Assembly (NCBI RefSeq): GCF_003688855.1
Contig: NZ_REFW01000001.1
Coordinates: 558,001-622,000 of the forward strand
Direction of reading: 5' to 3'
DNA: 64,000 nt
Origin: Tessaracoccus antarcticus
GTDB taxonomy: Bacteria > Actinomycetota > Actinomycetes > Propionibacteriales > Propionibacteriaceae
The notes below the pieces were generated by a model. That model had not been told where the DNA came from. It worked only from the letters and a program-made list of their open reading frames with translations, and did not search any database. A program made the position numbers and the translations under genes. Numbering within the stretch: position 1 is the stretch's first letter; each line of letters starts with the position of its first letter. Shown here one piece after another: positions 1 to 64,000 of this stretch.

Positions 1-1
1 G

Positions 2-586
2 GACTTCGCAGTGATCGCTCCCTTGTCCGGTGTGCTCTGGACGCAGCATCGCGTTCCCCTGGGCCTGCCGGTGGATCGGGTGGACGGTACGCCGCTCGGC
101 ACCCGGCAGACGGTGACGGCCACCGCGCCCGGCAAGAGCGGTGTGGAACGCGACCGCTTTGCCCCCGGTTCCTTCATCACCCTGACGAAGGCGCAGGCAC
201 TGGCCAGCCCGACGTACGACCTCCTGGATGCCGGCATACGGGTCAGCGCGGGATCCACGCTCTCCGGGCCGGATGATGACGCCTCCTCGGCACCCGAGAT
301 CCTGCGGAAGGTGCGCGGCGAATTCAGGTTCAGCTCACTGGGACTGTTGCTGATCGCCTCTGCGTTCCCTGAAGGCGTTCTGGGGATGGTGGCCCAGCGC
401 GATCGACCCGCCGTCATGGTGGATGTCGACGTACGGGTGACGGTCACGCCGCCCCCCTGGGTCACCACCGCCGACGGGGCCCACCACAGCTCCGCGACTG
501 CCGCGATCTGCCGCTCCCTCATCGTGGGTGGCGCGGCCCTGACCGCCGCGGATGCCGCCCACCCCGTTGCTCTGGGAGGGCTGTAG
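2..586 (+). CDS. Unknown protein, 5'-partial, first visible gene of a four-gene cluster
   Basis: I do not recognise this protein. The frame is open from base 2, and a GTG at base 11 is the only start codon visible near the edge. The residues before and after it read as mid-protein sequence, and there is no ribosome-binding site in view, so the gene probably begins outside the window. About 190 residues are visible, of mixed polar and hydrophobic composition, with no signal peptide, membrane segment or familiar motif. The stop at 586 is followed after two bases by the ATG of the next gene, so the two are very likely co-translated. Membership in the cluster is the only functional clue. Confidence 0.7.
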   Translation, partial: DFAVIAPLSGVLWTQHRVPLGLPVDRVDGTPLGTRQTVTATAPGKSGVERDRFAPGSFITLTKAQALASPTYDLLDAGIRVSAGSTLSGPDDDASSAPEILRKVRGEFRFSSLGLLLIASAFPEGVLGMVAQRDRPAVMVDVDVRVTVTPPPWVTTADGAHHSSATAAICRSLIVGGAALTAADAAHPVALGGL

Positions 587-588
587 CC

Positions 589-3072
589 ATGACCGAAACG
601 TTCTTTGCCTGGCAGCGGTCGGGGGTGAGCGCCCTGGCAGGTCCGACGTACGCCGAGGGTCGCATGCAGGGCGAGCTCGTCGTCACACTGGACGACGGCG
701 CCGCCCGTGACGGGTCGGCCCCGTTCCTCTTCGCAGGACCCCAGGATGTCTTATCCCTGCAGGCCGGCGTCATCGTGGGTCGAAAGCCGGCGCCCGGAAC
801 GCTCGACGCAGAGATCACGCGCGTCGCCCACATCGAACTCAGCGACCCCGGTCTGCCGTGGCGCTACACACCCCTGCGCAACCAGCCACTCCTGCGACCC
901 TGGCTGGTCCTGGTGGTGGGAACGACGGGCCAGGAGGTGATCGTCGACGGCGCCACCGTACGGATCCTCAACACCGCGTTGGTGGCGCACCCCCTCACGA
1001 ACTCAGCCGGCTGGGCGCACGTCCACGCCATCCCCGGCGCCACGATCGCCCGGATCCTCAGCCCGCGTCAACTGGCGGCGAACGCCTCCTACACCGCCGT
1101 GCTCGTGCCCGCCATCGTCCCCGGCACAGGCGCCAACCCGCCGCAGGTGGCCTGGAGGGATGGCACGCCGGAGGTCACACTTCCCTGTCACGACCACTGG
1201 AGCTTCCGTACCCGCGACGACACGGACGACTTCCGCTCCATTGCGCAACGGCTGGAACCCTTGACGACGGCAGAGGAGGAGGCGCTCCAGAGCGCCGGGT
1301 TCGGCAGGGCCGTCGTCACCGTTCGGGGTCGTGACGACCCGGTGCTGCAACTCGGTGGAGCGCTGAGTGCGGTGGACAAACCGCCCTCCGAGCCGCTGTC
1401 CGACCACGTCGGCATCGCGGAGGAGGTGGAGAAACTGGCGGAACTCTCGGAGGTGCACGGGGGGCGGTGGGTGCTGGGGCTGCCGCGCTTCGACGAGCCG
1501 TGGGCGGCACCTGGGACCCCGGTGCCGGTCAGCGGATGGCGTCGACAGCTGCGGGTGGATCCCCGCCACCGCGGCACGGCCGGGCTGGGGGCCTGGGCGG
1601 CCATCGCCTGGCAGGAGAAGATCGCCGCCGGGGCCGCGCAGCAGTCCGGCGAACTCGCCGTCCTGGCCGAACGCGTCCGCAACCTTTCACTGGGGCTGCA
1701 CGCTGCACGGAGGCTGTGGACCCGCAGACTGCCGGCGGATCCGAGGGCGGCGTTTGCCGTCGTGGCGCCGATGCTGTCACGGCTCCCCGTGGACGGGGGC
1801 GCCGTCGCGCTCGACCGGCTGGCCGGGCGAACCTCCCGTCTCGTTCCGGCACTGTTCTCCTCCGGTGCGCGCCGCATGCTTCGCCCCCGGAACGCTCTGG
1901 CGCGAGTCGCCGGGCCAGGTGCCACGTCACTGCCTGCGCTCATCGACGCCGCCGCCACCAAGTGCGTTCCGCCTCCCGAGCCGCTGCCCGGCCAGTATGA
2001 GCTGGCGAAGGCTGCATCCGATCCCGCCGCGCGGGAGAAGGGTGCCAACATGCTCCGGCAGGCCGGAAACGCTTTCCTGGAAGTGGCGATGGAGGCCTTG
2101 CCACAGGACTCCAAGGAGTCCGTGGGCAATCTGCCGGAGCTCCTGCGGCAGCTCAGCGAGGACACCCTCGGCAGAGTCGCCCGTCCCCCGGTGGAAGTGG
2201 AGTGTTCCCCCGTCGCCGACATGGGGGCGCTGGCGAACTCTGTTCTGGGGGGTATCGACCCCATGGTTGCCCGGCCTGTGGTGGTGGGAAGGGTGCTGGA
2301 CGGCATCACGGGCATTCGCCAGCCTGAACTGGCTCCGCCCGACCTGGCGTTGGAGCTGAACATCCCCCTGTGGTCATTTCTGCAGGAGAATTCCCCCGAC
2401 TGGCTGCTCCCGGGAGGGGGTGAACTGCCCATCGACAGGGTGCACGCCATCTCGACGAACCCCGAGTTCGTGGACGCGTTCCTCCTGGGTGCCAACCACC
2501 GTGCACTGGGAGAGCTTCGCTGGCGCAACCTTCCTCTGGTGACTGGCTGGACACCGCTGCGCCGGTTCTGGCAACGGATCGACGACGATGGCGCCGGTCC
2601 GACCACCGATGTCCGACCCGTCCTCGACATCCTCACCGGCCCCAGCCCCGGCGCCCCCATCTGGACCGACACCTCCGCCCTCGGCGACCCGAGCCACTCG
2701 GTTGGCATCGGAGCCCAGCTCGTCGTGGTCCTGCACACCGAACTGTTCCGGCGTTACCCCGCCACCATCGTCTACCTCATGCTGAATCCCGGTGGCACCG
2801 CGACCTGGCAGGACGACGTGGACAAGATTGTGAACCCCCGGATCCTTCCCAACCTGACAGGGAGTCTTCACCCCGAACTGGTCTTCTTCGGCTTCCCGTT
2901 GCCTCCCACTGCGGGGAAGGACCACTGGCTCGTCCTGGAGGAACCGCCGCCGGGTTTCCGGTTCACGCCACCGACCGCCGCACAGGGCCCCATGACCGAC
3001 GGCGCCGCATACGCGAAGGCCACCCTCAACAAGCCCATCCGGGCGTTCTTCGGAAAGCTGCTGCCACAATGA
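589..3072 (+). CDS. Large uncharacterised cluster protein, 827 aa
   Basis: Not recognised as any named family. The start is the ATG at 589, two bases after the upstream stop and following a G-rich GGGAGG stretch. The protein is soluble-looking, without signal peptide or membrane segments. Features likely to help a profile search are LPWRYTP near residue 90, the hydrophobic strand LRPWLVLVV soon after, and HDHWSFRTRDD near residue 201. The last codons overlap the start of the next gene (ATGA at 3069-3072), indicating translational coupling and probably fixed stoichiometry. The size and beta-rich character would fit a structural or assembly component, but that is inference only. Confidence 0.85.
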   Translation: MTETFFAWQRSGVSALAGPTYAEGRMQGELVVTLDDGAARDGSAPFLFAGPQDVLSLQAGVIVGRKPAPGTLDAEITRVAHIELSDPGLPWRYTPLRNQPLLRPWLVLVVGTTGQEVIVDGATVRILNTALVAHPLTNSAGWAHVHAIPGATIARILSPRQLAANASYTAVLVPAIVPGTGANPPQVAWRDGTPEVTLPCHDHWSFRTRDDTDDFRSIAQRLEPLTTAEEEALQSAGFGRAVVTVRGRDDPVLQLGGALSAVDKPPSEPLSDHVGIAEEVEKLAELSEVHGGRWVLGLPRFDEPWAAPGTPVPVSGWRRQLRVDPRHRGTAGLGAWAAIAWQEKIAAGAAQQSGELAVLAERVRNLSLGLHAARRLWTRRLPADPRAAFAVVAPMLSRLPVDGGAVALDRLAGRTSRLVPALFSSGARRMLRPRNALARVAGPGATSLPALIDAAATKCVPPPEPLPGQYELAKAASDPAAREKGANMLRQAGNAFLEVAMEALPQDSKESVGNLPELLRQLSEDTLGRVARPPVEVECSPVADMGALANSVLGGIDPMVARPVVVGRVLDGITGIRQPELAPPDLALELNIPLWSFLQENSPDWLLPGGGELPIDRVHAISTNPEFVDAFLLGANHRALGELRWRNLPLVTGWTPLRRFWQRIDDDGAGPTTDVRPVLDILTGPSPGAPIWTDTSALGDPSHSVGIGAQLVVVLHTELFRRYPATIVYLMLNPGGTATWQDDVDKIVNPRILPNLTGSLHPELVFFGFPLPPTAGKDHWLVLEEPPPGFRFTPPTAAQGPMTDGAAYAKATLNKPIRAFFGKLLPQ

Positions 3073-6000
3073 GCGCCGTCAACGACCTCACCGCCCACGC
3101 CCGCGACGCGGTCGAGGAGGCCGCCGCCCTCCTGGCGACACTGGAGTCAACTCTTGCCAAGACCCCCGGCTGGCTGCGCGTCGGGGATCCCGGTCGGCAC
3201 GCCGACCCCCCGGATGCCGCTGCGGCGCAGGAGGCCGCAGACCTCACGGCACGGATCGGCAGGGTCCGTGAGGCGCTCCTGACGTTCGAGGACCGGGTGG
3301 AGAGGGCCATCGGTCAACCACCGCCGGACATCTGGGCGTTCATGGATTTCTCGGAATGGTTGGCCGGACTTCCCGTTGACGATCCCCAGCGGCTTCTCGA
3401 CGAACTGGTCACGAGTCCTGAGCGCCTGCTGGAGGATCCGCCGGCGATGTCGCTCGCCACGGCCCAGGCCATCCTGAACTACGTTGCCGGCAACGGGGGC
3501 GAGGTCGGTGACGGTCAGGCGTTCCAGCAGGGGGTCCCTCTGGACGCCACGGACCTGGCCGATCTGCATGCGACTGGGTGGCGGCAGCGGCACTCCGGTG
3601 TGGCAGTGGCGTCGCCGGGGTGGGATGTTCTTCTTCCGGTACGGCTGGAGACCCGCTTCTTTCCCCCGGAACCTGACGCCGCGCCGGGTGCGCCCGAAGC
3701 CGTCTGGCGATTGCGCGTCCGGGTGGAGCCGGACGCCCCGTCGATGGCCCGCCAGCCCGCTCCGGTGAGCCGTCTCGAGGGGCGACTTGTCGCGGTGTGC
3801 TGGAGCGAGGCCGGGGGAGGTCTCGACGGTGAGCAGGGCGCAGCCGCCCACCGCAAGTTGGCGGCGGCCGTCAGCGGTGGGAGGGCCGACTACCTGCTGC
3901 GCACCGTCCCCGTGGTGCGGACCGGCGACGCGTTCACACCGTCGGAGGAGTACCCGGAGACCCCGGTACCGAACACGACGGCTCTGGTGGCCCTGCCACG
4001 GGTGCTCGAGATCTGGGGTGGCGCGGCTGACGCGCCGTCAAAGCTGTTGACCCTCGAGCCGGTGAGGGAGACGATCGCTGCTGAGGCAAGCGTGGAGTCG
4101 GTGGCCAGGCCAGACGAGGCCGGTCAGACGCCCCGCCGCTGGTGGAACTCCTACGCGGCGGCGCAGAACGTCAATCTGGCTGGCGAGATCCCCTTCGGGA
4201 ATGCAAGACCGTACCTGGAGGTGCTCCTGTGTATCGGCTACGACGACGACCCGGTCAGTGCCGACCCGTCGGTGCTGTTCACCACCCATGCCGACACGGG
4301 GCGGGTGGGGACGTTGCCGCCCCTCACGCCGACCACCACGCTGGCCGGCTCGCCCACCACGGACCTCGGGTCCGACCCCGCGCCCTGGCTGCAGACGGCC
4401 CGGGCCGGTGCCAGCGCCGTCGCCGGACTCTCCGGGGCACTCACGGGTCAGCCGGTGTGGCCCGGGGTACCCGAACCGGATGGGGAACTGGCCCACGTCG
4501 CGACAGTCCTGACGCAGGCATTGTGGCCGGTGCTGTGGCAGCGGACCCTCAAGGACGTGGCCCGCGCCGGTGACGAGGTCTGGCGTCTCGGGGAATGGGC
4601 GGTGCGGCACCTCCACACCTTCGGGCCCTACCCGGTGCTGAGGATCGGCGACCTCCCGTACGGGGTTCTCCCCATCAGCGACTACGACCGCTGGACCCGC
4701 CGGTTGCCGGCGGGGAGGTTGTGGGCAGGAGATCCGCTGGCTGAGCAGATCCCGCTGGTCGGGTTGCCGGTGGTGGACAAGCCGCTCCTGGCGGCTGCGC
4801 TGCGTCAGGGCACGGCCGCCGGCGCGGACGTCGACGGACTGTTGGAGGTGCTGGAACACATCCCGACGTCCCGGATGTACGGGTCGAGGCAGGTGCCGCC
4901 GATGCTGATCTACGCGGCGCTGCGTGCCGCGTTCGAGCTGGTGGGGCCGGCTGAGACGGTGAAGGAATGGGAGGACCAGTTCGGGTACCTGCGATCCCAC
5001 TGGCACCCCGGGCCTTCACGTCGGTACTCGCCGATACTGGATGTGGAGCCGTGGCCCCAGCGGGTGGACCATGAGTACGGCGAGCTCCTTCGGACCTTTC
5101 TCGACGCCACCTGGGGGTTACTGGCCGAAGCAGATGACGCCTCCGATGGGTGGCGCCTGCACGGCGATCCACCGGCTGTGCTGGCACGGCTGGTGAGACA
5201 CAGCCTCCTGCTCACCCAGGCCGAGGTGGTGCGGCTGGCGCCCCCCGGCGCAGTACGAGGTCCCGTGGAGATGGTTTTCGACATCGACGGGATCGACGAG
5301 CTCTACCGCCTGGCCAGTGGGACCAGCATCAATCACGGTGGACGGGTGGTGGAGTTGCCGGACTTCGTCGGTCCACTCATCGCCCGGGCTGCCGCCGATC
5401 CGCGGGCCGACGTCGTCTGCCGGCAGTTCGAGGACGTGCGGGCCGCCGTCGAAGTCCTCACCAAGGTGGATCCCGCGCTCACCGAACGGGTGCTCCCCGC
5501 CGTGCTGGACCTCACCGGACACCGCACCGACGCCTGGTGGACGGGCCTGGCCCACCGCCGGCTGACGGCGCTGATGGCGGCGGGTGGCCGTCCGCGGCTC
5601 GGCTGCTACGGGTGGGTGGACGACCTCTCACCGAGCGAGGACCCCACCGCCCCCACCACGGCGGGGCTTCTGCACGCCCCCGGCTACACCCAGGCGGTGA
5701 GCGCGGCCGTGCTGCGTGATCAGGCCGTGCACCACGCTGACGATGCCCAGTGGAACATCACCCTCACGTCTGGGACGGTGCGGGTGGCGGCCGGGCTCGT
5801 CGAACAGGTCAGATCAGGAGTGCACCTGTCGGAGGCCCTCGGCCGGGAAGTGGAGCGCAGGGCGGGAGATCCGGCCCTGGTGTTGTTGCTCCGTCAGGAG
5901 TTCCCCGCGAGGCCGGAGTGGGAGGGCCGCCGGGTGTGCGACGGCCAGCAGGTGCTGGCTGCCACCGTCCTGCCGGGTGGGATCGACCCGGCCGGTTTCG

Positions 6001-7298
6001 ACGACCTGCGGGCTGCGCTGGATGCCTACTCCGACTTGCTGGTCACCGACGCGATCCACGACGTCGTCGAGGGGCGGATCGAGGCGGCAGCGGAGGCCCT
6101 GGAGGCGGCGGCAGGCCTCGGTGCCCCGCCCGAGTTCCGGTTGTTGCGGACCCAACGCTCGGGCAGCACCGTCAAGACCAGTGTCCAGGCGGCGCTGCCC
6201 TGGGAGGATACCTGGGCTGACCCCGACACCCTGGACGCACGTTCCCCGGTTGCTGTCGCCGACCCGGCTCTTGCCGCCCTTCTTGCCGTTGAGCTGGGGG
6301 ACCCCGTGGACTGGACCTGGGCCGGCGCGGCGGGCCCCACCTCGCTCGCTGAAAGTGGGTTGGGTGTCGCCGACGCGGTGATGGTGCCGAGAACCCTGAT
6401 CGGCGGCGACCAGCCCGGCTCCGCCGCGGCGACGGCGTGGGACAGGTTGTCCCGCATCTGCGGCGCCCTCGGCGGGCCTGAGCCGGGTGAGGGGTCCGCC
6501 CCGTTGTTGCGACTCCGCCTGGGGAGGTTGCGTGCCATGGCCGCCGACCTCCTGGTGGAGCTGTCGGCCCCGCTGCCCGACACAGGCGCCCTGACCCGAC
6601 GCTGGGGGCTGCCGGAGGATTCGGCCACCGCTTCACTGGAGCTCACCGGACGGCTGGGCCATCTCCCCGACGAGGTGAGCGACGCGGATGCGGACGCCAT
6701 CGAGGTGGCGCGGCGGATTCGAGATCTGCTCCCCAGCGTTCTGGCCCTCCCCCTGGCCTGTCCGCGACCGGTGCCGGAGGTCCACCAGCCGTTCGACGAC
6801 GCGGCCTGGCTGGAGGTGGTGGCCGCTGTCCGCCCCGCCATGGCCCGGCTCGAACTGCTGCAACTGAGCGCCACCACACCCTGGAGCGCCACGGCGAGCG
6901 ACGGCGACCCGATCTGGCAGCGGGGTGGGGAGAAGACCGCGCACCGTGACCTCACCCTCACCTTCACCACCGGGGCCATCGCAGGACAGGCTGCCGTCGT
7001 TCCCATCGACACATGGGCCGAGACGGTGCCCAGCAGGCACCACACCACGTGGGCGGCCTTCGGGTACGACGCCCCCCGTGCACGGCCACCGCAGGCGATC
7101 CTGCTGGCGCTACCCGCCGACGTCGACGCCCCCGACCAGGCCGTGGACATCCTGGGGTCCGTGCTGCAGGCGCGTCGACTGGCGCGGGTCCGGTCCGTGC
7201 GCGCTCCCATGCCGCCCGAGCTCTCCTTGATGCTCCCCGCCGCACTGCTGGTGGACAGCGTCATCACGGCAGGCACGATGTTGGTGGAGGACCTCTGA
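3069..7298 (+). CDS. Giant uncharacterised cluster protein, 1409 aa
   Basis: Largest member of the 5'-edge cluster; function unknown. It starts at the ATG overlapping the previous stop (ATGA) and ends at 7298, where its final base is also the first base of the next ATG. The N-terminal 60 residues look helical (A/E/L-rich). Near residue 185 is VLLPVRLETRFF followed by RLRVRVEPDAPS, and near residue 520 is FGPYPVLRIGDLPYGVLPI. From memory, phrases of this kind recur in large 'hypothetical' bacterial proteins encoded beside relatives of the two flanking genes; I could not check this. There is no signal peptide or transmembrane segment. The frame is uninterrupted over 4.2 kb, which argues for a functional gene. 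Confidence 0.88.
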   Translation: MSAVNDLTAHARDAVEEAAALLATLESTLAKTPGWLRVGDPGRHADPPDAAAAQEAADLTARIGRVREALLTFEDRVERAIGQPPPDIWAFMDFSEWLAGLPVDDPQRLLDELVTSPERLLEDPPAMSLATAQAILNYVAGNGGEVGDGQAFQQGVPLDATDLADLHATGWRQRHSGVAVASPGWDVLLPVRLETRFFPPEPDAAPGAPEAVWRLRVRVEPDAPSMARQPAPVSRLEGRLVAVCWSEAGGGLDGEQGAAAHRKLAAAVSGGRADYLLRTVPVVRTGDAFTPSEEYPETPVPNTTALVALPRVLEIWGGAADAPSKLLTLEPVRETIAAEASVESVARPDEAGQTPRRWWNSYAAAQNVNLAGEIPFGNARPYLEVLLCIGYDDDPVSADPSVLFTTHADTGRVGTLPPLTPTTTLAGSPTTDLGSDPAPWLQTARAGASAVAGLSGALTGQPVWPGVPEPDGELAHVATVLTQALWPVLWQRTLKDVARAGDEVWRLGEWAVRHLHTFGPYPVLRIGDLPYGVLPISDYDRWTRRLPAGRLWAGDPLAEQIPLVGLPVVDKPLLAAALRQGTAAGADVDGLLEVLEHIPTSRMYGSRQVPPMLIYAALRAAFELVGPAETVKEWEDQFGYLRSHWHPGPSRRYSPILDVEPWPQRVDHEYGELLRTFLDATWGLLAEADDASDGWRLHGDPPAVLARLVRHSLLLTQAEVVRLAPPGAVRGPVEMVFDIDGIDELYRLASGTSINHGGRVVELPDFVGPLIARAAADPRADVVCRQFEDVRAAVEVLTKVDPALTERVLPAVLDLTGHRTDAWWTGLAHRRLTALMAAGGRPRLGCYGWVDDLSPSEDPTAPTTAGLLHAPGYTQAVSAAVLRDQAVHHADDAQWNITLTSGTVRVAAGLVEQVRSGVHLSEALGREVERRAGDPALVLLLRQEFPARPEWEGRRVCDGQQVLAATVLPGGIDPAGFDDLRAALDAYSDLLVTDAIHDVVEGRIEAAAEALEAAAGLGAPPEFRLLRTQRSGSTVKTSVQAALPWEDTWADPDTLDARSPVAVADPALAALLAVELGDPVDWTWAGAAGPTSLAESGLGVADAVMVPRTLIGGDQPGSAAATAWDRLSRICGALGGPEPGEGSAPLLRLRLGRLRAMAADLLVELSAPLPDTGALTRRWGLPEDSATASLELTGRLGHLPDEVSDADADAIEVARRIRDLLPSVLALPLACPRPVPEVHQPFDDAAWLEVVAAVRPAMARLELLQLSATTPWSATASDGDPIWQRGGEKTAHRDLTLTFTTGAIAGQAAVVPIDTWAETVPSRHHTTWAAFGYDAPRARPPQAILLALPADVDAPDQAVDILGSVLQARRLARVRSVRAPMPPELSLMLPAALLVDSVITAGTMLVEDL

Positions 7299-8854
7299 TG
7301 TATGAGTGGCTGCGACGACTTGAACCACTGGCCCCCTTCGGTGACCTGCAACGCGGCTTCGCCACCGAGGTGGCCGACCCGTTGTGGATGCTGGGCAGGC
7401 AGTGGCAACTGGGTGAACACGTCGGGGAGGATGCCGGGACGCCGGTGGGCGTCACCGTGCCCGTGGCCCGCGCCCCCCTTCAGCCGGTGGACGGGCTGGA
7501 TCCCACGGTGGTTCCGGCGGAGGCGATCATTGAGGGGTCGGCCCTCGACTGGTGGACGGTGGGTCGGCGGGTCCGCGTGGGCAGGCAGGTCGCGCCCGAT
7601 CTGACGGCGGTGGATCTCGGTCGTGCCGCCTTCAGCGGCGCCCTGCCTGACCCCTACGGAAGTAGTTTTGCCGGACAGGTTGATGGCCTGGCCGCGTGGC
7701 GTCTGGGACTGGTCGCAGCGGACCACCCTGCGGTCGCCGGATTCGACCCCGCCCGCACGGACCGGTGGAGCAGCCGCACCCTCGATCACACGGCGACGTT
7801 CGCCGTCGGTGACACAGAAGTGACGGTCCCCGCCCACGGTGGGGGCGAGGTGGACTGGTGGTCCGGGGACTCCGTGTCGGAACTTCCGGGACCGGAGCCC
7901 GCGCCCACGCCCCCCCGGGAGGTGATCCCGACACGCCTGGCGTTCCCGGGGGCCCCGCTGCCGCGGATCTGGCAGATCGAGGATCGGGCCAGCGACATCG
8001 GCGGCTACCCCCCGGACAGGTCCCATCTCGCCACGGTCCTGCTCATCCAGTTGATCGCCGACCATGCCACTGACTGGTTTCTGGTTCCGGTACCCGCACC
8101 CGCGGACGGAGCGCCGGGGATTGGCGTGGTGGCCACTCTGGGCGCTGTCACGGTCCGCAACAGCTTCGACCAGAACGATGCGCTCACACCGCCGCCGGTG
8201 GATGCCGGCCCGGTCATCCCCGACGAGCCCGTCGGACCGTGGTCCCTGTACCGCACGTCCGGTCTGGGGAGATCGTCCCTGGTGCTGTGGCCGACGGCGG
8301 CGAGCCCTGTGGTGGGGCCGGTGCTTGACGACGTCCTGCTGGGAGTCGACGAGGACGCTGACGTCATCTGGGCCGTTGAGCTGCGGGCCGACGGCGTACA
8401 ACTGGCTGCCGATGCCGACACGGCAACGGCCATGGCCGAGGGGCGCCGGACCGGCACCCGGCAGTTCACGTGGCTGCCGTCCACCACGTTGCCGGAACAC
8501 TGGCACCCCTACCGCCTCCCCACCGATCACGCACTGCCGCGCGTCTTCGAGCAGGGGTTGGTGGCGGAACTCAACGACGTGGTCCCCGGCATCCGACGCG
8601 GTCCCCGTTCGGAGCTGATCGGTGGGGTCTCGGATGCCGAGGTGGCCGAGGGCGCATCCCCGGACGGCCGAGGGCATGTGCTGGAACCGCACGCAGTGCC
8701 GTACCAGGGCGTTCGTCTGGAGCGACGCTATGTGCTGGCGCGGGGGACCGACGGTCTGCCGGTGCTGTGGCGACAGCGACGTCGGATGCCGCTGCTGGCC
8801 GGACCCACCTCGCACCTCCGCTTCGACGTTTTCCGTGAGTCACCCCCCGGCTGA
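7298..8854 (+). CDS. Uncharacterised cluster protein with DPLWMLGRQWQ motif, 518 aa
   Basis: Fourth gene of the cluster. The frame is open further upstream, but I place the start at the ATG at 7298 because it overlaps the preceding stop by one base (TGATG) and gives a sensible N-terminus, MYEWLRRLEPLAPFGD. Residues 27-37 read DPLWMLGRQWQ, followed by LGEHVGEDAG. This N-terminal signature looks strongly conserved-type (W, R, Q and a GEDAG turn), but I know no function for it. There is no export signal. The gene ends just before a convergent symporter gene, so it is the last gene of the operon as visible here. Confidence 0.82.
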   Translation: MYEWLRRLEPLAPFGDLQRGFATEVADPLWMLGRQWQLGEHVGEDAGTPVGVTVPVARAPLQPVDGLDPTVVPAEAIIEGSALDWWTVGRRVRVGRQVAPDLTAVDLGRAAFSGALPDPYGSSFAGQVDGLAAWRLGLVAADHPAVAGFDPARTDRWSSRTLDHTATFAVGDTEVTVPAHGGGEVDWWSGDSVSELPGPEPAPTPPREVIPTRLAFPGAPLPRIWQIEDRASDIGGYPPDRSHLATVLLIQLIADHATDWFLVPVPAPADGAPGIGVVATLGAVTVRNSFDQNDALTPPPVDAGPVIPDEPVGPWSLYRTSGLGRSSLVLWPTAASPVVGPVLDDVLLGVDEDADVIWAVELRADGVQLAADADTATAMAEGRRTGTRQFTWLPSTTLPEHWHPYRLPTDHALPRVFEQGLVAELNDVVPGIRRGPRSELIGGVSDAEVAEGASPDGRGHVLEPHAVPYQGVRLERRYVLARGTDGLPVLWRQRRRMPLLAGPTSHLRFDVFRESPPG

Positions 8855-8870
8855 CGGCCGCCGGGCATCA

Positions 8871-8900
8871 CTCCACGCACGACATCAGTTGCGCGTGGAG
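8871..8900. terminator. Inverted repeat between convergent genes
   Basis: CTCCACGC (8871-8878) pairs with GCGTGGAG (8893-8900) around a 14-nt loop. It sits where the cluster operon and the convergent symporter gene meet and overlaps the symporter's last codons. There is no T-run, so it could be a high-GC bidirectional terminator or chance. Confidence 0.35.
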
Positions 8901-10297
8901 GTCTCCCACTCGCTGATGCCCTCGAGCGTGCTGCCGGGAGGCGGATTGCGCAGGTCCGGGTCGCGCGTGAGGTAGGCCCTCGTCTCCCGTGCGATCAGCC
9001 CGGAACAGATCAACAGGCCCACCAGGTTGGGCAGTGCCATGAGGCCGTTCATGATGTCGGAGAACGTCCAGACGGTGGAGAGTTCGGTGGTGGCCCCGAG
9101 GAACACGACCAGCGTGAAGATGACCCGGTACACCTTCACCGACCTGATGCCGAACAGCCGCTGCGCACACCGCTCGCCGTAATAGGCCCATCCCAGCACG
9201 GTGGAGCCGGCGAAGAAGATGACAGCCACGGTGACGATCAGGCTGCCCCACTCCCCGGGCAGACCAACGCTGAATGCCTCCGACGTCATGGTGGCGCCCT
9301 TGTTGCCGCTGGTCCACGCCCCGGTGGAGACGATGACCAACGCTGTCATGGTGACCACGATGATGGTGTCGATGAACGTCTGGGTCATCGACACGAGCCC
9401 CTGGCGGACCGGATGCTGCGTCTTGGCCGCGGCCGCTGCGATGGCGGCCGATCCCAGGCCCGACTCGTTGGAGAAGATGCCGCGTGCCACACCGAACTGG
9501 ATGGCCTGCGCGATGACGGCCCCGGTGAAGCCACCAGCGGCGGCGGTGCCGGTGAAGGCGTCGGTGAAAATCGTGGCCAGTGCGTCGGGGATGCCACCGA
9601 TGTTGAGTCCCAGGACCACCAGGGCCGCCAGCACGTACAGCCCGATCATGCCGGGAACGACGGCGGCTGTGACCTTGGCGATGGACTTGATGCCGCCGAC
9701 CAGCACCAGGCCGGTGAACACCATGAGCACCAGACCCGTGATCCATGGGGTGATCCCGAACTGATCCTTGACGACGGCGGCCACTGTGTTGGACTGGGTC
9801 ATGTTGCCGATGCCGAAGCTGGCGAGGATGGCGAAGGCTGCGAAGGCGACGCTCAACACCACGCCGAACCTGCCCGGGATGGCGCGCTTCAGGTACCACT
9901 GAGGACCGCCGGAGATTTCGCCGCGGGCGTCGGTGGTCCGGAACCGCACACCCATGAATGCTTCGCTGTACTTCGATGCCATGCCGAAGAGGGCTGTCAC
10001 CCACATCCAGAAGACCGCCCCGGGTCCGCCGAGGTAGATGGCGGTGGCAACACCGGCGATGTTACCGACCCCGACCGTCGCGGCCAGAGCCGTCGTCAGT
10101 GCCTGGTAGTGGGAGATGTCACCGTCGGCGTCCTTTTCCGAAGCGTCGAAGAAGGCCATGCGCAGCGCCGGGATCAGCTTGAGGAACTGCAGACCACCGA
10201 GGCGGATCGTCAGGTAGACGCCGGTGCCCAACAGCAGCGGGATGAGGAGGAAAGGTCCCCAGATGAAGCTGTCGATGGTGTCGAGCCAGTCCAACAC
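8885..10297 (-). CDS. AGCS-family sodium:alanine symporter, 470 aa
   Basis: Alanine or glycine:cation symporter (AGCS/DagA-AlsT type), importing alanine or glycine with Na+ through the cytoplasmic membrane. The N-terminus LDWLDTIDSFIWGP and the segment GVGNIAGVATAIYLGGPGA followed by WMWVTALFGMASKYSE are characteristic of the family. About ten hydrophobic segments are visible and the length is normal. The open frame extends upstream to 10363, but I choose the GTG at 10297 because an AGGAGG ribosome-binding site lies five bases before it and the protein then begins like its homologues. It is on the same strand as the collar-domain gene but separated by 165 bp. Substrate within the family cannot be fixed by eye. 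Confidence 0.93.
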   Translation of the reverse strand: MLDWLDTIDSFIWGPFLLIPLLLGTGVYLTIRLGGLQFLKLIPALRMAFFDASEKDADGDISHYQALTTALAATVGVGNIAGVATAIYLGGPGAVFWMWVTALFGMASKYSEAFMGVRFRTTDARGEISGGPQWYLKRAIPGRFGVVLSVAFAAFAILASFGIGNMTQSNTVAAVVKDQFGITPWITGLVLMVFTGLVLVGGIKSIAKVTAAVVPGMIGLYVLAALVVLGLNIGGIPDALATIFTDAFTGTAAAGGFTGAVIAQAIQFGVARGIFSNESGLGSAAIAAAAAKTQHPVRQGLVSMTQTFIDTIIVVTMTALVIVSTGAWTSGNKGATMTSEAFSVGLPGEWGSLIVTVAVIFFAGSTVLGWAYYGERCAQRLFGIRSVKVYRVIFTLVVFLGATTELSTVWTFSDIMNGLMALPNLVGLLICSGLIARETRAYLTRDPDLRNPPPGSTLEGISEWETSTRN

Positions 10298-10462
10298 GGA
10301 TCCTCCTGAGGGGGCAGTCGCTTGCCGACAGTCAGAAGGCGGTGCGAGGTGTGGGCGTGACACTATCCGCCATGGTCGTGATTCCGCGGGACATTCCGAG
10401 GATGAATTCTGTGTGGGCGGGGGCGGCAGCTCACCGGGTGGCGCAGCACATGACGATCATCC

Positions 10463-10972
10463 TCACTGGCGTGTGGGGTAGACGCCCTGCGTCGCGATGC
10501 ACCAGTTGAGCGCAATGAACGGCTGACGGTTCTCGTGCGGCTGGCCGGCGCCGCCACCGCCCACCATCGTCGGGTTCATGGACATGTCGGCCGACGTGCC
10601 GTAGGACACGCCGCCCGGGGTGACTGCTGGAAAGGCGTTGGACGGGTTCTTACCCGTGGCGCCGGAGGACGCTGCGACGGTGTGGTTGTGCGCGGGCAAC
10701 TGACCGGCCTGCAGGGTGACCTGCTCCTGACCACCAAGTTGACCCTGCGTGTAGTCGGACAAGCCGGGGCCGTGCCCGGAGCCGAGAGGGAGACGACCGC
10801 GAAGGTCCGGCAGGGCGAAGTTCGTCCTGCCGTCGCCGCCGTAGGTGGTGCCCAGGAGCGAATACAGGGCTGTGTTGGAAGCGATGGCCATCAGTTGGCC
10901 CTGACAGCTCGCCCAGCCGGTCGGAGCGAACGCGAAGCCGAACAGACGAATTTCACCGAGAAGGGGGTCCAT
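10463..10972 (-). CDS. Phage tail-collar domain protein (microcystin-dependent-protein type), 169 aa
   Basis: The N-terminal half is a tail-collar domain: LGEIRLFGFAFAPTGWASC, then LYSLLGTTYGGDG and FALPDLRGRLPLG. The C-terminal half carries LPAHNHTV and ends in PFIALNWCIATQG, all typical of the MdpB/collar family. Relatives occur in phage tail fibres and as chromosomal proteins of unclear role. The start is the ATG at 10972, preceded by AAGGAG; the frame extends to 11074 but that part does not resemble the family. No other phage genes (capsid, terminase, integrase) are near, so this is probably not a prophage remnant. It lies close to, but on the opposite strand from, the unknown cluster. 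Confidence 0.88.
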   Translation of the reverse strand: MDPLLGEIRLFGFAFAPTGWASCQGQLMAIASNTALYSLLGTTYGGDGRTNFALPDLRGRLPLGSGHGPGLSDYTQGQLGGQEQVTLQAGQLPAHNHTVAASSGATGKNPSNAFPAVTPGGVSYGTSADMSMNPTMVGGGGAGQPHENRQPFIALNWCIATQGVYPTRQ

Positions 10973-11163
10973 GACGTGTCTCCTTGTGGCACCAATGATG
11001 AGGACACAAGCACCCACCGTGGTCATGGCGGGGCCCGGGAGGTGATGTGGCGGGTCAGACCCTAGCCATTTCACGCGGCACCAAATAGTCTGACTGAATA
11101 CTGACGTGCGCGCCAGAGGTCATCCCGATGAGGGGGTGGCCCTCACCCTTGGGAGGGGACGCA

Positions 11164-13989
11164 ATGACCACTGACACCCGCGGCGTGAGGGGTACCACCC
11201 GCCGATCAGTTGCCTCCCTCTCCGCTGTGATGCTGGCGCTCGGTTGGTGGACGCTGGGCACGTCGCCGGCGTTGGCGGATGGTTCCACCACCGTCGCCAA
11301 CACGACGAGCATCGACATCCCCGCGGCCGGCTCGGTGAATCAGCTCGGCCCCGCGAACCCGTACCCGTCCAGCATCCCCGTCGCCGGTCTGGGTGGTCTG
11401 GTCACCAACGTCACGGTGACCTTCACCAACCTCACCCACGGCTCGGTCGGCGACATCGATGCCATGCTCGTCGCGCCGTCGGGAGAGACGCTCGTCGTCA
11501 TGTCGGACGTCGGCGATCCCAGTGGCGAGTTCCCGGGCGCTCAACTGGTCACAGCCAACAACGTCAACCTCACGTTCTCCGACTCCGCAGCCGGACCGGT
11601 GCCCCGGGTGTTCATCCTGCCGGGCGGCACATACAAGCCGACCAACACCGGAGCTGGCGACGCCTTCCCGGCACCCGCCCCGACGCCGTCGAACGCGACC
11701 ACCCTGGCCGGGGCATTCACCGGCATCAACCCCAACGGTTCCTGGCAGCTCTTCGCCGTCGACGACGTGTCCGGTGAGACCGGCACGATGGCGGGTGGCT
11801 GGAGCCTGACGATCACGACCGCGACTTCGGCGGTCGCCACCTCCACCGCCGTGGTCACGTCCGGCACGCCGACCACCACGGGGGACCCCGTGACGTTCAC
11901 CGCCAGTGTCACAGCGGGTGGCACCCCTGCGACCGGCGGCTCTGTCCAGTTCAGCGACGGCAGCAGCAACCTCGGAGCCCCTGTTGCACTCAACGCCTCC
12001 GGGCAGGCGTCGCTGACCACCTCCGCCCTCTCCGAGGGCACGCACGACATTCGGGCAACGTTCAGCGGGGCCGCGGGCTTCCTGACCAGCAACGGAGCCG
12101 TCGCCCAACGCGTCGACAACGCAACCGTCGTGACGGGGAACACGTTCTGCAACGCGGGTACCATCACCGTCCCCAGCGTGGGTGCGGCCCAGCCGTATCC
12201 CTCGAACATCACGGTCTTCGGGTTGTCGGGCACCATCACCAAGGTCACCGCGAGCCTGAAGGGGCTTTCCCATCAGGCACCGATCGACCTCGACGTGCTG
12301 CTCTCGGGTCCCGCGCCCAGCACGAACCTCTTCCTGCTCAGCGACACGGGCGGCTTCAATCCGGTCAGCAATGTGGACGTGACGCTCGACGATGCGGCCC
12401 CGGCCGGTGTGTCGGCGCCCCTGGTCAGCGGCACCTTCCGGCCCACCAACGCTGATGACGGGTCCAACGACGTCATGCCGACGCCGGCACCGGCGCCGAG
12501 TTCTGCCACGGGGTTCTCGACGTTCAACGGGTCGGCTCCCAATGGCACGTGGAGCCTGTCGGTTGTCGACGATGCCTCCGGCGACTCCGGATCCATTGCG
12601 GGGGGATGGTGTGTCACGGTGACCACGCAGGCCGCGACGACAACCGTGCTGTCCGCGGCCCCCAGCCCGTCGATCCCGGGTCAACCAGTGACGTTCACCG
12701 CGGCCGTGGACGCAGGTGCCACCACGGTCAGCGAGGGATCGGTCTCCTTCAACCTCGACGGTGCCGTGGTGGACGCGGCCGTCAATCTTGTTGCCGGTCA
12801 CGCAACGTGGACCACGTCCACGCTCACGGCCGGAACCCACACCGTCGTGGCCACCTACAGCGGAACTGCCTCGTATGGTTCCAGCAGCGATGACCTCGAC
12901 CAGAGCGTGAACCCCGCTGCTGATGCCGGCGGTCCCTACACCGTGGGCGAGGGCGCTGAGGTGACACTCGACGGCTCAGGGTCCTCTCCCGGCATGACGT
13001 ACACGTGGGACGTCAACGGGGATGGCGTCTTCGGGGACGCATCAGGGAGCTCACCGACGCTGACGTGGGCGGAACTTGAGTCTATGGGCATCGACGACGG
13101 GCCCATGGTCCGTGCTGTGATGGTCAGGGTTTCCCAAGGGGGCCTCACCACCGATTCGGCAGCCACCACGCTGACAGTCGAGAACGCCGCACCGAGCGTG
13201 GCCATCACTGGTTCCCTGGCCGCCACGGTCGGCCTGCCGTTCTCACTCGTACTCGGAGCCGCGGACCCCTCATCGGTGGACATGGCGGCCCAGTTCACCT
13301 TCACGATCACCTGGGGTGACGGCTCGGCCATCGCCACGGTTGTGGGCCCCGCGGGCCAGTCCGTGACGCACACCTACATGGCCTCCGGCCCCCGCACCGT
13401 CTCGGTCACCGCGACGGACAAGGACGGCGGGAAGGGTTCCCCGGCATCGGCCGAGGTGACGGTCGCGACCGCACCGTCACCAAGCCCGACGCCCCCACCG
13501 AGCCCGAAGCCCTCACCGTCGCCGTCTGCCTCCCCGTCCCCGTCGCCGTCAGTCACGTCCGGCTCGGGCCCGACTGACCTGTATTCGACGCCGGGGTACC
13601 ACGACGTGAACGGCCGCACGTGGTTCACCACCTGCGAGCCGTATTCGCAGACCCTGCGGTGCCGGACGTCGATCTGGGCCACCCAGGTCTCCTACGTCAA
13701 CGGTGCCTTTCGGTCGAGCACGGGCTGGTACTTCAACAACCTGACGTACCTGCCCTCCATGAAGCGCTCCCAGTGGGCCGGGAACCCGCTCGGGCACGCG
13801 GGGGAGTGGACATCCACGCAGGGCCGCATGTGGCGCACCGAGTGCGACACTTTGGCCACGGGCGGAAATGGTTGCCGCAGTTTCATCCGGGCGCGCTACA
13901 TCGTCTCGAGCGTGGATGCACGCGGCAACCGCGCGTTCCAGTGGACGCACGGGTGGCTTTTCAACAGCATGGTGCGCTTCAGGCAATGA
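11164..13989 (+). CDS. Secreted multi-domain protein with P-domains, Ig-like/PKD repeats and C-terminal four-Cys module, 941 aa
   Basis: A Sec signal peptide (residues 1-38, basic TTRR then a hydrophobic core, ending PALA) exports this protein. In order there follow: a proprotein-convertase P-like domain (about 45-215; SVGDIDAMLVAPSGE, GINPNGSWQLFAVDD); an Ig-like repeat (about 220-315); a second P-like domain (about 325-490; NGTWSLSVVDDASGDSGSI); another Ig-like repeat; a PKD-like domain (ADAGGPYTV, WDVNGDGVFGD); a Pro/Ser linker encoded at 13474-13557; and a four-Cys module from residue 807. There is no protease catalytic domain, so it is more likely adhesive or structural. The start is the ATG at 11164 behind GGGAGGGGA, not the in-frame ATG at 11128. 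No LPXTG motif is present. Confidence 0.85.
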   Translation: MTTDTRGVRGTTRRSVASLSAVMLALGWWTLGTSPALADGSTTVANTTSIDIPAAGSVNQLGPANPYPSSIPVAGLGGLVTNVTVTFTNLTHGSVGDIDAMLVAPSGETLVVMSDVGDPSGEFPGAQLVTANNVNLTFSDSAAGPVPRVFILPGGTYKPTNTGAGDAFPAPAPTPSNATTLAGAFTGINPNGSWQLFAVDDVSGETGTMAGGWSLTITTATSAVATSTAVVTSGTPTTTGDPVTFTASVTAGGTPATGGSVQFSDGSSNLGAPVALNASGQASLTTSALSEGTHDIRATFSGAAGFLTSNGAVAQRVDNATVVTGNTFCNAGTITVPSVGAAQPYPSNITVFGLSGTITKVTASLKGLSHQAPIDLDVLLSGPAPSTNLFLLSDTGGFNPVSNVDVTLDDAAPAGVSAPLVSGTFRPTNADDGSNDVMPTPAPAPSSATGFSTFNGSAPNGTWSLSVVDDASGDSGSIAGGWCVTVTTQAATTTVLSAAPSPSIPGQPVTFTAAVDAGATTVSEGSVSFNLDGAVVDAAVNLVAGHATWTTSTLTAGTHTVVATYSGTASYGSSSDDLDQSVNPAADAGGPYTVGEGAEVTLDGSGSSPGMTYTWDVNGDGVFGDASGSSPTLTWAELESMGIDDGPMVRAVMVRVSQGGLTTDSAATTLTVENAAPSVAITGSLAATVGLPFSLVLGAADPSSVDMAAQFTFTITWGDGSAIATVVGPAGQSVTHTYMASGPRTVSVTATDKDGGKGSPASAEVTVATAPSPSPTPPPSPKPSPSPSASPSPSPSVTSGSGPTDLYSTPGYHDVNGRTWFTTCEPYSQTLRCRTSIWATQVSYVNGAFRSSTGWYFNNLTYLPSMKRSQWAGNPLGHAGEWTSTQGRMWRTECDTLATGGNGCRSFIRARYIVSSVDARGNRAFQWTHGWLFNSMVRFRQ
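13582..13986 (+). other. Four-Cys C-terminal module, copy A
   Basis: Residues 807-941 of the secreted protein. Landmarks are CEPYSQTLRCRT, IWATQV, GWYFNNLTYLP, QWAGNPLG, WRTECDTLATGGNGCRS and a closing GWLFNSMVRF. The four cysteines could form two disulfides outside the cell. The module is closely related to copy B (25670) and more distantly to copy C (37454). No family name known to me. Confidence 0.85.
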
Positions 13990-14145
13990 CGCGCCGGGTG
14001 GTCCGCCGGGGGCCGTGACGGGGCGGGTGCGCGCCCGCGATACGGTGTCGTCCGAAGCCCCCTCAGGGGTCCCGAACGTAGACGGAGACGCGAGATCCAC
14101 ACGGACACCCGCCGCCCGGGCCGCCGCCCACGACGGCTGCTGACG

Positions 14146-15159
14146 GTGACCACCACGGCCGGACTGGGCGTGTTGGGGGCCATCGCCGTTGCGGTGCTGG
14201 TCATCGGGTTCGGCGGTACAACGGCATCCTCCACCGTCGATGCGCCCGCGTCGGCCTCTTCCGCCACGTCGGACCCCACGGTCAGCCGGGCATCATCTCC
14301 GGCGGAGCCGTCAGCGGCGCACACGACGGCGACCGTGTCCGTTGACGGGTCCGCCATGGCGGCGCTGTCGGGTCTGGAGATCAAGGGGCGGGCTCCCAGG
14401 ACCGGTTACAGCCGGGACCGGTTCGGTGCCGCGTGGGCCGACGTCGACCGCAACGGCTGCGACACGAGGAACGACATCCTGCGTCGTGACCTGATGGATG
14501 CCCGCACCAGACCCGGATCCAACGGCTGTGCCGTGGCCCGGGGAACGCTGGCAGATCCGTACACGGGCACCACCATCGCGTTCATACGGGGAAGCGCCAC
14601 GTCCCAGGACATTCATGTGGACCATGTCGTCGCCCTGTCAGACGCATGGCAGAAGGGGGCACAGCAGTGGGACCAGGCGACGTTGACACACTTCGCCAAC
14701 GATCCGCTGAACCTTCTTGCCGTTGCGGGGACGGCGAACATGCAGAAGGGCGATGGTGACGCCGCCACCTGGCTGCCGCCGAACAAGTCGTACCGCTGTG
14801 ACTACGTGGCGCGACAGGTTGCGGTCAAGGCCAGGTATGGGCTGTGGGTGACAGGGGCTGAGTACGCAGCCATTGAGGACATCCTGCAGCGGTGCCCCGG
14901 CAAGGACCTGGTCACTTCGGCGGAACCCCCGAGGACCGATGACAGTATCGATGCCGTCGCGGCGCCGGAGGGCACCGCACCCTCCACCCCGGCGTCGACC
15001 ACAGTCTCCTCGCCAGCTGCGACGGGGACCCCCGCGGAAGACGTCTACTACGAGAACTGCGCCGCGGCGCGCGAAGCCGGCGCAGCACCACTGCTGCGTG
15101 GCGAACCCGGATACCGCTCCGCCATGGATGGTGACGACGACGGGATTGCCTGCGAGTGA
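14146..15159 (+). CDS. Secreted DUF1524/HNH-type nuclease with C-terminal Excalibur domain, 337 aa or longer
   Basis: An N-terminal hydrophobic segment ([20 protein letters not shown]) and a Ser/Ala-rich spacer lead into a GmrSD-C-terminal-like DUF1524 nuclease domain: [28 protein letters not shown] and [11 protein letters not shown], the His-rich centre of an HNH-type fold. A short linker follows, then an Excalibur calcium-binding domain ending [11 protein letters not shown]. It is probably an exported extracellular or surface nuclease. The start is uncertain. The GTG at 14146 has no ribosome-binding site and omits an upstream in-frame basic stretch (RRPGRRPRRLL) that would make a good signal-peptide n-region. 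Upstream in frame there is no ATG, GTG or TTG, but an ATC at 14095 lies 7 nt after GGAG. Confidence 0.85.
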
Positions 15160-15209
15160 GAGCGCGGGCACGCCGCTGCGGTGTGGTGTGGCGCGGTGGT
15201 GTCGGTTCT

Positions 15210-15237
15210 TTGACTTCGTTCCCGTGCGTTGTAGGTG
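15210..15237 (+). promoter_or_regulatory. Possible promoter of the phosphoketolase gene
   Basis: TTGACT at 15210-15215 and TAGGTG at 15232-15237 are separated by 16 bp, leaving a leader of about 45 nt before the ATG at 15290. The -10 match is weak. Confidence 0.3.
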
Positions 15238-15289
15238 CCGGGTGTTTGAATGGAAACGGCGGTACTCCAGACCAGCGGACAGGACATCC

Positions 15290-17767
15290 ATGACCAGCAC
15301 GTGGCGCACCCGAGCAGAGTGCGACAGCCCCGAACTCACCGACGATCATCTGGATGGCATCCATGCGTGGTGGCGTGCCGCAAACTATCTGTCCGTCGGG
15401 CAGATCTACCTGCTGCGCAACCCTTTGTTGCGTGAGCCACTCAACCGCGATGACGTGAAACCGCGTCTGCTCGGCCACTGGGGAACCACACCCGGACTCA
15501 ACTTCCTCTACGCCCACCTCAACCGGGTCATCTCCGAGCGGCACCAGAAGGCGCTCTACATCACCGGTCCCGGACATGGCGGCCCCGGCCTGGTGGCCAG
15601 CAACTACCTGGACGGTGTCTACACCGACGTCTACCCGGAGATCACCCGCGACGAGGGCGGCCTGCAACGGCTCTTCAAGCAGTTCTCCTTCCCTGGCGGC
15701 ATTCCGTCACACGTCGCGCCCGAGACACCCGGCTCCATCCACGAGGGCGGGGAGCTCGGATACGCGCTCTCCCACGCGTACGGGGCCGCGTTCGACAACC
15801 CGGACCTGCTGGTGTTCGCCGTCGTCGGCGACGGCGAGGCCGAGACCGGCCCGTTGGCCACGTCGTGGCACTCCAACAAGTTCCTCAACCCCGTCACTGA
15901 CGGGGTAGTGCTGCCCGTGCTGCACCTCAATGGCTTCAAGATCGCCAACCCGACGGTGCTGGCCCGTATCAGTGAGGAGGAACTCGTCGACCTCATGCAG
16001 GGCTACGGCCACACCCCCCACATCTTCACAGCCGGCTTCGACGACGAGGAGCCCGAGGGCTACCACCGCCGCTACGCCGAACTCCTCGACGGCGTCATGG
16101 ACGACGTCGCCGCCATCCGCGCCACAGCCGCGGAGCAGGGCGAGAACGACGCCGAGCGTCCGCGCTGGCCCATGATTGTGTTCCGCACCCCCAAGGGATG
16201 GACCGGTCCCAAGGAGATCGATGGCCACAAGACCGAAGGCAGCTGGCGCAGCCACCAGGTGCCGCTGGCCAACGCCCGCGACACCGAGGAACACCTCAAG
16301 AACCTCAACGACTGGCTGATGTCGTATCGGCCCGAGGAACTCTTCGACGACTCCGGCGCCCTGCGCGAGGAGATCGCGAGGCTGGCGCCGCCGGTGGGCC
16401 TCCGGATGGGGGAACGGCCGGAGGCCAACGGGGGAGTGATCCGCAAGGAACTGCGACTGCCGAACTTCGAGGACTTCGCCGTCGACGTGCCCCACCCCGG
16501 CGCCGCAATTGCCGAGGCCACCCGCGTGCTCGGCACCTGGCTGACGGGGGTGGTGGAGGAGAACCGCCACAACTTCCGCATCTTCGGGCCGGATGAGACG
16601 GCGTCGAACCGGCTGCAGGGCGTCTATGACGAGACCGACAAGCAGTGGATGGCTGACTACGAATCCCCTGAGGTGGACCAGCACCTTGCCAGGCGCGGCC
16701 AGGTCATGGAGATGCTCAGCGAGCACCAGTGCCAGGGCTGGCTGGAGGGCTACCTGCTGACGGGGCGCCATGGCCTGATGTCGTCCTACGAGGCGTTCAT
16801 CCACATCGTCGACTCCATGGTCAACCAGCACGCCAAGTGGCTGAAGGTCAGCGACGAGCTCGAATGGCGCCGCCCCATCGCCAGCCTCAACTATCTCCTC
16901 AGTTCGCACGTCTGGCGGCAGGACCACAACGGTTTCTCCCACCAGGACCCGGGGTTCATCGACCTCATCGTCAACAAGAAGGCCGACGTGGTGCGGGTGT
17001 ACCTGCCGCCGGATGCCAACACGCTGCTCTCCACCTTCGACCACTGCCTGCGCTCCACGCAGTACATCAACGTGGTGGTGGCAGGCAAGCAGCCGAGCCC
17101 GCAATGGCTGACCATGGACGAAGCGGTGAAGCACTGCACCAGGGGCCTCGGCGTGTGGGAGTGGGCGGGTACGGAGGAGCCGGGCACCTCACCCGACGTG
17201 GTGCTCGGCTGCGCCGGCGACGTCCCGACGGTGGAGGTGCTGGCCGCAGCGGACCTGCTCCGGCGGCACATACCCGACCTCAAGGTCCGGGTGGTCAACG
17301 TCGTGGACCTCATGCGGCTGCAGGACGAGAAGGAACACCCCCACGGGCTCTCGAACCGGGACTTCGACACCATCTTCACGCCCGACAAGCCCGTCATCTT
17401 CAACTATCACGGCTACCCGTGGCTGATCCACCGCCTCACCTACCGCCGCACGGGGCACTCCAACATCCACGTGCGCGGCTACAAGGAGGAGGGCACCACC
17501 ACCACGCCCTTCGACATGGCCATGCTCAACGACATTGATCGCTATCACCTGGTGATGGACGTCATCGACCGTGTTCCGGGACTGGGTACGCGCTACGCGG
17601 GTCTGCGGCAGGAGATGTCCGACGCCCGGCTCGACGCCCGCGCCTACGCACGGACCTATGGCGACGACATCCCCGAGGTCAAGGACTGGGTATGGCCCGA
17701 CGCCGGTGACGCGGCCACCAACCAGCAGGTCGATGAGACCGTGTTCACGGGCGGGGACAACGAGTAG
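15290..17767 (+). CDS. xfp: Xylulose-5-phosphate/fructose-6-phosphate phosphoketolase, 825 aa
   Basis: Thiamine-diphosphate enzyme cleaving xylulose 5-phosphate (and often fructose 6-phosphate) with phosphate into acetyl phosphate plus glyceraldehyde 3-phosphate or erythrose 4-phosphate. Family signatures are present throughout: [77 protein letters not shown], and near the C-terminus [13 protein letters not shown] and [17 protein letters not shown]. The length is normal. The frame is open to 14873, but the ATG at 15290, preceded by AGGA, gives the expected N-terminus. It is monocistronic with a hairpin after the stop. It does not show whether it also uses fructose 6-phosphate. Confidence 0.96.
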
Positions 17768-17777
17768 ACACAAGGGT

Positions 17778-17803
17778 GCACCTCCGCCTCACAACGGAGG
17801 TGC
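17778..17803 (+). terminator. Hairpin after phosphoketolase
   Basis: GCACCTCCG (17778-17786) pairs with CGGAGGTGC (17795-17803), loop 8 nt, 11 bases after the stop. There is no U-tract. Its 3' arm contains a GGAGG six bases before an ATG at 17807, so it may instead mask a ribosome-binding site. Confidence 0.5.
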
Positions 17804-17806
17804 GCC

Positions 17807-17872
17807 ATGTTCTCGTCAGACCAGCTCCGCTCCGTGAACCTGACGGTGGTGTTGAACACCCAGCTCGACTGA
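17807..17872 (+). CDS. Possible 21-aa small ORF behind a hairpin-held ribosome-binding site
   Basis: ATG at 17807 to TGA at 17872, product beginning MFSSDQLRSVNLTV. GGAGG lies six bases upstream, but inside the 3' arm of the hairpin 17778-17803. Nothing else supports translation; it may be chance in a terminator region. Confidence 0.2.
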   Translation: MFSSDQLRSVNLTVVLNTQLD

Positions 17873-17901
17873 AGCCAGCACCACGTCCGCGCCTCCCGGC
17901 C

Positions 17902-17907
17902 CTACAC
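17902..17907 (+). promoter_or_regulatory. -10 box of the LacI-family gene
   Basis: TACACT at 17902-17907 places a transcript start about 20 nt before the ATG at 17934, leaving room for the GAGG ribosome-binding site. No convincing -35 box. Confidence 0.4.
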
Positions 17908-17933
17908 TGCACACCCAGGGAGAGCGAGGTGGC

Positions 17934-18980
17934 ATGAGCGCAGTCAAGCGGTTTGTGACGCTCGACGATGTCGCCTCGGCCGCAGGTGTTTCACGCGCCA
18001 CCGTCTCCCGGGTGATCAACGAGACCAAGTTTGTTGAACCACAGGTGGCCGACAGGGTTCGCGTCGCCATCAAACAGTTGGGCTACGTACCGAACCACGC
18101 CGCCCGGGCGCTGAGCACCCGACGCACCGACATGGTGGCTCTCGTTGCGACCGAGCCGCAGGCACGGTTCTTCCACGACCCGTTCTTCGCCGACATCGTC
18201 CAGGGTGTCTCGAAGGAGCTCGGTGACGTCGACATGCGGATGCTCATGGCGCTCATCCAGACGCCCGAAGAATTGGGGCGCTTCCAGAACTACCTTCTTG
18301 GGCGCCCCGTCGACGGCGTCCTCGTCATCTCCGAACACACCGCCCTCCAGATTGCGCCCTCCATGGCCACCGCAGGCATTCCCATCGTGCTGGGTGGACG
18401 TCCCATGGATGGCGCCTGGTCGGACATCGCACATGTGGACCACGACAATCGGCGGGGTGCACGTCTGGCTGCCGAGCACCTCATCCACAGGGGCTCACGG
18501 AAGATCGCCACCATCGCCGGACCGCCCGACATGTCGGCGGGGATTGACAGGCTCCATGGTTTCCGTGACGCCTTCCCAGGGCCGGTGGCACCGGAACTCG
18601 TCGCCACCGGCGACTTCTCCGCAGCGGGTGGGGCCAGTGCCATGGAGAAGCTCCTTGACCAGGCCCCCGATCTGGACGCGGTCTTCGCCGCATCCGATCT
18701 CATGGCCCTCGGTGCCATGCAAACCCTTCGGCGGCTCGGGAAGAGGGTGCCCGACGACGTGGCCGTCGTCGGGTTTGACGACATCGAACTCGGCGCGACC
18801 GCCGAGACGCCTCTCACGACCATCCGCCAGGAGACCGTCACGCAAGGCCGCATGATGGTGCGCCTGTTGCTACGGCTCCTGGGACGCACTCCTGACCTGG
18901 GAACGGCCGGCAGAGCAACCCTGCCTCCCGGCCCCTCCATGATGCTCCCCGTCACCCTCGTCACGAGGGCGAGCGCCTGA
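17934..18980 (+). CDS. LacI-family transcriptional regulator, 348 aa
   Basis: The N-terminal LacI helix-turn-helix (residues 8-55) reads TLDDVASAAGVSRATVSRVI with the hinge helix NHAARALSTRR. A periplasmic-binding-protein-like effector domain follows, with typical phrases FHDPFFADIVQGVSKEL, DGVLVISEH, HLIHRGSRKIATIAG, DAVFAASDLMALGAMQ and DDVAVVGFDDIELG. Length is normal. It lies directly upstream of the secreted beta-galactosidase gene, whose 5' region carries a LacI-type operator at 19267-19278, so it most likely represses that gene in response to a galactoside or related sugar. Ligand identity is inference from position. Confidence 0.94.
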   Translation: MSAVKRFVTLDDVASAAGVSRATVSRVINETKFVEPQVADRVRVAIKQLGYVPNHAARALSTRRTDMVALVATEPQARFFHDPFFADIVQGVSKELGDVDMRMLMALIQTPEELGRFQNYLLGRPVDGVLVISEHTALQIAPSMATAGIPIVLGGRPMDGAWSDIAHVDHDNRRGARLAAEHLIHRGSRKIATIAGPPDMSAGIDRLHGFRDAFPGPVAPELVATGDFSAAGGASAMEKLLDQAPDLDAVFAASDLMALGAMQTLRRLGKRVPDDVAVVGFDDIELGATAETPLTTIRQETVTQGRMMVRLLLRLLGRTPDLGTAGRATLPPGPSMMLPVTLVTRASA

Positions 18981-19402
18981 CGCGTGCCGGAGTGCCGACG
19001 ACCTCGGCCGCGAGTCCACGGCGGAACAGGGCGGCGCAAATTGTGTGGTGGGGGTGACGTTCGACCTCGGGGAGATCTCGGGCAAGAACCAAGCTGATGT
19101 TCATGGTGAATGCCCTCGCCACCCCTGTGCTGATGCAGCCCACGGTGTGTCGGCGCCGAATACGGTCTGGGCACCTCGCGGCGTGGGGGCCGAGGCAACC
19201 GGGAAATCGCCGTGGGTCTCAGTCCGTAGACCGCCAGCGTGCAGCGGGAGGCCCGTGATAGGTTTTTGAAACGTTTTATCCGTGGACGGGGCACAGCCCG
19301 GTTGGTCGGCGTGACGTGTTCGGGGTGGTACTGAGGACGTACCAGTCACCCCACATCTGTGTCCGCTTTGCGACGTTGCCGTCGCGAACGAAAGGTTTCA
19401 CC
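18981..19402. other. Intergenic region between LacI gene and beta-galactosidase
   Basis: 422 bases without a credible gene. It contains the LacI-type operator near 19267 and the ribosome-binding site of the beta-galactosidase gene. I found no RNA gene, repeat or clear terminator in the first 280 bases. Confidence 0.6.
19267..19278. promoter_or_regulatory. LacI-type operator upstream of beta-galactosidase
   Basis: TGAAACGTTTTA, an imperfect palindrome centred on the CG typical of LacI-family sites, inside the AT-rich run TTTTTGAAACGTTTTATC that stands out in high-GC surroundings. It lies about 125 bp before the start codon. The adjacent LacI gene is the obvious candidate binder. Confidence 0.6.
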
Positions 19403-22400
19403 ATGCCCCCCGCATACGCGCCCCGCAGAAAACTGGTCGCTCTCCTGATCTCAGCAGCCCTGCTCTGGGTTCCCATGGCACCCGTGAGCCACGCCGCCCC
19501 CGGCGACCCGGTGGCCAACCCTGAGGTCACCGGCCAGGAATGGAGAACACCCGCTGTCGTTCGAGTGGGGCAGACGCCGGCCCGGAGCGTCATGATTCCC
19601 TTCGACACCGTCGGAGACGCCAAAGCGAACCCTGACCTGCACTCCGCCGAGCGGGCATCGACGAACGCCACACTTCTCAACGGCACGTGGAAGTTCAACT
19701 ACGTCCAAGCACCCGCCGACAAGCCCGAACTGGCCGGCGTGACTGCCATCCCTGACGAGGGTTACCAGGACATCATGGTGCCCTCCAGTTGGCAGGTGGC
19801 CGGCAAGTACGCCGGTGCTCTGGGCACCGACTACCCCATTTACAACAACCAGGACTACCCGTTCCAGGCCTCCGGTGGCGGTATCGCCAGCCAGGGAGAC
19901 TTCGAGGCTGCCCAAGCGCCCACCACGTTCAATCCCGTGGGCACCTACATGCGCATGCTTGACCTGACTGCCGACGAGATCGCGGGCAACCGCCAGATCC
20001 TGAGCTTCCTGGGGGTCGAGGCCGGCTTCTACCTCTACGTCAACGGCGCCGTCGTCGGCTACGGGGAGGACAGCTTCAGCACGTCGGAGTTCGACATCAC
20101 CGACTACGTGCACGAGGGCACCAACCACATCGCAGTCCAGGTCTACCGGTGGACCACGGGCAGTTTCCTCGAAAACCAGGATGGGCTCGACTTCGGTGGA
20201 ATCCACCGGGACGTGGTCCTGACCGTCCAGCCGAAGGCGTCGATCTACGACTACAACGTGGAGACCACCTTCGCCAACCACGACTACTCGTCCGCCAGGG
20301 TCGCGGTTCGCTCCGACATTGCCAACACCGGTGATGCGGCGCAGACACGGATCGTCAGGACCCACCTTTTCGATGCCAGCGGCAATGAAGTCAAGGTGCA
20401 GGCGTCGCCGCCGTTGACGGTGGCACCGGGCACCACCGGCTCGGTCACAACGGAGATCGTTCTCGCCAATCCCTCACTGTGGTCCGCGGAAGTCCCCAAC
20501 CTGTACACCGTCGTCCTGGAACTGACGGACACTGCAGGTGCCTCGATCCAGTCCATGGGCAAGCGCGTCGGCATCCGCGAGTTCTACATGGCAGACGCGG
20601 GTACCACCGACTCGACGTCGAACATGCGCATCAACGGCCAGAACATCGAGTTCTACGGCGTGAACCGGGGCGAGAACGACCCCGCCCACGGCCACCACGT
20701 TCCGTACGAGATGATCGTGAAGGACGTCCAGAACGCCAAGCAGCTCAACATGAACGCCATCCGGACCAGCCATTTCCCGCCTGACCCCCATCTGCTGGAC
20801 CTGGCCGACGAGTATGGGATCTACGTCATGGACGAGGTCAACGTGGAATCGCACAATGGCCGCGACGGCATCAACAACACCCCGTTCTCCATCGATCCAA
20901 GCCTGACCAGCCGCGACTTCCCCGGCAATGACAGCCGCTACACCGAATCCATGCGCCAGCGAATGGAAAGCATGGTGCAGCGCGACAAGAGCCACGCGAG
21001 CGTGTTGATCTACTCCCTCGGCAATGAGGCCGGCACCGGTCCCAACTTCGAGACGATGATGGATGTCATCAAGGAACTCGATGGCGAGAAGCTCATCCAC
21101 TACCAGGGTGACAACGGCAACCCACGGGTGGACATGATCGGTGCCATGTACCCGCCGTACGACCAGGCGAACCGGCCCGATTCCCGCAAGCCGTTCATCA
21201 TGATGGAGTACCAGCACTCCATGGGTAACACCGGCGGGGAGCTCAAGCGCTACACCGACCTCATGGAGGGCTCCTACCGCCAGCAGGGCGGCTTCATCTG
21301 GGACTACGTCGACCAGTCGGCCCTGACGCTCAAGCCGGGCGTTGACCCGGGCGGTGACATCACCCGCGACGACCTCTTCTACGGCATGGACGGCAGTTGG
21401 CCCCAGGTCTCCGGCGACGGGAACTTCCTCATGAACGGGCTCATCTTCCCGGACCGCACATGGCAACCTGAGGCCTACGAGGTGCGCCAGCAGTACCAGG
21501 ACATCAAATTCACCCAGACACCGACGCAGGGCACTGCCCAGCAGGTGACGATGGTCAACCTCAACCGATTCAAGAACGCCAACCACTACGACATCGTCTG
21601 GTCACTGCAGGAGGATGGCGCCACCATCCAGAGCGGGACGTTCACCGACGCGGAGGCCAGCCTTGCGGCCCCCACCGGCAACGTGAACGCCGGCTCGACC
21701 AGGACCCTGACGGCTCCCTACGTTCTTGATGCCCCCAAGGCGGGTGCGGAGTATTTCCTCCTCGTTGAGTACAAGCTGAAGGCGGACGCACCGTACGCCG
21801 ACAAGGGCTACGTCCAGGGCAGCGCACAGTTCCTGATCGGCGCCGTGGGTCAGGACCAGAACATCGATCCCACGGCCGTCCCGCCGTCGAGCACCCAGGA
21901 CCTGCACGACGCCGTCGTCGTTGAGGGCGAGACACCGAGCGGTGAGGAGTTCTCCGTATCCGTGGACAAGACCACGGGACTTCTGGACGCCTACGTCGTC
22001 GGCGGTCGGGACCTCATATCCAAGGCGCCCGTCGGCTCCTTCTTCCGGGCCGAGACGGACCAGTCGAGCGCTGTGAAGGGCAACGCCCACACCACGAATG
22101 CGGCCGAGGCCTACCAGGGCTGGCTTGACCAGGGCGAGAACGCGACTGACGTCAAGGTGAACGTACTGACTGCCATCGATGGCGTCTCGCGCATCGTCGT
22201 CAACTCGACGCTGCGCAACGGCAGCGCCTTCTCGACCGCGTACACCGTGCACACAGACGGCACGATCGCCGTCGCCGCCAAGCTCGTCCCGTCTGCCGGT
22301 GCACCCGACCAACTGGGCGAGTTCGGCATGATGATGCAGGTCCCCAGTGCTTTCGAGAACGTCTCCTGGTACGGCCGCGGGCCCGCGGAGACCTACTGGG

Positions 22401-25400
22401 ACCGCAAGGAGGGTGTGAAGGTCGGCGTCTGGAACGGGACGGTCACGGACCAGTTCGTGCCGTACGAGCGGGTCCAGGAGAACGGCAACAAGACCGATGT
22501 CCGGTGGCTCGCGCTCACGAACGACGCCGGTGATGGCCTGCTTGCGTCAATGAACTACGGTCCCGGTTACTCCGGCGATCCCCTGGAAGCGGTGGCGTTG
22601 CACTACACCCCGAAGGCCTTGTCGTCGTACAACTCCAAGATCCTCTACCCGTTCCAGGCCCAGAAGACCGACGACGTGGTGCTGCGGCTGCTGAAGCACC
22701 AGAAGGGTGTCGGCAACCTCGACTGGGGTTCCGAGCCGCCCACGGCGGTCCTCCCGAAGAGCGACGCCGCCAACCAGAGCTACTCCTACATGTTGCGACC
22801 ACTGACCGCAGGCACGGATCCGATGGCACTGTCCAAGGAGATCTACCCCGAGCCTGCCTTCCCGATGCTCGATGCGATCACGATCGACGGTATGCCATTG
22901 ACGGGTTTCCAGCCCGAAAAGTTCGCCTACGACTACACGCTGCCCGACTACTACCCCTCGGCCCGGGTGCCCGTGGTGGCTGCCACGGCCCCCGAGGGCG
23001 CGACGGTGACCATCGAGCAGCCGGGCTCCACTCCCGGCACCGCGGTTCTCCACGTGATGGTGGGATCCTCGACCGTTGACTACGTGGTCGACATCACGCC
23101 GGGAGCGGCACCCAAGCCGACCATCCAGATCCCCGACATCGTCCAGGTCCCCGGGAGCATTTCCGGCTCTGGGCGCTACACCGTCGGTATGGCCGGTGTC
23201 GGTGACCTCCTCTACGCCTACAGCGGCTACGCAGGGATCGGGGAGAACGTCAGCGGCACCGGTGCTGCGCTCCAGACGGCCAGTGGATTCCACGACAAGG
23301 GCTTCCAGGGCAACGCCGAGCAGATCATGGACATCGACATTTCCGCCTATGCGGCGAAGTCGTTCTCTGGTGTGGGAGGAATCGACCCGTCCAAGTGGGC
23401 CGGCTCCGGTGCCACTCGTTCCTCGATCATTTTCGAGGTCTGGGCCCACAAGGATGTCAGTGAACTGGATGCCGACTACTACGAGCCGATGGCCCCCGGG
23501 GCCGCGGGTACCGGAACCATCGTCACCAACGGGTGGACCAAGCTGGCGTTCAGCCCGGTGCAGACCGGCAAGAAGGACTTCACGTTCAGCGACATTGCGC
23601 TCACCTATGACGACAACGGCGTCCCGAAGCGCTACCAGGCGCTCCGTCTGGTGATGAACGCCAACGGGGACAATGGTCACGACCAAGGCGTGTGGGGAGA
23701 TCCCAGAATTGGACTCGACGTGCCCGCCGACCCGGAACTCCGCTCCATCCGCCTCGACGGCGCCCCGCTGCCCGGCTTCTCGACGGACGTGCACGACTAC
23801 ACGGTGGTGCTCGCCAGCGGAGCCCGTACGCCGGTCGTCTCGGTCGACCATGACGCCGGTATCTTCGTGCACGCCAACCAGGCCACGGGTGTCCCCGGCA
23901 CCGCCACGGTTCTGGTCGCCTTGGATGACTACCGTATCGAGTTCGCCCGGGCCACCGCGCCCGCGGGTCAACTGGTCAACCTCGGTGACATGGTCACGGC
24001 CCCGGCCTTCACGGTGGACGGCCAGGACCAGTCCTCGGTGCTCAACGGCAACCTCGTCTACGTCTACAGCGGCGACGGCACGGTCCGCGTCGACAAGGGC
24101 GCGGGCGCGCTGCCCGGTCTCACGCTTCGGCAGAGCGGCCGCGGCGACGCCGCTGTCATCAAGGAGTACGCCCACGGCGTGGCCGGATCGGCGCAACAGG
24201 TGTTGGACATCGACATCTCGCACCGGGATGCCCTGCGCTTCACCGCAGACGTTGGTGTGGACTGGGCCCTTGAGCCGGACTCCGCTGAATCCTCGGCCGG
24301 GCCAACGGTTCGCTTCGAGGTGTGGGCGCGTCAGGATGCCAGCACACTCACCAACGGCTACTACTCCGCAGCCAACCCTCAGCCCACGGGCGGTGGCCTG
24401 CCGACCGATGGCTGGGTGAAGCTGGGAACGTCTCCGGTCATGTCCAACTGGAATCACTCGGGCGAGCTTGAGGTCCAGCGGGATCTTCACCACTTCGATC
24501 TCGACCTCACCCATGTCGATGCCGACGGCACCCTGATGTCCTACGGGGCGGTGCGTCTGGTGATGGACCCCGTCGACGGCGACATCGCTGGCGACCACGG
24601 TGTCTGGGGCGACCCGCAGGTCACCTTCCTCGGTGATGTGATCAACGAACCGGTGGACGTGACCAGACTGACCGCCACGGTGGAGCCCGGCAAGGTCTCC
24701 GTGGGCTACCTCCTCGGCACCGGCAGGGCCGAGGGTGTGATCCGCAGCATCGCCGTGGCCTACGACGAGCAGAACCGGGTCCTCGGTGACAACGAGGCCA
24801 GGTTCGATGCGTCGGACGGCAACCAGGACGGCGACCTGCCCATCCAGTTGCCCGAAGGCACGCAGGCGGCTGCCGTGCAGTACCTCCTGATCGACGAGGC
24901 AACACTGCATCCGTTGACGGGGGCATGGAACCTTGAGCCTGTCAGCTCCGACGGAGTGTTCACGCACGAACCCCTCCGTGAGGTCCTGCCAGCATCCGAT
25001 CCCCAATTCGACGTCTCGTTCGATCCGACGACGCAACTGGTCACGCTGACTGGTGCCGGTTTCTCGCCGCGCTCGGTCATCGTGGTCGAGGGGACCATTC
25101 GGGGTTCCGACGGGTTGGACCACATCGCCCTCGTCACCGTGGACGCACGAGGGGTGCTGAGCCACAGCTATCCGTCGGCGGCCACGACGCTCGAGGACGT
25201 CCGGGTTCGCATCGGTGGACAGGGCTTTGACGACATCCTGTCGTTCCGTGTCTCCGTGCCGGTCGACTCGGTGTCCGTCTCGGGAACCGGAGTGGTGGAC
25301 GGGGCGGCCGACCTTCTCGTCGGCGGGGTTCTGGCCCTCACTGCTGCCGTGCTTCCCGAGGACGCATCGGATGCCGGCGTCACCTGGTCCAGCAGTGACA

Positions 25401-26074
25401 CCGGTGTCGCAAGCGTCGACGATGCCGGGACAGTGACGGCCAGGAGTGTGGGTACAGCCGTGGTCACCGCCACGGCCAAGGACGGCTCCGGCGCGGCGGC
25501 TGCGGTGACCATCCGGGTGACCCCGGTGGTGACACCGACACCGACGCCGACCGTCACGCCGACGCCCACCGTCACGCCAACACCGAAGCCCACGGTCACG
25601 CCAACGCCAACGCCCACGGTCACGCCAACGCCGAAGCCCACGGTCACGCGGAAGCCGGCTGTGGCCCCCTACGAGGTACCGGGGTTCCACCTCATCAATG
25701 ACCGGTCCTGGTACACCACGTGCGAGACGTACTCGCAGACAATCCGTTGCCGCACGGACATCTGGGCCACCCAGGTGAGCGTCGTCAACGGTGCATACGT
25801 GTCCCGGACAGGGTGGTACTTCAACAACCTCACCTACCTGCCCCACATGACGCGCGCCCAGTGGGCGGGCAACCCCCTGGGGCGCTCCGGCAACTGGAGC
25901 ACCGCGGATGGCCGGAAGTGGCGCACGGAATGCGACACGGCGGCGACGGGGGCCAATGGCTGCCGGAGCTACATCTGGGCCACCTACGTCGCGGGGACCA
26001 GAGGCGCTGACGGCGTGTGGCGCTACGGGATGACGCAGGGCTGGTTGTTCAACAACATTGTCCGTTTCACATGA
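19403..26074 (+). CDS. Giant secreted multimodular beta-galactosidase (GH2), 2223 aa
   Basis: A signal peptide (residues 1-32, ending SHAAP) exports a LacZ-type GH2 enzyme that hydrolyses beta-galactosides outside the cell. The sugar-binding domain (LLNGTWKFNYV) is followed by the catalytic barrel with NGQNIEFYGVNRGENDP, acid/base Glu542 in SLGNEAG and nucleophile Glu602 in MMEYQHSMGN, then the LacZ C-terminal domain (WYGRGPAETYWDRKEG). Beyond about residue 1150 are cadherin-like/Ig spacers, two related NPCBM-like modules (about 1240-1440 and 1520-1745), a BIG2 domain (TWSSSDTGVASVD), a Thr/Pro linker and the four-Cys module. The start is the ATG at 19403 (GAAAGG upstream); an in-frame ATG at 19316 would precede the signal peptide. 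Probably LacI-controlled. Confidence 0.93.
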   Translation: MPPAYAPRRKLVALLISAALLWVPMAPVSHAAPGDPVANPEVTGQEWRTPAVVRVGQTPARSVMIPFDTVGDAKANPDLHSAERASTNATLLNGTWKFNYVQAPADKPELAGVTAIPDEGYQDIMVPSSWQVAGKYAGALGTDYPIYNNQDYPFQASGGGIASQGDFEAAQAPTTFNPVGTYMRMLDLTADEIAGNRQILSFLGVEAGFYLYVNGAVVGYGEDSFSTSEFDITDYVHEGTNHIAVQVYRWTTGSFLENQDGLDFGGIHRDVVLTVQPKASIYDYNVETTFANHDYSSARVAVRSDIANTGDAAQTRIVRTHLFDASGNEVKVQASPPLTVAPGTTGSVTTEIVLANPSLWSAEVPNLYTVVLELTDTAGASIQSMGKRVGIREFYMADAGTTDSTSNMRINGQNIEFYGVNRGENDPAHGHHVPYEMIVKDVQNAKQLNMNAIRTSHFPPDPHLLDLADEYGIYVMDEVNVESHNGRDGINNTPFSIDPSLTSRDFPGNDSRYTESMRQRMESMVQRDKSHASVLIYSLGNEAGTGPNFETMMDVIKELDGEKLIHYQGDNGNPRVDMIGAMYPPYDQANRPDSRKPFIMMEYQHSMGNTGGELKRYTDLMEGSYRQQGGFIWDYVDQSALTLKPGVDPGGDITRDDLFYGMDGSWPQVSGDGNFLMNGLIFPDRTWQPEAYEVRQQYQDIKFTQTPTQGTAQQVTMVNLNRFKNANHYDIVWSLQEDGATIQSGTFTDAEASLAAPTGNVNAGSTRTLTAPYVLDAPKAGAEYFLLVEYKLKADAPYADKGYVQGSAQFLIGAVGQDQNIDPTAVPPSSTQDLHDAVVVEGETPSGEEFSVSVDKTTGLLDAYVVGGRDLISKAPVGSFFRAETDQSSAVKGNAHTTNAAEAYQGWLDQGENATDVKVNVLTAIDGVSRIVVNSTLRNGSAFSTAYTVHTDGTIAVAAKLVPSAGAPDQLGEFGMMMQVPSAFENVSWYGRGPAETYWDRKEGVKVGVWNGTVTDQFVPYERVQENGNKTDVRWLALTNDAGDGLLASMNYGPGYSGDPLEAVALHYTPKALSSYNSKILYPFQAQKTDDVVLRLLKHQKGVGNLDWGSEPPTAVLPKSDAANQSYSYMLRPLTAGTDPMALSKEIYPEPAFPMLDAITIDGMPLTGFQPEKFAYDYTLPDYYPSARVPVVAATAPEGATVTIEQPGSTPGTAVLHVMVGSSTVDYVVDITPGAAPKPTIQIPDIVQVPGSISGSGRYTVGMAGVGDLLYAYSGYAGIGENVSGTGAALQTASGFHDKGFQGNAEQIMDIDISAYAAKSFSGVGGIDPSKWAGSGATRSSIIFEVWAHKDVSELDADYYEPMAPGAAGTGTIVTNGWTKLAFSPVQTGKKDFTFSDIALTYDDNGVPKRYQALRLVMNANGDNGHDQGVWGDPRIGLDVPADPELRSIRLDGAPLPGFSTDVHDYTVVLASGARTPVVSVDHDAGIFVHANQATGVPGTATVLVALDDYRIEFARATAPAGQLVNLGDMVTAPAFTVDGQDQSSVLNGNLVYVYSGDGTVRVDKGAGALPGLTLRQSGRGDAAVIKEYAHGVAGSAQQVLDIDISHRDALRFTADVGVDWALEPDSAESSAGPTVRFEVWARQDASTLTNGYYSAANPQPTGGGLPTDGWVKLGTSPVMSNWNHSGELEVQRDLHHFDLDLTHVDADGTLMSYGAVRLVMDPVDGDIAGDHGVWGDPQVTFLGDVINEPVDVTRLTATVEPGKVSVGYLLGTGRAEGVIRSIAVAYDEQNRVLGDNEARFDASDGNQDGDLPIQLPEGTQAAAVQYLLIDEATLHPLTGAWNLEPVSSDGVFTHEPLREVLPASDPQFDVSFDPTTQLVTLTGAGFSPRSVIVVEGTIRGSDGLDHIALVTVDARGVLSHSYPSAATTLEDVRVRIGGQGFDDILSFRVSVPVDSVSVSGTGVVDGAADLLVGGVLALTAAVLPEDASDAGVTWSSSDTGVASVDDAGTVTARSVGTAVVTATAKDGSGAAAAVTIRVTPVVTPTPTPTVTPTPTVTPTPKPTVTPTPTPTVTPTPKPTVTRKPAVAPYEVPGFHLINDRSWYTTCETYSQTIRCRTDIWATQVSVVNGAYVSRTGWYFNNLTYLPHMTRAQWAGNPLGRSGNWSTADGRKWRTECDTAATGANGCRSYIWATYVAGTRGADGVWRYGMTQGWLFNNIVRFT
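25531..25650 (+). repeat. Tandem repeat coding a Thr/Pro linker
   Basis: Degenerate tandem units of about 24 bp (core CCCACGGTCACGCCAACGCC) encode TPTPTVTPTPKPTV-type repeats between the BIG2 domain and the four-Cys module. Repeat number is likely variable between strains. It is in frame, so expansion changes only linker length. Confidence 0.85.
25670..26071 (+). other. Four-Cys C-terminal module, copy B
   Basis: Last 134 residues of the beta-galactosidase: WYTTCETYSQTIRCRT, IWATQV, GWYFNNLTYLP, QWAGNPLG, WRTECDTAATGANGCRS and GWLFNNIVRF. Cysteine spacing and most aromatic residues match copy A at 13582. Confidence 0.87.
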
Positions 26075-26112
26075 TCTGATCCGGAGAGCAACGACGTCGT
26101 TGTTGTTCAGGG

Positions 26113-26163
26113 GGGGCCGGTTCTCCCTGCCTGCGGGTCTCGCGGACAGGGAGAATTGGCCCC
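26113..26163. terminator. Long hairpin after beta-galactosidase
   Basis: Bases 26113-26129 pair with 26147-26163 over 17 positions (two G-U pairs), loop 17 nt. It lies 39 bases after the stop codon and lacks a T-run, in keeping with high-GC actinobacterial terminators. Confidence 0.6.
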
Positions 26164-26332
26164 TCTGCTGCAGCCTGACCGGCGCCATCCCGGACGGCTC
26201 ACAGACCGATTGGCGGGCATGGAGGGATACGGGGACCCGTCCAGACCCCCACCGGGGCTTCACAACAGCGTTTTTTGCCGTTTGATGGCGAAACGGCGGG
26301 GTCTCGGTACCTCCATTCCGACCCCGACCCGG

Positions 26333-26338
26333 TAGACT
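26333..26338 (+). promoter_or_regulatory. gyrB: -10 box of gyrB
   Basis: TAGACT, a good actinobacterial -10 hexamer, 57 bases before the gyrB start. No clear -35 box. Confidence 0.5.
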
Positions 26339-26382
26339 TAGGATGTTGTCAAAGCCGTCGGAATCCGGCGGCTGTTGTGTGA

Positions 26383-28431
<2,049 letters not shown>

Positions 28432-28445
28432 GCCCGAGGTAAGAG

Positions 28446-31145
28446 ATGACTGACACACCACAGAGCCCCACGGGCAACGCCGACGAGAGCCTCGTGGACG
28501 AGATCGTTCCACCGCAACTCGGCACCGTACAGCCCATCGACCTGCAGGTCGAGATCCAGAACAGCTACCTCGACTACGCGATGAGCGTCATCATCGGGCG
28601 AGCGCTGCCCGACGTGCGCGACGGCCTGAAGCCGGTGCACCGGCGGGTCCTGTACGCCATGTGGGACGGCGGCTACCGCCCGGACCGCGGCTGGAACAAG
28701 TGTTCCCGCGTCATCGGTGAGGTCATGGGCCTCTACCACCCGCACGGCGACACGGCCATCTACGACACCCTCGTGCGCCTGGCCCAGCCGTGGGCCATGC
28801 GCCTGCCGCTGGTCACCGGGCAGGGAAACTTCGGCAGCCAGGGCAACGACAAGGCCGCCGCCATGCGCTACACCGAGTGCAAGCTGGCGTGGCCTGCCGC
28901 GGAGATGGTGCGTGAGATCGAGCAGGGCACCGTCGACTTCAAGCCCAACTACGACAACCGTGAGTCCGAACCCGTCGTCCTGCCGTCCCGGTTCCCGAAC
29001 CTGCTGGTCAACGGCTCCACGGGTATCGCCGTCGGCATGGCCACCAACATCCCGCCGCAGAACCTGCGCGAGATCAACGATGCCGTTCAGTGGTCACTCG
29101 AGAACCCCGACGCCACGAAGGAGGAGTTGCTGGAAGCCGCCATGGCGCGCGTCCAGGGTCCCGACTTCCCCGGCGGTGCCCTCATCGTGGGCCGCTCGGG
29201 CATCGAGGACGCCTACCGCACCGGCCGTGGTTCCGTGACGATGCGGGCCGTGATGGACCTGGAGGAGGACCCCAAAACCGGTCGCACCCTCATTGCCATC
29301 ACCGAAATGCCGTACATGACGAACCCGGACGCTCTGGCAGTGAAGATTGCCGACCTCGTCAACGCTGGCAAGCTCACAGGCATCGCCGACATCCGCGACG
29401 ACACCTCCGCCCGCACCGGGCTCCGGCTCGTCATCGTGCTCAAGCGTGATGCCCAGCCGCGCGTCGTCATGAACAACCTGTACAAGCACACCCAGCTGCA
29501 GGACACCTTCGGCTGCAACATGCTGGCCCTGGTGGATTCCGTGCCCCGCACGCTGCGCCTGGACCAGTTCATCTCGCTGTGGATCAAGCACCAGATCGAG
29601 GTCATCCGTCGCCGCACCGAGTACCAGCTCGCCGACGCGGAAAAGCAGGCCCATATCTACCGTGGCCTCGGAAAGGCGCTCGACGCGCTCGACGAGGTCA
29701 TCGCGTTGATCCGCCGCTCCCCGAACACGGAGGAGGCCCGCACGGGCCTGATGGAGCTGCTGGGCATCGACCAGGTCCAGGCCACGGCGATCCTCGACAT
29801 GCAGCTGAGGCGTCTGGCCGCTCTGGAGCGCCAGAAGATCATCGACACCCTCACGGCTCTCGAGATGAAGATCGAGGACCTCAAGGACATCCTCGCCCGC
29901 GAGGAGCGCCAGCGTTCCATCATCTCCACGGAGTTGCAAGAGATTGTCGACAAGTTCGGCGACGAGCGGCGCACCCGCATCGTGGCCGCCGACGGTGACT
30001 TCTCCGACGAGGACTTCATCCCCGACGATGACGTCGTCGTCACCATCACCCATGGCGGCTACGCCAAGCGCACCCGCGCCGATGCCTACCGCGTGCAGCG
30101 CCGGGGTGGCAAGGGTGTCCGTGGCGCAACGCTTCGCCCTGACGACGAGGTGGCCCACCTGTTCCAGGCCACCAACCACGAGTGGCTGCTGTTCTTCACC
30201 AACCATGGCCGCGTGTACCGCAGCAAGGTGTGGCAGCTGCCGGAGGCCGGCCGTGACGCCAAGGGCGGCCACGTGGCGGGACTGCTGTCGTTCCTGCCGG
30301 ACGAGAAAATCGCACAGGTGCTGACCATCAGCGGCTACGACGCGGCCCCGTACCTGTTGCTGGCCACCCGCAACGGGCTCGTGAAGAAGACGGCACTCAC
30401 GTCCTACGACTCCCCCCGCCAGGCCGGAGTCATCGCCATCAACTTCCGCGAGGAGGGCGACGAACTCATCGGGGCGCAGCTGTGCTCCTCCGAGGACGAC
30501 GTGCTGCTGATTTCGAAGAAGGGGCAGTCGATTCGCTTCCAGGCGTCCGACGAGCAGTTGCGCCCCATGGGACGCGCCACCTCGGGCGTGACGGGCATGA
30601 AGTTCCGCAACGGGGACGAGCTGTTGAGCATGGCTGTGTTGCCCGCGGCGGAGGACCAGTCCGACAGCTTCGTGTTCACCGTCACCGACGGTGGGTTCGC
30701 CAAGCGGACCCGCGTCGCGGAGTACCGCCAGCAGGGTCGTGGAGGTCTCGGCATCAAGGCCATGCGTCTGAACGAGGACCGTGGCTCGCTGGTGGGCGGC
30801 CTCATCGTCGCCGAGGGTGACGAGGTGATCGCCATCAAGATGTCAGGCCAGATCACCCGCAGCCTCGTCTCCGAGGTGGCCGTGAAGGGCCGCGACACCA
30901 TGGGCGTGAAGTTCGTGGGTGTCCGTGGCGACGACAGCGTGGCTGCCATCGCCCTCTACCCGGAGTCCGAGGTGCAGGCGGAGATCGAGGACCCGGAGTC
31001 CGAGGACCCGGAGTTCGCAGAGACCGACCAGCACGAGGACACCCCGATCGAGGACATGGATCTGCCGGAAGCAGGCGATACCGTGGAAACTGACACGCCA
31101 GCCGAACCGGTTGACGACGCAAGCCAGGAGGACGGCGATGAGTGA
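28446..31145 (+). CDS. gyrA: DNA gyrase subunit A, 899 aa
   Basis: DNA breakage-reunion subunit of gyrase. The catalytic tyrosine is Tyr142 in [11 protein letters not shown]. The quinolone-resistance region reads [10 protein letters not shown], with Thr103 at the position of E. coli Ser83 and Asp107 at that of Asp87; both residues occur in wild-type enzymes of other bacteria. The C-terminal beta-pinwheel contains the GyrA-box [10 protein letters not shown]. The last 55 residues form an unusually acidic Asp/Glu-rich tail. The gene follows gyrB by 14 bases and its end overlaps the next gene by 8 bases. Confidence 0.98.
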
Positions 31146-31902
31146 TGCCCCACGTTGGCCCGGGGCCGACGGCTCACCGGGTCTGGATTTTTCGGCCGAC
31201 CGGAAGGGCTCCGGCAACATCTATCGCGACGAAACACCCAGCAGTGCGTCGTCCGCGGCGCAGGTGGGTGTGAAGTCGGCTGGTTCGCCGTCGACGCACG
31301 AGTCGGCTGCAGAGTCCACCACCATCAGCCCCAGGGCAGGCAACCAGTCGGCTGTCGAGTGGGCCACACGCCCGCTCGGGACGGCTGTCCCGGCCCCGAG
31401 GAAGCCCGTTGCCCGCAGCGCCAGCAGCAGCGCGTCCGCCGCAAGCAGCGCCTCCGCGGCCACCGCGCCGGCATCGGCTGCCTCGGCTGAATCCGTCGTG
31501 ACGTCTCCGAGGGCGCCGAAAGTCGGGTCCCGTCGCACCCGCAAGGCGCGTCTGCGTCTGGCACGCATCGACCCATGGTCGGTGATGAAGACCACCTTCC
31601 TGTTCTCCATCGCCTTCGGCGTGATGCTGATCATCGTGGTGTCCGTGCTGTGGTCGGTTATCGCCGGATCCGGTGCGCTGGATGCGGTGAACCAGTTCAT
31701 GACCACTCTCGTGGGGGATCAGGGCGGCGGCGAATTCCGCGTGGAGGACTTCATCAGTGGCTCCCGCATCCTCGGCTTTGCCGCGGTCCTGGCCGCCATC
31801 GACGTCGTGATCATCACTGCCGTGTCCACACTGTTTGCGTTCCTGTACAACCTGGCCGCCACCATCATGGGCGGACTGGAAGTCACGCTGGCGGAGGACT
31901 GA
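31138..31902 (+). CDS. DUF3566 membrane protein, 254 aa
   Basis: Conserved actinobacterial protein encoded after gyrA; its role is not established. The first 140 residues are low-complexity Ser/Ala-rich and probably disordered in the cytoplasm. A basic stretch [20 protein letters not shown] then leads into the DUF3566 domain with a transmembrane helix ([21 protein letters not shown]), an extracytoplasmic loop and a second long hydrophobic helix near the C-terminus. The start is the ATG at 31138, preceded by CCAGGAGG and lying inside the end of gyrA (8-nt overlap), so translation is coupled. The family's WSV/K basic-to-TM pattern makes the call secure. Confidence 0.92.
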
Positions 31903-31957
31903 TCCGCCCGGTTTGATCACGTGCCGATCGTTGCGATAGAGTCAGCGAGCGGTACAC

Positions 31958-32031
31958 GGGCCTGTAGCTCAGTTGGTTAGAGCGCTGCCCTGATAAGGCA
32001 GAGGTCACTGGTTCAAATCCAGTTAGGCCCA
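31958..32031 (+). tRNA. tRNA-Ile (anticodon GAT)
   Basis: Complete cloverleaf: acceptor GGGCCTG pairs with TAGGCCC (one G-U), D-arm AGCTCAGTTGGTTAGAGC, anticodon stem CTGCC/GGCAG with loop CTGATAA giving GAT at 31992-31994, and T-loop GTTCAAATC. The terminal CCA is not fully encoded (ACCG). A tRNA-Ile at this place after gyrA and the DUF3566 gene is the usual actinobacterial order. Confidence 0.97.
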
Positions 32032-32038
32032 CCGTGAC

Positions 32039-32073
32039 GACCCGCACCTGACAAGTTCAGGTGCGGGTCTTTT
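32039..32073 (+). terminator. Rho-independent terminator after tRNA-Ile
   Basis: Perfect 13-bp stem GACCCGCACCTGA / TCAGGTGCGGGTC (32039-32051 with 32057-32069), loop 5 nt, followed by TTTT. It begins eight bases after the tRNA. Confidence 0.9.
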
Positions 32074-32135
32074 CGTGTGCGGGTCTTCTTGTCTGAGGGA
32101 GGTGGGCCTGGGTCGCGCCAGGTCAGACGTTCAGG

Positions 32136-32732
32136 TCAGGCAAGGCGTTCGGCGATGGTGATGACTCGCTGCGTCATGTGTTCCAGGGCGTCGATGGTGT
32201 GCTGCTCCAACTCATTCTGGTTGGTGGCCCCAGTGACGTGGGACACGCCGTAGGGATTGCCGTCGACGAACTTCAACGCCGCCGTGTAGCCGGGCGGCAC
32301 AACGAGGCCGCCGAAGTGCATGACCATCTGGTAGATGTGCTGCAGCGTCGTCTCCTGGCCACCGTGGGTGGTCTGCGAGGACGTGAACGCGGCGTACACC
32401 TTGTCCGCCAACTTCCCCTGACTCCAGAGTCCACCGAGCGTGTCGATGAACGACTGGAAGGACCCTGCCACGCTGGAGTACCGGGTCGGCGAGCCGAAGA
32501 TCACCGCATCCGCCCAGACGATGTCGTCGCCCGTGGCTTCCGGGAGGTCCTTGGTCGCCTCGTAGTTGGCGCGCCACGCGGGGTTCGCGGCGAACACGGA
32601 CTCGTCGACGGTCTCTCGGACGTGGCGGAGACGCACCTCCGCGCCGGCCTCCTTGGCGAATCGTTCAACGTGTTCGGCCATGGTGGTGCCGTGCCCGGTT
32701 GCGGAGTAGTAGATGATGGCAAGTTTGGTCAT
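32136..32732 (-). CDS. wrbA: WrbA-type NAD(P)H:quinone oxidoreductase, 198 aa
   Basis: FMN flavodoxin-fold enzyme that reduces quinones by two electrons, avoiding semiquinones. The phosphate loop is IIYYSATGHGTTMAEH; FGSPTRYSSVAGSFQ, AFTSSQTTHGGQETTL and VPPGYTAALKFVDGNPYGVSH are WrbA signatures. Length is normal. Its start codon overlaps the stop of the upstream marR gene by four bases (ATGA), so the two form a coupled operon. With the LLM monooxygenase pair and YceI it appears to belong to one MarR regulon aimed at quinone or electrophile stress. Confidence 0.94.
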   Translation of the reverse strand: MTKLAIIYYSATGHGTTMAEHVERFAKEAGAEVRLRHVRETVDESVFAANPAWRANYEATKDLPEATGDDIVWADAVIFGSPTRYSSVAGSFQSFIDTLGGLWSQGKLADKVYAAFTSSQTTHGGQETTLQHIYQMVMHFGGLVVPPGYTAALKFVDGNPYGVSHVTGATNQNELEQHTIDALEHMTQRVITIAERLA

Positions 32733-33247
32733 GCGCTTTCCTTCTCTGGTGATGGTTTGGTGCGGGACGGTGCACGTGTGTGCGAGATGGGCTGGTTCAG
32801 GTACGACAGGACCTTTTCCACTGCGCTGGTGAAGCCTTCGAGTTCTCGCTTGGTGAGGTGATCGAAGACGAGTTCCTTCACAGTCTGTGCATGACCGGGT
32901 GCCGCGTTCTCGATGGCCTCAAGGCCCGCTTCGGTGAGTACGACATAGGCCCCACGGCCGTCCTCGAGGCATTCCTCGCGCAGCACCAGCCCACGGGTTT
33001 CCATACGCTTGACGTGATGGGAGAGGCGGCTGCGCTCCCATTGCAGGGCCTGGGCCAGATCAGCGACCCTCGAGCGGTGGTCCGCGGTCTCGGTCAGGTG
33101 GACGAGGACTTCGAAGTCCTGCAGGGACAAACCCGAGTCGCGCTGCAGTTGCCTGTGCAGCGCTGCAGGGAGTTGTGCGTTGACCGACAACCAACTGCGC
33201 CAGGTGCGCTGCTCAGCGTCGGAGAGCCATGGTGTGGTGGAATTCAT
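32729..33247 (-). CDS. MarR-family transcriptional regulator, 172 aa
   Basis: Winged helix-turn-helix repressor: SLQDFEVLVHLTETADHRSRVADLAQAL, the recognition region QWERSRLSHHVKRMETRGLV and the wing CLEDGRGAYVVLTEAG are typical MarR. It has one Cys (in EECLEDG), located at the wing, which could sense oxidants; that is inference. It is cotranscribed with wrbA. A perfect palindrome TGACATGTCA lies 24-33 bases before its start and overlaps the putative -35, so it likely represses itself. The -10 TAGGAT ends about seven bases before the ATG, suggesting a leaderless transcript. Confidence 0.93.
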   Translation of the reverse strand: MNSTTPWLSDAEQRTWRSWLSVNAQLPAALHRQLQRDSGLSLQDFEVLVHLTETADHRSRVADLAQALQWERSRLSHHVKRMETRGLVLREECLEDGRGAYVVLTEAGLEAIENAAPGHAQTVKELVFDHLTKRELEGFTSAVEKVLSYLNQPISHTRAPSRTKPSPEKESA

Positions 33248-33253
33248 GCCCCC

Positions 33254-33281
33254 ATCCTAGCGCACATAGTTGACATGTCAC
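33254..33281 (-). promoter_or_regulatory. marR promoter with MarR operator
   Basis: Operator palindrome TGACATGTCA at 33271-33280 overlaps a -35-like GTGACA (complement of 33276-33281); -10 TAGGAT is the complement of 33254-33259, spacer 16. Confidence 0.65.
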
Positions 33282-33386
33282 ATAGATGTTTGACGCAGCC
33301 CGTGCGCGTCACCCAAGTGCAGCACGTCAGGGCCCCACGTTCGGCGGTGCATCCCCACGGATGGGTTGCCCGGCCAGCGGAAATAG

Positions 33387-33428
33387 TTGACACGTCATCC
33401 ACATGACACTAAAGTAAGTGACACGTCA
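33387..33428 (+). promoter_or_regulatory. LLM-pair promoter with two MarR operators
   Basis: -35 TTGACA (33387-33392), 17-bp spacer and -10 TAAAGT (33410-33415) form a near-consensus promoter. TGACACGTCA occurs at 33388-33397, covering the -35, and again at 33419-33428 over the transcript start; the two are 31 bp apart (three helical turns). The same architecture precedes yceI. Confidence 0.8.
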
Positions 33429-33476
33429 CCAATTCACCTGGTGGCGGTTGACCATCACACTTCCCGGAGGCCCAGC

Positions 33477-34628
33477 ATGCAGATCGGCATCTTCAGCGTC
33501 GGCGACGTCACCACCGACCCCACCACAGGCCGCACCCCGACCGAATTCGAGCGCATCCAGGCCCAGGTCGAGATCGCGAAGAAGGCCGAGGACATCGGCC
33601 TGGACGTCTTCGCGACCGGTGAGCACCACAACCCGCCCTTCATCTCGTCGGCCCCGACGACGACGCTGGCATGGATCGGAGCGCAGACGAAGAAGATCAT
33701 CCTCTCGACCGCCACGACGCTCATCACCACCACGGACCCCGTGCTGATCGCGGAGGACTACGCGAAGCTGCAACACCTCTCCGGTGGCCGCGTCGACCTC
33801 ATGATGGGTCGCGGCAACACCGGGCCCGTCTATCCCTGGTTCGGCAAGGACATTCGCCAGGGCATCAACCTGGCCATCGAGAACTACGCACTGCTGCACC
33901 AGTTGTGGCGCGAGGACGTCGTCACCTGGAAGGGCCGGTTCCGTACCCCCCTCCAGGGATACACGTCCACGCCGCGCCCGCTGGATGGCGTCCCCCCGTT
34001 CGTGTGGCACGGTTCCATCCGCAGCCCCGAGATTGCCGAGCAGGCCGCGTTCTACGGAGACGGCTACTTCCACAACCACATCTTCTGGCCCTCCAGCCAC
34101 GCCGGACAGATGATCCGCCTCTACCGTGAGCGGTGGGAGGCGCACGGTCACGGCCCCTCTGACACCGCCATCGTGGGCCTGGGCGGCCAGTTCTTCATGC
34201 GCAAGAACAGCCAGGATGCCTGGAACGACTTCCGTCCCTACTTCGACAACGCTCCGGTCTACGGACACGGCCCGTCGCTGGAGGACTTCACGAAGGCCAC
34301 CCCGCTGACCGTCGGCTCGCCCCAGCAGGTGCTGGAGCGGACCCTGTCGTTCCGCGACTACGCCGGCGACTACCAGCGCCAGCTGTTCCTGCTCGACCAC
34401 GCCGGCCTGCCGCTCAAGACGGTCCTCGAGCAACTGGACCTGCTGGGCGAGATCCTGCCGGAGATGCGCAAGGGCTTCGCCGAGGGGCGTCCCGCCCACA
34501 TCCCGGATGCACCGACCCACGCTTCGATGGTCGCCAGAGCAGGGGGCGCCAAGGACTCCACGGTCTACGCCGCAGCCGACGCTGCGACCGGACACCGCGC
34601 CGAGGACGCACTGCAGGTGTCGGCATGA
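33477..34628 (+). CDS. LLM-class flavin-dependent monooxygenase, CE1758 family, 383 aa
   Basis: Bacterial-luciferase-like TIM-barrel oxidoreductase using reduced flavin and O2. The N-terminus MQIGIFSVGDVTTDP, FATGEHHNPPF, KLQHLSGGRVDLMMGRGN and the C-terminal LFLLDHAGLPLKTVLEQLD fit the CE1758-type subgroup, which is encoded next to a small flavin reductase, as here. It starts at the ATG at 33477 after CCCGGAGG; the open frame before it is promoter DNA. The stop overlaps the next gene's ATG by four bases. The native substrate is unknown. Confidence 0.9.
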   Translation: MQIGIFSVGDVTTDPTTGRTPTEFERIQAQVEIAKKAEDIGLDVFATGEHHNPPFISSAPTTTLAWIGAQTKKIILSTATTLITTTDPVLIAEDYAKLQHLSGGRVDLMMGRGNTGPVYPWFGKDIRQGINLAIENYALLHQLWREDVVTWKGRFRTPLQGYTSTPRPLDGVPPFVWHGSIRSPEIAEQAAFYGDGYFHNHIFWPSSHAGQMIRLYRERWEAHGHGPSDTAIVGLGGQFFMRKNSQDAWNDFRPYFDNAPVYGHGPSLEDFTKATPLTVGSPQQVLERTLSFRDYAGDYQRQLFLLDHAGLPLKTVLEQLDLLGEILPEMRKGFAEGRPAHIPDAPTHASMVARAGGAKDSTVYAAADAATGHRAEDALQVSA

Positions 34629-35242
34629 CCTCGCTCGCCGTCGTTTCCGCTGGCCTGTCCACTGCCTCATCAACCCGGCTCCTGGCCAACACCCTCACCG
34701 CCGCCACCGTCGAGTCGCTCGGTGAGGTGGAGGTCACCACCATCGAGCTGCGCGACCTCGCCCACCAGCTCACCGACCACATGCTCACGGGATTCCCGGG
34801 AGTCAAGCTCGGTGAGGCGATCGAGGCGATACGTCGCGCAGATGGCATCATCGCCGTGACCCCGGTCTTCGCGGCCTCGTACTCGGGCCTGTTCAAGACA
34901 TTCTTTGATGTGCTCGACGAGGGGGTTCTGGACGGCAAGCCCGTGCTGGTGGCCGCCACCGCCGGTACCGCGAGACACTCGCTCGTGCTCGACCACGCGC
35001 TGCGTCCCCTGTTCTCCTACCTGCACGCCGTAGTGGTGCCCACCGGGGTCTTCGCAGCCATCGACGATTTCGGCGACGAAGGTCTCGAGCGCCGGGCCGC
35101 ACGGGCCGCAGGTGAACTGGCGGAACTCATGGGCAAGGCGCCGTCGGCCACCAGCACTGCTGGCGCCCGCCGCACGGTCGAGGATGAATTCGCCGCACCG
35201 ACCCCTTTTCACCAGCTGCTGCGCCAGGCCAGCGGCACCTGA
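34625..35242 (+). CDS. NAD(P)H-dependent FMN reductase, CE1759 family, 205 aa
   Basis: Flavodoxin-like reductase expected to supply reduced flavin to the adjacent LLM monooxygenase. It shows VVSAGLSTASSTRLLANTL (phosphate loop region), AIRRADGIIAVTPVFAASYSGLFK and DGKPVLVAATAGTARHSLVL. It starts with ATGA overlap with the monooxygenase, giving a coupled two-component pair. Its expression should follow the MarR-controlled promoter at 33387. Confidence 0.9.
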   Translation: MTSLAVVSAGLSTASSTRLLANTLTAATVESLGEVEVTTIELRDLAHQLTDHMLTGFPGVKLGEAIEAIRRADGIIAVTPVFAASYSGLFKTFFDVLDEGVLDGKPVLVAATAGTARHSLVLDHALRPLFSYLHAVVVPTGVFAAIDDFGDEGLERRAARAAGELAELMGKAPSATSTAGARRTVEDEFAAPTPFHQLLRQASGT

Positions 35243-35264
35243 CGCCGGGGGATACTGCAGGCGG

Positions 35265-35530
35265 TCACCGCGGCCCCGGGTCCTGCTTCCAGAACGGCGC
35301 CTTGGCCGGGATGAGGGGCAGGCTGGAGCGGACCCGACCGAAGCGGTCGTCCTGCCGGGCCCAGGAGGCGTATGCACTGTCGATCTCCGCCCGCGTCCGG
35401 GCCACGAAGTTCCACCACGTCATGATGGTTCCTCGAAGGGCTCTCCGCCCAGCAGTACCACCCGGGATGGTTCCGGCACGTCCAGCAACAGCTCGTTCCG
35501 GACGCGGCCAAGGTAACCGAGCTTCCCGTC
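35265..35530 (-). pseudogene. Remnant of a pirin-family gene (C-terminal fragment, frameshifted)
   Basis: Reading the minus strand, one frame gives GYLGRVRNELLLDVPEPSR followed by VVLLGGEPFEEP, and a shifted frame continues MTWWNFVARTRAEIDSAYAS to WARQDDRFGRV and stops near 35265. Joined, these are the C-terminal part of a pirin-like cupin (LLGGEPFEEPIMTWWNFVA is its hallmark). The frame breaks near 35430-35437, where about one base is missing, and the N-terminal two-thirds are gone: a stop precedes the fragment near 35535. A decayed gene; the surrounding 35243-35739 holds nothing else I can name. Confidence 0.75.
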
Positions 35531-35682
35531 CGCTCATCGGTTCTCCTCGGTCGCCGGGTGGTGAGCGCAGCTCGCTCGCCGGTGGTGTGCGCGTTGCAGG
35601 AGAATTGTCGCTGAGACTCACGCGCCCGTCGACCTCCGCACGGATCGTGCAGGAGCAAAGGGTGTGATCGGGACAGGTCGAA

Positions 35683-35716
35683 GGGGGCCGTCCCAGCAGA
35701 TGCTGGAACGGCCCCC
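35683..35716. terminator. Hairpin terminator downstream of yceI
   Basis: GGGGGCCGT and CCAGCA arms (35683-35698) pair with TGCTGG and ACGGCCCCC (35701-35716), with a small internal loop. It lies 24 bases after the yceI stop on the minus strand. Confidence 0.7.
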
Positions 35717-35739
35717 TGACGAATGCCTCAGCCGACGGG

Positions 35740-36306
35740 TCAGGCGTTCTTGATTGCGGAGACCTCGAACTCGAGGGTGATCTTGTCGCTGACCAGCACG
35801 CCGCCGGTCTCGAGCGCAGCGTTCCAGGTCACGCCGTAGTCCTTCCGGTTGATCACCACTGAGCCCTCGAAGCCGGCGCGCAGGTTACCGAAGGGGTCGG
35901 TGGCAGTGCCCTCGAAGTCAAAGGGGATGGTGACGGAGTTGGTCGTGCCCTTGATCGTCAGGTCGCCGGTGAGCTCCAGGCTGGTGTCGCTGGTGCGGGT
36001 GACCCGGGTGGAGACGAAGGTGATTTCCGGAAACTCGTCCATGGCGAGGAAGTCGTTGCTGCGCAGGTGGCCGTCGCGCTGCTCGTTGCGGGTGTCGATG
36101 CTGGTGGCCTGGATGGTCAGGGTGGCGATGGACTTGGAGAAGTCCCCCGCGTCCACGACCACGGTTCCCTCGAACTCGTTGAAGGCGCCTCGGACCTTTG
36201 TGACCATCGCGTGGCGTGCGGTGAAGCCGATCTGGGTGTGCGACGGGTCGATGGTCCAGGTGCCGGAGAGCTCATCGAGCTGGGCGAGAGTGATGGTGGT
36301 GGTCAT
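35740..36306 (-). CDS. YceI-family lipocalin-like protein, 188 aa
   Basis: YceI proteins form a lipocalin-like barrel that binds polyisoprenoid or other hydrophobic molecules. The family pattern is clear: GTWTIDPSHTQIGFTARHAMVTKVRGAF, IDTRNEQRDGHLRSNDFLAMDEFPEITF, LTGDLTIKGTTNSVTIPFDF and RKDYGVTWN (segments shown without the joins). There is no signal peptide, so this copy is probably cytoplasmic, as in many actinobacteria. Its promoter copies the MarR-box geometry of the LLM pair, which places it in the same stress regulon as WrbA and the monooxygenase. Confidence 0.93.
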   Translation of the reverse strand: MTTTITLAQLDELSGTWTIDPSHTQIGFTARHAMVTKVRGAFNEFEGTVVVDAGDFSKSIATLTIQATSIDTRNEQRDGHLRSNDFLAMDEFPEITFVSTRVTRTSDTSLELTGDLTIKGTTNSVTIPFDFEGTATDPFGNLRAGFEGSVVINRKDYGVTWNAALETGGVLVSDKITLEFEVSAIKNA

Positions 36307-36340
36307 GAGTGCTCCTCAGGGGTTGGGGTGGCCAAATTGA

Positions 36341-36382
36341 TGACGTGTCACTTACTTTGCACCAAACTGTATGACATGTCAA
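36341..36382 (-). promoter_or_regulatory. yceI promoter with two MarR operators
   Basis: On the minus strand, -35 TTGACA (36382-36377), 17-bp spacer and -10 CAAAGT (36359-36354). TGACATGTCA (36372-36381) covers the -35 and TGACGTGTCA (36341-36350) covers the start, again 31 bp apart. The bases AAAGTAAGTGACACGTCA are identical to the LLM-pair promoter. Confidence 0.8.
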
Positions 36383-36534
36383 CTAGTACACGTCGGCGTG
36401 TCACCCACACACCATCGTTTCCGGTACCGCGCCGTCTCCACACCGGAGGCTAGGGTGTGACGTGAAACATGCATCAGCGAAGTCCTCACCCGGCTGGCGG
36501 TGGGGACGGAACCCCGACGAACCAGGAGCGGACC

Positions 36535-36840
36535 ATGGCGGTTTGTGACACATGCGGCAATGATGACCAGAACGCTTTCAGCATCACGCGCGGATCGGAC
36601 ACAGGGACGTTCGACAGCTTCGAGTGCGCCATTCACACCATGGCATCGCGCTGCGAGACGTGTGGTTGCCGCATCCTCGGCCACGGCGTGGAACGCAACG
36701 GCACCCTCTACTGCTGCGCACACTGTTCCCAGCAGGCAAGCGCCGCGGCGCAGCCCGCACCGTCGGCCCCAGTCATCGCCTCCGTTCCCGACAAGCAAGT
36801 GTCCCGGTGGAAGGACGACGGCGGAGCCATCTCGTCCTGA
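36535..36840 (+). CDS. Small Cys-rich metallothionein-like protein, 101 aa
   Basis: Metal-binding protein candidate: CDTCGN at residues 4-9, FECAIH, CETCGCRILGHGVE and YCCAHC supply nine cysteines plus histidines within about 65 residues, as in the 'prokaryotic metallothionein' group of actinobacterial proteins. The C-terminal third is a Pro/Ala-rich flexible tail. The start is the ATG at 36535 after CCAGGAGCGG; an earlier in-frame ATG at 36469 lacks a ribosome-binding site. It converges on the NlpC/P60 gene with a strong shared terminator between. A zinc role is inferred from composition only. Confidence 0.8.
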   Translation: MAVCDTCGNDDQNAFSITRGSDTGTFDSFECAIHTMASRCETCGCRILGHGVERNGTLYCCAHCSQQASAAAQPAPSAPVIASVPDKQVSRWKDDGGAISS

Positions 36841-36933
36841 ATATCCTGCTGGAAGCAGTCACCCACCACACCGTGCGCCTCCTCCACCGGCAGCCAACGT
36901 CACGGACCTCACCATGATCGGTGACCACAGTGA

Positions 36934-36966
36934 AGAACCGCCCCCGGAATGTCCGGGGGCGGTTCT
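36934..36966. terminator. Bidirectional terminator between convergent genes
   Basis: Perfect 15-bp stem AGAACCGCCCCCGGA / TCCGGGGGCGGTTCT (36934-36948 with 36952-36966), 3-nt loop, followed by CGTTGT. It serves the metallothionein-like gene and the convergent NlpC/P60 gene. Confidence 0.88.
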
Positions 36967-37000
36967 CGTTGTGCTGGGGGGTCCTTGGGGCCCCGAGGGG

Positions 37001-37915
37001 TCAGCCGACGCGGGCGCCGCCGGAGAAGGGCATCGAGTCCACCGATGCGACGCGGACGCCGCTGCGCGGGTTGGCCGCGTCGACGATCTTGCCGTTGCCG
37101 ATGTAGATGCCCACGTGGCTGATGGGGCTGTAGTAGAACACCAGGTCGCCCGGCTGAAGGTTGCTCCTCGAGACCCGCGTGCCCATGGACGACTGGGTGC
37201 GCGAGCTGTGGGGAAGCGTGATGCCTGCCTGCTTGTAGGCGTAGGCGGTCAGCCCTGAGCAGTCGAAGGAGCTGGGACCGGAGGCGTTGTGCACGTACCG
37301 GCTGCCGACCTTGGCCAGCGCGGCGGAAACGATCTTCTGCTTGGAGGACCCGGTGGCGGCCGCAGCCGCCTTCGCGACGGACTGCTCCACGGGCACATTG
37401 GCCAGCTTCGGGGCGGCGGCGGGAATGGTCGTCACGGCCGCGACGGCGGAGCTGCTGAACTGCACGATGTTGTTGACGACCCACTTCTTGCCGGTGAGCG
37501 CGTAGGAGCGGCAGCCGCCCAGGCCCGTGGCGGCGGTGTCGCACTCGGTCTTCCACTTGCGGCCGTCGGAGGCGGTCCAGGTCCCCTTGTGGCCGAGTGG
37601 GTTCTTCGCCCAGGCGGCGCGGGAGGAGGGGAGGTAGGTGAGGTTGTTGAAGACCCAACCCTTGTGTGACACGTTGGCGCCGCCGGACTTCACGATCTTG
37701 GTGGTCCAGATCTTCGTCTCGCACCGTACGACGGAGGAGGAGTACTTCTCGCAGGCGGTCTTCCAGTAGCGGCCGTTGACGAGGTGGTCGCCGGGCTGCG
37801 AGTAGACCTTGGCCTGCGAGGATGACGTGTTCGCGTGAGCGGCGTTCGAGGGGACCAGAGCGAGGGTGACCCCCATGAGTGCTGCCATGAGTGCTGGCAG
37901 GATGCGCTTCAACAT
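37001..37915 (-). CDS. Secreted NlpC/P60 peptidoglycan hydrolase with N-terminal four-Cys module, 304 aa
   Basis: A signal peptide (residues 1-28, ending AAHA) is followed by a four-Cys module (38-153), an Ala/Pro linker and an NlpC/P60 cysteine peptidase domain (190-304). Catalytic Cys219 lies in SSFDCSGLTAYAY, His in PISHVGIYIGNG and a polar third residue near NPRSG. Such enzymes cut peptide crosslinks (typically D-Glu-mDAP or relatives) in cell wall. The start is the ATG at 37915; the upstream frame to 37963 precedes the signal peptide. The module being N-terminal here suggests a targeting or binding role rather than a sorting signal. Confidence 0.92.
   Translation of the reverse strand: MLKRILPALMAALMGVTLALVPSNAAHANTSSSQAKVYSQPGDHLVNGRYWKTACEKYSSSVVRCETKIWTTKIVKSGGANVSHKGWVFNNLTYLPSSRAAWAKNPLGHKGTWTASDGRKWKTECDTAATGLGGCRSYALTGKKWVVNNIVQFSSSAVAAVTTIPAAAPKLANVPVEQSVAKAAAAATGSSKQKIVSAALAKVGSRYVHNASGPSSFDCSGLTAYAYKQAGITLPHSSRTQSSMGTRVSRSNLQPGDLVFYYSPISHVGIYIGNGKIVDAANPRSGVRVASVDSMPFSGGARVG
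37454..37804 (-). other. Four-Cys module, copy C (N-terminal in NlpC/P60 protein)
   Basis: Residues 38-154: YWKTACEKYSSSVVRCETK, IWTTKI, GWVFNNLTYLP, WAKNPLG, WKTECDTAATGLGGCRS and WVVNNIVQF. All four cysteines and the FNNLTYLP core match copies A and B; the stretch before the last aromatic strand is shorter. Confidence 0.83.
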
Positions 37916-38130
37916 GTGTGTGTGAACCTTCCACGACGGACGATGACCATAGGAAGGTAACATTAGAAACTGAGGATTTCAAAGGCAATACTCAGATTGG
38001 TCTCACAGGCTAAGCGTTCTGGCTGCTCCAAGCTGCTCCTGGAGGCAGCTGGATCCTGAGATTTCTTTGGTTGTCGAGCGTGAGTTCCCCACAGTTCGTG
38101 CGGCGGCACCGACCTGCACGCCAGCATGAC

Positions 38131-38165
38131 AACGGCCCCCGGAAAACAATTCCCGGGGGCCGTTT
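38131..38165 (-). terminator. Terminator of the Dps gene
   Basis: AACGGCCCCCGG pairs with CCGGGGGCCGTT around an AT-rich loop (GAAAACAATTC); on the minus strand it lies 16 bases after the Dps stop. Confidence 0.8.
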
Positions 38166-38180
38166 GCGAACTGGAGGTGC

Positions 38181-38786
38181 TCAGTCGATCCTGCGATCGC
38201 CCTCCATGGCCTGCTGGGCCGCTTCCTGCTCCGTGGTGGCGGTGCTGGTGGACAGCGTGCCCTCATCGTCCTGAAGGTGCGCGCGGACGAACCACTGGTA
38301 CTGCTCCATCTCGCCGGTCTGGCCGATGAGAATGTCCTCGGTGATCGGGTCGACGTCGCCCGCAAGGTCGATGACCCGGCGGTGGTTCTCGATGACACGC
38401 GTGTACACGATGTCGAGCGCACCCAGGTGTTCGGATGCCTGCGCCAGGCCGATGGGGTAGTCATCCCAGTCGCGGTCTCTCACGAGTGCGCCGGGCGTAC
38501 CAACGGGGGGCACGCCCATGGTGGCCATCCGCTCGGCGACAGCGTCCGTCATCTCCCGCACTGCGTCCACCTGTGGGTCAAGCATTTTGTGGACGCCGAT
38601 GAACTTCGGGCCCACGACGTTCCAGTGGGCGTGCTTGAGCGTCAGGTGGAGGTCGTTGAGGTTGTGAAGGCAGCTCTGGAGTTCCTTCGCCAGATCCTGG
38701 CCCTCCTCAAGCTTCACGCCCGGGACAGTGTATGAGTCGGTCATGCTCTTGCGGGCCGTTGCCCTCGTGGTCTTCTTTCCTGCCAT
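38181..38786 (-). CDS. dps: Dps-family DNA-protecting ferritin-like protein, 201 aa
   Basis: Dodecameric mini-ferritin that oxidises and stores iron and shields DNA. The ferroxidase-type ligands are seen in LTLKHAHWNVVGPKFIGVHKMLDPQVD followed by REMTDAVAERMATMG. A Lys/Arg-rich N-terminus (AGKKTTRATARKS) resembles DNA-binding tails, and a Gln/Glu-rich C-terminal tail follows. The start is the ATG at 38786 behind CCAGGAGG; translation from 38849 would add an unrelated stretch. Monocistronic with its own terminator. Confidence 0.94.
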   Translation of the reverse strand: MAGKKTTRATARKSMTDSYTVPGVKLEEGQDLAKELQSCLHNLNDLHLTLKHAHWNVVGPKFIGVHKMLDPQVDAVREMTDAVAERMATMGVPPVGTPGALVRDRDWDDYPIGLAQASEHLGALDIVYTRVIENHRRVIDLAGDVDPITEDILIGQTGEMEQYQWFVRAHLQDDEGTLSTSTATTEQEAAQQAMEGDRRID

Positions 38787-38910
38787 GCCATTCCTCCTGG
38801 TGGTGGTCTGCCAACTGAAGCGGGGGTGCCGGACGTGAAGGCCCAGCACACTGTTCGTTTTCCAATTTAGCGCGGCTCAGGTTCACCCACGTCGGCGAGG
38901 GGAACTGGCC

Positions 38911-39858
38911 TCAGATGAGGCCCTTCTCCTTCAGCCAGTCGGCCGCGATCGTGGAGGGCGAAGCCTTCTCGTCGCCCTGGTTGCGGGCGTTCATGGCGAT
39001 GAGATCGTCGGTGGTCAGGGCCTTGCTGACGGCGTTGAGACGCTCGTCAGCGGATGCCGGGACCTTCTCGCTGGCAAGCGCGAACACCTGCTGCGACACG
39101 ATCATGTTCAACGGATCCTCCAGAACCACGAAGTTGTTCTCCGCGATGGCCGGGGTGGTGGAGTAGATGTCCGCCAGGTCGACGTCGCCGTCGACGAGCG
39201 CCTGCACCGTGAGGGGGCCACCGCCATCGTCAATGGGTGTGAAGGAGATGTTGGCGGCCGGCACCCCGTAGATGTCCGTGAGCCCCTTGGGGCCGTAGGG
39301 GCGCTCCGCCAGTTCGGGGTTGCCCGCCAGCCGCAGTTTGCCGCCGAAGGTGGAGAGGTCGGCCAGCGAGGTGACCTTGTTCTTGGAGGAGAAGTCCGAC
39401 GTCACCACCCACGAGTCCTTGTCCTCCGCGGAGGATGGGTCCAGTACGCGCAGACCTTCCGGGGTGTTGTCACGCAACTGGGACAACACGTCCTCGGGTG
39501 ACTTGGCCGTGGTCTTGGGGTCCCAGAACTGCAGAAGGTTGCCCGTGTACTCCGGAAGGAGGTCCACGGATCCATCCTTGATGGCGGCGATGTAGGTCTC
39601 GCGCGCGCCGATCTGCATGTTGCGTTTGACGGTGATCCCGTCAGCCTCCAGCGTCTGCGCGTACAACTCCGCGATGATCTCCGCCTCGGGGAAGCGTGCC
39701 GATCCCACGGTGATCGTGGTGGCGGCCGCTGTCTCACTCGCACCGGTGGTGGCGGAGGGGGAAGATGTGGCCATGGGGTCGGCGTTGGAGCAGCCGGCTG
39801 CGAGAGCGGCGACGGCGGTGAAGCCGATCAGCGCGCGGCGGGTGAATTGTGGGCTCAT
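38911..39858 (-). CDS. Osmoprotectant ABC transporter substrate-binding lipoprotein (OpuCC type), 315 aa
   Basis: Extracytoplasmic receptor for a quaternary-amine osmolyte (glycine betaine, carnitine, choline or similar). A twin-arginine-like start SPQFTRRALIGF leads to a lipobox LAAGC, so it is probably a lipoprotein. The mature part has TITVGSARFPEAEIIAELYAQ, RETYIAAIKDGSVDLLPEYTG and DDGGGPLTVQALVDGDVDLAD, typical of OpuBC/OpuCC proteins. The start is the ATG at 39858, AGGA upstream. Last gene of a four-gene minus-strand operon (ATPase, permease, permease, receptor). Confidence 0.93.
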   Translation of the reverse strand: MSPQFTRRALIGFTAVAALAAGCSNADPMATSSPSATTGASETAAATTITVGSARFPEAEIIAELYAQTLEADGITVKRNMQIGARETYIAAIKDGSVDLLPEYTGNLLQFWDPKTTAKSPEDVLSQLRDNTPEGLRVLDPSSAEDKDSWVVTSDFSSKNKVTSLADLSTFGGKLRLAGNPELAERPYGPKGLTDIYGVPAANISFTPIDDGGGPLTVQALVDGDVDLADIYSTTPAIAENNFVVLEDPLNMIVSQQVFALASEKVPASADERLNAVSKALTTDDLIAMNARNQGDEKASPSTIAADWLKEKGLI

Positions 39859-39977
39859 GAGTGCGGTCCTTTTCCAGGGAAGAGTGCATGTCGATGCTAG
39901 TCGGCGCTGGGGCGAGTAGTGAGTGGATGCGTTCGCTGTTGGCGGTATTCCGGGGATTGGGGTCCGGTGCGCGGGCC

Positions 39978-40682
39978 TCAACGTCCCTCAAGACGGCCGG
40001 TTCCCAGCGCGATGCTGACCCCTGAGGGCACCAGCCACCGCTGGAGCAGGAGAATGCCGCCGTCGAGGATGAGCGCGAGAGCGATCACGAGGATGGCCCC
40101 GCCGAGCATGCGGGTGTAGTCGGCCACGGCCTGGCCGTCGAGGATGAAGCGGCCGAGGCCACCCAGACCCAGGAAGGCGCTCAGGGTGGCCGTGGCGATG
40201 ACCTGCAGGACGGCGGACCGCAGACCGCCCACGAGCAGGGGGGCCGCGAGGGGTACCTCCACCCGGCCCACGATCTGCCATTCGTTGAGGCCCGAGGCGC
40301 GGGCGCCGTCCACCACGTCGGGGTCGACGGCCTCCACCCCCGAGTACGCGGCCGCCAGCAGCGGTGGGATGGCAAGGATGGCCAGCACGATGGTCGATGG
40401 CACGATGGCCAGCCGGAGACCCAGAGACATGGTGACGGCCAGCAAGGTCAGCAGCCCGAGGGAGGGCAGCGCGCGCAGTGCTCCCGTCAGGCCGATCGCC
40501 AGGGCGCGGCCCTTACCAGTGTGACCGATGTACAGGCCGGCAGGCATGGCGATGACGAGGGCCAGCACGAGCGCCAGCAGGCAGTACCAAAGATGCTCAA
40601 GGATGCGGGCGGTGATGCCGTTGGGTCCCGGCCAGTTGGCGGGATCAACGAGCCACGCGAAGGCGTCGGCGAACTGGATCAT
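39978..40682 (-). CDS. Osmoprotectant ABC transporter permease (OpuCD type), 234 aa
   Basis: Membrane component with about six helices and the binding-protein-dependent transport loop GVEAVDPDVVDGARASGLNEWQIV, where the EAA-like motif couples to the ATPase. The preceding segment RALPSLGLLTLLAV and the C-terminal SAFLGLGGLGRFILDGQAVAD are typical of OpuB/OpuC permeases. It starts at the ATG at 40682, overlapping the upstream permease stop by four bases. Confidence 0.92.
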   Translation of the reverse strand: MIQFADAFAWLVDPANWPGPNGITARILEHLWYCLLALVLALVIAMPAGLYIGHTGKGRALAIGLTGALRALPSLGLLTLLAVTMSLGLRLAIVPSTIVLAILAIPPLLAAAYSGVEAVDPDVVDGARASGLNEWQIVGRVEVPLAAPLLVGGLRSAVLQVIATATLSAFLGLGGLGRFILDGQAVADYTRMLGGAILVIALALILDGGILLLQRWLVPSGVSIALGTGRLEGR

Positions 40683-41335
40683 CCGCGCCTCCTGTCGGTG
40701 GCGCGCACCCACGGTAGGAGAAGTCGGCCAGCCACGACGATGATGACGTCGAAGATGACGGCGAGGACGACGGTGCCGATGACACCCACCATGATCTCCG
40801 TGGGGAAACCGCGCTGGTACCCGTTGGTGAAGAAGTATCCCAGGGACGGGACGCCGATGAGCGCACCCACTGACACCAACGACAGTGTGGAGGCACTGAC
40901 CACCCGCGTCCCGGCCAGCAGCGGCGGACCTGCGAGCGGCAGGGCAACCCGCCAGAACACCTGACGGGGGGAGTGTCCGATGGCCAGGGCGTCGTCGCGG
41001 ATGATGCGTCCTACGGAGTCGAAGGCGTCCACGGCCGTGCGCACGAGCAGGGCCACGCCGTACAGGGTCAGGGCCACCACCAGGTTGAGGGGGTCAAGGA
41101 TGCGGGTGCCGAGGACGACGGGCAGCAGAACGAACAGCGGGAGCGACGGGAGTGCGTACAACACGCCGCTGATCGGGACGAGGACGCGCCGGGCACTCTT
41201 CTGGCGGTGTGCCCACCATGCGATGGGCACGGCGATCAGGAGGCTCAGGAAAATCGGCAGCACGGAAACCTGAACATGTGCCCAGGACATCATGAGAATC
41301 TGGCCCATGTTGTCGGCCACCCAATCGAACCTCAT
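40679..41335 (-). CDS. Osmoprotectant ABC transporter permease (OpuCB type), 218 aa
   Basis: Second permease of the heteromeric importer. It has six hydrophobic segments, LYALPSLPLFVLLPVVLG, and the coupling loop VDAFDSVGRIIRDDALAIGHSP. STLSLVSVGALIGVPSLGYFFTNGYQRG matches the conserved C-terminal part of OpuC permeases (quoted without the join). Start and stop overlap the ATPase gene and the next permease by four bases each, so the three are coupled. Confidence 0.92.
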   Translation of the reverse strand: MRFDWVADNMGQILMMSWAHVQVSVLPIFLSLLIAVPIAWWAHRQKSARRVLVPISGVLYALPSLPLFVLLPVVLGTRILDPLNLVVALTLYGVALLVRTAVDAFDSVGRIIRDDALAIGHSPRQVFWRVALPLAGPPLLAGTRVVSASTLSLVSVGALIGVPSLGYFFTNGYQRGFPTEIMVGVIGTVVLAVIFDVIIVVAGRLLLPWVRATDRRRG

Positions 41336-42156
41336 CCGGCCGCCCCACGGTCGTCCTGCAGCACCCCCGTCACATGACCGGCGGCATCGACCACGATGTG
41401 GCGGCCGTCGCGCATCTCCGTGCGCAGGTGGCGGCGGGGCCCACCAATGAAGTTCGCGACGAAATCGTCCGCCGGGTCCAGGAGGATGTTGGCGGGGCTG
41501 CCGTGCTGTGCCACCTCGGCGCCGGTCCGCAGCACCAGCACCTGTTGTCCCAGCAGGAACGCCTCGTCCACGTCATGGGTGACGAAGAGGATGGTCTTGG
41601 CCAGTTCGTTCTGCAGGTGAAGCAGCTCCCGCTGGAGTTCGGCACGCACCACGGGGTCCACGGCGCCGAAGGGTTCGTCCATGAGGAGAATGTTGGGGTC
41701 CGACGCCAGGGCGCGGGCCACACCGATGCGCTGGCGCTGGCCACCGGAGAGTTGGCTCGGGTATCGCTTGGCCACCGACTGTTCCAGGCCCACCAGGTCC
41801 AGCAGTTCTGACGCGCGGGCGTGGGCGGAGCGGCGTGTGGCGCCCAGCAGCAGCGGGACCGTCGCGATGTTGTCCACCACGGTGCGGTGGGGCAGCAGGC
41901 CACCGGACTGCATGACGTAGCCGATGCTTCGCCGCAGCTTCACGGGATCGCTGTGGGCCACGTCGTCGCCGTCGATGGAGACGGATCCGGACGACGGATC
42001 CACCATCCTGTTGACCATCCGCATCAGGGTGGTCTTGCCGCAGCCGGAGCTGCCGAGCAGCACCACCACTTCGTGCGAAGGCACCTCGAGGGTGAAGTCG
42101 TCGACCGCGATGGTGCCATCCGGGTATTCCTTGTGGACGTGGTCGAAACGGATCAT
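41332..42156 (-). CDS. Osmoprotectant ABC transporter ATPase (OpuCA type), 274 aa
   Basis: ATP-binding subunit powering betaine-type uptake. Walker A GSSGCGKTT, Q-loop GYVMQSGGLLPHRTV, signature LSGGQRQRIGVARAL, Walker B ILLMDEPFGAVDP and switch His in FVTHDVDEA are all intact. The C-terminus after the ABC domain is short (about 40 residues), without the paired CBS domains of E. coli ProV-like proteins. First gene of the operon; GAGGG lies before the ATG. No regulator is adjacent. Confidence 0.94.
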   Translation of the reverse strand: MIRFDHVHKEYPDGTIAVDDFTLEVPSHEVVVLLGSSGCGKTTLMRMVNRMVDPSSGSVSIDGDDVAHSDPVKLRRSIGYVMQSGGLLPHRTVVDNIATVPLLLGATRRSAHARASELLDLVGLEQSVAKRYPSQLSGGQRQRIGVARALASDPNILLMDEPFGAVDPVVRAELQRELLHLQNELAKTILFVTHDVDEAFLLGQQVLVLRTGAEVAQHGSPANILLDPADDFVANFIGGPRRHLRTEMRDGRHIVVDAAGHVTGVLQDDRGAAG

Positions 42157-42249
42157 GGGACGACCACCCTCTGTTGCCTGGGCATGGGGAGCCTCCTTTG
42201 TGGCCTCGCCAGCGTACAGCGGGGTCTAGTCATGGCCGGGCAGAATTGC

Positions 42250-42279
42250 TTGCCAAAGCTCTCTTGGGGGGCGCACAAT
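42250..42279 (+). promoter_or_regulatory. Promoter of the GH43 gene
   Basis: TTGCCA (42250-42255) and CACAAT (42274-42279) with an 18-bp spacer; the expected start is near 42286, just before the palindromic operator. Confidence 0.5.
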
Positions 42280-42293
42280 GATGACCATCCCTG

Positions 42294-42309
42294 TTTTCAA
42301 CGTTGAAAA
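42294..42309. promoter_or_regulatory. Perfect palindromic LacI-type operator before the GH43 gene
   Basis: TTTTCAACGTTGAAAA, a perfect 16-bp palindrome with central CG, lies between the presumed transcript start and the ATG at 42324, a position suited to repression by roadblock. No LacI gene is adjacent in the window. Confidence 0.75.
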
Positions 42310-42323
42310 GACGAGGTGGCATC

Positions 42324-44162
42324 ATGCGTGCATCACCAGCTTTGGCCGTGGCGATCGCACTGGCTCTTCTCCTGGGCATTTCCCCGCCGGCCGCGCCGGA
42401 CGCTCATGCCGACGCTACGCCGGCACCTCCCATCAGCCCTGTCATCAAGGAGAACTTCCCGGACCCGGACGTCCTGCAGGTGGGCGGCACCTATCACGCC
42501 TATGCCACGAACTCCGATGGCGTCAACGTGCAGCACGCAACGTCGAAGAACCTGCGTACGTGGACGGAGCGGCCTGATGCCATGCCCACCGTGGGTGACT
42601 GGGTGGGGCCCTGCAGCGTTGCCCCCGATGGCACGGAGGATTTCTGCGTGTGGGCGCCGGAGGTGACCGCCGTTGAGGGCGGCTATGCCCTGTACTACAC
42701 GGCGCACGACAGGGCTTCGGACCTGCAGTGCATAGGACTTGCACTCGCGAAGCGTCCCGAAGGACCGTTCGTCCCCGTCGGTGAGGAAGCGCTGGTGTGT
42801 CCCACGGAACTCGGCGGGGCCATCGACGCTGCCACCTACGTCGAGAACGGCCAGCTCTACCTGCTGTGGAAGGCCGACGGCAACTGTTGCAGCCTGCCCA
42901 CAATCCTGTTCATCCAACCTCTCTCCAACGACGGCGCCACGCTGATGGGCCCTCCTGTGGAGATGATTCGCAACGATCAACCCTGGGAGGGTTCGGTGGT
43001 GGAGGCGCCGACGCTGGTGCGGGTGAACGGCACGTACCACCTGTTCTACTCCGCCAACGACTACTACGGCGGCAACTACCGCACCGGGTGGGCCACCTCG
43101 AACAGCCTGGCCGGTCCCTGGAAGAAGGCGCCGGCACCCTTCCTGAGTACCGACCTCTTCCGGGGCGGGGTGGTGGGACCGGGCGGGCAGGATGTCGTCG
43201 TACGTCGCGACGGGTCCACGGCACTGGTGTTCCATGGCTGGGACCCCACCTTCACCCGTCGCGCCATGTACGTCCGTGACCTCGACTTCATCGACGGTGT
43301 ACCCGTTGTTGACGGTGCCTCCCGGCGGTACGAAGCCGAGCAGGGACGGGTGGTCAACGCCCGCGTCGTCGCCGACGACACCGCATCCGCCTCGGCCAAG
43401 GTCGGTGGGATGGATGCGCGAGACAGTGCAGTGACCGTACGCATCCATGCCACGCGCAGCGGTTCCATGACGCTTGGTATTCGCTACTCGAACGGGTCGC
43501 GGGACGAAGCGGGGCGGCGAGTCGAGTCCACCGACAATCTCTTGGTCAACGGGCGGCGCGCGGGCAGTGTCTCCTTCGAGCACACGACGTGGGGCAACTG
43601 GCAGGTTGTTGAGCAGCGAGTCAAAGTGAAAAAGGGCTGGAACGAGATCACTCTCACACGCGGGACGTGGTTCGCTGAGTTGGACGCAGTCGATGTGTAC
43701 CGGGACCTTCCGAGGCGGTTGGCTGCGGTGGCACCCACTGAGTCGGACGACATTGCGGACGGTGCCACCCGGTATGAGGCGGAGGCCGGCGCAGTCACAA
43801 ACGCCCGGATCGTGGATGACGCCAGCGCCTCGGGTGGGCGCAAGGTGGGTGGGATGGATTTCGCCGACAGTTCCGTGACCCTGCGCGTGTGGTCGGAGAA
43901 GGGCGGACGCTCCACGCTCGGTATCCGTTTCGCCAACGGATCCGAACGGGGCGGTTACCCGCTGGAGTCGAGCGATCGGGTCTCCGTGAACGGCCGTCGC
44001 GCCGATCTGGTGGTGTTTCCCCACACCCGGTGGGGCAACTGGCAGAGGATCGAGCACACGGTGCAGCTCGCGAGGGGATGGAACACCATCACGATGACCC
44101 GTGCGAGCTTCTACACCGAGATCGACGCCGTGGACGTGCGGGCGGGGCACGGCCGCGGGTAG
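42324..44162 (+). CDS. Secreted GH43-type glycosidase with two CBM6/CBM35-like modules, 612 aa
   Basis: A signal peptide (residues 1-30) precedes a five-bladed beta-propeller of the GH43 type, which attacks arabino- or xylo-oligosaccharides and related substrates. Candidate catalytic residues are Asp47 in FPDPDV (base), Asp168 in GGAIDAAT (pKa modulator) and Glu227 in VVEAPTLV (acid). Two homologous C-terminal beta-sandwich modules follow (about 335-470 and 485-610), each with YEAE, KVGGMD, GIRYSNGS/GIRFANGS, LLVNGRR/VSVNGRR and WGNWQ landmarks, as in CBM35/CBM6. The start is the ATG at 42324 after GAGGTGGC, not TTG at 42303. A LacI-type operator lies just upstream. Confidence 0.92.
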   Translation: MRASPALAVAIALALLLGISPPAAPDAHADATPAPPISPVIKENFPDPDVLQVGGTYHAYATNSDGVNVQHATSKNLRTWTERPDAMPTVGDWVGPCSVAPDGTEDFCVWAPEVTAVEGGYALYYTAHDRASDLQCIGLALAKRPEGPFVPVGEEALVCPTELGGAIDAATYVENGQLYLLWKADGNCCSLPTILFIQPLSNDGATLMGPPVEMIRNDQPWEGSVVEAPTLVRVNGTYHLFYSANDYYGGNYRTGWATSNSLAGPWKKAPAPFLSTDLFRGGVVGPGGQDVVVRRDGSTALVFHGWDPTFTRRAMYVRDLDFIDGVPVVDGASRRYEAEQGRVVNARVVADDTASASAKVGGMDARDSAVTVRIHATRSGSMTLGIRYSNGSRDEAGRRVESTDNLLVNGRRAGSVSFEHTTWGNWQVVEQRVKVKKGWNEITLTRGTWFAELDAVDVYRDLPRRLAAVAPTESDDIADGATRYEAEAGAVTNARIVDDASASGGRKVGGMDFADSSVTLRVWSEKGGRSTLGIRFANGSERGGYPLESSDRVSVNGRRADLVVFPHTRWGNWQRIEHTVQLARGWNTITMTRASFYTEIDAVDVRAGHGRG

Positions 44163-44171
44163 CCTGACTTC

Positions 44172-45137
44172 GTGGCAGAGCAGCATGGGGTACCCGATGT
44201 GGGCGGTTGGTTTCGCACCGCCCACGTGGGACGCGACGTAGCTGGCGGCAAGGCCTGGGGCGCACCCGAGGACTCGTCATTTGGGCGCGAGTCCTCGCAC
44301 GCCGAGGTCGCTGAGGCGGCCGCGGCATTGCACGGGCTGCGCACCATGGTCCTGACCGGCGCGGGCACGTCCACGGCGTCGGGATTGGCGGACTATCGCG
44401 GTCCCGGCGCGATTCCGCGCTCCCCGATGACCTACCAGGAGTTCGTGTCCTCAGACATCGCCAGGCGTCATTACTGGGCCCGCAGCACGGTGGGTTGGCC
44501 GTCGTTTCGCGTGGCACAGCCCAACCGGGTGCATCACCTGGTGGCGGACCTCGCGACCGTTCTGCCGGTGACGGGCGTCGTGACACAGAACGTCGACGGG
44601 CTCCACCAGGCGGCCGGCTCCAACCCCGTGCTCGACCTCCACGGCCGCCTCGCCACCGTGTCGTGCCTGACCTGCGGCACGGTCATCGACCGCGAGGCGC
44701 TGCAGGCCACCCTTCTGGAATTGAACCCCGAATTCGCGTCACGACTCGACTACCTGGCGCGCCAGGCCGCGGGACTGCCCGACGGCGACGCGGAGGTGGA
44801 CCGCACTGAGGAGTTCATCTACCCCGACTGCCCGGTGTGCCGGGGGGTACTCAAACCCGACGTGGTGTATTTCGGGGAGAACGCTGACCCGGCCGTGGTG
44901 AACGCATCGTTCGACATGCTGGAGAGATCGGACGCGCTGCTGGTGCTGGGAACCAGCCTGAGCGTGATGAGCGGTCTGCGGTTCGTGCGGCGTGCTGCCA
45001 GGGACAGCAAACGGGTCATCATCGTCAACGACGGCACAACTCGCGGGGATGACCTCGCCACCCACCGCATCCACGGACGTCTGGAAAGTGTTCTCGAGGA
45101 GTTCGTGGGGTCCCTCTCAAATCTCCCACATCCCTGA
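44172..45137 (+). CDS. Sir2-family NAD-dependent protein deacylase, 321 aa
   Basis: Sirtuin removing acyl groups from lysines with NAD+. The NAD motif is [17 protein letters not shown], then [13 protein letters not shown], the catalytic His in LDLHG, and a zinc site CLTC...CPVC with a 50-residue insertion between the pairs. [11 protein letters not shown] and [17 protein letters not shown] complete the pattern. It resembles class II (SIRT4-like) sirtuins. GTG start at 44172; TAGCCT at 44160-44165, overlapping the previous stop, may be a -10 for a leaderless mRNA. The 45-residue N-terminal extension is unusual but not diagnostic. Confidence 0.92.
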
Positions 45138-45159
45138 GGGCCGCAGATACTCTGGTGTC

Positions 45160-45957
45160 ATGCGAACCCGTGCGGACATCAAGTGCTGGCTCACGGACAT
45201 GGACGGGGTGCTCGTCCGCGAGAACACCGCCATTCCCGGGGCACAGGAAGTCATTGAGAAATGGCGGCGTGAGGGCACCGAATTCCTGGTGCTCACCAAC
45301 AACTCCATCTACACGCCCCGAGACCTCGCCGCCCGACTCCAGGCCTCCGGCCTCGACGTCCCCGAGGAGCGGATATGGACGTCCGCGCTGGCCACCGCCG
45401 ATTTCCTGAAAGACCAGCAGCCGGGGGGCTCCGCCTACGTCATCGGCGAGGCGGGTCTGATGATGGCGTTGCACGAGGCGGGCATGGTCATGACGGACCA
45501 GCATCCCGACTACGTGGTGGTGGGGGAGACACGCACCTATTCGTTCGAGTCGGTGACCACAGCCATCCGTCTGATCGCCGGCGGGGCCCGTTTCATCGCC
45601 ACGAACCCCGACGCCACCGGCCCCACGGAGCAGGGGATCGTGCCAGCCACCGGTGCCATTGCGGCGCTGATCACGAAAGCCACCGGCCGTGAGCCCTACG
45701 TTGTGGGCAAGCCCAACCCGATGATGTTCCGCTCGGCACTGAACAAGATCGGCGCCCACAGCGAGGAGACGGGGATGGTGGGAGACCGCATGGACACCGA
45801 CGTGGTCGCGGGGATCGAGGCGGGACTCCACACCATCCTCGTGCTCACGGGAATCATGGGTGTCGAGGAAATCGAGACGTTCCCCTACCGTCCCACCGAG
45901 GTCATGGCCAGCATCGCCGACCTGCTGGAGCCTGCACCACGGGACGAGGACGAGTAG
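45160..45957 (+). CDS. HAD-IIA family (NagD-like) phosphatase, 265 aa
   Basis: Haloacid-dehalogenase phosphatase with a C2-type cap. Motif I is [11 protein letters not shown] (nucleophile and acid Asp), motif II VLTNNS, the cap carries [14 protein letters not shown], then [23 protein letters not shown] (Lys) and the Mg site [18 protein letters not shown]. The substrate, perhaps a nucleotide or sugar phosphate, is not predictable. The start is the ATG at 45160, eight bases after a GATACT -10, indicating a leaderless mRNA; the open frame before it is the 3' part of the sirtuin gene. Confidence 0.92.
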
Positions 45958-45990
45958 GGGTCCGGCTCGAAGACTGCACAGGGTCGAGGG

Positions 45991-46593
45991 TCAGTCGAAG
46001 ATGGGCCCCACGTCGCGGCTGCGCTTGAGCTCGAAGAAACCGGGGTAGGCCGTGACCTTGAGGACACCATCGAAGAGGTCCCCGGCCTCCTCGCCCTTGG
46101 GGGCGGGGGAAATGACCGGGCCGAAGAGGCTCATGCCGTTGATCCTGACGACGGGTGTGCCCACCTCGTCGCCCACCGGGTCCATACCCTCGTGGTGGGA
46201 GCGGCGCAGGTCGTCGTCGAGTTCGTCCGTCTGAGCCAGTTCGACGATGTCTGCCTCCAGTCCGCAGTCAGCGAGCGCCTTGCCGATGGTCTCTGGGGTC
46301 TGGGGCTCACCACCCGGGTGGAAGCGGGTCCCGACGGCGGTGTAGAACGCCTTCAGGGCCTCCGAGCCGTGGCGCTGCTCGACGGCGAGCGCGGCGCGCG
46401 CCCCGACCCACGCCTTGTCCATGTGCTCGCGGTAGTCCTCGGGCAGGTCGCGGCCATCATTCAGCACCGCAAGGCTCATCACGTGGAAGGTGGTCTTCAC
46501 GTCGCGCACCTTCTCCACTTCCAGCATCCAGCGGGAGGTCATCCATGCAAAGGGGCAGGCGGGGTCGAACCAGAAATCCACAGCAGTCGTCAT
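45991..46593 (-). CDS. DsbA-like mycothiol-dependent reductase (Rv2466c family), 200 aa
   Basis: Thioredoxin-fold enzyme of the family of the mycobacterial mycothiol-linked nitroreductase Rv2466c. The match runs the whole length: [66 protein letters not shown] and [12 protein letters not shown]. The active site reads CPFA rather than the CPWC of Rv2466c, so only the first Cys remains and a monothiol mechanism with mycothiol is likely. The start is ATG at 46593; another ATG at 46602 is possible. It converges on the HAD gene. Confidence 0.9.
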
Positions 46594-46726
46594 GCCACCC
46601 ATCTCAGCACAGCATTCAAATCAGCCGGAAACTGCTGCTCGTGGGGGTTCCCTCCCGCCGGGGGCAGGGGGAGAATGGCAGGGAGAGTGCGCGACGGTGT
46701 GTACCTCGAACCAGGGGGAGTTTCCG

Positions 46727-47152
46727 ATGTCCATTGCCTTGAACCCGTACCTGCAGTTCGACGGCAACACCAAGGAGGCCATGGATTTCTACCACGGGGT
46801 GCTGGGCGGCGACCTCTCCTCCATGACCTTTGGAGAGGGCATGGGCGACACCAATCCGAACACGGCCAAGCTGATCATGCATTCGTCGCTCTACCTTGAG
46901 CGAGGCATTCACATCATGGCCGCCGACGTACCTCCGGGTATGCCCATGAGCGGGAACGGCACCGTCTCGCTGAGCAGCGACGATGCCGCCGGTGGTGATG
47001 CGGAGACGCTCACTTCGTGGTGGGAGCATCTGTCGGATGACGCCGACGTCACCCTGCCTCTGGAGCAGGCGCCCTGGGGTGACCGTTTCGGTCAGCTGAC
47101 CGACCGCTTCGGAGTGACGTGGATGGTGAACATCCCGGCGTCGCAGTCCTGA
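46727..47152 (+). CDS. VOC-superfamily (PhnB-like) protein, 141 aa
   Basis: Glyoxalase/bleomycin-resistance fold of the PhnB-like group. It shows NPYLQFDGNTKEAMDFYHGVLGG at the start, HSSLYLERGIHIMAAD, SLSSDD and the C-terminal PWGDRFGQLTDRFGVTWMVN (segments, not one run). The enzymatic role is unknown; relatives are often annotated as 3-demethylubiquinone methyltransferase-like by error. The start is the ATG at 46727, six bases after GGGGGAG. Confidence 0.9.
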   Translation: MSIALNPYLQFDGNTKEAMDFYHGVLGGDLSSMTFGEGMGDTNPNTAKLIMHSSLYLERGIHIMAADVPPGMPMSGNGTVSLSSDDAAGGDAETLTSWWEHLSDDADVTLPLEQAPWGDRFGQLTDRFGVTWMVNIPASQS

Positions 47153-47165
47153 GGCAGCGGACGGC

Positions 47166-47930
47166 TCACGTTGCGGACGCCGTCAAGCGGAGGAACTCAC
47201 GCCATCCGTCGGCGTCCCCCAGCGGCCGGGTGATACCCAGCGATGCCTGGATGGTTCGCAGGGCCGACTGCGTCTGCTCGTCGTAGCTGCCGCTGATCTC
47301 GACGTCCGCGCCGAACACGTCGCGGCAGGCTGCCTGCACCAATTGCACCTGGACGCGCGAGCGGGGGCTGAACGTGGGGGTGCCCCACCCGGAGACGGCA
47401 TTGTCCACGTGAATGTGGTTGTGATGCGCCTCGTCGTAGAGGTGCGTGAGGGTGTACCCGAAGTGCAGGTGCAGGGACGCCGCCAGCCGCCAGTAGTCCC
47501 TGTTCTGGACTGCACTGCCCGGACCCCAGACGTCGTAGCGGCAGGAGATGGATCCGCCCTCGTGCTCCACCTCGGCAATGTCGAAGGCGCGGCCGGAGGC
47601 GTGGAACGAGTCGCACTTGTCCACGTAGGCGCCGTAGCTCCAGATGGTGGTCATCGCGCCCAGCCCGCTCATGGGGGACCAGTCCTCCGCCCACGCCTCG
47701 AGCAGCTCGACGAACCGTGGGTCCGCCTTGTACGAGGTTGAGGTGCGCCCCACCTCGTAGCCCAGCGTGGCTCCGCCGAGCGTCGAGAACTCCACGAGGG
47801 AGTCGGGGGTGCGGCAGGTGCCCGGCACACGCACCTCAGTCAGGGGTGGAATCCCCGAGCCGCTGCAGCCCGAGAGCAGCACCGTGGCACCGGCCAGAAG
47901 CAGCCTGCGGCGGGAGGTGGAGGTCACCAC
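47166..47930 (-). CDS. Lipoprotein with M15/extensin-like peptidase domain and peptidoglycan-binding tail, about 254 aa
   Basis: A basic start SRRRLLLAG and lipobox LLSGC mark a lipoprotein. The central domain has DSFHASGRAFDIAEV and, after an insertion, DEAHHNHIHVDNA, the His/Asp/His pattern of LAS-type M15 zinc peptidases and extensin-like domains that act on peptidoglycan peptides. The last 65 residues resemble a PG_binding_1 repeat (SGSYDEQTQSALRTIQASLG). The start is GTG 47930 or GTG 47927; a -10-like TACACT six bases before suggests a leaderless mRNA. The precise substrate is not certain. Confidence 0.8.
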   Translation of the reverse strand: MVTSTSRRRLLLAGATVLLSGCSGSGIPPLTEVRVPGTCRTPDSLVEFSTLGGATLGYEVGRTSTSYKADPRFVELLEAWAEDWSPMSGLGAMTTIWSYGAYVDKCDSFHASGRAFDIAEVEHEGGSISCRYDVWGPGSAVQNRDYWRLAASLHLHFGYTLTHLYDEAHHNHIHVDNAVSGWGTPTFSPRSRVQVQLVQAACRDVFGADVEISGSYDEQTQSALRTIQASLGITRPLGDADGWREFLRLTASAT

Positions 47931-48098
47931 ACGAGTGTAGGCAGCCGCCCCGGGCTCTCCGCATGCCCCGGTCCTGCACCGTGCACTGTGCGATCTCCGC
48001 CGATGCCGCCCGGGTGCCACCGTGGCAACTAGCATCGGGCCAGGCATGCACCAACGCCGAGGTCGGCACGGGTGCGGCCTCTGAGGAAGGAACCGGTT

Positions 48099-49157
48099 GT
48101 GAAGGTCGCGATGCTGGGACCAATCGCCTGGCGCACCCCGCCGGTGCATTACGGACCGTGGGAGCGGGTGACGAGTCTGCTCACCGAGGGGCTCGTGGCC
48201 CGGGGCGTGGACGTCACACTGTTCGCAACGCTCGACTCCGTCACCGCCGCCGCCCTGGACGGGGTGTCACCGCACCCGTATTCCGAGGACCCGGAGATGG
48301 ACGGTCGTGTGTGGGAGGCGTTGCACGTCGCGCACGCACTCGAGAGATCGTCCGAGTTCGACCTCGTCCACAACCAACTCGACTGGCTGCCGCTGGCATT
48401 CCACGCGCACTGCGCTGCGCCGATGCTCACCACCATCCACGGGTTCTCCGGTCCCGGCATCCTGCCCGCCTACCAACGCTCCGGCTCCGCGTTCGTGTCC
48501 ATTTCCGACGCCGACCGCAGCCCCGATCTCTCCTACATTGCGACGGTCCACCACGGCGTAGACGTGACGGAACTGCCCCCTGGTCCGGGAGGTGAGGCGC
48601 TGGTGTCGTTCGGACGCATCCATCCGGACAAGGGCACGGCCGAGGCCATAGCCATCGCACGGGCGGTGGGCCGGCCGTTGCTGATCTGTGGCCCCATCCA
48701 CGACCACGACTACTTCGACCAGCAGGTGAGCCCGCACATTGACGGCGACCGGGTGCGCTACCTGGGGTCGGTGGGCTCGGAAGAACGCGCCCGCGTGCTC
48801 GGCGCCGCCGCGGCCCTGCTGCATCCCATCAGCTTCGCGGAGCCCTTCGGGTTGTCCGTCGTGGAGTCAATGCTCTGCGGGACCCCTGTGGTGGCGTATC
48901 CCCTGGGGTCGATGCGTGAGGTGGTGGAACCGGGAATCACCGGGTACCTCGCGTCAGACGTGGAGGGAGCCGTCGCAGTGCTGCCCGACGCGTTGCGCCT
49001 GGACCGCGACGCGGTGCGCGAGCGCGCCGTCGAACGGTTCGGCGTCGAACGAATGGTGGAGGACTACCTGGAGGTGTACCGCCGGCTGCTGGACCAGCCG
49101 ACGGCCCCGTCAGTCGCCCAGCCCGGTGCCCACATCGCGGGCCGCCTGCAACCATGA
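48099..49157 (+). CDS. GT4-family glycosyltransferase, 352 aa
   Basis: GT-B fold retaining glycosyltransferase. The N-terminal Rossmann part begins [21 protein letters not shown], contains [15 protein letters not shown] and TIHGFSGPG; the C-terminal part has [16 protein letters not shown] and the GT4 donor-site motif [22 protein letters not shown] followed by [15 protein letters not shown] (quoted in pieces). No membrane segment. GTG start at 48099 after GAGGAAGGA. It is convergent with the phosphofructokinase gene, and the two overlap by 48 bases at their 3' ends. Acceptor and donor are unknown. Confidence 0.9.
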
Positions 49158-50240
49158 ATGGTCCAGCGGGACCAGCGCCAGGTTGCCGGCGACGTCCTCG
49201 AGTGGGACGGGTGCCGTGTCCTCACCGCGCGAGGCGACCATGATCCCGTACTCGCCGTCGGCGATGAGCTCGGCGGCAGCTGAGCCGATGCGCGTACCGA
49301 GCAGCCGATCCTCAGCGCAGGGTGTGCCACCCCGCTGGACGTAGCCGAGGATGGTGACGCGGCTCTCCAGTCCGGTGACCGCCTCCAGCCCGCGGGCCAA
49401 CCTGAAGGTGTGCTCGCGGTGGGTGTCCTCGACGTTGGCCAGGTGCGCCTTGGCGGCACTCTTGGACTGAGGGCTGCTGGCCGATGCCTTGAGGGCCTCG
49501 GCGGCAGCGATGTCTGCGTGCGCCTGGACGTCGCGTGCGCCCTCAGCGACGGCGATGACGCTGAAGTTGGTGCCCCGGTCGCGGCGCCTCTGGATGGTCT
49601 CGGCGATGGATTCCACGGTGTAGGGGATTTCGGGCAGCAGAATGATGTCGGCGCCATCCGCCAGTCCGGCGCCCAGCGTGAGCCAGCCGGCCCTGTGGCC
49701 CATGATCTCGGCGAGGATGACGCGGTGGTGGCTGTGGGCCGTGGAGTGCAGCCGGTCGATGGCGTCCGTGGCGATCTCCAGGGCTGTGGAGAAGCCGAAC
49801 GTGTTGTCAGTGTGCGCCACGTCCTTGTCGATGGTCTTGGGAAGGTGCACCACGTTGAGGCCCGCCTTCGACAGTCGCAGCGCATTCTTGGCGGTGCCGC
49901 CACCGCCCAGCATGACGAGGCAGTCGAGTTTGTTCTTCTCGAAGACGTCAACGATGGTCGGGATCATGTCCTTCGGCTCGCCGTCGACCACCATCCTGTG
50001 GACCTTGTCGCGGCTGGTGCCGAGGATGGTGCCGCCGATGGTGAGGATGCCCGACAGGCTCGCGGACGTGAGCTCCATGTAGCGGTTCTCCGCCAAGCCA
50101 CGCACGCCGTCCCGGAACCCTATGAGCTCCATCCCGTGACGCCCGAGCGCTGCCTTGCCGAGTCCGCGGATGGCCGCGTTGAGTCCGGGGCTGTCGCCGC
50201 CTGCCGTCAACACCCCGACACGCTTGCTGGATTTCGTCAC
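49110..50240 (-). CDS. 6-phosphofructokinase, atypical (Gly in place of Mg-binding Asp), 376 aa
   Basis: Phosphofructokinase-A family: [19 protein letters not shown] at the N-terminus, then [10 protein letters not shown] (111-120), [17 protein letters not shown] (134-150), [12 protein letters not shown] and [18 protein letters not shown]. Catalytic-base equivalent Asp138 is present. The usual GGDGT is GGGGT, so the residue aligned to E. coli Asp103 is Gly114; Gly115 aligns with Gly104 and Lys135 with position 124. That pairing is the one seen in group III ATP-type enzymes, but the lost Asp makes the phosphoryl donor uncertain. GTG start at 50240 with AAGGAGG. Longer than E. coli PfkA (320 aa). 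Confidence 0.9.
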
Positions 50241-50358
50241 TGTGCCTCCTTGCTCAACTGAGTGGTTTGACCCTATCGCGGCGGTTTCCCAAGTGAGTGC
50301 CTGAAGGCAAGGCGACCCCGCCGCGGGTCTGAAGAATTGCGCGGATAGCGTGCCACCC

Positions 50359-50853
50359 ATGGCACGGATACTGATCGGCTGGGCATCACGGGCGGGGGCC
50401 GCCTCCGATATCGCGGCGTTGCTCGCTGATGAGTTGCGGGCGCTGGGACACGACGTCGACGTCGCGGACCTCAGGACCCGACCGGACGCGTCGTCGCGGG
50501 ATCTCGTGGTGCTGGGCAGCGGAATCCAAGCGGGACAGTGGTACCCGGAGGCCTCGGCCTGGGTGGCGGCCAATGAGTCGACACTTTCCACAACGCGCGT
50601 GGCACTGTTCAACGTGTGCCTGAACGCGGCGCAACCGTCCAAGCGCGACGAATCGCTGGGGTACAACAAGGCCGTGCTGTCCCGGGTGGACCCCGTGGCG
50701 CTGGAGTCCTTTGCGGGCCGGTACGCCCCGGACAAGGTGACCTGGTTCAAACGATTGTTCCTGCGTACCCTCCAGCAGTCCGCGCAGGACCACGTCGACG
50801 AGAAGGCCGTGCGGGCGTGGGGCAGGGAGATCGTCGAACTCGTCCCACTCTGA
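50359..50853 (+). CDS. Flavodoxin-domain protein, 164 aa
   Basis: Flavodoxin/protoporphyrinogen-oxidase-like fold: [19 protein letters not shown] (FMN phosphate loop), [22 protein letters not shown] and a C-terminal WGREIVEL helix are typical of this group. [12 protein letters not shown] resembles HemG-type membrane-touching segments. Probably an electron carrier or flavin enzyme. The start is ATG 50359, seven bases after TAGCGT, suggesting a leaderless transcript divergent from pfkA. Confidence 0.85.
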
Positions 50854-50992
50854 CGAGGGGCACGCACCGCTCCGGGCGGGCGCCGGCAGCCTCAGCGCGG
50901 CCGTCGGGAAAGGGGCGTCGGCGGAGGTCCGGCTGACGGGTGCCGACCGTGGCGTACCAGAAATACCGACCCCAAGGTGGACAATGGCACCA

Positions 50993-51793
50993 ATGAGCAC
51001 ATCAAAAACCTTTGAAATCAACTGGTTCGCCGCCGCGGGCTCCGCCCTGGGTGCGGTGTCATCAGCAGTGTTGTTGTCCACGCTGGGAGCTGCAGGCACC
51101 CTCATTGGTGCCGCCCTGGGAAGCCTTGTCATCACGGTGGGCGGCTCGATCTACACGCAGTCGCTGCAGAAGACCAAGGCCCACGTCGACACCCGGCGGG
51201 GCACCCGGCGTCCCACACGCACAGATTCCGCGAACGCCGGGGACGGACCCGTTCCCGCATCGGGTGCCACGGCGGTCCTCCCCCCGAAGCCCCCCCAAAA
51301 GCCCCTCTCGGAAACTCTGCGGGGCCTGCCGTGGAAGCACATCATCCTGCTCGCCGTGGGGCTCTTCGTCGCCACCATGGCCATCATCCTGGCCTTCGAG
51401 CTCTCGACTGGCCGACCCGTGTCCTCGTTCACCGGTGGCAGCAGCGAGACCCGGACGGGTACCACCATCTCGGGTCTCACCTCCTCCAATGACAACTCCC
51501 CCGACGCGGGGAAGTCGGAGGAGCCGGTGCTGGAGGAGTCACCGGGTGCGGTTCCCTCCGAGGAGGGACAGCCGACACAACAGCAGCCCGCTGAAGAGAC
51601 CACCACGGATGCGCAGCCCACGCAGGAGCAGCCCTCCGCAGATCCAACGCCCACCGAGCAGCCTGCTGAGCAGCAGGCGTCCCCGGAACCCCCGGCCGAA
51701 GCCCCGGCCGAACCGCCGGCCGCCGTGGAGCCCCCTGCCGAACCGCCAGCCGTGGTGCAGCCTCCCGCCGAACCCGGCAGCACCGACGGCTGA
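50993..51793 (+). CDS. Membrane protein with Pro/Glu-rich extracytoplasmic tail, 266 aa
   Basis: Not recognised. Residues 10-55 contain a Gly/Ala-rich hydrophobic stretch (SALGAVSSAVLLSTLGAAG), followed by a basic linker, a clear transmembrane helix (HIILLAVGLFVATMAIILAF, about 113-132) and a 130-residue tail composed almost only of Pro, Glu, Gln, Ala, Thr and Ser. The tail should lie outside, where it may span the cell wall. The start is the ATG at 50993, seven bases after GACAAT (leaderless type); ATG 50984 overlaps that -10 box. Convergent with the helicase gene. Confidence 0.7.
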   Translation: MSTSKTFEINWFAAAGSALGAVSSAVLLSTLGAAGTLIGAALGSLVITVGGSIYTQSLQKTKAHVDTRRGTRRPTRTDSANAGDGPVPASGATAVLPPKPPQKPLSETLRGLPWKHIILLAVGLFVATMAIILAFELSTGRPVSSFTGGSSETRTGTTISGLTSSNDNSPDAGKSEEPVLEESPGAVPSEEGQPTQQQPAEETTTDAQPTQEQPSADPTPTEQPAEQQASPEPPAEAPAEPPAAVEPPAEPPAVVQPPAEPGSTDG

Positions 51794-51796
51794 CAC

Positions 51797-54700
51797 TCAG
51801 CCGGCGATGGCCTTGGCTGCGTTGAACAGATCGGCCGGCATGCGACGCTCCAGGCGCCAGGTGACGGCGATGGGGCGGCTGCCCGTGTGGCTGACGTGTC
51901 GCGCCCGGCCGAGGAACGTGTACGGCGATGTCCCCAGGTCGTCCTTGGGGTCATCGCGCACGAACAGCAGCACGGTGCTGGCGCCGCTCACATAGCGCTG
52001 TCCCGTCGGCGACTGGATCGACGTCTGCGACTGCGATTCCCAGTGGAACAGGTCCTCACTGATGGCATAGTCCCTGTACATCGTGGAGGGGGAGCGGTCC
52101 TTGCCGGATTTGTTGAGGGTCACCAGCAGCACGTCGACGTTCAGCGACGGCACGAAGAGCACGCCCTCGCGAAAGTTGCCGGGCAGGTTGGACAGCGACG
52201 CATGGTCCAGCGCCGAGAGGATCTCCTCGCGTTGATAGCGCGCGTGCGCCCGCAGCGGCAGGCCTGCGAGGGGTCCGTCCAGCTCAATGGGCAGCGTGCG
52301 GCTGCGGTCGAATGCCAAGTCCATGACGTGACCCAGTTCCGAGGCGACGGCAGCCTCACGGCGCAGGGCGTCCAGGGCGGAGTCGAAGCCGTCGAAGCCG
52401 AGCTTGGGCCAAACGGAGAACACTACCATCCGTGCGAGCCTCTGGGATGTCGGGTCAAGCCGGGAGTACGCCACGTCGCTGCCGAGGACCTGCTGGTAGC
52501 CGCGGACCCGGACATCGTCGTCGACGTGGGCGAAGGCGCGGACCCGCTTCAGCAGCGGCGCCTCCTCGTCACCTCCGGTGGGCGTGTGTAGGCCGGCGTC
52601 GCGGCGGAGCTCCGTCCACGACCGCTGCCCCTTCTTCAGGACGTCAGCGAGGTCGCGATGGGAGGCCGCCAGGAAGCCCTGCAGGTCCGTCTCGCCGAGG
52701 GTGCGCAGCTCCGAGACGAGCGTGGACCACGTTGCCTGCTGCAGTTGCGCCCGCAGGTTGGCCAGGACCGCGGTCTGGGTGGTGCGGTCGAGCACGATCT
52801 GGCAGCCCGAGGGCAGGAACGGGAAGCCGCGCTCGACGTCGTCGCCCAACTGACCCGGCAGGCGCCCGGTGAGTGCCCGCAGCTTCTGGTCCCAGCGGAA
52901 CTCCCTGCGGTGGTGGCCCACGAAGTCGAGCACCGTCAGCACCGCCTTCTCCGGGCTGCGCCGCAGTCCACGGCCCAGCTGCTGCAGGAAGATGGTGGCG
53001 CTCTCGGTGGGCCGCAGCATCAGCAGTGTGTCGACGTCGGGCAGGTCGACGCCCTCGTTGAACAGGTCGACGGTGAACACGCACACGATCTCGCCGCTAC
53101 GCAGGCGCGCCAGCACGTTGTCGCGCTCGCTTCGGCCGCTGGAGCCACTCAGCGCTGCGGATGGCAGGCCGGCCCGGTTGAAGACCGCCGCCATGTAGTG
53201 GGTATGCGCGACGCTCACGCAGAACCCCAGCGCCTTCATGCTGCCGGGATCCAGGACCTTGTCCTGCAGCTGCTTGAGGACGATCCGGGCGCGGCTGTCG
53301 TTGCCGGTGTAGAGGTTCGACAGGGCGGCGTCGTCGTAGCGCCCCCGCGACCACTTCAGCTGGCTGAGGTCCGTCCCGTCGGCCAGGCCGAAGTAGTGGA
53401 ACGGCGACAGCAGTTCCGCCTCCAGCGCGTCCCAGAGGCGCAGCTCTGCTGCGGTGCGGCCGTCGAAGAACTGGCGCACGTCGACGCCGTCGGTCCGCTC
53501 CGGGGTGGCGGTCAGGCCCAGTAGTTCCGTGGGGGTGAAGTGCGTGAGGAGACGGCGGTAGGTGGACGCCTCGGCGTGGTGGAACTCGTCGATGACGACG
53601 ATGTCGAACGCGGCCGGGTCCAGGGTGGCAACACCGGCGGAGTGCAGCGACTGCACAGACGCGAAGACGTGCCTCCACCGTTGGGGCTGTTGGCCGTCCA
53701 CGTGCAGTTCGCCGAAGTTCGCGTCCGCCAACACCTCGCGGTAGGTCCGCAGCGACTGCTGCAGGATCTCCCGCCGGTGTGCCACGAACAGCAGCGACGG
53801 TCGCTCACCGTCGACGCCGCGCGCCAGTTCCCGGTAGTCCAGCGCCGCGATGACCGTCTTCCCCGTGCCGGTGGCCGCCACCACGAGGTTCCGGTGCCGG
53901 TCGTGCACCTCCCGCTCCACTGCCAGGGCCTCGAGGATGGCCTGCTGGTACGGGTAGGGGCGCACATCCAGGCCGGAGAGGTCGAGGGCAACTTCGCCGG
54001 GTGACGTGCCCATGCCGGCACGGGCCAGGGCAGCGTCCAGCCGGTCGGCGTCGACGTCTGGGTCGTAGCGCTCGAAGAACCGGTCGTTCCAGTACGACTC
54101 GAACGTCGCCCGGAACTTGTCCAGCAACGTCGGTGTGGCCACCCGGGAGAGCCTCACGTTCCATTCCAGCCCGTCCAGCATGGCGGCCCGCGAGAGGTTG
54201 GAGGACCCGACGTAGGCCGTGTCGAAGCCGGTGTCGCGTTCGAAGAGCCACGCCTTGGCGTGCAACCGGGTGCGCAGTGCGTCGTACTGGATGCGGACCT
54301 CGGCGCCGAAGTCGCGGACAAGCCGGTCCAGAGCGCGACGCTCGGTGGCGCCCATGTAGGTGGTGGTCACCACCCTCAGAGGTGTGCCGCGCTCCTTCAG
54401 GTCGATGAGTTGCTCCTCCAGGACACGGACGCCGTGCCACTTCACGAACGCGCACAACAGGTCGACGCGGTCGGCTGAGGGCATTTCCTTCTGCAGCTCG
54501 GAGCCGATGGAGGGTTCCGCGGGTGCATTGGTCAGGAGCGCCGGGTCGGACAGGCGGGTGGTGGGGCGCACCAGCGACAGGGGTGCGCTCCCCGGCTGCG
54601 GCGGCGGGGACAGTGACAACAGCTCCCGGGTGGGGGCCAGTACCTGGTCGGTGTGCTGCAAGTGGTGGAGCAGATTATTGGCCAGGGCGAGTCGGCGCCC

Positions 54701-54886
54701 CGGATCCTTCTGCCGCAGGAGGGCGTCGTGGATGACGCCCGAGAGGTAGCGCGTCAGCACGAGCGGTTCGTCAGAGGCGTCGACGGCCCCTGTCAGGGCC
54801 GACAGATCGAGCCCGTCGGGCAGGGAGTCGCGCAGTGTGGCGGTGAGCAGTCGCTCGTAGAGGCCCGCAACCAGCTCATCAGCCAT
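51797..54886 (-). CDS. PLD nuclease-SF2 helicase-DUF3427 protein, 1029 aa
   Basis: A three-part protein. A phospholipase-D-like nuclease domain lies at about 125-290 with one HKD motif (His209, Lys211, then GSSNLSRAA at 227-235). An SF2 helicase core follows: Walker A ATGTGKT at 338-344, DEFHH at 433-437, LGLTATPERTDG, and the C-terminal RecA domain with FCVSVAHTHYM, DLFNEGVDLPDVD and QQLGRGLRRSPEK. DUF3427 occupies the last 280 residues or so. Expected role is DNA processing in repair or defence. A Nudix hydrolase is encoded 56 bases away on the opposite strand. Confidence 0.92.
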   Translation of the reverse strand: MADELVAGLYERLLTATLRDSLPDGLDLSALTGAVDASDEPLVLTRYLSGVIHDALLRQKDPGRRLALANNLLHHLQHTDQVLAPTRELLSLSPPPQPGSAPLSLVRPTTRLSDPALLTNAPAEPSIGSELQKEMPSADRVDLLCAFVKWHGVRVLEEQLIDLKERGTPLRVVTTTYMGATERRALDRLVRDFGAEVRIQYDALRTRLHAKAWLFERDTGFDTAYVGSSNLSRAAMLDGLEWNVRLSRVATPTLLDKFRATFESYWNDRFFERYDPDVDADRLDAALARAGMGTSPGEVALDLSGLDVRPYPYQQAILEALAVEREVHDRHRNLVVAATGTGKTVIAALDYRELARGVDGERPSLLFVAHRREILQQSLRTYREVLADANFGELHVDGQQPQRWRHVFASVQSLHSAGVATLDPAAFDIVVIDEFHHAEASTYRRLLTHFTPTELLGLTATPERTDGVDVRQFFDGRTAAELRLWDALEAELLSPFHYFGLADGTDLSQLKWSRGRYDDAALSNLYTGNDSRARIVLKQLQDKVLDPGSMKALGFCVSVAHTHYMAAVFNRAGLPSAALSGSSGRSERDNVLARLRSGEIVCVFTVDLFNEGVDLPDVDTLLMLRPTESATIFLQQLGRGLRRSPEKAVLTVLDFVGHHRREFRWDQKLRALTGRLPGQLGDDVERGFPFLPSGCQIVLDRTTQTAVLANLRAQLQQATWSTLVSELRTLGETDLQGFLAASHRDLADVLKKGQRSWTELRRDAGLHTPTGGDEEAPLLKRVRAFAHVDDDVRVRGYQQVLGSDVAYSRLDPTSQRLARMVVFSVWPKLGFDGFDSALDALRREAAVASELGHVMDLAFDRSRTLPIELDGPLAGLPLRAHARYQREEILSALDHASLSNLPGNFREGVLFVPSLNVDVLLVTLNKSGKDRSPSTMYRDYAISEDLFHWESQSQTSIQSPTGQRYVSGASTVLLFVRDDPKDDLGTSPYTFLGRARHVSHTGSRPIAVTWRLERRMPADLFNAAKAIAG

Positions 54887-54942
54887 GGTGACCAGGGTGG
54901 CATAGCCTGACCGGGGCGTGCACGAACACCAAGGAGATGCGC

Positions 54943-55365
54943 ATGGGTAAACAGCTGGTGGTGGGGGCCCTCATCGTCGACGATGTGGAGAATCCCAGCC
55001 ACGTCCTTGCTGCCCGCCGCTCCACCCCGCCGGCCGGGAAGTGGGAATTTCCCGGTGGGAAGGTGGAGGAGGGTGAATCAGCGCAGGCGGCGCTTGCCCG
55101 GGAGATCCGGGAAGAGCTTGACCTGAGCGTCCGGGTGGAGCGACGACTGGAGTCGTCCGCGGGCGGCAGGTGGCCGATCTCGGCGACGCTGGAGATGGAA
55201 CTCTGGTGGTGCAGCGCCCAGGGTGAACCGCGTCCCGTGGACTCGCACGACCAGCTTCGCTGGTTGGACTCCGCCACGCTGGGCGACGTCGAGTGGCTTC
55301 CCAGCGACCGCGCCGCCCTGCCCCTGATCGCGGACCGCCTCGCAAGGCGGCCCCTGCGGCAATAG
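54943..55365 (+). CDS. Nudix (MutT-type) hydrolase, 140 aa
   Basis: Nucleoside triphosphate pyrophosphohydrolase candidate. The Nudix box is GGKVEEGESAQAALAREIRE followed by EL, with the conserved preceding WEFPGG. The N-terminus KQLVVGALIVDD and the Trp-rich centre (MELWWCSAQGE) resemble MutT/8-oxo-dGTPase and CTP-pyrophosphohydrolase members. The start is ATG 54943, with AAGGAG six bases before; the in-frame ATG 54937 abuts the ribosome-binding site. It is divergent from the PLD-helicase gene, sharing a 56-bp promoter region. Confidence 0.92.
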   Translation: MGKQLVVGALIVDDVENPSHVLAARRSTPPAGKWEFPGGKVEEGESAQAALAREIREELDLSVRVERRLESSAGGRWPISATLEMELWWCSAQGEPRPVDSHDQLRWLDSATLGDVEWLPSDRAALPLIADRLARRPLRQ

Positions 55366-55399
55366 CGTGGGGATGCTCGGCCACACAACAGGAGATGAC

Positions 55400-56065
55400 A
55401 TGGACAACCGCCAGATCTGGAATGACGTCGACGACTACCTGAACCCGCTCTTCGCGCCCGACGACGACGTCCTGACGGCCGCCCTGCGCGACAGTGACTC
55501 TGCGGGCCTGCCCCAGATTGCGGTGGCACCCAATCAGGGCAAGCTCCTGCAGTTGCTCGCCGGACTCGTGGGCGCCCGACGCATCCTCGAGATCGGCACG
55601 CTCGGCGGCTACAGCACCATCCGCCTCGCCCGTGTTCTGCCTGCTGACGGGCGGCTCGTCACCCTCGAGTACGAACCCCGTCACGCGGAGGTTGCGCGCG
55701 GCAACATCGCCCGCGCGGGCCTGGACATGGTGGTGGAGGTGCGTGTGGGCCCGGCGCTCGATGCGCTGCCGCTGCTCCTTGACGAGGAACAGTTCGACAT
55801 GGTCTTCATCGACGCCGACAAGGAGAACAACCCCCACTACGTCGAGTGGGCCGTGAAGCTGACCCGTCCCGGTGGGCTGGTGGTGCTGGACAACGTGGTG
55901 CGGAAGGGCCGCATCGTCGAGCCCGGGAACTGTGACCCCGATGTGGTCGGCACCCGGCGGGCGCTGGAGCTGATGGCCCATCACCCGCGTCTCGACGGTG
56001 TGGCCATTCAGACCGTCGGCACGAAGGGCCACGACGGCCTCGCGATCGCACGGGTTCTCGACTGA
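55400..56065 (+). CDS. O-methyltransferase (class I SAM-dependent), 221 aa
   Basis: Caffeoyl-CoA/catechol O-methyltransferase-like family (Methyltransf_3). The SAM loop is ILEIGTLGGYSTIRLAR, then LVTLEYEPRHAEVA, the metal-site type FDMVFIDADKENNPHYVEWA and GGLVVLDNVVRKGRI. The small size is normal. Substrate unknown. The start is the ATG at 55400 after CAGGAG, 34 bases behind the Nudix gene, so the two may be cotranscribed. Confidence 0.92.
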   Translation: MDNRQIWNDVDDYLNPLFAPDDDVLTAALRDSDSAGLPQIAVAPNQGKLLQLLAGLVGARRILEIGTLGGYSTIRLARVLPADGRLVTLEYEPRHAEVARGNIARAGLDMVVEVRVGPALDALPLLLDEEQFDMVFIDADKENNPHYVEWAVKLTRPGGLVVLDNVVRKGRIVEPGNCDPDVVGTRRALELMAHHPRLDGVAIQTVGTKGHDGLAIARVLD

Positions 56066-56146
56066 GTGGAGGCGCCCGGGGCGGCCGGGTGGGGCGCGAC
56101 CGCAGGGAGGGAATCACGGTCCCACGGCCCCCACCCAGCCGCTGTG

Positions 56147-56575
56147 TCAGTTGCGGCGCAGTGTGACGGCGAAGGCAATGATTCCCGCCAACGCCTCGGC
56201 GGTCATGAGGAAAACCAGGACCATGGGCACGTCGGCGCCCAGTCCGATGGCCAGGGCCGCCACGCCTGTCAGCGGCAGCGCCAGAACGCCCAGGAAGGCC
56301 AAGGCTTTGGTGAGCACGGCGTCGTCGCGTTCGTCACCGAGGGAGGTCCATGCCCGCTCGAACGAGGTGGCGGCGGAGGGCGAGCGCGTGGCACGCCAGC
56401 CCATGATGAGCGCCGCGACGATGGCGACGCCCGCCCCGACCAGGAAGCCGTTGCCCATGTTGCCGGGGGCCCGCTCCCGCAGCAGCAGGCCCACCCCCAC
56501 GAGTATCGTCAGGCCCACTGCGGCCATCATCAGCATGATGGCCTTCTGGCGGGATGTCATTTCAATTCTCGACAT
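56147..56575 (-). CDS. Small membrane protein coupled to an XRE regulator, 142 aa
   Basis: Four hydrophobic segments (about 12-31, 42-60, 88-108, 118-137) separated by a polar loop, with no known motif. It starts at the ATG at 56575 (GGAGAT upstream), inside the end of the XRE gene (14-nt overlap); the in-frame ATG at 56560 is an alternative. Small XRE gene plus membrane protein is a widespread pairing in which the membrane partner is often thought to modulate the regulator. Function here unknown. Confidence 0.75.
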   Translation of the reverse strand: MSRIEMTSRQKAIMLMMAAVGLTILVGVGLLLRERAPGNMGNGFLVGAGVAIVAALIMGWRATRSPSAATSFERAWTSLGDERDDAVLTKALAFLGVLALPLTGVAALAIGLGADVPMVLVFLMTAEALAGIIAFAVTLRRN

Positions 56576-56756
56576 GGAAGATCTCCTCGACTGTGCGGTG
56601 GAAGTGGCGGGCGATGGCGATGGCCAGGGGTAGCGACGGGTCGTAGCGCCCCGTCTCGATGGAATTGACGGTCTGGCGCGAGACGTTCAGCACCTCGGCG
56701 AGCTCCTTCTGGGACATGTCGTTGGCCACGCGAAGCTGGCGGATGTCGTTCTGCAT
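56562..56756 (-). CDS. Small XRE-family DNA-binding protein, 64 aa
   Basis: A stand-alone Cro/C1-type helix-turn-helix: MQNDIRQLRVANDMSQKEL, then AEVLNVSRQTVNSIETGRYD and LPLAIAIARHFHRTVEEIF. The relatives are YozG-like regulators of about 65 residues. AGGAGG precedes the ATG. Three inverted repeats TGTCAAG-N4-CTTGACA at 56773-56836 cover its own promoter and point to autoregulation. Confidence 0.93.
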   Translation of the reverse strand: MQNDIRQLRVANDMSQKELAEVLNVSRQTVNSIETGRYDPSLPLAIAIARHFHRTVEEIFHVEN

Positions 56757-56772
56757 GTCGACCTCCTCTCGA

Positions 56773-56836
56773 TGTCAAGTTACCTTGACATGTCAAGCGT
56801 ACTTGTCACTGCTGGGTGTGTCAAGGAGGCTTGACA
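56773..56836. promoter_or_regulatory. Triple XRE operator and promoter
   Basis: TGTCAAG-N4-CTTGACA occurs at 56773-56790 (perfect), 56791-56808 (one mismatch, directly abutting) and 56819-56836 (perfect). For the minus-strand XRE gene, -35 TTGACA (56824-56819) and -10 TACGCT (56801-56796) with a 17-bp spacer lie within sites 3 and 2. Confidence 0.85.
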
Positions 56837-56908
56837 CAGGGTCCGCGACTGGGGGTCGGACGCGACACGGGTGTGGTGAGGGGGTGCCGTGGCGCTAGTG
56901 TCCGTGGC

Positions 56909-57499
56909 ATGAGCGAATCCCTGGGATCGGTGCCGGACGGGCAACGTGTGACCGTGCGTCGTCGGCTGGAGGACGGTCGTCCCACCGACACCGTCGGCGT
57001 GGTGACGGGGCGCGACGAGGAGTCCGTCACCCTGGAGACCCGACAGGGGCCGGTGCGGGTGGTGCTGTCCACCGTCCAGGTCTTCAAACTCGTCACCCCG
57101 GCCCCGTGGCGGATCGCAAACTTCCTGCGTCGCGGGGAGCTGGCAGTCCTGTCGCTGAGCACCCTCCTGGGGCCTGATGCGCCCACGGAGGAAACAGTCG
57201 AGCTCATCGAGGACCTGCTGGGGGCGGAGACGCCGGTGTTCCTGTTGACGGAGGATGCCGGGCAGGCCGTCGCTGAGCTCGAGGGCCACGGCCTGGGCCA
57301 CCTCAGCCCGCTGCTGCTCACTCCCACCGCCGACCAGCCCGGGAGTGACGTCCTCGCCCTCGCCCACGCGAGGCTGCAGGACCAGCTGGGGGAAGTGGTC
57401 GCGGCAGGTGGCGTGCACTTCACCGCCACCGATCCCCATGCCGTCGAGGCTGCACGACAGTTTGGCTGGGAGGCCAGGATCTTCACGCCCCCCTCCTGA
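56909..57499 (+). CDS. Protein with SH3-like N-terminal and HAD-like C-terminal halves, 196 aa
   Basis: The first 65 residues (RVTVRRRLEDGRPTDTVGVV to VRVVLSTVQVFKLV) form a small beta-barrel resembling the SH3-like domain that precedes GNAT acetyltransferases in actinobacteria. The rest (ELAVLSLSTLLGPDAPTEE, ETPVFLLTEDAGQA, DPHAVEAARQFGWEARIF) resembles a HAD-type Rossmann fold but lacks the DxD nucleophile motif, so it is probably not a phosphatase. Function unknown. ATG 56909 is seven bases after TAGTGT (leaderless type). It is divergent from the XRE gene and may feel its operators. Confidence 0.7.
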   Translation: MSESLGSVPDGQRVTVRRRLEDGRPTDTVGVVTGRDEESVTLETRQGPVRVVLSTVQVFKLVTPAPWRIANFLRRGELAVLSLSTLLGPDAPTEETVELIEDLLGAETPVFLLTEDAGQAVAELEGHGLGHLSPLLLTPTADQPGSDVLALAHARLQDQLGEVVAAGGVHFTATDPHAVEAARQFGWEARIFTPPS

Positions 57500-57572
57500 C
57501 ACGGAGTTCTCCGTTCCCTGGCACGAAACAGGGCGTGCTCCGAGTTGTTCGTCGAGGTGCCTGTGCGGGGAG

Positions 57573-57615
57573 CCCTTCGATACGCCCTGCTCCTTCGTCG
57601 CGGGGCTACTCAGGG
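57573..57615. repeat. Possible intergenic repeat element
   Basis: CCTTCGATACGCCCTGCTCC and the following TTCGTCGCGGGGCTACTCAG resemble a dispersed intergenic repeat I know from several high-GC actinobacteria (TTCGAGACG...CTACTCAACC type). It is a single copy in this window. Confidence 0.35.
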
Positions 57616-57655
57616 ATCAACGTGTGGTTGTTCGTTGGGGGCTGCGGCAGGTCGG

Positions 57656-58300
57656 TCAGCTGCGCAGGTAGGTGAGGACAGCCTGCACTCGGCGCGCGGC
57701 TGTGGCGGCGTCCTGGAGGTCGAGTTTCGCGAAAATTGAGTTGATGTGTTTCTGCACCGCTTTGTCGGTGACGAACAACAGCGCCGCGATGGAGGGATTG
57801 GCGTGGCCCTGCGCCATCAGTCCCAGAACCTCCACCTCGCGCGGTGTCAGGCGCTGCATTTTCTGCGCCACGCTCCGGCGCTGCATCAGCGCCGTCACGA
57901 CGGCCGGATCGACGGCGGTGCCACCCTCGGCGACGTTCCGCAGCGACGCCACGAACGAGACGTCATCGAACACCCGGTCCTTCAACAGGTACCCCACCCC
58001 GGAGCCGCCGTCGGTGAGGAGTTCGTCGAGGTAGAGCTGCTCCACGTACTGCGACAACAGCACGACGGGGAAGCCCGGACGCAGACGTCGCAGCTCCAGG
58101 GCCACGCGGATGCCCTCGTCGGTGTTGCTGGGGGGCATCCGGATGTCGAGGAGCGCGAGGTCTGCGGCGGATCCCACGATGGCGGCCACCAACCCGGCCC
58201 CCGAGTCGGTGCTACCGACGACGTCGACGCCGTGGCTGGTCAGAAGTTTCTCCAGGCCCTGGCGCAGCAGGAACTGGTCTTCGGCAACGAACACCCGCAT
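57656..58300 (-). CDS. NarL/LuxR-type response regulator, 214 aa
   Basis: Receiver domain with acidic pair Glu7-Asp8 in FVAEDQF, phospho-acceptor Asp52 in LALLDIRMPP, Ser in VVLLSQYVE and Lys in YLLKDRVFD, joined to a LuxR-type helix-turn-helix (QRLTPREVEVLGLMAQGHAN, then IAALLFVTDKAVQKHINSIF). It starts at ATG 58300 after CGGAGG; the frame to 58321 is upstream sequence. Divergent from the histidine kinase gene, with which it should form a two-component system. The signal is unknown. Confidence 0.94.
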   Translation of the reverse strand: MRVFVAEDQFLLRQGLEKLLTSHGVDVVGSTDSGAGLVAAIVGSAADLALLDIRMPPSNTDEGIRVALELRRLRPGFPVVLLSQYVEQLYLDELLTDGGSGVGYLLKDRVFDDVSFVASLRNVAEGGTAVDPAVVTALMQRRSVAQKMQRLTPREVEVLGLMAQGHANPSIAALLFVTDKAVQKHINSIFAKLDLQDAATAARRVQAVLTYLRS

Positions 58301-58413
58301 GACCCACCTCCGCTCCTCCAACGCTCACAGCATGCCCCAGTCCCGGCGCAACCCGCACGGACGGGTCGCCAACAGTGGTGTGTGCACCACCGACAACCAG
58401 GTGGGGACCGGGC

Positions 58414-59676
58414 ATGCTGAGGGGCATGGAAGCCCTCCCTGAACGGTCACGACGTCGCACTGGGCCCCGGACGCGCAGCGGCGGCCTGAGTCGGCGACTC
58501 CTGAAGGACACCGCCACCATGGGTGACTCCCTGCGGCTAGTGGGCTTCGCCGCGTTCGAGGTACTCGCGATGCTGCGCTTCGCAGTGACGGCGCTGCTGT
58601 CCCTGCTGGGGTTCGGCGGCCTCGACGGGGCCTTCGACCAGGTTCGGTGGGACGCCGACAACCAGCGGCGGTGGGCGTCGACGACGGGGACGCGCGAGGT
58701 TTCCGCGAGCTACGAGGAGCCCCCGGCTGTCGCGCCCGGGGGCCTGGCCCAAGTGCGCGCCCAGCTCTGTGATCCCGCACGCGCCCGAGACCTTGACTGG
58801 CACCTTCTCAATCCGGTGGCCACGGTCCTCGGTGCCGCCGTGCCCTGGGGGCTCGTGCTGAGTGGTCTCTACGTGGGCCTCCAGGGGTTCTTCTTCCCGG
58901 GGGACACGTTCTTTCTCCTCGGCTCGATGGCTGTGATGTTGGTCCTCGCCCCACCACTGGCGCGGCTCGTCCAACGTCTCCACCGCCGTTGGGTGCGGTT
59001 CATGCTGGCGGGCGAGGTGTCGGACAACCTGGAGGAACGGGTTCGCACACTGACGGCCACAAGGATGACGGCGCTGGACATGCAGGAGGCGGAGATCCAG
59101 CGGATTGAGCGTGACCTCCACGACGGCGCCCAGGCGCGACTCGTGACGATCGGCATGACGATCACACAGGCGTCCCGCCTCATGAGGCACGACCCTGACG
59201 CCACGCTCGCCCTTCTTGACGACGTCAAGAACGACTCCGCCACCGCGCTGCAGGAGTTGCGCACGCTCGTGCGAGGCATCCGCCCGCCGGTGCTGGCGGA
59301 CCGCGGCCTCCCGGACGCGCTCCGCGCTCTGGCCGCGTCCAGTCCCATCGACACCGACGTGACCTCGTCGCTGGAGGGCCGGCTCGTCGGGTCGGTGGAG
59401 TCGGCCCTGTTCTTCGCCGTGTCGGAGTTGCTCACCAATGCCATCAAGCACTCGTCGGCCAGCCGGGTCACCATGACGTTGTCGGAGTCGGAGGGGAACG
59501 TGGTGGTGGAGGTGTTCGACGACGGCCTGGGTGGCGCGGAGGGTCAGGATGTTGCTGGTGGCGGTATCGCGGGGATCCGTCGCCGGCTGGCCCCGTTCGA
59601 CGGCACGCTGGACTTCGTGAGCCCCGTGGGTGGGGGGACATTCGCAACGATCCGGGTCCCGCGACCCATCGCCTGA
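58414..59676 (+). CDS. Sensor histidine kinase (HisKA_3 type), 420 aa
   Basis: NarX/DesK-like kinase. Two pairs of hydrophobic segments (about 40-65 and 130-180) surround a loop of about 65 residues. Dimerisation/phosphoacceptor box RIERDLHDGAQARLVTIGM contains His236; the ATPase domain has FFAVSELLTNAIKHSSA (N box), VFDDGLGGA (G1) and GGGIAGIRRRLAPFDG (G2). Start ATG 58414 (GGGGA upstream) or ATG 58426 (GAGGGG). It partners the divergent response regulator. Confidence 0.92.
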   Translation: MLRGMEALPERSRRRTGPRTRSGGLSRRLLKDTATMGDSLRLVGFAAFEVLAMLRFAVTALLSLLGFGGLDGAFDQVRWDADNQRRWASTTGTREVSASYEEPPAVAPGGLAQVRAQLCDPARARDLDWHLLNPVATVLGAAVPWGLVLSGLYVGLQGFFFPGDTFFLLGSMAVMLVLAPPLARLVQRLHRRWVRFMLAGEVSDNLEERVRTLTATRMTALDMQEAEIQRIERDLHDGAQARLVTIGMTITQASRLMRHDPDATLALLDDVKNDSATALQELRTLVRGIRPPVLADRGLPDALRALAASSPIDTDVTSSLEGRLVGSVESALFFAVSELLTNAIKHSSASRVTMTLSESEGNVVVEVFDDGLGGAEGQDVAGGGIAGIRRRLAPFDGTLDFVSPVGGGTFATIRVPRPIA

Positions 59677-59732
59677 GGGCGGTTGGGTGAAGTCGTGGCC
59701 TCCCACGGCGGTAACTCGTAGTGTCGTCTGAC

Positions 59733-60165
59733 ATGACTGAAGACGCGTTGGCAGCCCTGTATCCGCCCTTCGGACTGCGGGTCACGGCCGGAGACATCAC
59801 GCTGCGGGTGTTGCGTGACAGCGACCTGCCGTCCTATGCCGAGCTCATCTCGTCCCCGTTGTTCGCCGACGAGAACGCCCACCACGTCTTCGACTGGTGG
59901 ACCAAGGCCCCCCCAGCGTCGGCTGCGTGAAAGCCAGCAGTTCCTGTGGAGGGCCAGGGCCGCCATCACCCCGGAGGAGTGGTCCCTGACGCTGGGGGTG
60001 TTCGAGGGCGATCGGCTGATCGGGTCGCAGGACGTTTCGGCCCGCAACTTCGCCACGTTGCACGTGGTGGACTCGGGCTCCTACCTGCGGCTCGATGCCC
60101 ACTGGTTCGGCATCAGGAACTTCCACTGCGCAGGGCCTCGCGAGGTGGAACCCGCCCATATCAGT
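59733..60165 (+). pseudogene. GNAT acetyltransferase gene, frameshifted and 3'-truncated
   Basis: The frame from ATG 59733 (TAGTGT eight bases before) gives TEDALAALYPPFGLRVTAGD, ITLRVLRDSDLPSYAELI and FADENAHHVFDWWTKAPP, then stops at 59930. In the next frame the same protein continues RRLRESQQFLWRARAAITPE, GVFEGDRLIGSQDVSARNFA and YLRLDAHWFGI. The switch is explained by one extra C in a seven-C run at 59908-59914. Even with that repaired, the acetyl-CoA-binding C-terminal part is missing after about 60120. Either a decayed gene, or a C-tract error on an already truncated gene. Confidence 0.8.
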
Positions 60166-60182
60166 CTAGACAGGTATAGTCA
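60163..60182. promoter_or_regulatory. Presumed GntR operator/promoter of the aldolase operon
   Basis: AGTCTAGACAGGTATAGTCA contains -10 TATAGT (60175-60180). Its last 18 bases match the complement of 62720-62737 beside the GntR gene in all but three or four positions (TCTAGnCnnGTATAGTCA). Confidence 0.7.
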
Positions 60183-60222
60183 CAAGGGTTCGTGATCCTT
60201 TTTCGACGCACCGGAGGCGGCT

Positions 60223-61092
60223 ATGAGGGCATCCACTCTTGACATCGTTCGGCAGGCACAGGAGGGCGGCTACGCCGTAGGAGCGTTCAACGTCTTCGAT
60301 GACCTCAGCCTGCGCTCCGTGGTGCAGGCGGCCTCCGCCGCAGGATCGCCCGTCATCATCCAGTTCTCGGTTCGGACCGCACGCGCCATGGGTGTTGACC
60401 TCGTCACGGCCATGTTCCATGCTGCCGCGGACGCCGCCACCGTCCCGGTCTCGCTCCACCTCGACCATTGCCCGGACGTGTCCGTGATCGAGGACGTGGT
60501 GCGGGCCGGGTGGTCGTCGGTACTGTTCGACGCCTCCCACCTGGGACTGGCCGAGGCCAGGGAGCAGACGCGTCGAGTGGTCGACCTCGCCCACGCCCGC
60601 GGCGTTGAGGTGGAGTCCGAGATCGAGAACATCGTGGGGGTGGAGGACGGCGTGGGCAGCGACGTCCTGACGCATGCCTACTCGGAATCCGAACTCGTCG
60701 AGATCGCGGCGGAGACGGGCGCCGACCTCCTCGCTCCCCAACTCGGCACCGCACACGGGCTCTACAAGGGCCGCCCCGTCCTGCGACCGGACCGTGTCAC
60801 GGCACTGCGAAAGCTGAGCGACATGCCCATCGTGCTGCACGGCGGCACCGGACTCACCGATGCCGAGTTCAGGACGTTCATCGACGCGGGCGTCTCCAAG
60901 ATCAACGTCTCCACGGCCATCAAGCGCATCTACATGGAGGCCTCGGCCGAGGCGCTCCGCACTGCGCGTGATGCCAACCGCTGGGAGCCCCTGCCTGTCT
61001 TCGACGCCATCTCTGCCCGCGTGGCGGAGACCGTCACGGCGCACCTGGAGGCGTTCGGGTCCGTGGCTCGCGCGTCGGGTGGTTCCCGATGA
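60223..61092 (+). CDS. Class II fructose-bisphosphate/tagatose-bisphosphate-type aldolase, 289 aa
   Basis: Zinc-dependent aldolase of the GatY/KbaY/Fba class, cleaving a ketose phosphate to dihydroxyacetone phosphate plus an aldehyde. Zinc ligands lie in LHLDHCPD, QLGTAHGLYKG and VLHGGTGL; the phosphate-binding segment is GVSKINVSTAIK. GAFNVFDDLSLRSVVQAA is the usual N-terminus. Ribosome-binding site GGAGGCGG precedes the ATG. Its stop overlaps the next gene by four bases. Adjacent HAD phosphatase and DHA-kinase genes suggest catabolism of an unusual sugar rather than glycolysis. Confidence 0.92.
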   Translation: MRASTLDIVRQAQEGGYAVGAFNVFDDLSLRSVVQAASAAGSPVIIQFSVRTARAMGVDLVTAMFHAAADAATVPVSLHLDHCPDVSVIEDVVRAGWSSVLFDASHLGLAEAREQTRRVVDLAHARGVEVESEIENIVGVEDGVGSDVLTHAYSESELVEIAAETGADLLAPQLGTAHGLYKGRPVLRPDRVTALRKLSDMPIVLHGGTGLTDAEFRTFIDAGVSKINVSTAIKRIYMEASAEALRTARDANRWEPLPVFDAISARVAETVTAHLEAFGSVARASGGSR

Positions 61093-61880
61093 GCACCCCC
61101 ACCCTCCTCCTGGACTGCGACGGTGTTCTGGCCGACACCGAGCGCGACGGCCACCTCGTGGCCTTCAATCACATGTTTGAGGAACTTGGCGTGCCCATCC
61201 AGTGGGACGACTCCACCTATGCGGATCTCCTCCGGGTCGGCGGTGGGAAGGAGCGTCTCATGAGCTTCCTCACGGCTGAACGGGCCGCCGCCCTCGGCAT
61301 GTCCGATGACGCGGACAGCCGGCTCGACGTCGTTGGCCAGTGGCACGTGGTGAAGTCCAGAATTTTCCGCGAGCTGGTGGCCGACGGTGCGCTGGCGGCC
61401 CGGCCGGGGGTCGCGCGTCTCATCCACGAAGGGCTGGAGGCCGGTTGGTGCCTGGCGGTGGCATCCACCTCCGCCGTGGCGTCCGTCGAGTCCGTCCTCA
61501 CCTCTGTGGTGGGCGGCGACGCGGCGCGTTGCGTGAAAGTGTTCGCCGGCGACGTCGTCGAGCGCAAGAAGCCCGCACCCGACATCTACCTCCATGCCCT
61601 CCGGGGACTCGGTTCGGACCCGGCCAACACCGTGGTGGTCGAGGACTCCGGCGTGGGTTGCCGTGCAGCAGTGTCCGCGGGCCTGCCCGTGGTGGTCACC
61701 CTGTCGGGCTACACGGCCGGGGAGGATTTCACCGGAGCCGCTGTGGTGCTGACGGATCTGGGGGAGCCCTCCGCGCCGGCGCGCGTGGTCGACGACCCCG
61801 CTCGATTGGCCCCCAATGGCGACGCCGTGGTGGACCTCGCGTTCCTGCGCCGCGTCATCGACGCTCACGCCCCCGCCTGA
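61089..61880 (+). CDS. HAD-IA phosphatase (CbbY/Gph-like), 263 aa
   Basis: Motif I LLDCDGVLADTERDG (nucleophile Asp), a helical cap domain, motif II AVASTSAVAS, motif III ERKKPAPDIYLHAL and motif IV VVVEDSGVGCRAAVSAGLPV match CbbY/phosphoglycolate-phosphatase-type enzymes acting on small sugar phosphates. It is coupled to the aldolase gene through an ATGA overlap, so its substrate may be a product or precursor of that aldolase. It converges on the GntR gene six bases away. Confidence 0.92.
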   Translation: MSTPTLLLDCDGVLADTERDGHLVAFNHMFEELGVPIQWDDSTYADLLRVGGGKERLMSFLTAERAAALGMSDDADSRLDVVGQWHVVKSRIFRELVADGALAARPGVARLIHEGLEAGWCLAVASTSAVASVESVLTSVVGGDAARCVKVFAGDVVERKKPAPDIYLHALRGLGSDPANTVVVEDSGVGCRAAVSAGLPVVVTLSGYTAGEDFTGAAVVLTDLGEPSAPARVVDDPARLAPNGDAVVDLAFLRRVIDAHAPA

Positions 61881-61886
61881 GGCGGC

Positions 61887-62624
61887 TCAGGTGGTGTAGT
61901 CGAAGTGCAGCTTCATCCTGTCGCCGCGAAAAAGTATTTTCGAGTACTCGAACACCGTGCCGGATTGCTCCGAGATGGTGTCCTCCAGCAGCAGCAGCGG
62001 GGCCCCCTCGGCGACGCCGAGCAACTTCGCCTCCTGCCGGGTGGCGGCGACGGCTTCCAGTTGCTCGATGGTGCGGGCGGGTCGCAGGCCGTACTCCCGC
62101 TCGAGGATGACGCACAGCTGCTCACCCACCACGTCGTCCGTGGCGAGGTCCGGGGCCAGGGGGACGGGCACGAAGGAGCGGTGCAGGCTGACGGGGACGC
62201 CGTCGACGAGGCGTCGTCTGACGATCTCGTGCACGTCCACGCTGCGGTCCGTCCGGAGTGTGGTGCGCACCGATTCGCCGGGGATCGTGGCGCGCCGGGT
62301 CACGAGTTCGGTGGTGGTGGTGAAACCCATCTGTTCCAGCTGTTCCCGGATGCCCCGGTACGCCGGAGATCGGGCGGAGATCTTCTGTTCCGTGACGAAA
62401 GTGCCCTTGCCGGGGACGCGGTAGAGCAGGCCGTCGTCGACCAGGGCATTGAGAACGCCGCGCACCGTCATGCGTGAACAGCCGAAGAGGTCGTTGAGGG
62501 ACACCTCGGAGGGGATCCGGTCCCCGGGCTTGAACTCACCATCAGCGATGCTGCTCCGCAACGCGTTCTCGATCTGCACGTACAGGGGAACCGAGGAGTT
62601 TCTGTCGAGCGTGCTGGGCGCCAT
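61887..62624 (-). CDS. GntR-family (HutC/UTRA) transcriptional regulator, 245 aa
   Basis: The N-terminal winged helix (PLYVQIENALRSSIADGEFK, then PSEVSLNDLFGCSRMTVRGV and RVPGKGTFV) is followed by a UTRA ligand domain (YRGIREQLEQMGFTTTTELV, LHRSFVPVPLAPDLA, LLLLEDTISEQSGTVFEYSK). UTRA regulators usually bind small sugar phosphates or amino-acid-derived ligands. Two matching DNA sites at 60163 and 62720 flank it and lie before the aldolase and dhaL genes, so it probably controls both. Confidence 0.94.
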   Translation of the reverse strand: MAPSTLDRNSSVPLYVQIENALRSSIADGEFKPGDRIPSEVSLNDLFGCSRMTVRGVLNALVDDGLLYRVPGKGTFVTEQKISARSPAYRGIREQLEQMGFTTTTELVTRRATIPGESVRTTLRTDRSVDVHEIVRRRLVDGVPVSLHRSFVPVPLAPDLATDDVVGEQLCVILEREYGLRPARTIEQLEAVAATRQEAKLLGVAEGAPLLLLEDTISEQSGTVFEYSKILFRGDRMKLHFDYTT

Positions 62625-62719
62625 GTGGTGTCTCTTTCCATCGGGTCGTCCGACGCGGGTCCTGCTGGCGTCAGGCGTCGCGTGGGCGCATCTCGATCCA
62701 CCCCAGCGCGGTAAAGTCC

Positions 62720-62737
62720 TGACTATACTGGGCTAGA
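62720..62737. promoter_or_regulatory. Presumed GntR operator/promoter between gntR and dhaL
   Basis: The plus strand contains TATACT (62724-62729), a -10 for dhaL; the complement reads TCTAGCCCAGTATAGTCA, the same pattern as at 60165-60182. It may serve both divergent directions. Confidence 0.7.
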
Positions 62738-62846
62738 ACACCCAGTCGCCACCTTGGTTTCGACCCGACGATCAACGCCGATCCGTCACCATCGTGATCC
62801 CCCTCGACGACGTGACATGCACGCACGATCAGGGGAGGGGCACGGG

Positions 62847-63479
62847 ATGACCACTCAGGAGGACGTCGAGTTCGTCGTCCACAGCATCGCGGACACGGCA
62901 CTGGAGCAGGAAGAGTACTTCTGCCAACTGGATTCCGTGGTCGGGGACGGCGATTTCGGCTACTCACTGGCGCGCGGGTTCGAGCGGGTCCTCGAGGAAT
63001 GGGGCGACTACGACCGCACCGATCCGGGCGTCTTCCTCCAGAAGGTTGCCAAGACCATCATGTCGCGCGTCGGGGGCACCTCCGGACCCATCTGGGGGAC
63101 CGCGTTCCTGCGCGCCGGCAGCGCGTTGAAGGGCCATGGGGAGGCCAGCGCCAGCGACGTCGTGGCGGCCCTGCGCTCCTGCGTGGACGGCATCAAGGCG
63201 CGCGGGCAGGCCGAGCTGGGGGAGAAGACCCTCCTCGACGCGCTGGTCCCCGCCATCGACACCCTCGAGGCAGAGATGGCCGGCGGCGCCACCACCTCCG
63301 ACGGCCTTGCCGCCATGGCCGTGACCGCACGGCAGACCGCCGAGGCGACAGCAGGACTGCAGGCACGGCGTGGCCGCGCCAGCTACACCGGTGAACGCAG
63401 TATCGGCTCGGTGGACGCGGGTGCGATGGGCGTGGCCGTGTTCATCGAGAAACTGGCCGAGGCCTGGCCCCACCGCTGA
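62847..63479 (+). CDS. dhaL: Dihydroxyacetone-kinase ADP-binding subunit (DhaL type), 210 aa
   Basis: The DhaL domain binds the nucleotide that phosphorylates a substrate held by DhaK. The Mg-nucleotide site is LDSVVGDGDFGYSLARGFE, with Phe where DhaL of the DHA pathway usually has His; GGTSGPIWGTAFLRAG and GSVDAGAMGVAVF are the other conserved loops. This FGY variant is what I would expect in kinases for DHA-like C4 substrates, but that is from memory. The start is ATG 62847 after AGGGGAGGGG; the open frame from 62754 lacks such a site. It precedes dhaK, the reverse of the common order. Confidence 0.9.
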   Translation: MTTQEDVEFVVHSIADTALEQEEYFCQLDSVVGDGDFGYSLARGFERVLEEWGDYDRTDPGVFLQKVAKTIMSRVGGTSGPIWGTAFLRAGSALKGHGEASASDVVAALRSCVDGIKARGQAELGEKTLLDALVPAIDTLEAEMAGGATTSDGLAAMAVTARQTAEATAGLQARRGRASYTGERSIGSVDAGAMGVAVFIEKLAEAWPHR

Positions 63480-63554
63480 CTTCACCCCGCCCGGCGCCGA
63501 CGCCGGAGCGGACCCGACCACCCACACCCACCCACCCTCGAAGGAGCGGTACCG

Positions 63555-64000
63555 ATGAAGAAGTTCCTCAACGACCCCAAGCAGTTCGTGCCCGAGATGC
63601 TCAGGGGCATCGCCCTGGCCAACCCTGACACCATCACCTACGTCCCCGAGTACAACCTCATCATGCGTTCGGACGCGCCCCGCCACGACAAGGTCAGCAT
63701 CGTCCAGGGATCCGGGTCCGGCCACGAACCCGCCCACGTCATGGTGGTGGGCCCCGGCATGCTGGACGCCGCCTGCCCCGGTGACGTCTTTGCGGCCCCG
63801 CCCAGCGACTACGTCTACGAGACCACCAAGCGGCTCGCCTCGGACAAGGGCGTGCTGTTGCTCGTCAACAACTACACGGGCGACAAGATGGCCTTCGAGA
63901 TGGCGGCCGAACTCTCCGAGGCCGATGACATCAAGGTGGCCACCCTCTTCATCAACGACGACGTGGCCGTCACGGACTCCCTGTACACCGTGGGCCGTCG
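63555..64000 (+). CDS. dhaK: Dihydroxyacetone-kinase substrate-binding subunit (DhaK type), 3'-partial
   Basis: The first 148 codons of a DhaK protein, cut by the window end. It begins MKKFLNDPKQFVPEMLRGIA, with VSIVQGSGSGHEPAHVMVVG forming the substrate-binding loop, then GDVFAAPPSDYVYE and VLLLVNNYTGDKMAFEMA. The usual GGGSGHEP is GSGSGHEP here. The His that covalently binds the ketone substrate (His218 in E. coli DhaK) is outside the window. AAGGAG precedes the ATG; it lies 75 bases after dhaL and should be cotranscribed. A DhaM phosphotransferase subunit is not seen. Confidence 0.93.
   Translation, partial: MKKFLNDPKQFVPEMLRGIALANPDTITYVPEYNLIMRSDAPRHDKVSIVQGSGSGHEPAHVMVVGPGMLDAACPGDVFAAPPSDYVYETTKRLASDKGVLLLVNNYTGDKMAFEMAAELSEADDIKVATLFINDDVAVTDSLYTVGR

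What the first reader, a model, noticed from the sequence alone, without database searches (positions are those of the whole stretch)
13582..37804. Unnamed four-cysteine module shared by three exported proteins
A module of 115-135 residues with the pattern C-E-x-Y-S...R-C, GW(Y/V)FNNLTYLP, W-A-(G/K)-N-P-L-G, (R/K)-T-E-C-D-T-x-A-T-G-x-x-G-C-R-S and a closing aromatic strand occurs at the C-terminus of the P-domain protein (13582-13986), the C-terminus of the beta-galactosidase (25670-26071) and the N-terminus of the NlpC/P60 hydrolase (37454-37804). Different positions in different enzymes suggest a mobile wall- or glycan-binding unit, with two disulfides, rather than a sorting signal.
Basis: partly seen in the sequence, partly recalled or inferred. 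Interest (0 to 1): 0.72.

Follow-up and report, generated by a model that had tools for sequence, protein, structure and literature searches.

The report
Genus-specific tag displaying bacterial surface proteins
A previously unnamed protein module of about 134 residues, so far seen only in one group of bacteria (Tessaracoccus and close kin), sits on one end of dozens of exported proteins in a genome and most likely holds them on the cell surface, in the place where related species have a short end-tag.

Summary
In detail: the module is at the C-terminus of the P-domain protein and of the beta-galactosidase, and just after the signal peptide of the NlpC/P60 protein (minus strand). The same genome has 58 ORFs with a near-complete copy, 39 at the extreme C-terminus and 19 near the N-terminus. 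It has two conserved cysteine pairs, an internal duplication and a confident all-beta model, without a convincing match in Pfam, NCBIfam or the PDB. Searches of 198 family, 391 order and 396 phylum genomes put it in one genus only (Tessaracoccus/Arachnia), in 15 of 39 genomes; 14 hold 11-67 matches. On an rpoB tree presence is patchy, nearly all-or-nothing. In two exported enzymes the module stands where module-less relatives mostly end in a helix-less LPxTG-like tail. Partners range from glycoside hydrolases to proteases, a nuclease and peptidoglycan enzymes, so a common substrate is unlikely. Module DNA moves as a ~0.5-kb cassette (97% identical on two unrelated partners). Best reading: a non-covalent surface-retention module binding an envelope component. 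Ligand, binding and localisation are inferred, not shown.

The parts
11128..13989 (+). Exported protein with P-domains, Big_3_5 and PKD domains, C-terminal module
13471..13581 (+). Pro/Ser-rich linker before the module
   Evidence: read from the translation
13582..13986 (+). Module copy 1 (C-terminal, ends at the stop codon)
   Evidence: profile 1-132, 206.8 bits
19316..26074 (+). Exported LacZ-type (GH2) beta-galactosidase with NPCBM and Big_2 domains, C-terminal module; likely start ATG at 19403
   Evidence: the start is inferred from the signal peptide
25520..25669 (+). Thr/Pro linker before the module
   Evidence: read from the translation
25670..26071 (+). Module copy 2 (C-terminal); structure model pLDDT 93.0, pTM 0.78
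   Evidence: (204.9 bits)
25697..25834 (+). First internal repeat of copy 2 (residues 10-55), cysteines 18 and 27
25907..26062 (+). Second internal repeat of copy 2 (residues 80-131), cysteines 88 and 98
37001..37915 (-). Exported NlpC/P60 (C40) peptidase, N-terminal module; 304 aa from the likely start (ORF to 37963)
   Evidence: a 304-aa protein 100% identical over the module is listed
37448..37810 (-). Module copy 3 (N-terminal, shorter last hairpin); structure model pLDDT 90.7, pTM 0.73
37034..37306 (-). NlpC/P60 catalytic domain
   Evidence: residues 220-310, E 1.4e-24

Best explanation
The module is a surface-retention domain. Proteins leave by a signal peptide; the double-repeat beta module, on one end of the protein (often behind a Pro/Thr/Ser linker, or directly behind the signal peptide), folds outside, probably braced by two disulfides, and binds non-covalently to a component of the cell's own envelope (a wall polymer or the peptidoglycan), so that enzymes for nutrients and for wall turnover stay at the surface. 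It does the job that a short LPxTG-like C-terminal tail does in module-less relatives. It spreads within a genome as a ~0.5-kb DNA cassette copied onto other genes. Shown here: the family, the position rule, the export signals, the internal duplication, cassette copying, exchange with the LPxTG-like tail in two enzymes, the nearly all-or-nothing distribution. Inferred: surface location, binding, its non-covalent nature, the ligand, the disulfides, and that the LPxTG-like tail is an anchor.
For: 58 near-complete copies, 39 C-terminal (38 of them 1-4 residues from the stop), 19 near the N-terminus; among 120 listed homologues 98 N, 21 C, 1 other. Partners act on unrelated things: pullulanase, GH2, GH3, GH10, GH20, GH26 (2), GH35, GH84, GH101, GH123, sialidase-like BNR, subtilases, 5'-nucleotidase, nuclease, esterase, LRR, Ig, and peptidoglycan-type enzymes NlpC/P60, L,D-transpeptidase, RPF, DPBB, M15, M23 (N-terminal type). 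No shared substrate, but a shared place. Exchange: of 30 nucleotidase loci, 11 end in the module, 17 in an LPxTG-like tail, 2 in neither; the nuclease has the module in frame in 8 of 13 module-rich genomes and in 0 of 15 others, of which 7 have a strict LPxTG-like end and 6 a PGLP-type tail. Cassette: the nuclease and an unrelated protein share 97% identical linker-plus-module DNA. Distribution: 14 genomes with 11-67 matches, 1 with one, 24 with none; 5 changes on the rpoB tree, 4 forced, single clade rejected.
Against: No binding, fractionation or localisation data exist here. The LPxTG-like tail it trades places with lacks the membrane helix, so that tail is itself not proven to be an anchor. 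Sortases are not fewer in module-rich genomes (hand tally: 42 in 14 genomes against 51 in 25), so it does not replace sorting as a whole. LPxTG-like tails are not significantly fewer in module-rich genomes (mean 2.6 against 5.7, p 0.125). Two module-bearing genomes (G022, G015) keep the LPxTG-like tail on the nucleotidase, and four module-rich genomes gave a nuclease locus without any module (G022, G059, G056, G060). No gene for making a ligand was found in the few loci read.
Confidence: 0.68

Rival explanations
1. A glycan-binding module for outside substrates (a carbohydrate-binding module, for example for host mucin), bringing enzymes to food or the cell to its host.
For: Many partners are glycoside hydrolases, several of families known from mucin breakdown (GH101, GH123, GH20, GH84, GH2, GH35, BNR; families, the mucin link recalled); many conserved Trp and Tyr.
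Against: The same module is on subtilases, a nuclease, a nucleotidase and on peptidoglycan-type enzymes that act on the cell's own wall; it trades places with an LPxTG-like tail.
Confidence: 0.12
2. A docking module: it plugs into a cognate receptor domain on a scaffold protein, like dockerin into cohesin, and builds a surface multi-enzyme complex.
For: As a rule one copy per protein at either end, dozens per genome, two-fold internal repeat, presence or absence of the whole set.
Against: Peptidoglycan-type enzymes carry it too; three homologues carry two copies; all-beta model unlike the helical dockerin (dockerin fold recalled). A scaffold was not searched for, so its absence is not shown.
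Confidence: 0.1
3. A sorting or processing signal read by a dedicated export or attachment machine, like the C-terminal domain of type IX secretion.
For: Extreme C-terminal position in 39 of 58, whole-set gain or loss.
Against: 19 of 58 stand behind the signal peptide near the N-terminus, which a C-terminal processing signal would not allow; a folded domain with conserved cysteines.
Confidence: 0.07

Closest known systems
WxL domain (PF13731)
   Same: C-terminal domain of similar size on exported proteins, holds them at the cell surface without a covalent bond (review PMC5817068, passages seen)
   Different: No sequence match; conserved W-x-T twice instead of W-x-L; also stands near N-termini; four cysteines; other phylum
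SLH and CWB2 wall-binding modules (PF00395, PF04122)
   Same: Shared module on several unrelated surface proteins, attachment to wall polymers (PMC5817068, passages seen)
   Different: Those come as three repeats as a rule; no sequence match; SLH is helical (recalled), the models here are all-beta or nearly so
LPXTG cell-wall sorting signal, and the variant without membrane span and charged tail reported for DsA1 of Propionibacterium acnes (PMC5527093, passages seen)
   Same: Same position in homologous proteins, presumably the same job
   Different: A folded domain of about 134 residues against a short tail; no sortase motif
Dockerin
   Same: One per protein, either end, duplicated halves, tens per genome (recalled)
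   Different: No Pfam match, all-beta, also on wall-type enzymes

Membership tests
WxL domain | matches PF13731 / two W-x-L motifs, the distal one YxxxLTWxLxxxP, in the last 120-190 residues | tested here: not met
   PF13731 is not among the 13 families hit by any of 81 modules at E up to 10; the conserved motif is W-x-T; motif definition from PMC5817068
SLH | matches PF00395, three helical repeats | tested here: not met
   no hit; strand-dominated models
CWB2 | matches PF04122, usually three ~90-residue repeats | tested here: not met
   no hit; one module of two halves
LysM, SH3 types, GW, PGB, CWB1, CW-7, SPOR, ChW (Table 1 of PMC5817068) | sequence match to the Pfam model | tested here: not met
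   none among the 13 weak families listed for 81 modules at E up to 10; the filters drop most matches above about 0.1
LPXTG sorting signal | LPXTG, then hydrophobic helix, then positive tail at the C-terminus | tested here: not met
   C-terminal copies end 1-4 residues after the module (12 in one case), no helix
Type IX-like C-terminal sorting domain | always C-terminal | tested here: not met
   19 of 58 near the N-terminus
Dockerin | matches the Pfam dockerin model, helical calcium-binding repeats | tested here: not met
   no hit; all-beta model
Any known fold | structural match in the PDB | tested here: inconclusive
Non-covalent wall-binding modules (functional kind) | binds isolated wall of its own species | not testable with these tools
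   needs a binding assay

The most novel reading that the evidence does not exclude
A domain without detectable relatives outside one genus, possibly a new fold, has become the general surface-display tag of part of that genus: about 60 proteins of a genome can carry it, the whole set comes and goes together because it depends on one wall ligand that some species lack, and it has repeatedly traded places with an older end-tag that is itself odd (LPxTG without membrane helix).
Probability: 0.35. Interest if true: 0.85.

Novelty: new variant of a known kind. Interest (0 to 1): 0.72.

Why it matters
If right, it adds a new family to the short list of ways in which Gram-positive bacteria keep proteins on their surface, and it does so with an orphan domain that rose from no detectable ancestor to tens of copies. 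The same enzyme with different ends in different species, and near relatives with 50 or 0 copies, make it possible to ask directly how a bacterial surface changes its anchoring system and on which ligand this depends. A single folded tag that works at either end would also be useful for surface display.

Tried and rejected
Chance similarity: rejected, see the scores. Known domain: Pfam, NCBIfam and PDB sequence searches gave nothing above noise (best Pfam DUF6607 E 0.0019 in 2 of 81, thaumatin E 0.0048 in 3 of 81). Fold: Foldseek against the PDB (both models) and viral models (first model) and a VIA-align second look (first model) gave only weak matches, Foldseek TM about 0.2, mostly OB-like proteins; I do not claim a new fold from this. 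Phage origin: no relative in viral contigs by the two peptide patterns used. Hits outside the genus (G262, G081, G419; E 0.003-0.009, partial, two of the three with stops) were taken as noise.

Dropped before counts: 7 of the 65 profile-matching ORFs fell below 80 bits or 90 positions. One of them (L096, frame 3560, 78.1 bits, 103 positions, residues 209-299 of a 534-residue open frame) would look internal by my cut, but a signal-peptide-like stretch stands directly before it, so it fits the N-terminal type. One of the 58 (L081) is the larger part of a frameshifted module.

Replacement of sortase as a whole: not supported. A general drop of LPxTG-like tails in module-rich genomes: only a trend (p 0.125). 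A partner gene near the modules: the loci around one sortase share the same other genes in module-rich genomes and in module-less G048, so none stood out; this is a small part of the genomes. RPF proteins as an exchange case: in the four genomes where both were recognised, the module-bearing RPF is an extra paralogue, not an exchange; the script recognised the gene in only 19 of 29 loci. First rpoB tree was faulty because antisense ORFs were chosen for some genomes; replaced. One script printed nothing because of a wrong pattern (repeated). Literature: the listings (open-licence PMC papers only) showed nothing on this module; I saw passages of four papers, none in full.
Full report
WHAT IS THERE. 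The three copies are real. Copy 1 (13582-13986, +) ends the P-domain protein, copy 2 (25670-26071, +) ends the LacZ-type beta-galactosidase. Copy 3 lies on the minus strand; read on the plus strand the stated interval is noise, on the minus strand it follows the signal peptide of an NlpC/P60 peptidase. In the alignment of 31 modules of this genome (30 loci plus copy 3), 29 columns are invariant, among them C18, C27, C88 and C98, R12, W14, T16, W49, N52, N53, W65, R82, W84, T86 and N128; in 81 modules of several species C98 is only nearly invariant. Copy 3 lacks the long last hairpin.

THE GENOME IS FULL OF IT. The window lies in a 3.65-Mb genome of 13 contigs. A search with copy 2 gave 65 matches. 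I took stretches around those outside the window and ran a profile over all open frames: 65 ORFs matched, 58 with a near-complete module (at least 80 bits and 90 of 132 positions; one of them, L081, in a frameshifted gene) and 7 below that. Of the 58, 39 are at the C-terminus (38 of these 1-4 residues from the stop, one 12) and 19 within the first 130 residues of the open frame; none lies elsewhere. Signal-peptide-like N-termini: 43 of 58 by a crude script against 31 of 440 other ORFs of at least 250 residues, which include antisense frames; reading the 15 misses by eye adds 11, and the four left have uncertain or frameshifted starts. Of the 39 C-terminal copies, 26 follow a stretch of 40 residues with at least 40% Pro, Thr or Ser.

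PARTNERS. Of the 58, the three window proteins and 50 more partner parts were scanned against Pfam; five were not. All 3 and 33 of the 50 matched a family. C-terminal type: pullulanase, GH2, GH3, GH10, GH20, two GH26, GH35, GH84, GH101, GH123, BNR sialidase-like, PIG-L, two subtilases, 5'-nucleotidase, endonuclease/phosphatase fold, esterase and alpha/beta hydrolases, M23, CAP, Ig domains. N-terminal type: NlpC/P60, DPBB, YkuD L,D-transpeptidase, RPF-like transglycosylase, M15, polysaccharide deacetylase, two C5-epimerase-like, LRR. A protein search with the N-terminal type gave 123 homologues, 120 listed; of the 95 listed with a Pfam domain, 86 have NlpC/P60, YkuD, RPF-like, DPBB or M23 (hand count). 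In these 120 the module is N-terminal in 98, C-terminal in 21, elsewhere in 1, and three L,D-transpeptidases have two copies. A search with the C-terminal type gave 192 homologues, 120 listed, with very mixed partners.

DISTRIBUTION. The scan of the named genome collection by two peptide patterns found 314 encoding stretches; the 79 loci kept are all in records named Tessaracoccus (rhinocerotis, bendigoensis, massiliensis, coleopterorum, lapidicaptus, sp. OS52), Arachnia, Propionibacterium or Propionibacteriaceae. Whole-genome searches: 15 of 198 genomes of the family, in 1 of 29 genera; in 391 genomes of the order and 396 of the phylum, samples that partly overlap, three weak partial hits outside that genus, taken as noise. 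Within the genus: 15 of 39 genomes, with 67, 65, 59, 50, 48, 48, 43, 42, 37, 36, 29, 16, 16, 11 and 1 matches (fragments counted); 24 genomes none. On an rpoB tree of 34 genomes (12 with at least 11 matches; the single-copy genome counted as lacking; five genomes gave no rpoB match) the label needs 5 changes, 4 forced by supported branches, and one clade is rejected (p-AU 7.5e-60). G048 (none) is sister to G008 (50; support 90/83), G023 (none) to G022 (11; 99/98), and G016, G021 and G052 (none) sit among module-rich species. So whole sets have been gained or lost together; the tree cannot tell which.

EXCHANGE WITH ANOTHER END-TAG. I searched the genus with the 5'-nucleotidase of this genome (the query held the module, so some of the 36 genomes with a match matched by the module or a part only). 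The 30 loci returned all carry the catalytic part; I take them as orthologues without a gene tree. Eleven end in the module, all from genomes with 16 or more matches. Seventeen end in an LPxTG-like peptide ([LP]PxTG and 1-4 more residues), so with no room for a membrane helix; 15 of these are from genomes without modules and two from G022 and G015, which have 11 and 16 matches. Two, from module-less genomes, have neither. The endonuclease gave matches in 28 genomes: the module is in frame in 8 of 13 module-rich genomes (in G020 its last part runs out of frame, in G013 the gene is split between contigs) and in 0 of 15 others; in G008 a full module stands in a second open frame of the same locus; G022, G059, G056 and G060 show none. 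Three of the module-rich matches are only 36-39% identical and may be paralogues (G050, G056, G060). Of the 15 others, 7 have a strict LPxTG-like end, 6 a PGLP-type tail and 2 neither. An LPXTG motif without membrane span and charged tail has been described for DsA1 of Propionibacterium acnes, of the same family (PMC5527093, passages). Across the genus, a DNA pattern for PGLPxTGx-stop, not checked for frame and letting TGG pass, gives 180 matches against 3 for the reversed control; means are 2.6 in the 14 module-rich and 5.7 in the 25 other genomes, which is not significant (p 0.125). Sortase genes are in all 39 genomes.

MOBILITY. The nuclease and an unrelated 612-residue ORF share their last 489 coding bases at 96.9% identity, the match running from about 100 bases before the module to 66 after it, with no similarity found between the partners. 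The pullulanase and the P-domain protein of the window share 82% over 497 bases, again with unrelated partners. Two neighbouring genes have modules 99.5% identical and partners 37% identical. So linker plus module travels as a cassette, by copying or gene conversion. On a tree of the 58 modules, N- and C-terminal types cluster but are mixed (7 changes, only 1 forced).

HOW IT WORKS. Unrelated substrates, one place, mostly one copy, either end, exchange with an anchor-like tail: together these point to retention at the cell surface rather than substrate binding. Because peptidoglycan-type enzymes carry it, the likely receptor is part of the cell's own envelope. The whole-set presence or absence suggests dependence on one ligand that some species lack, perhaps a wall glycopolymer; I found no gene for it in the few loci read. 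Binding itself is untested.

COMPARED WITH WHAT IS KNOWN. It would work like WxL, SLH or CWB2 modules, but belongs to none by sequence: none of the wall-attachment domains in Table 1 of PMC5817068 (passages) appears among the Pfam matches of 81 modules. It is therefore best called a new family of a known functional kind.

Noticed in passing
L271, L274-L277, L280-L290 (ends of the nucleotidase ORFs); pattern matches: Exported proteins of the genus can end in PGLPxTGx at the very C-terminus with no membrane helix or charged tail; 180 pattern matches in 39 genomes against 3 for the reversed control. Whether sortase uses this tail is open.
   Followed up: partly
L080:2254-5145 (-) and L085:6683-8518 (+): Nuclease gene and an unrelated gene share 97% identical linker-module DNA running 66 bases past the module: a recent cassette transfer or conversion.
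   Followed up: yes
L081, L082, L089, L069, L096 (frame 3560): Module fragments or frameshifted copies in the genome (7 ORFs below the cut), possible pseudogenes or sequencing errors.
   Followed up: no
window 14146-15159 (+): ORF with a GmrSD_C nuclease-like domain and a C-terminal Excalibur domain, between two module genes, without the module.
   Followed up: no
window 589-3072 and 3069-7298 (+): Two large adjacent ORFs of 827 and 1409 residues without any Pfam match at E 0.001.
   Followed up: no
P0009, P0010, P0011: L,D-transpeptidases of other genomes with two tandem modules, unlike the one-copy rule seen in this genome.
   Followed up: partly
G019:C62:22994-23398: A genome with a single module copy, sister on the rpoB tree to a genome without any; remnant or stray contig.
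   Followed up: no
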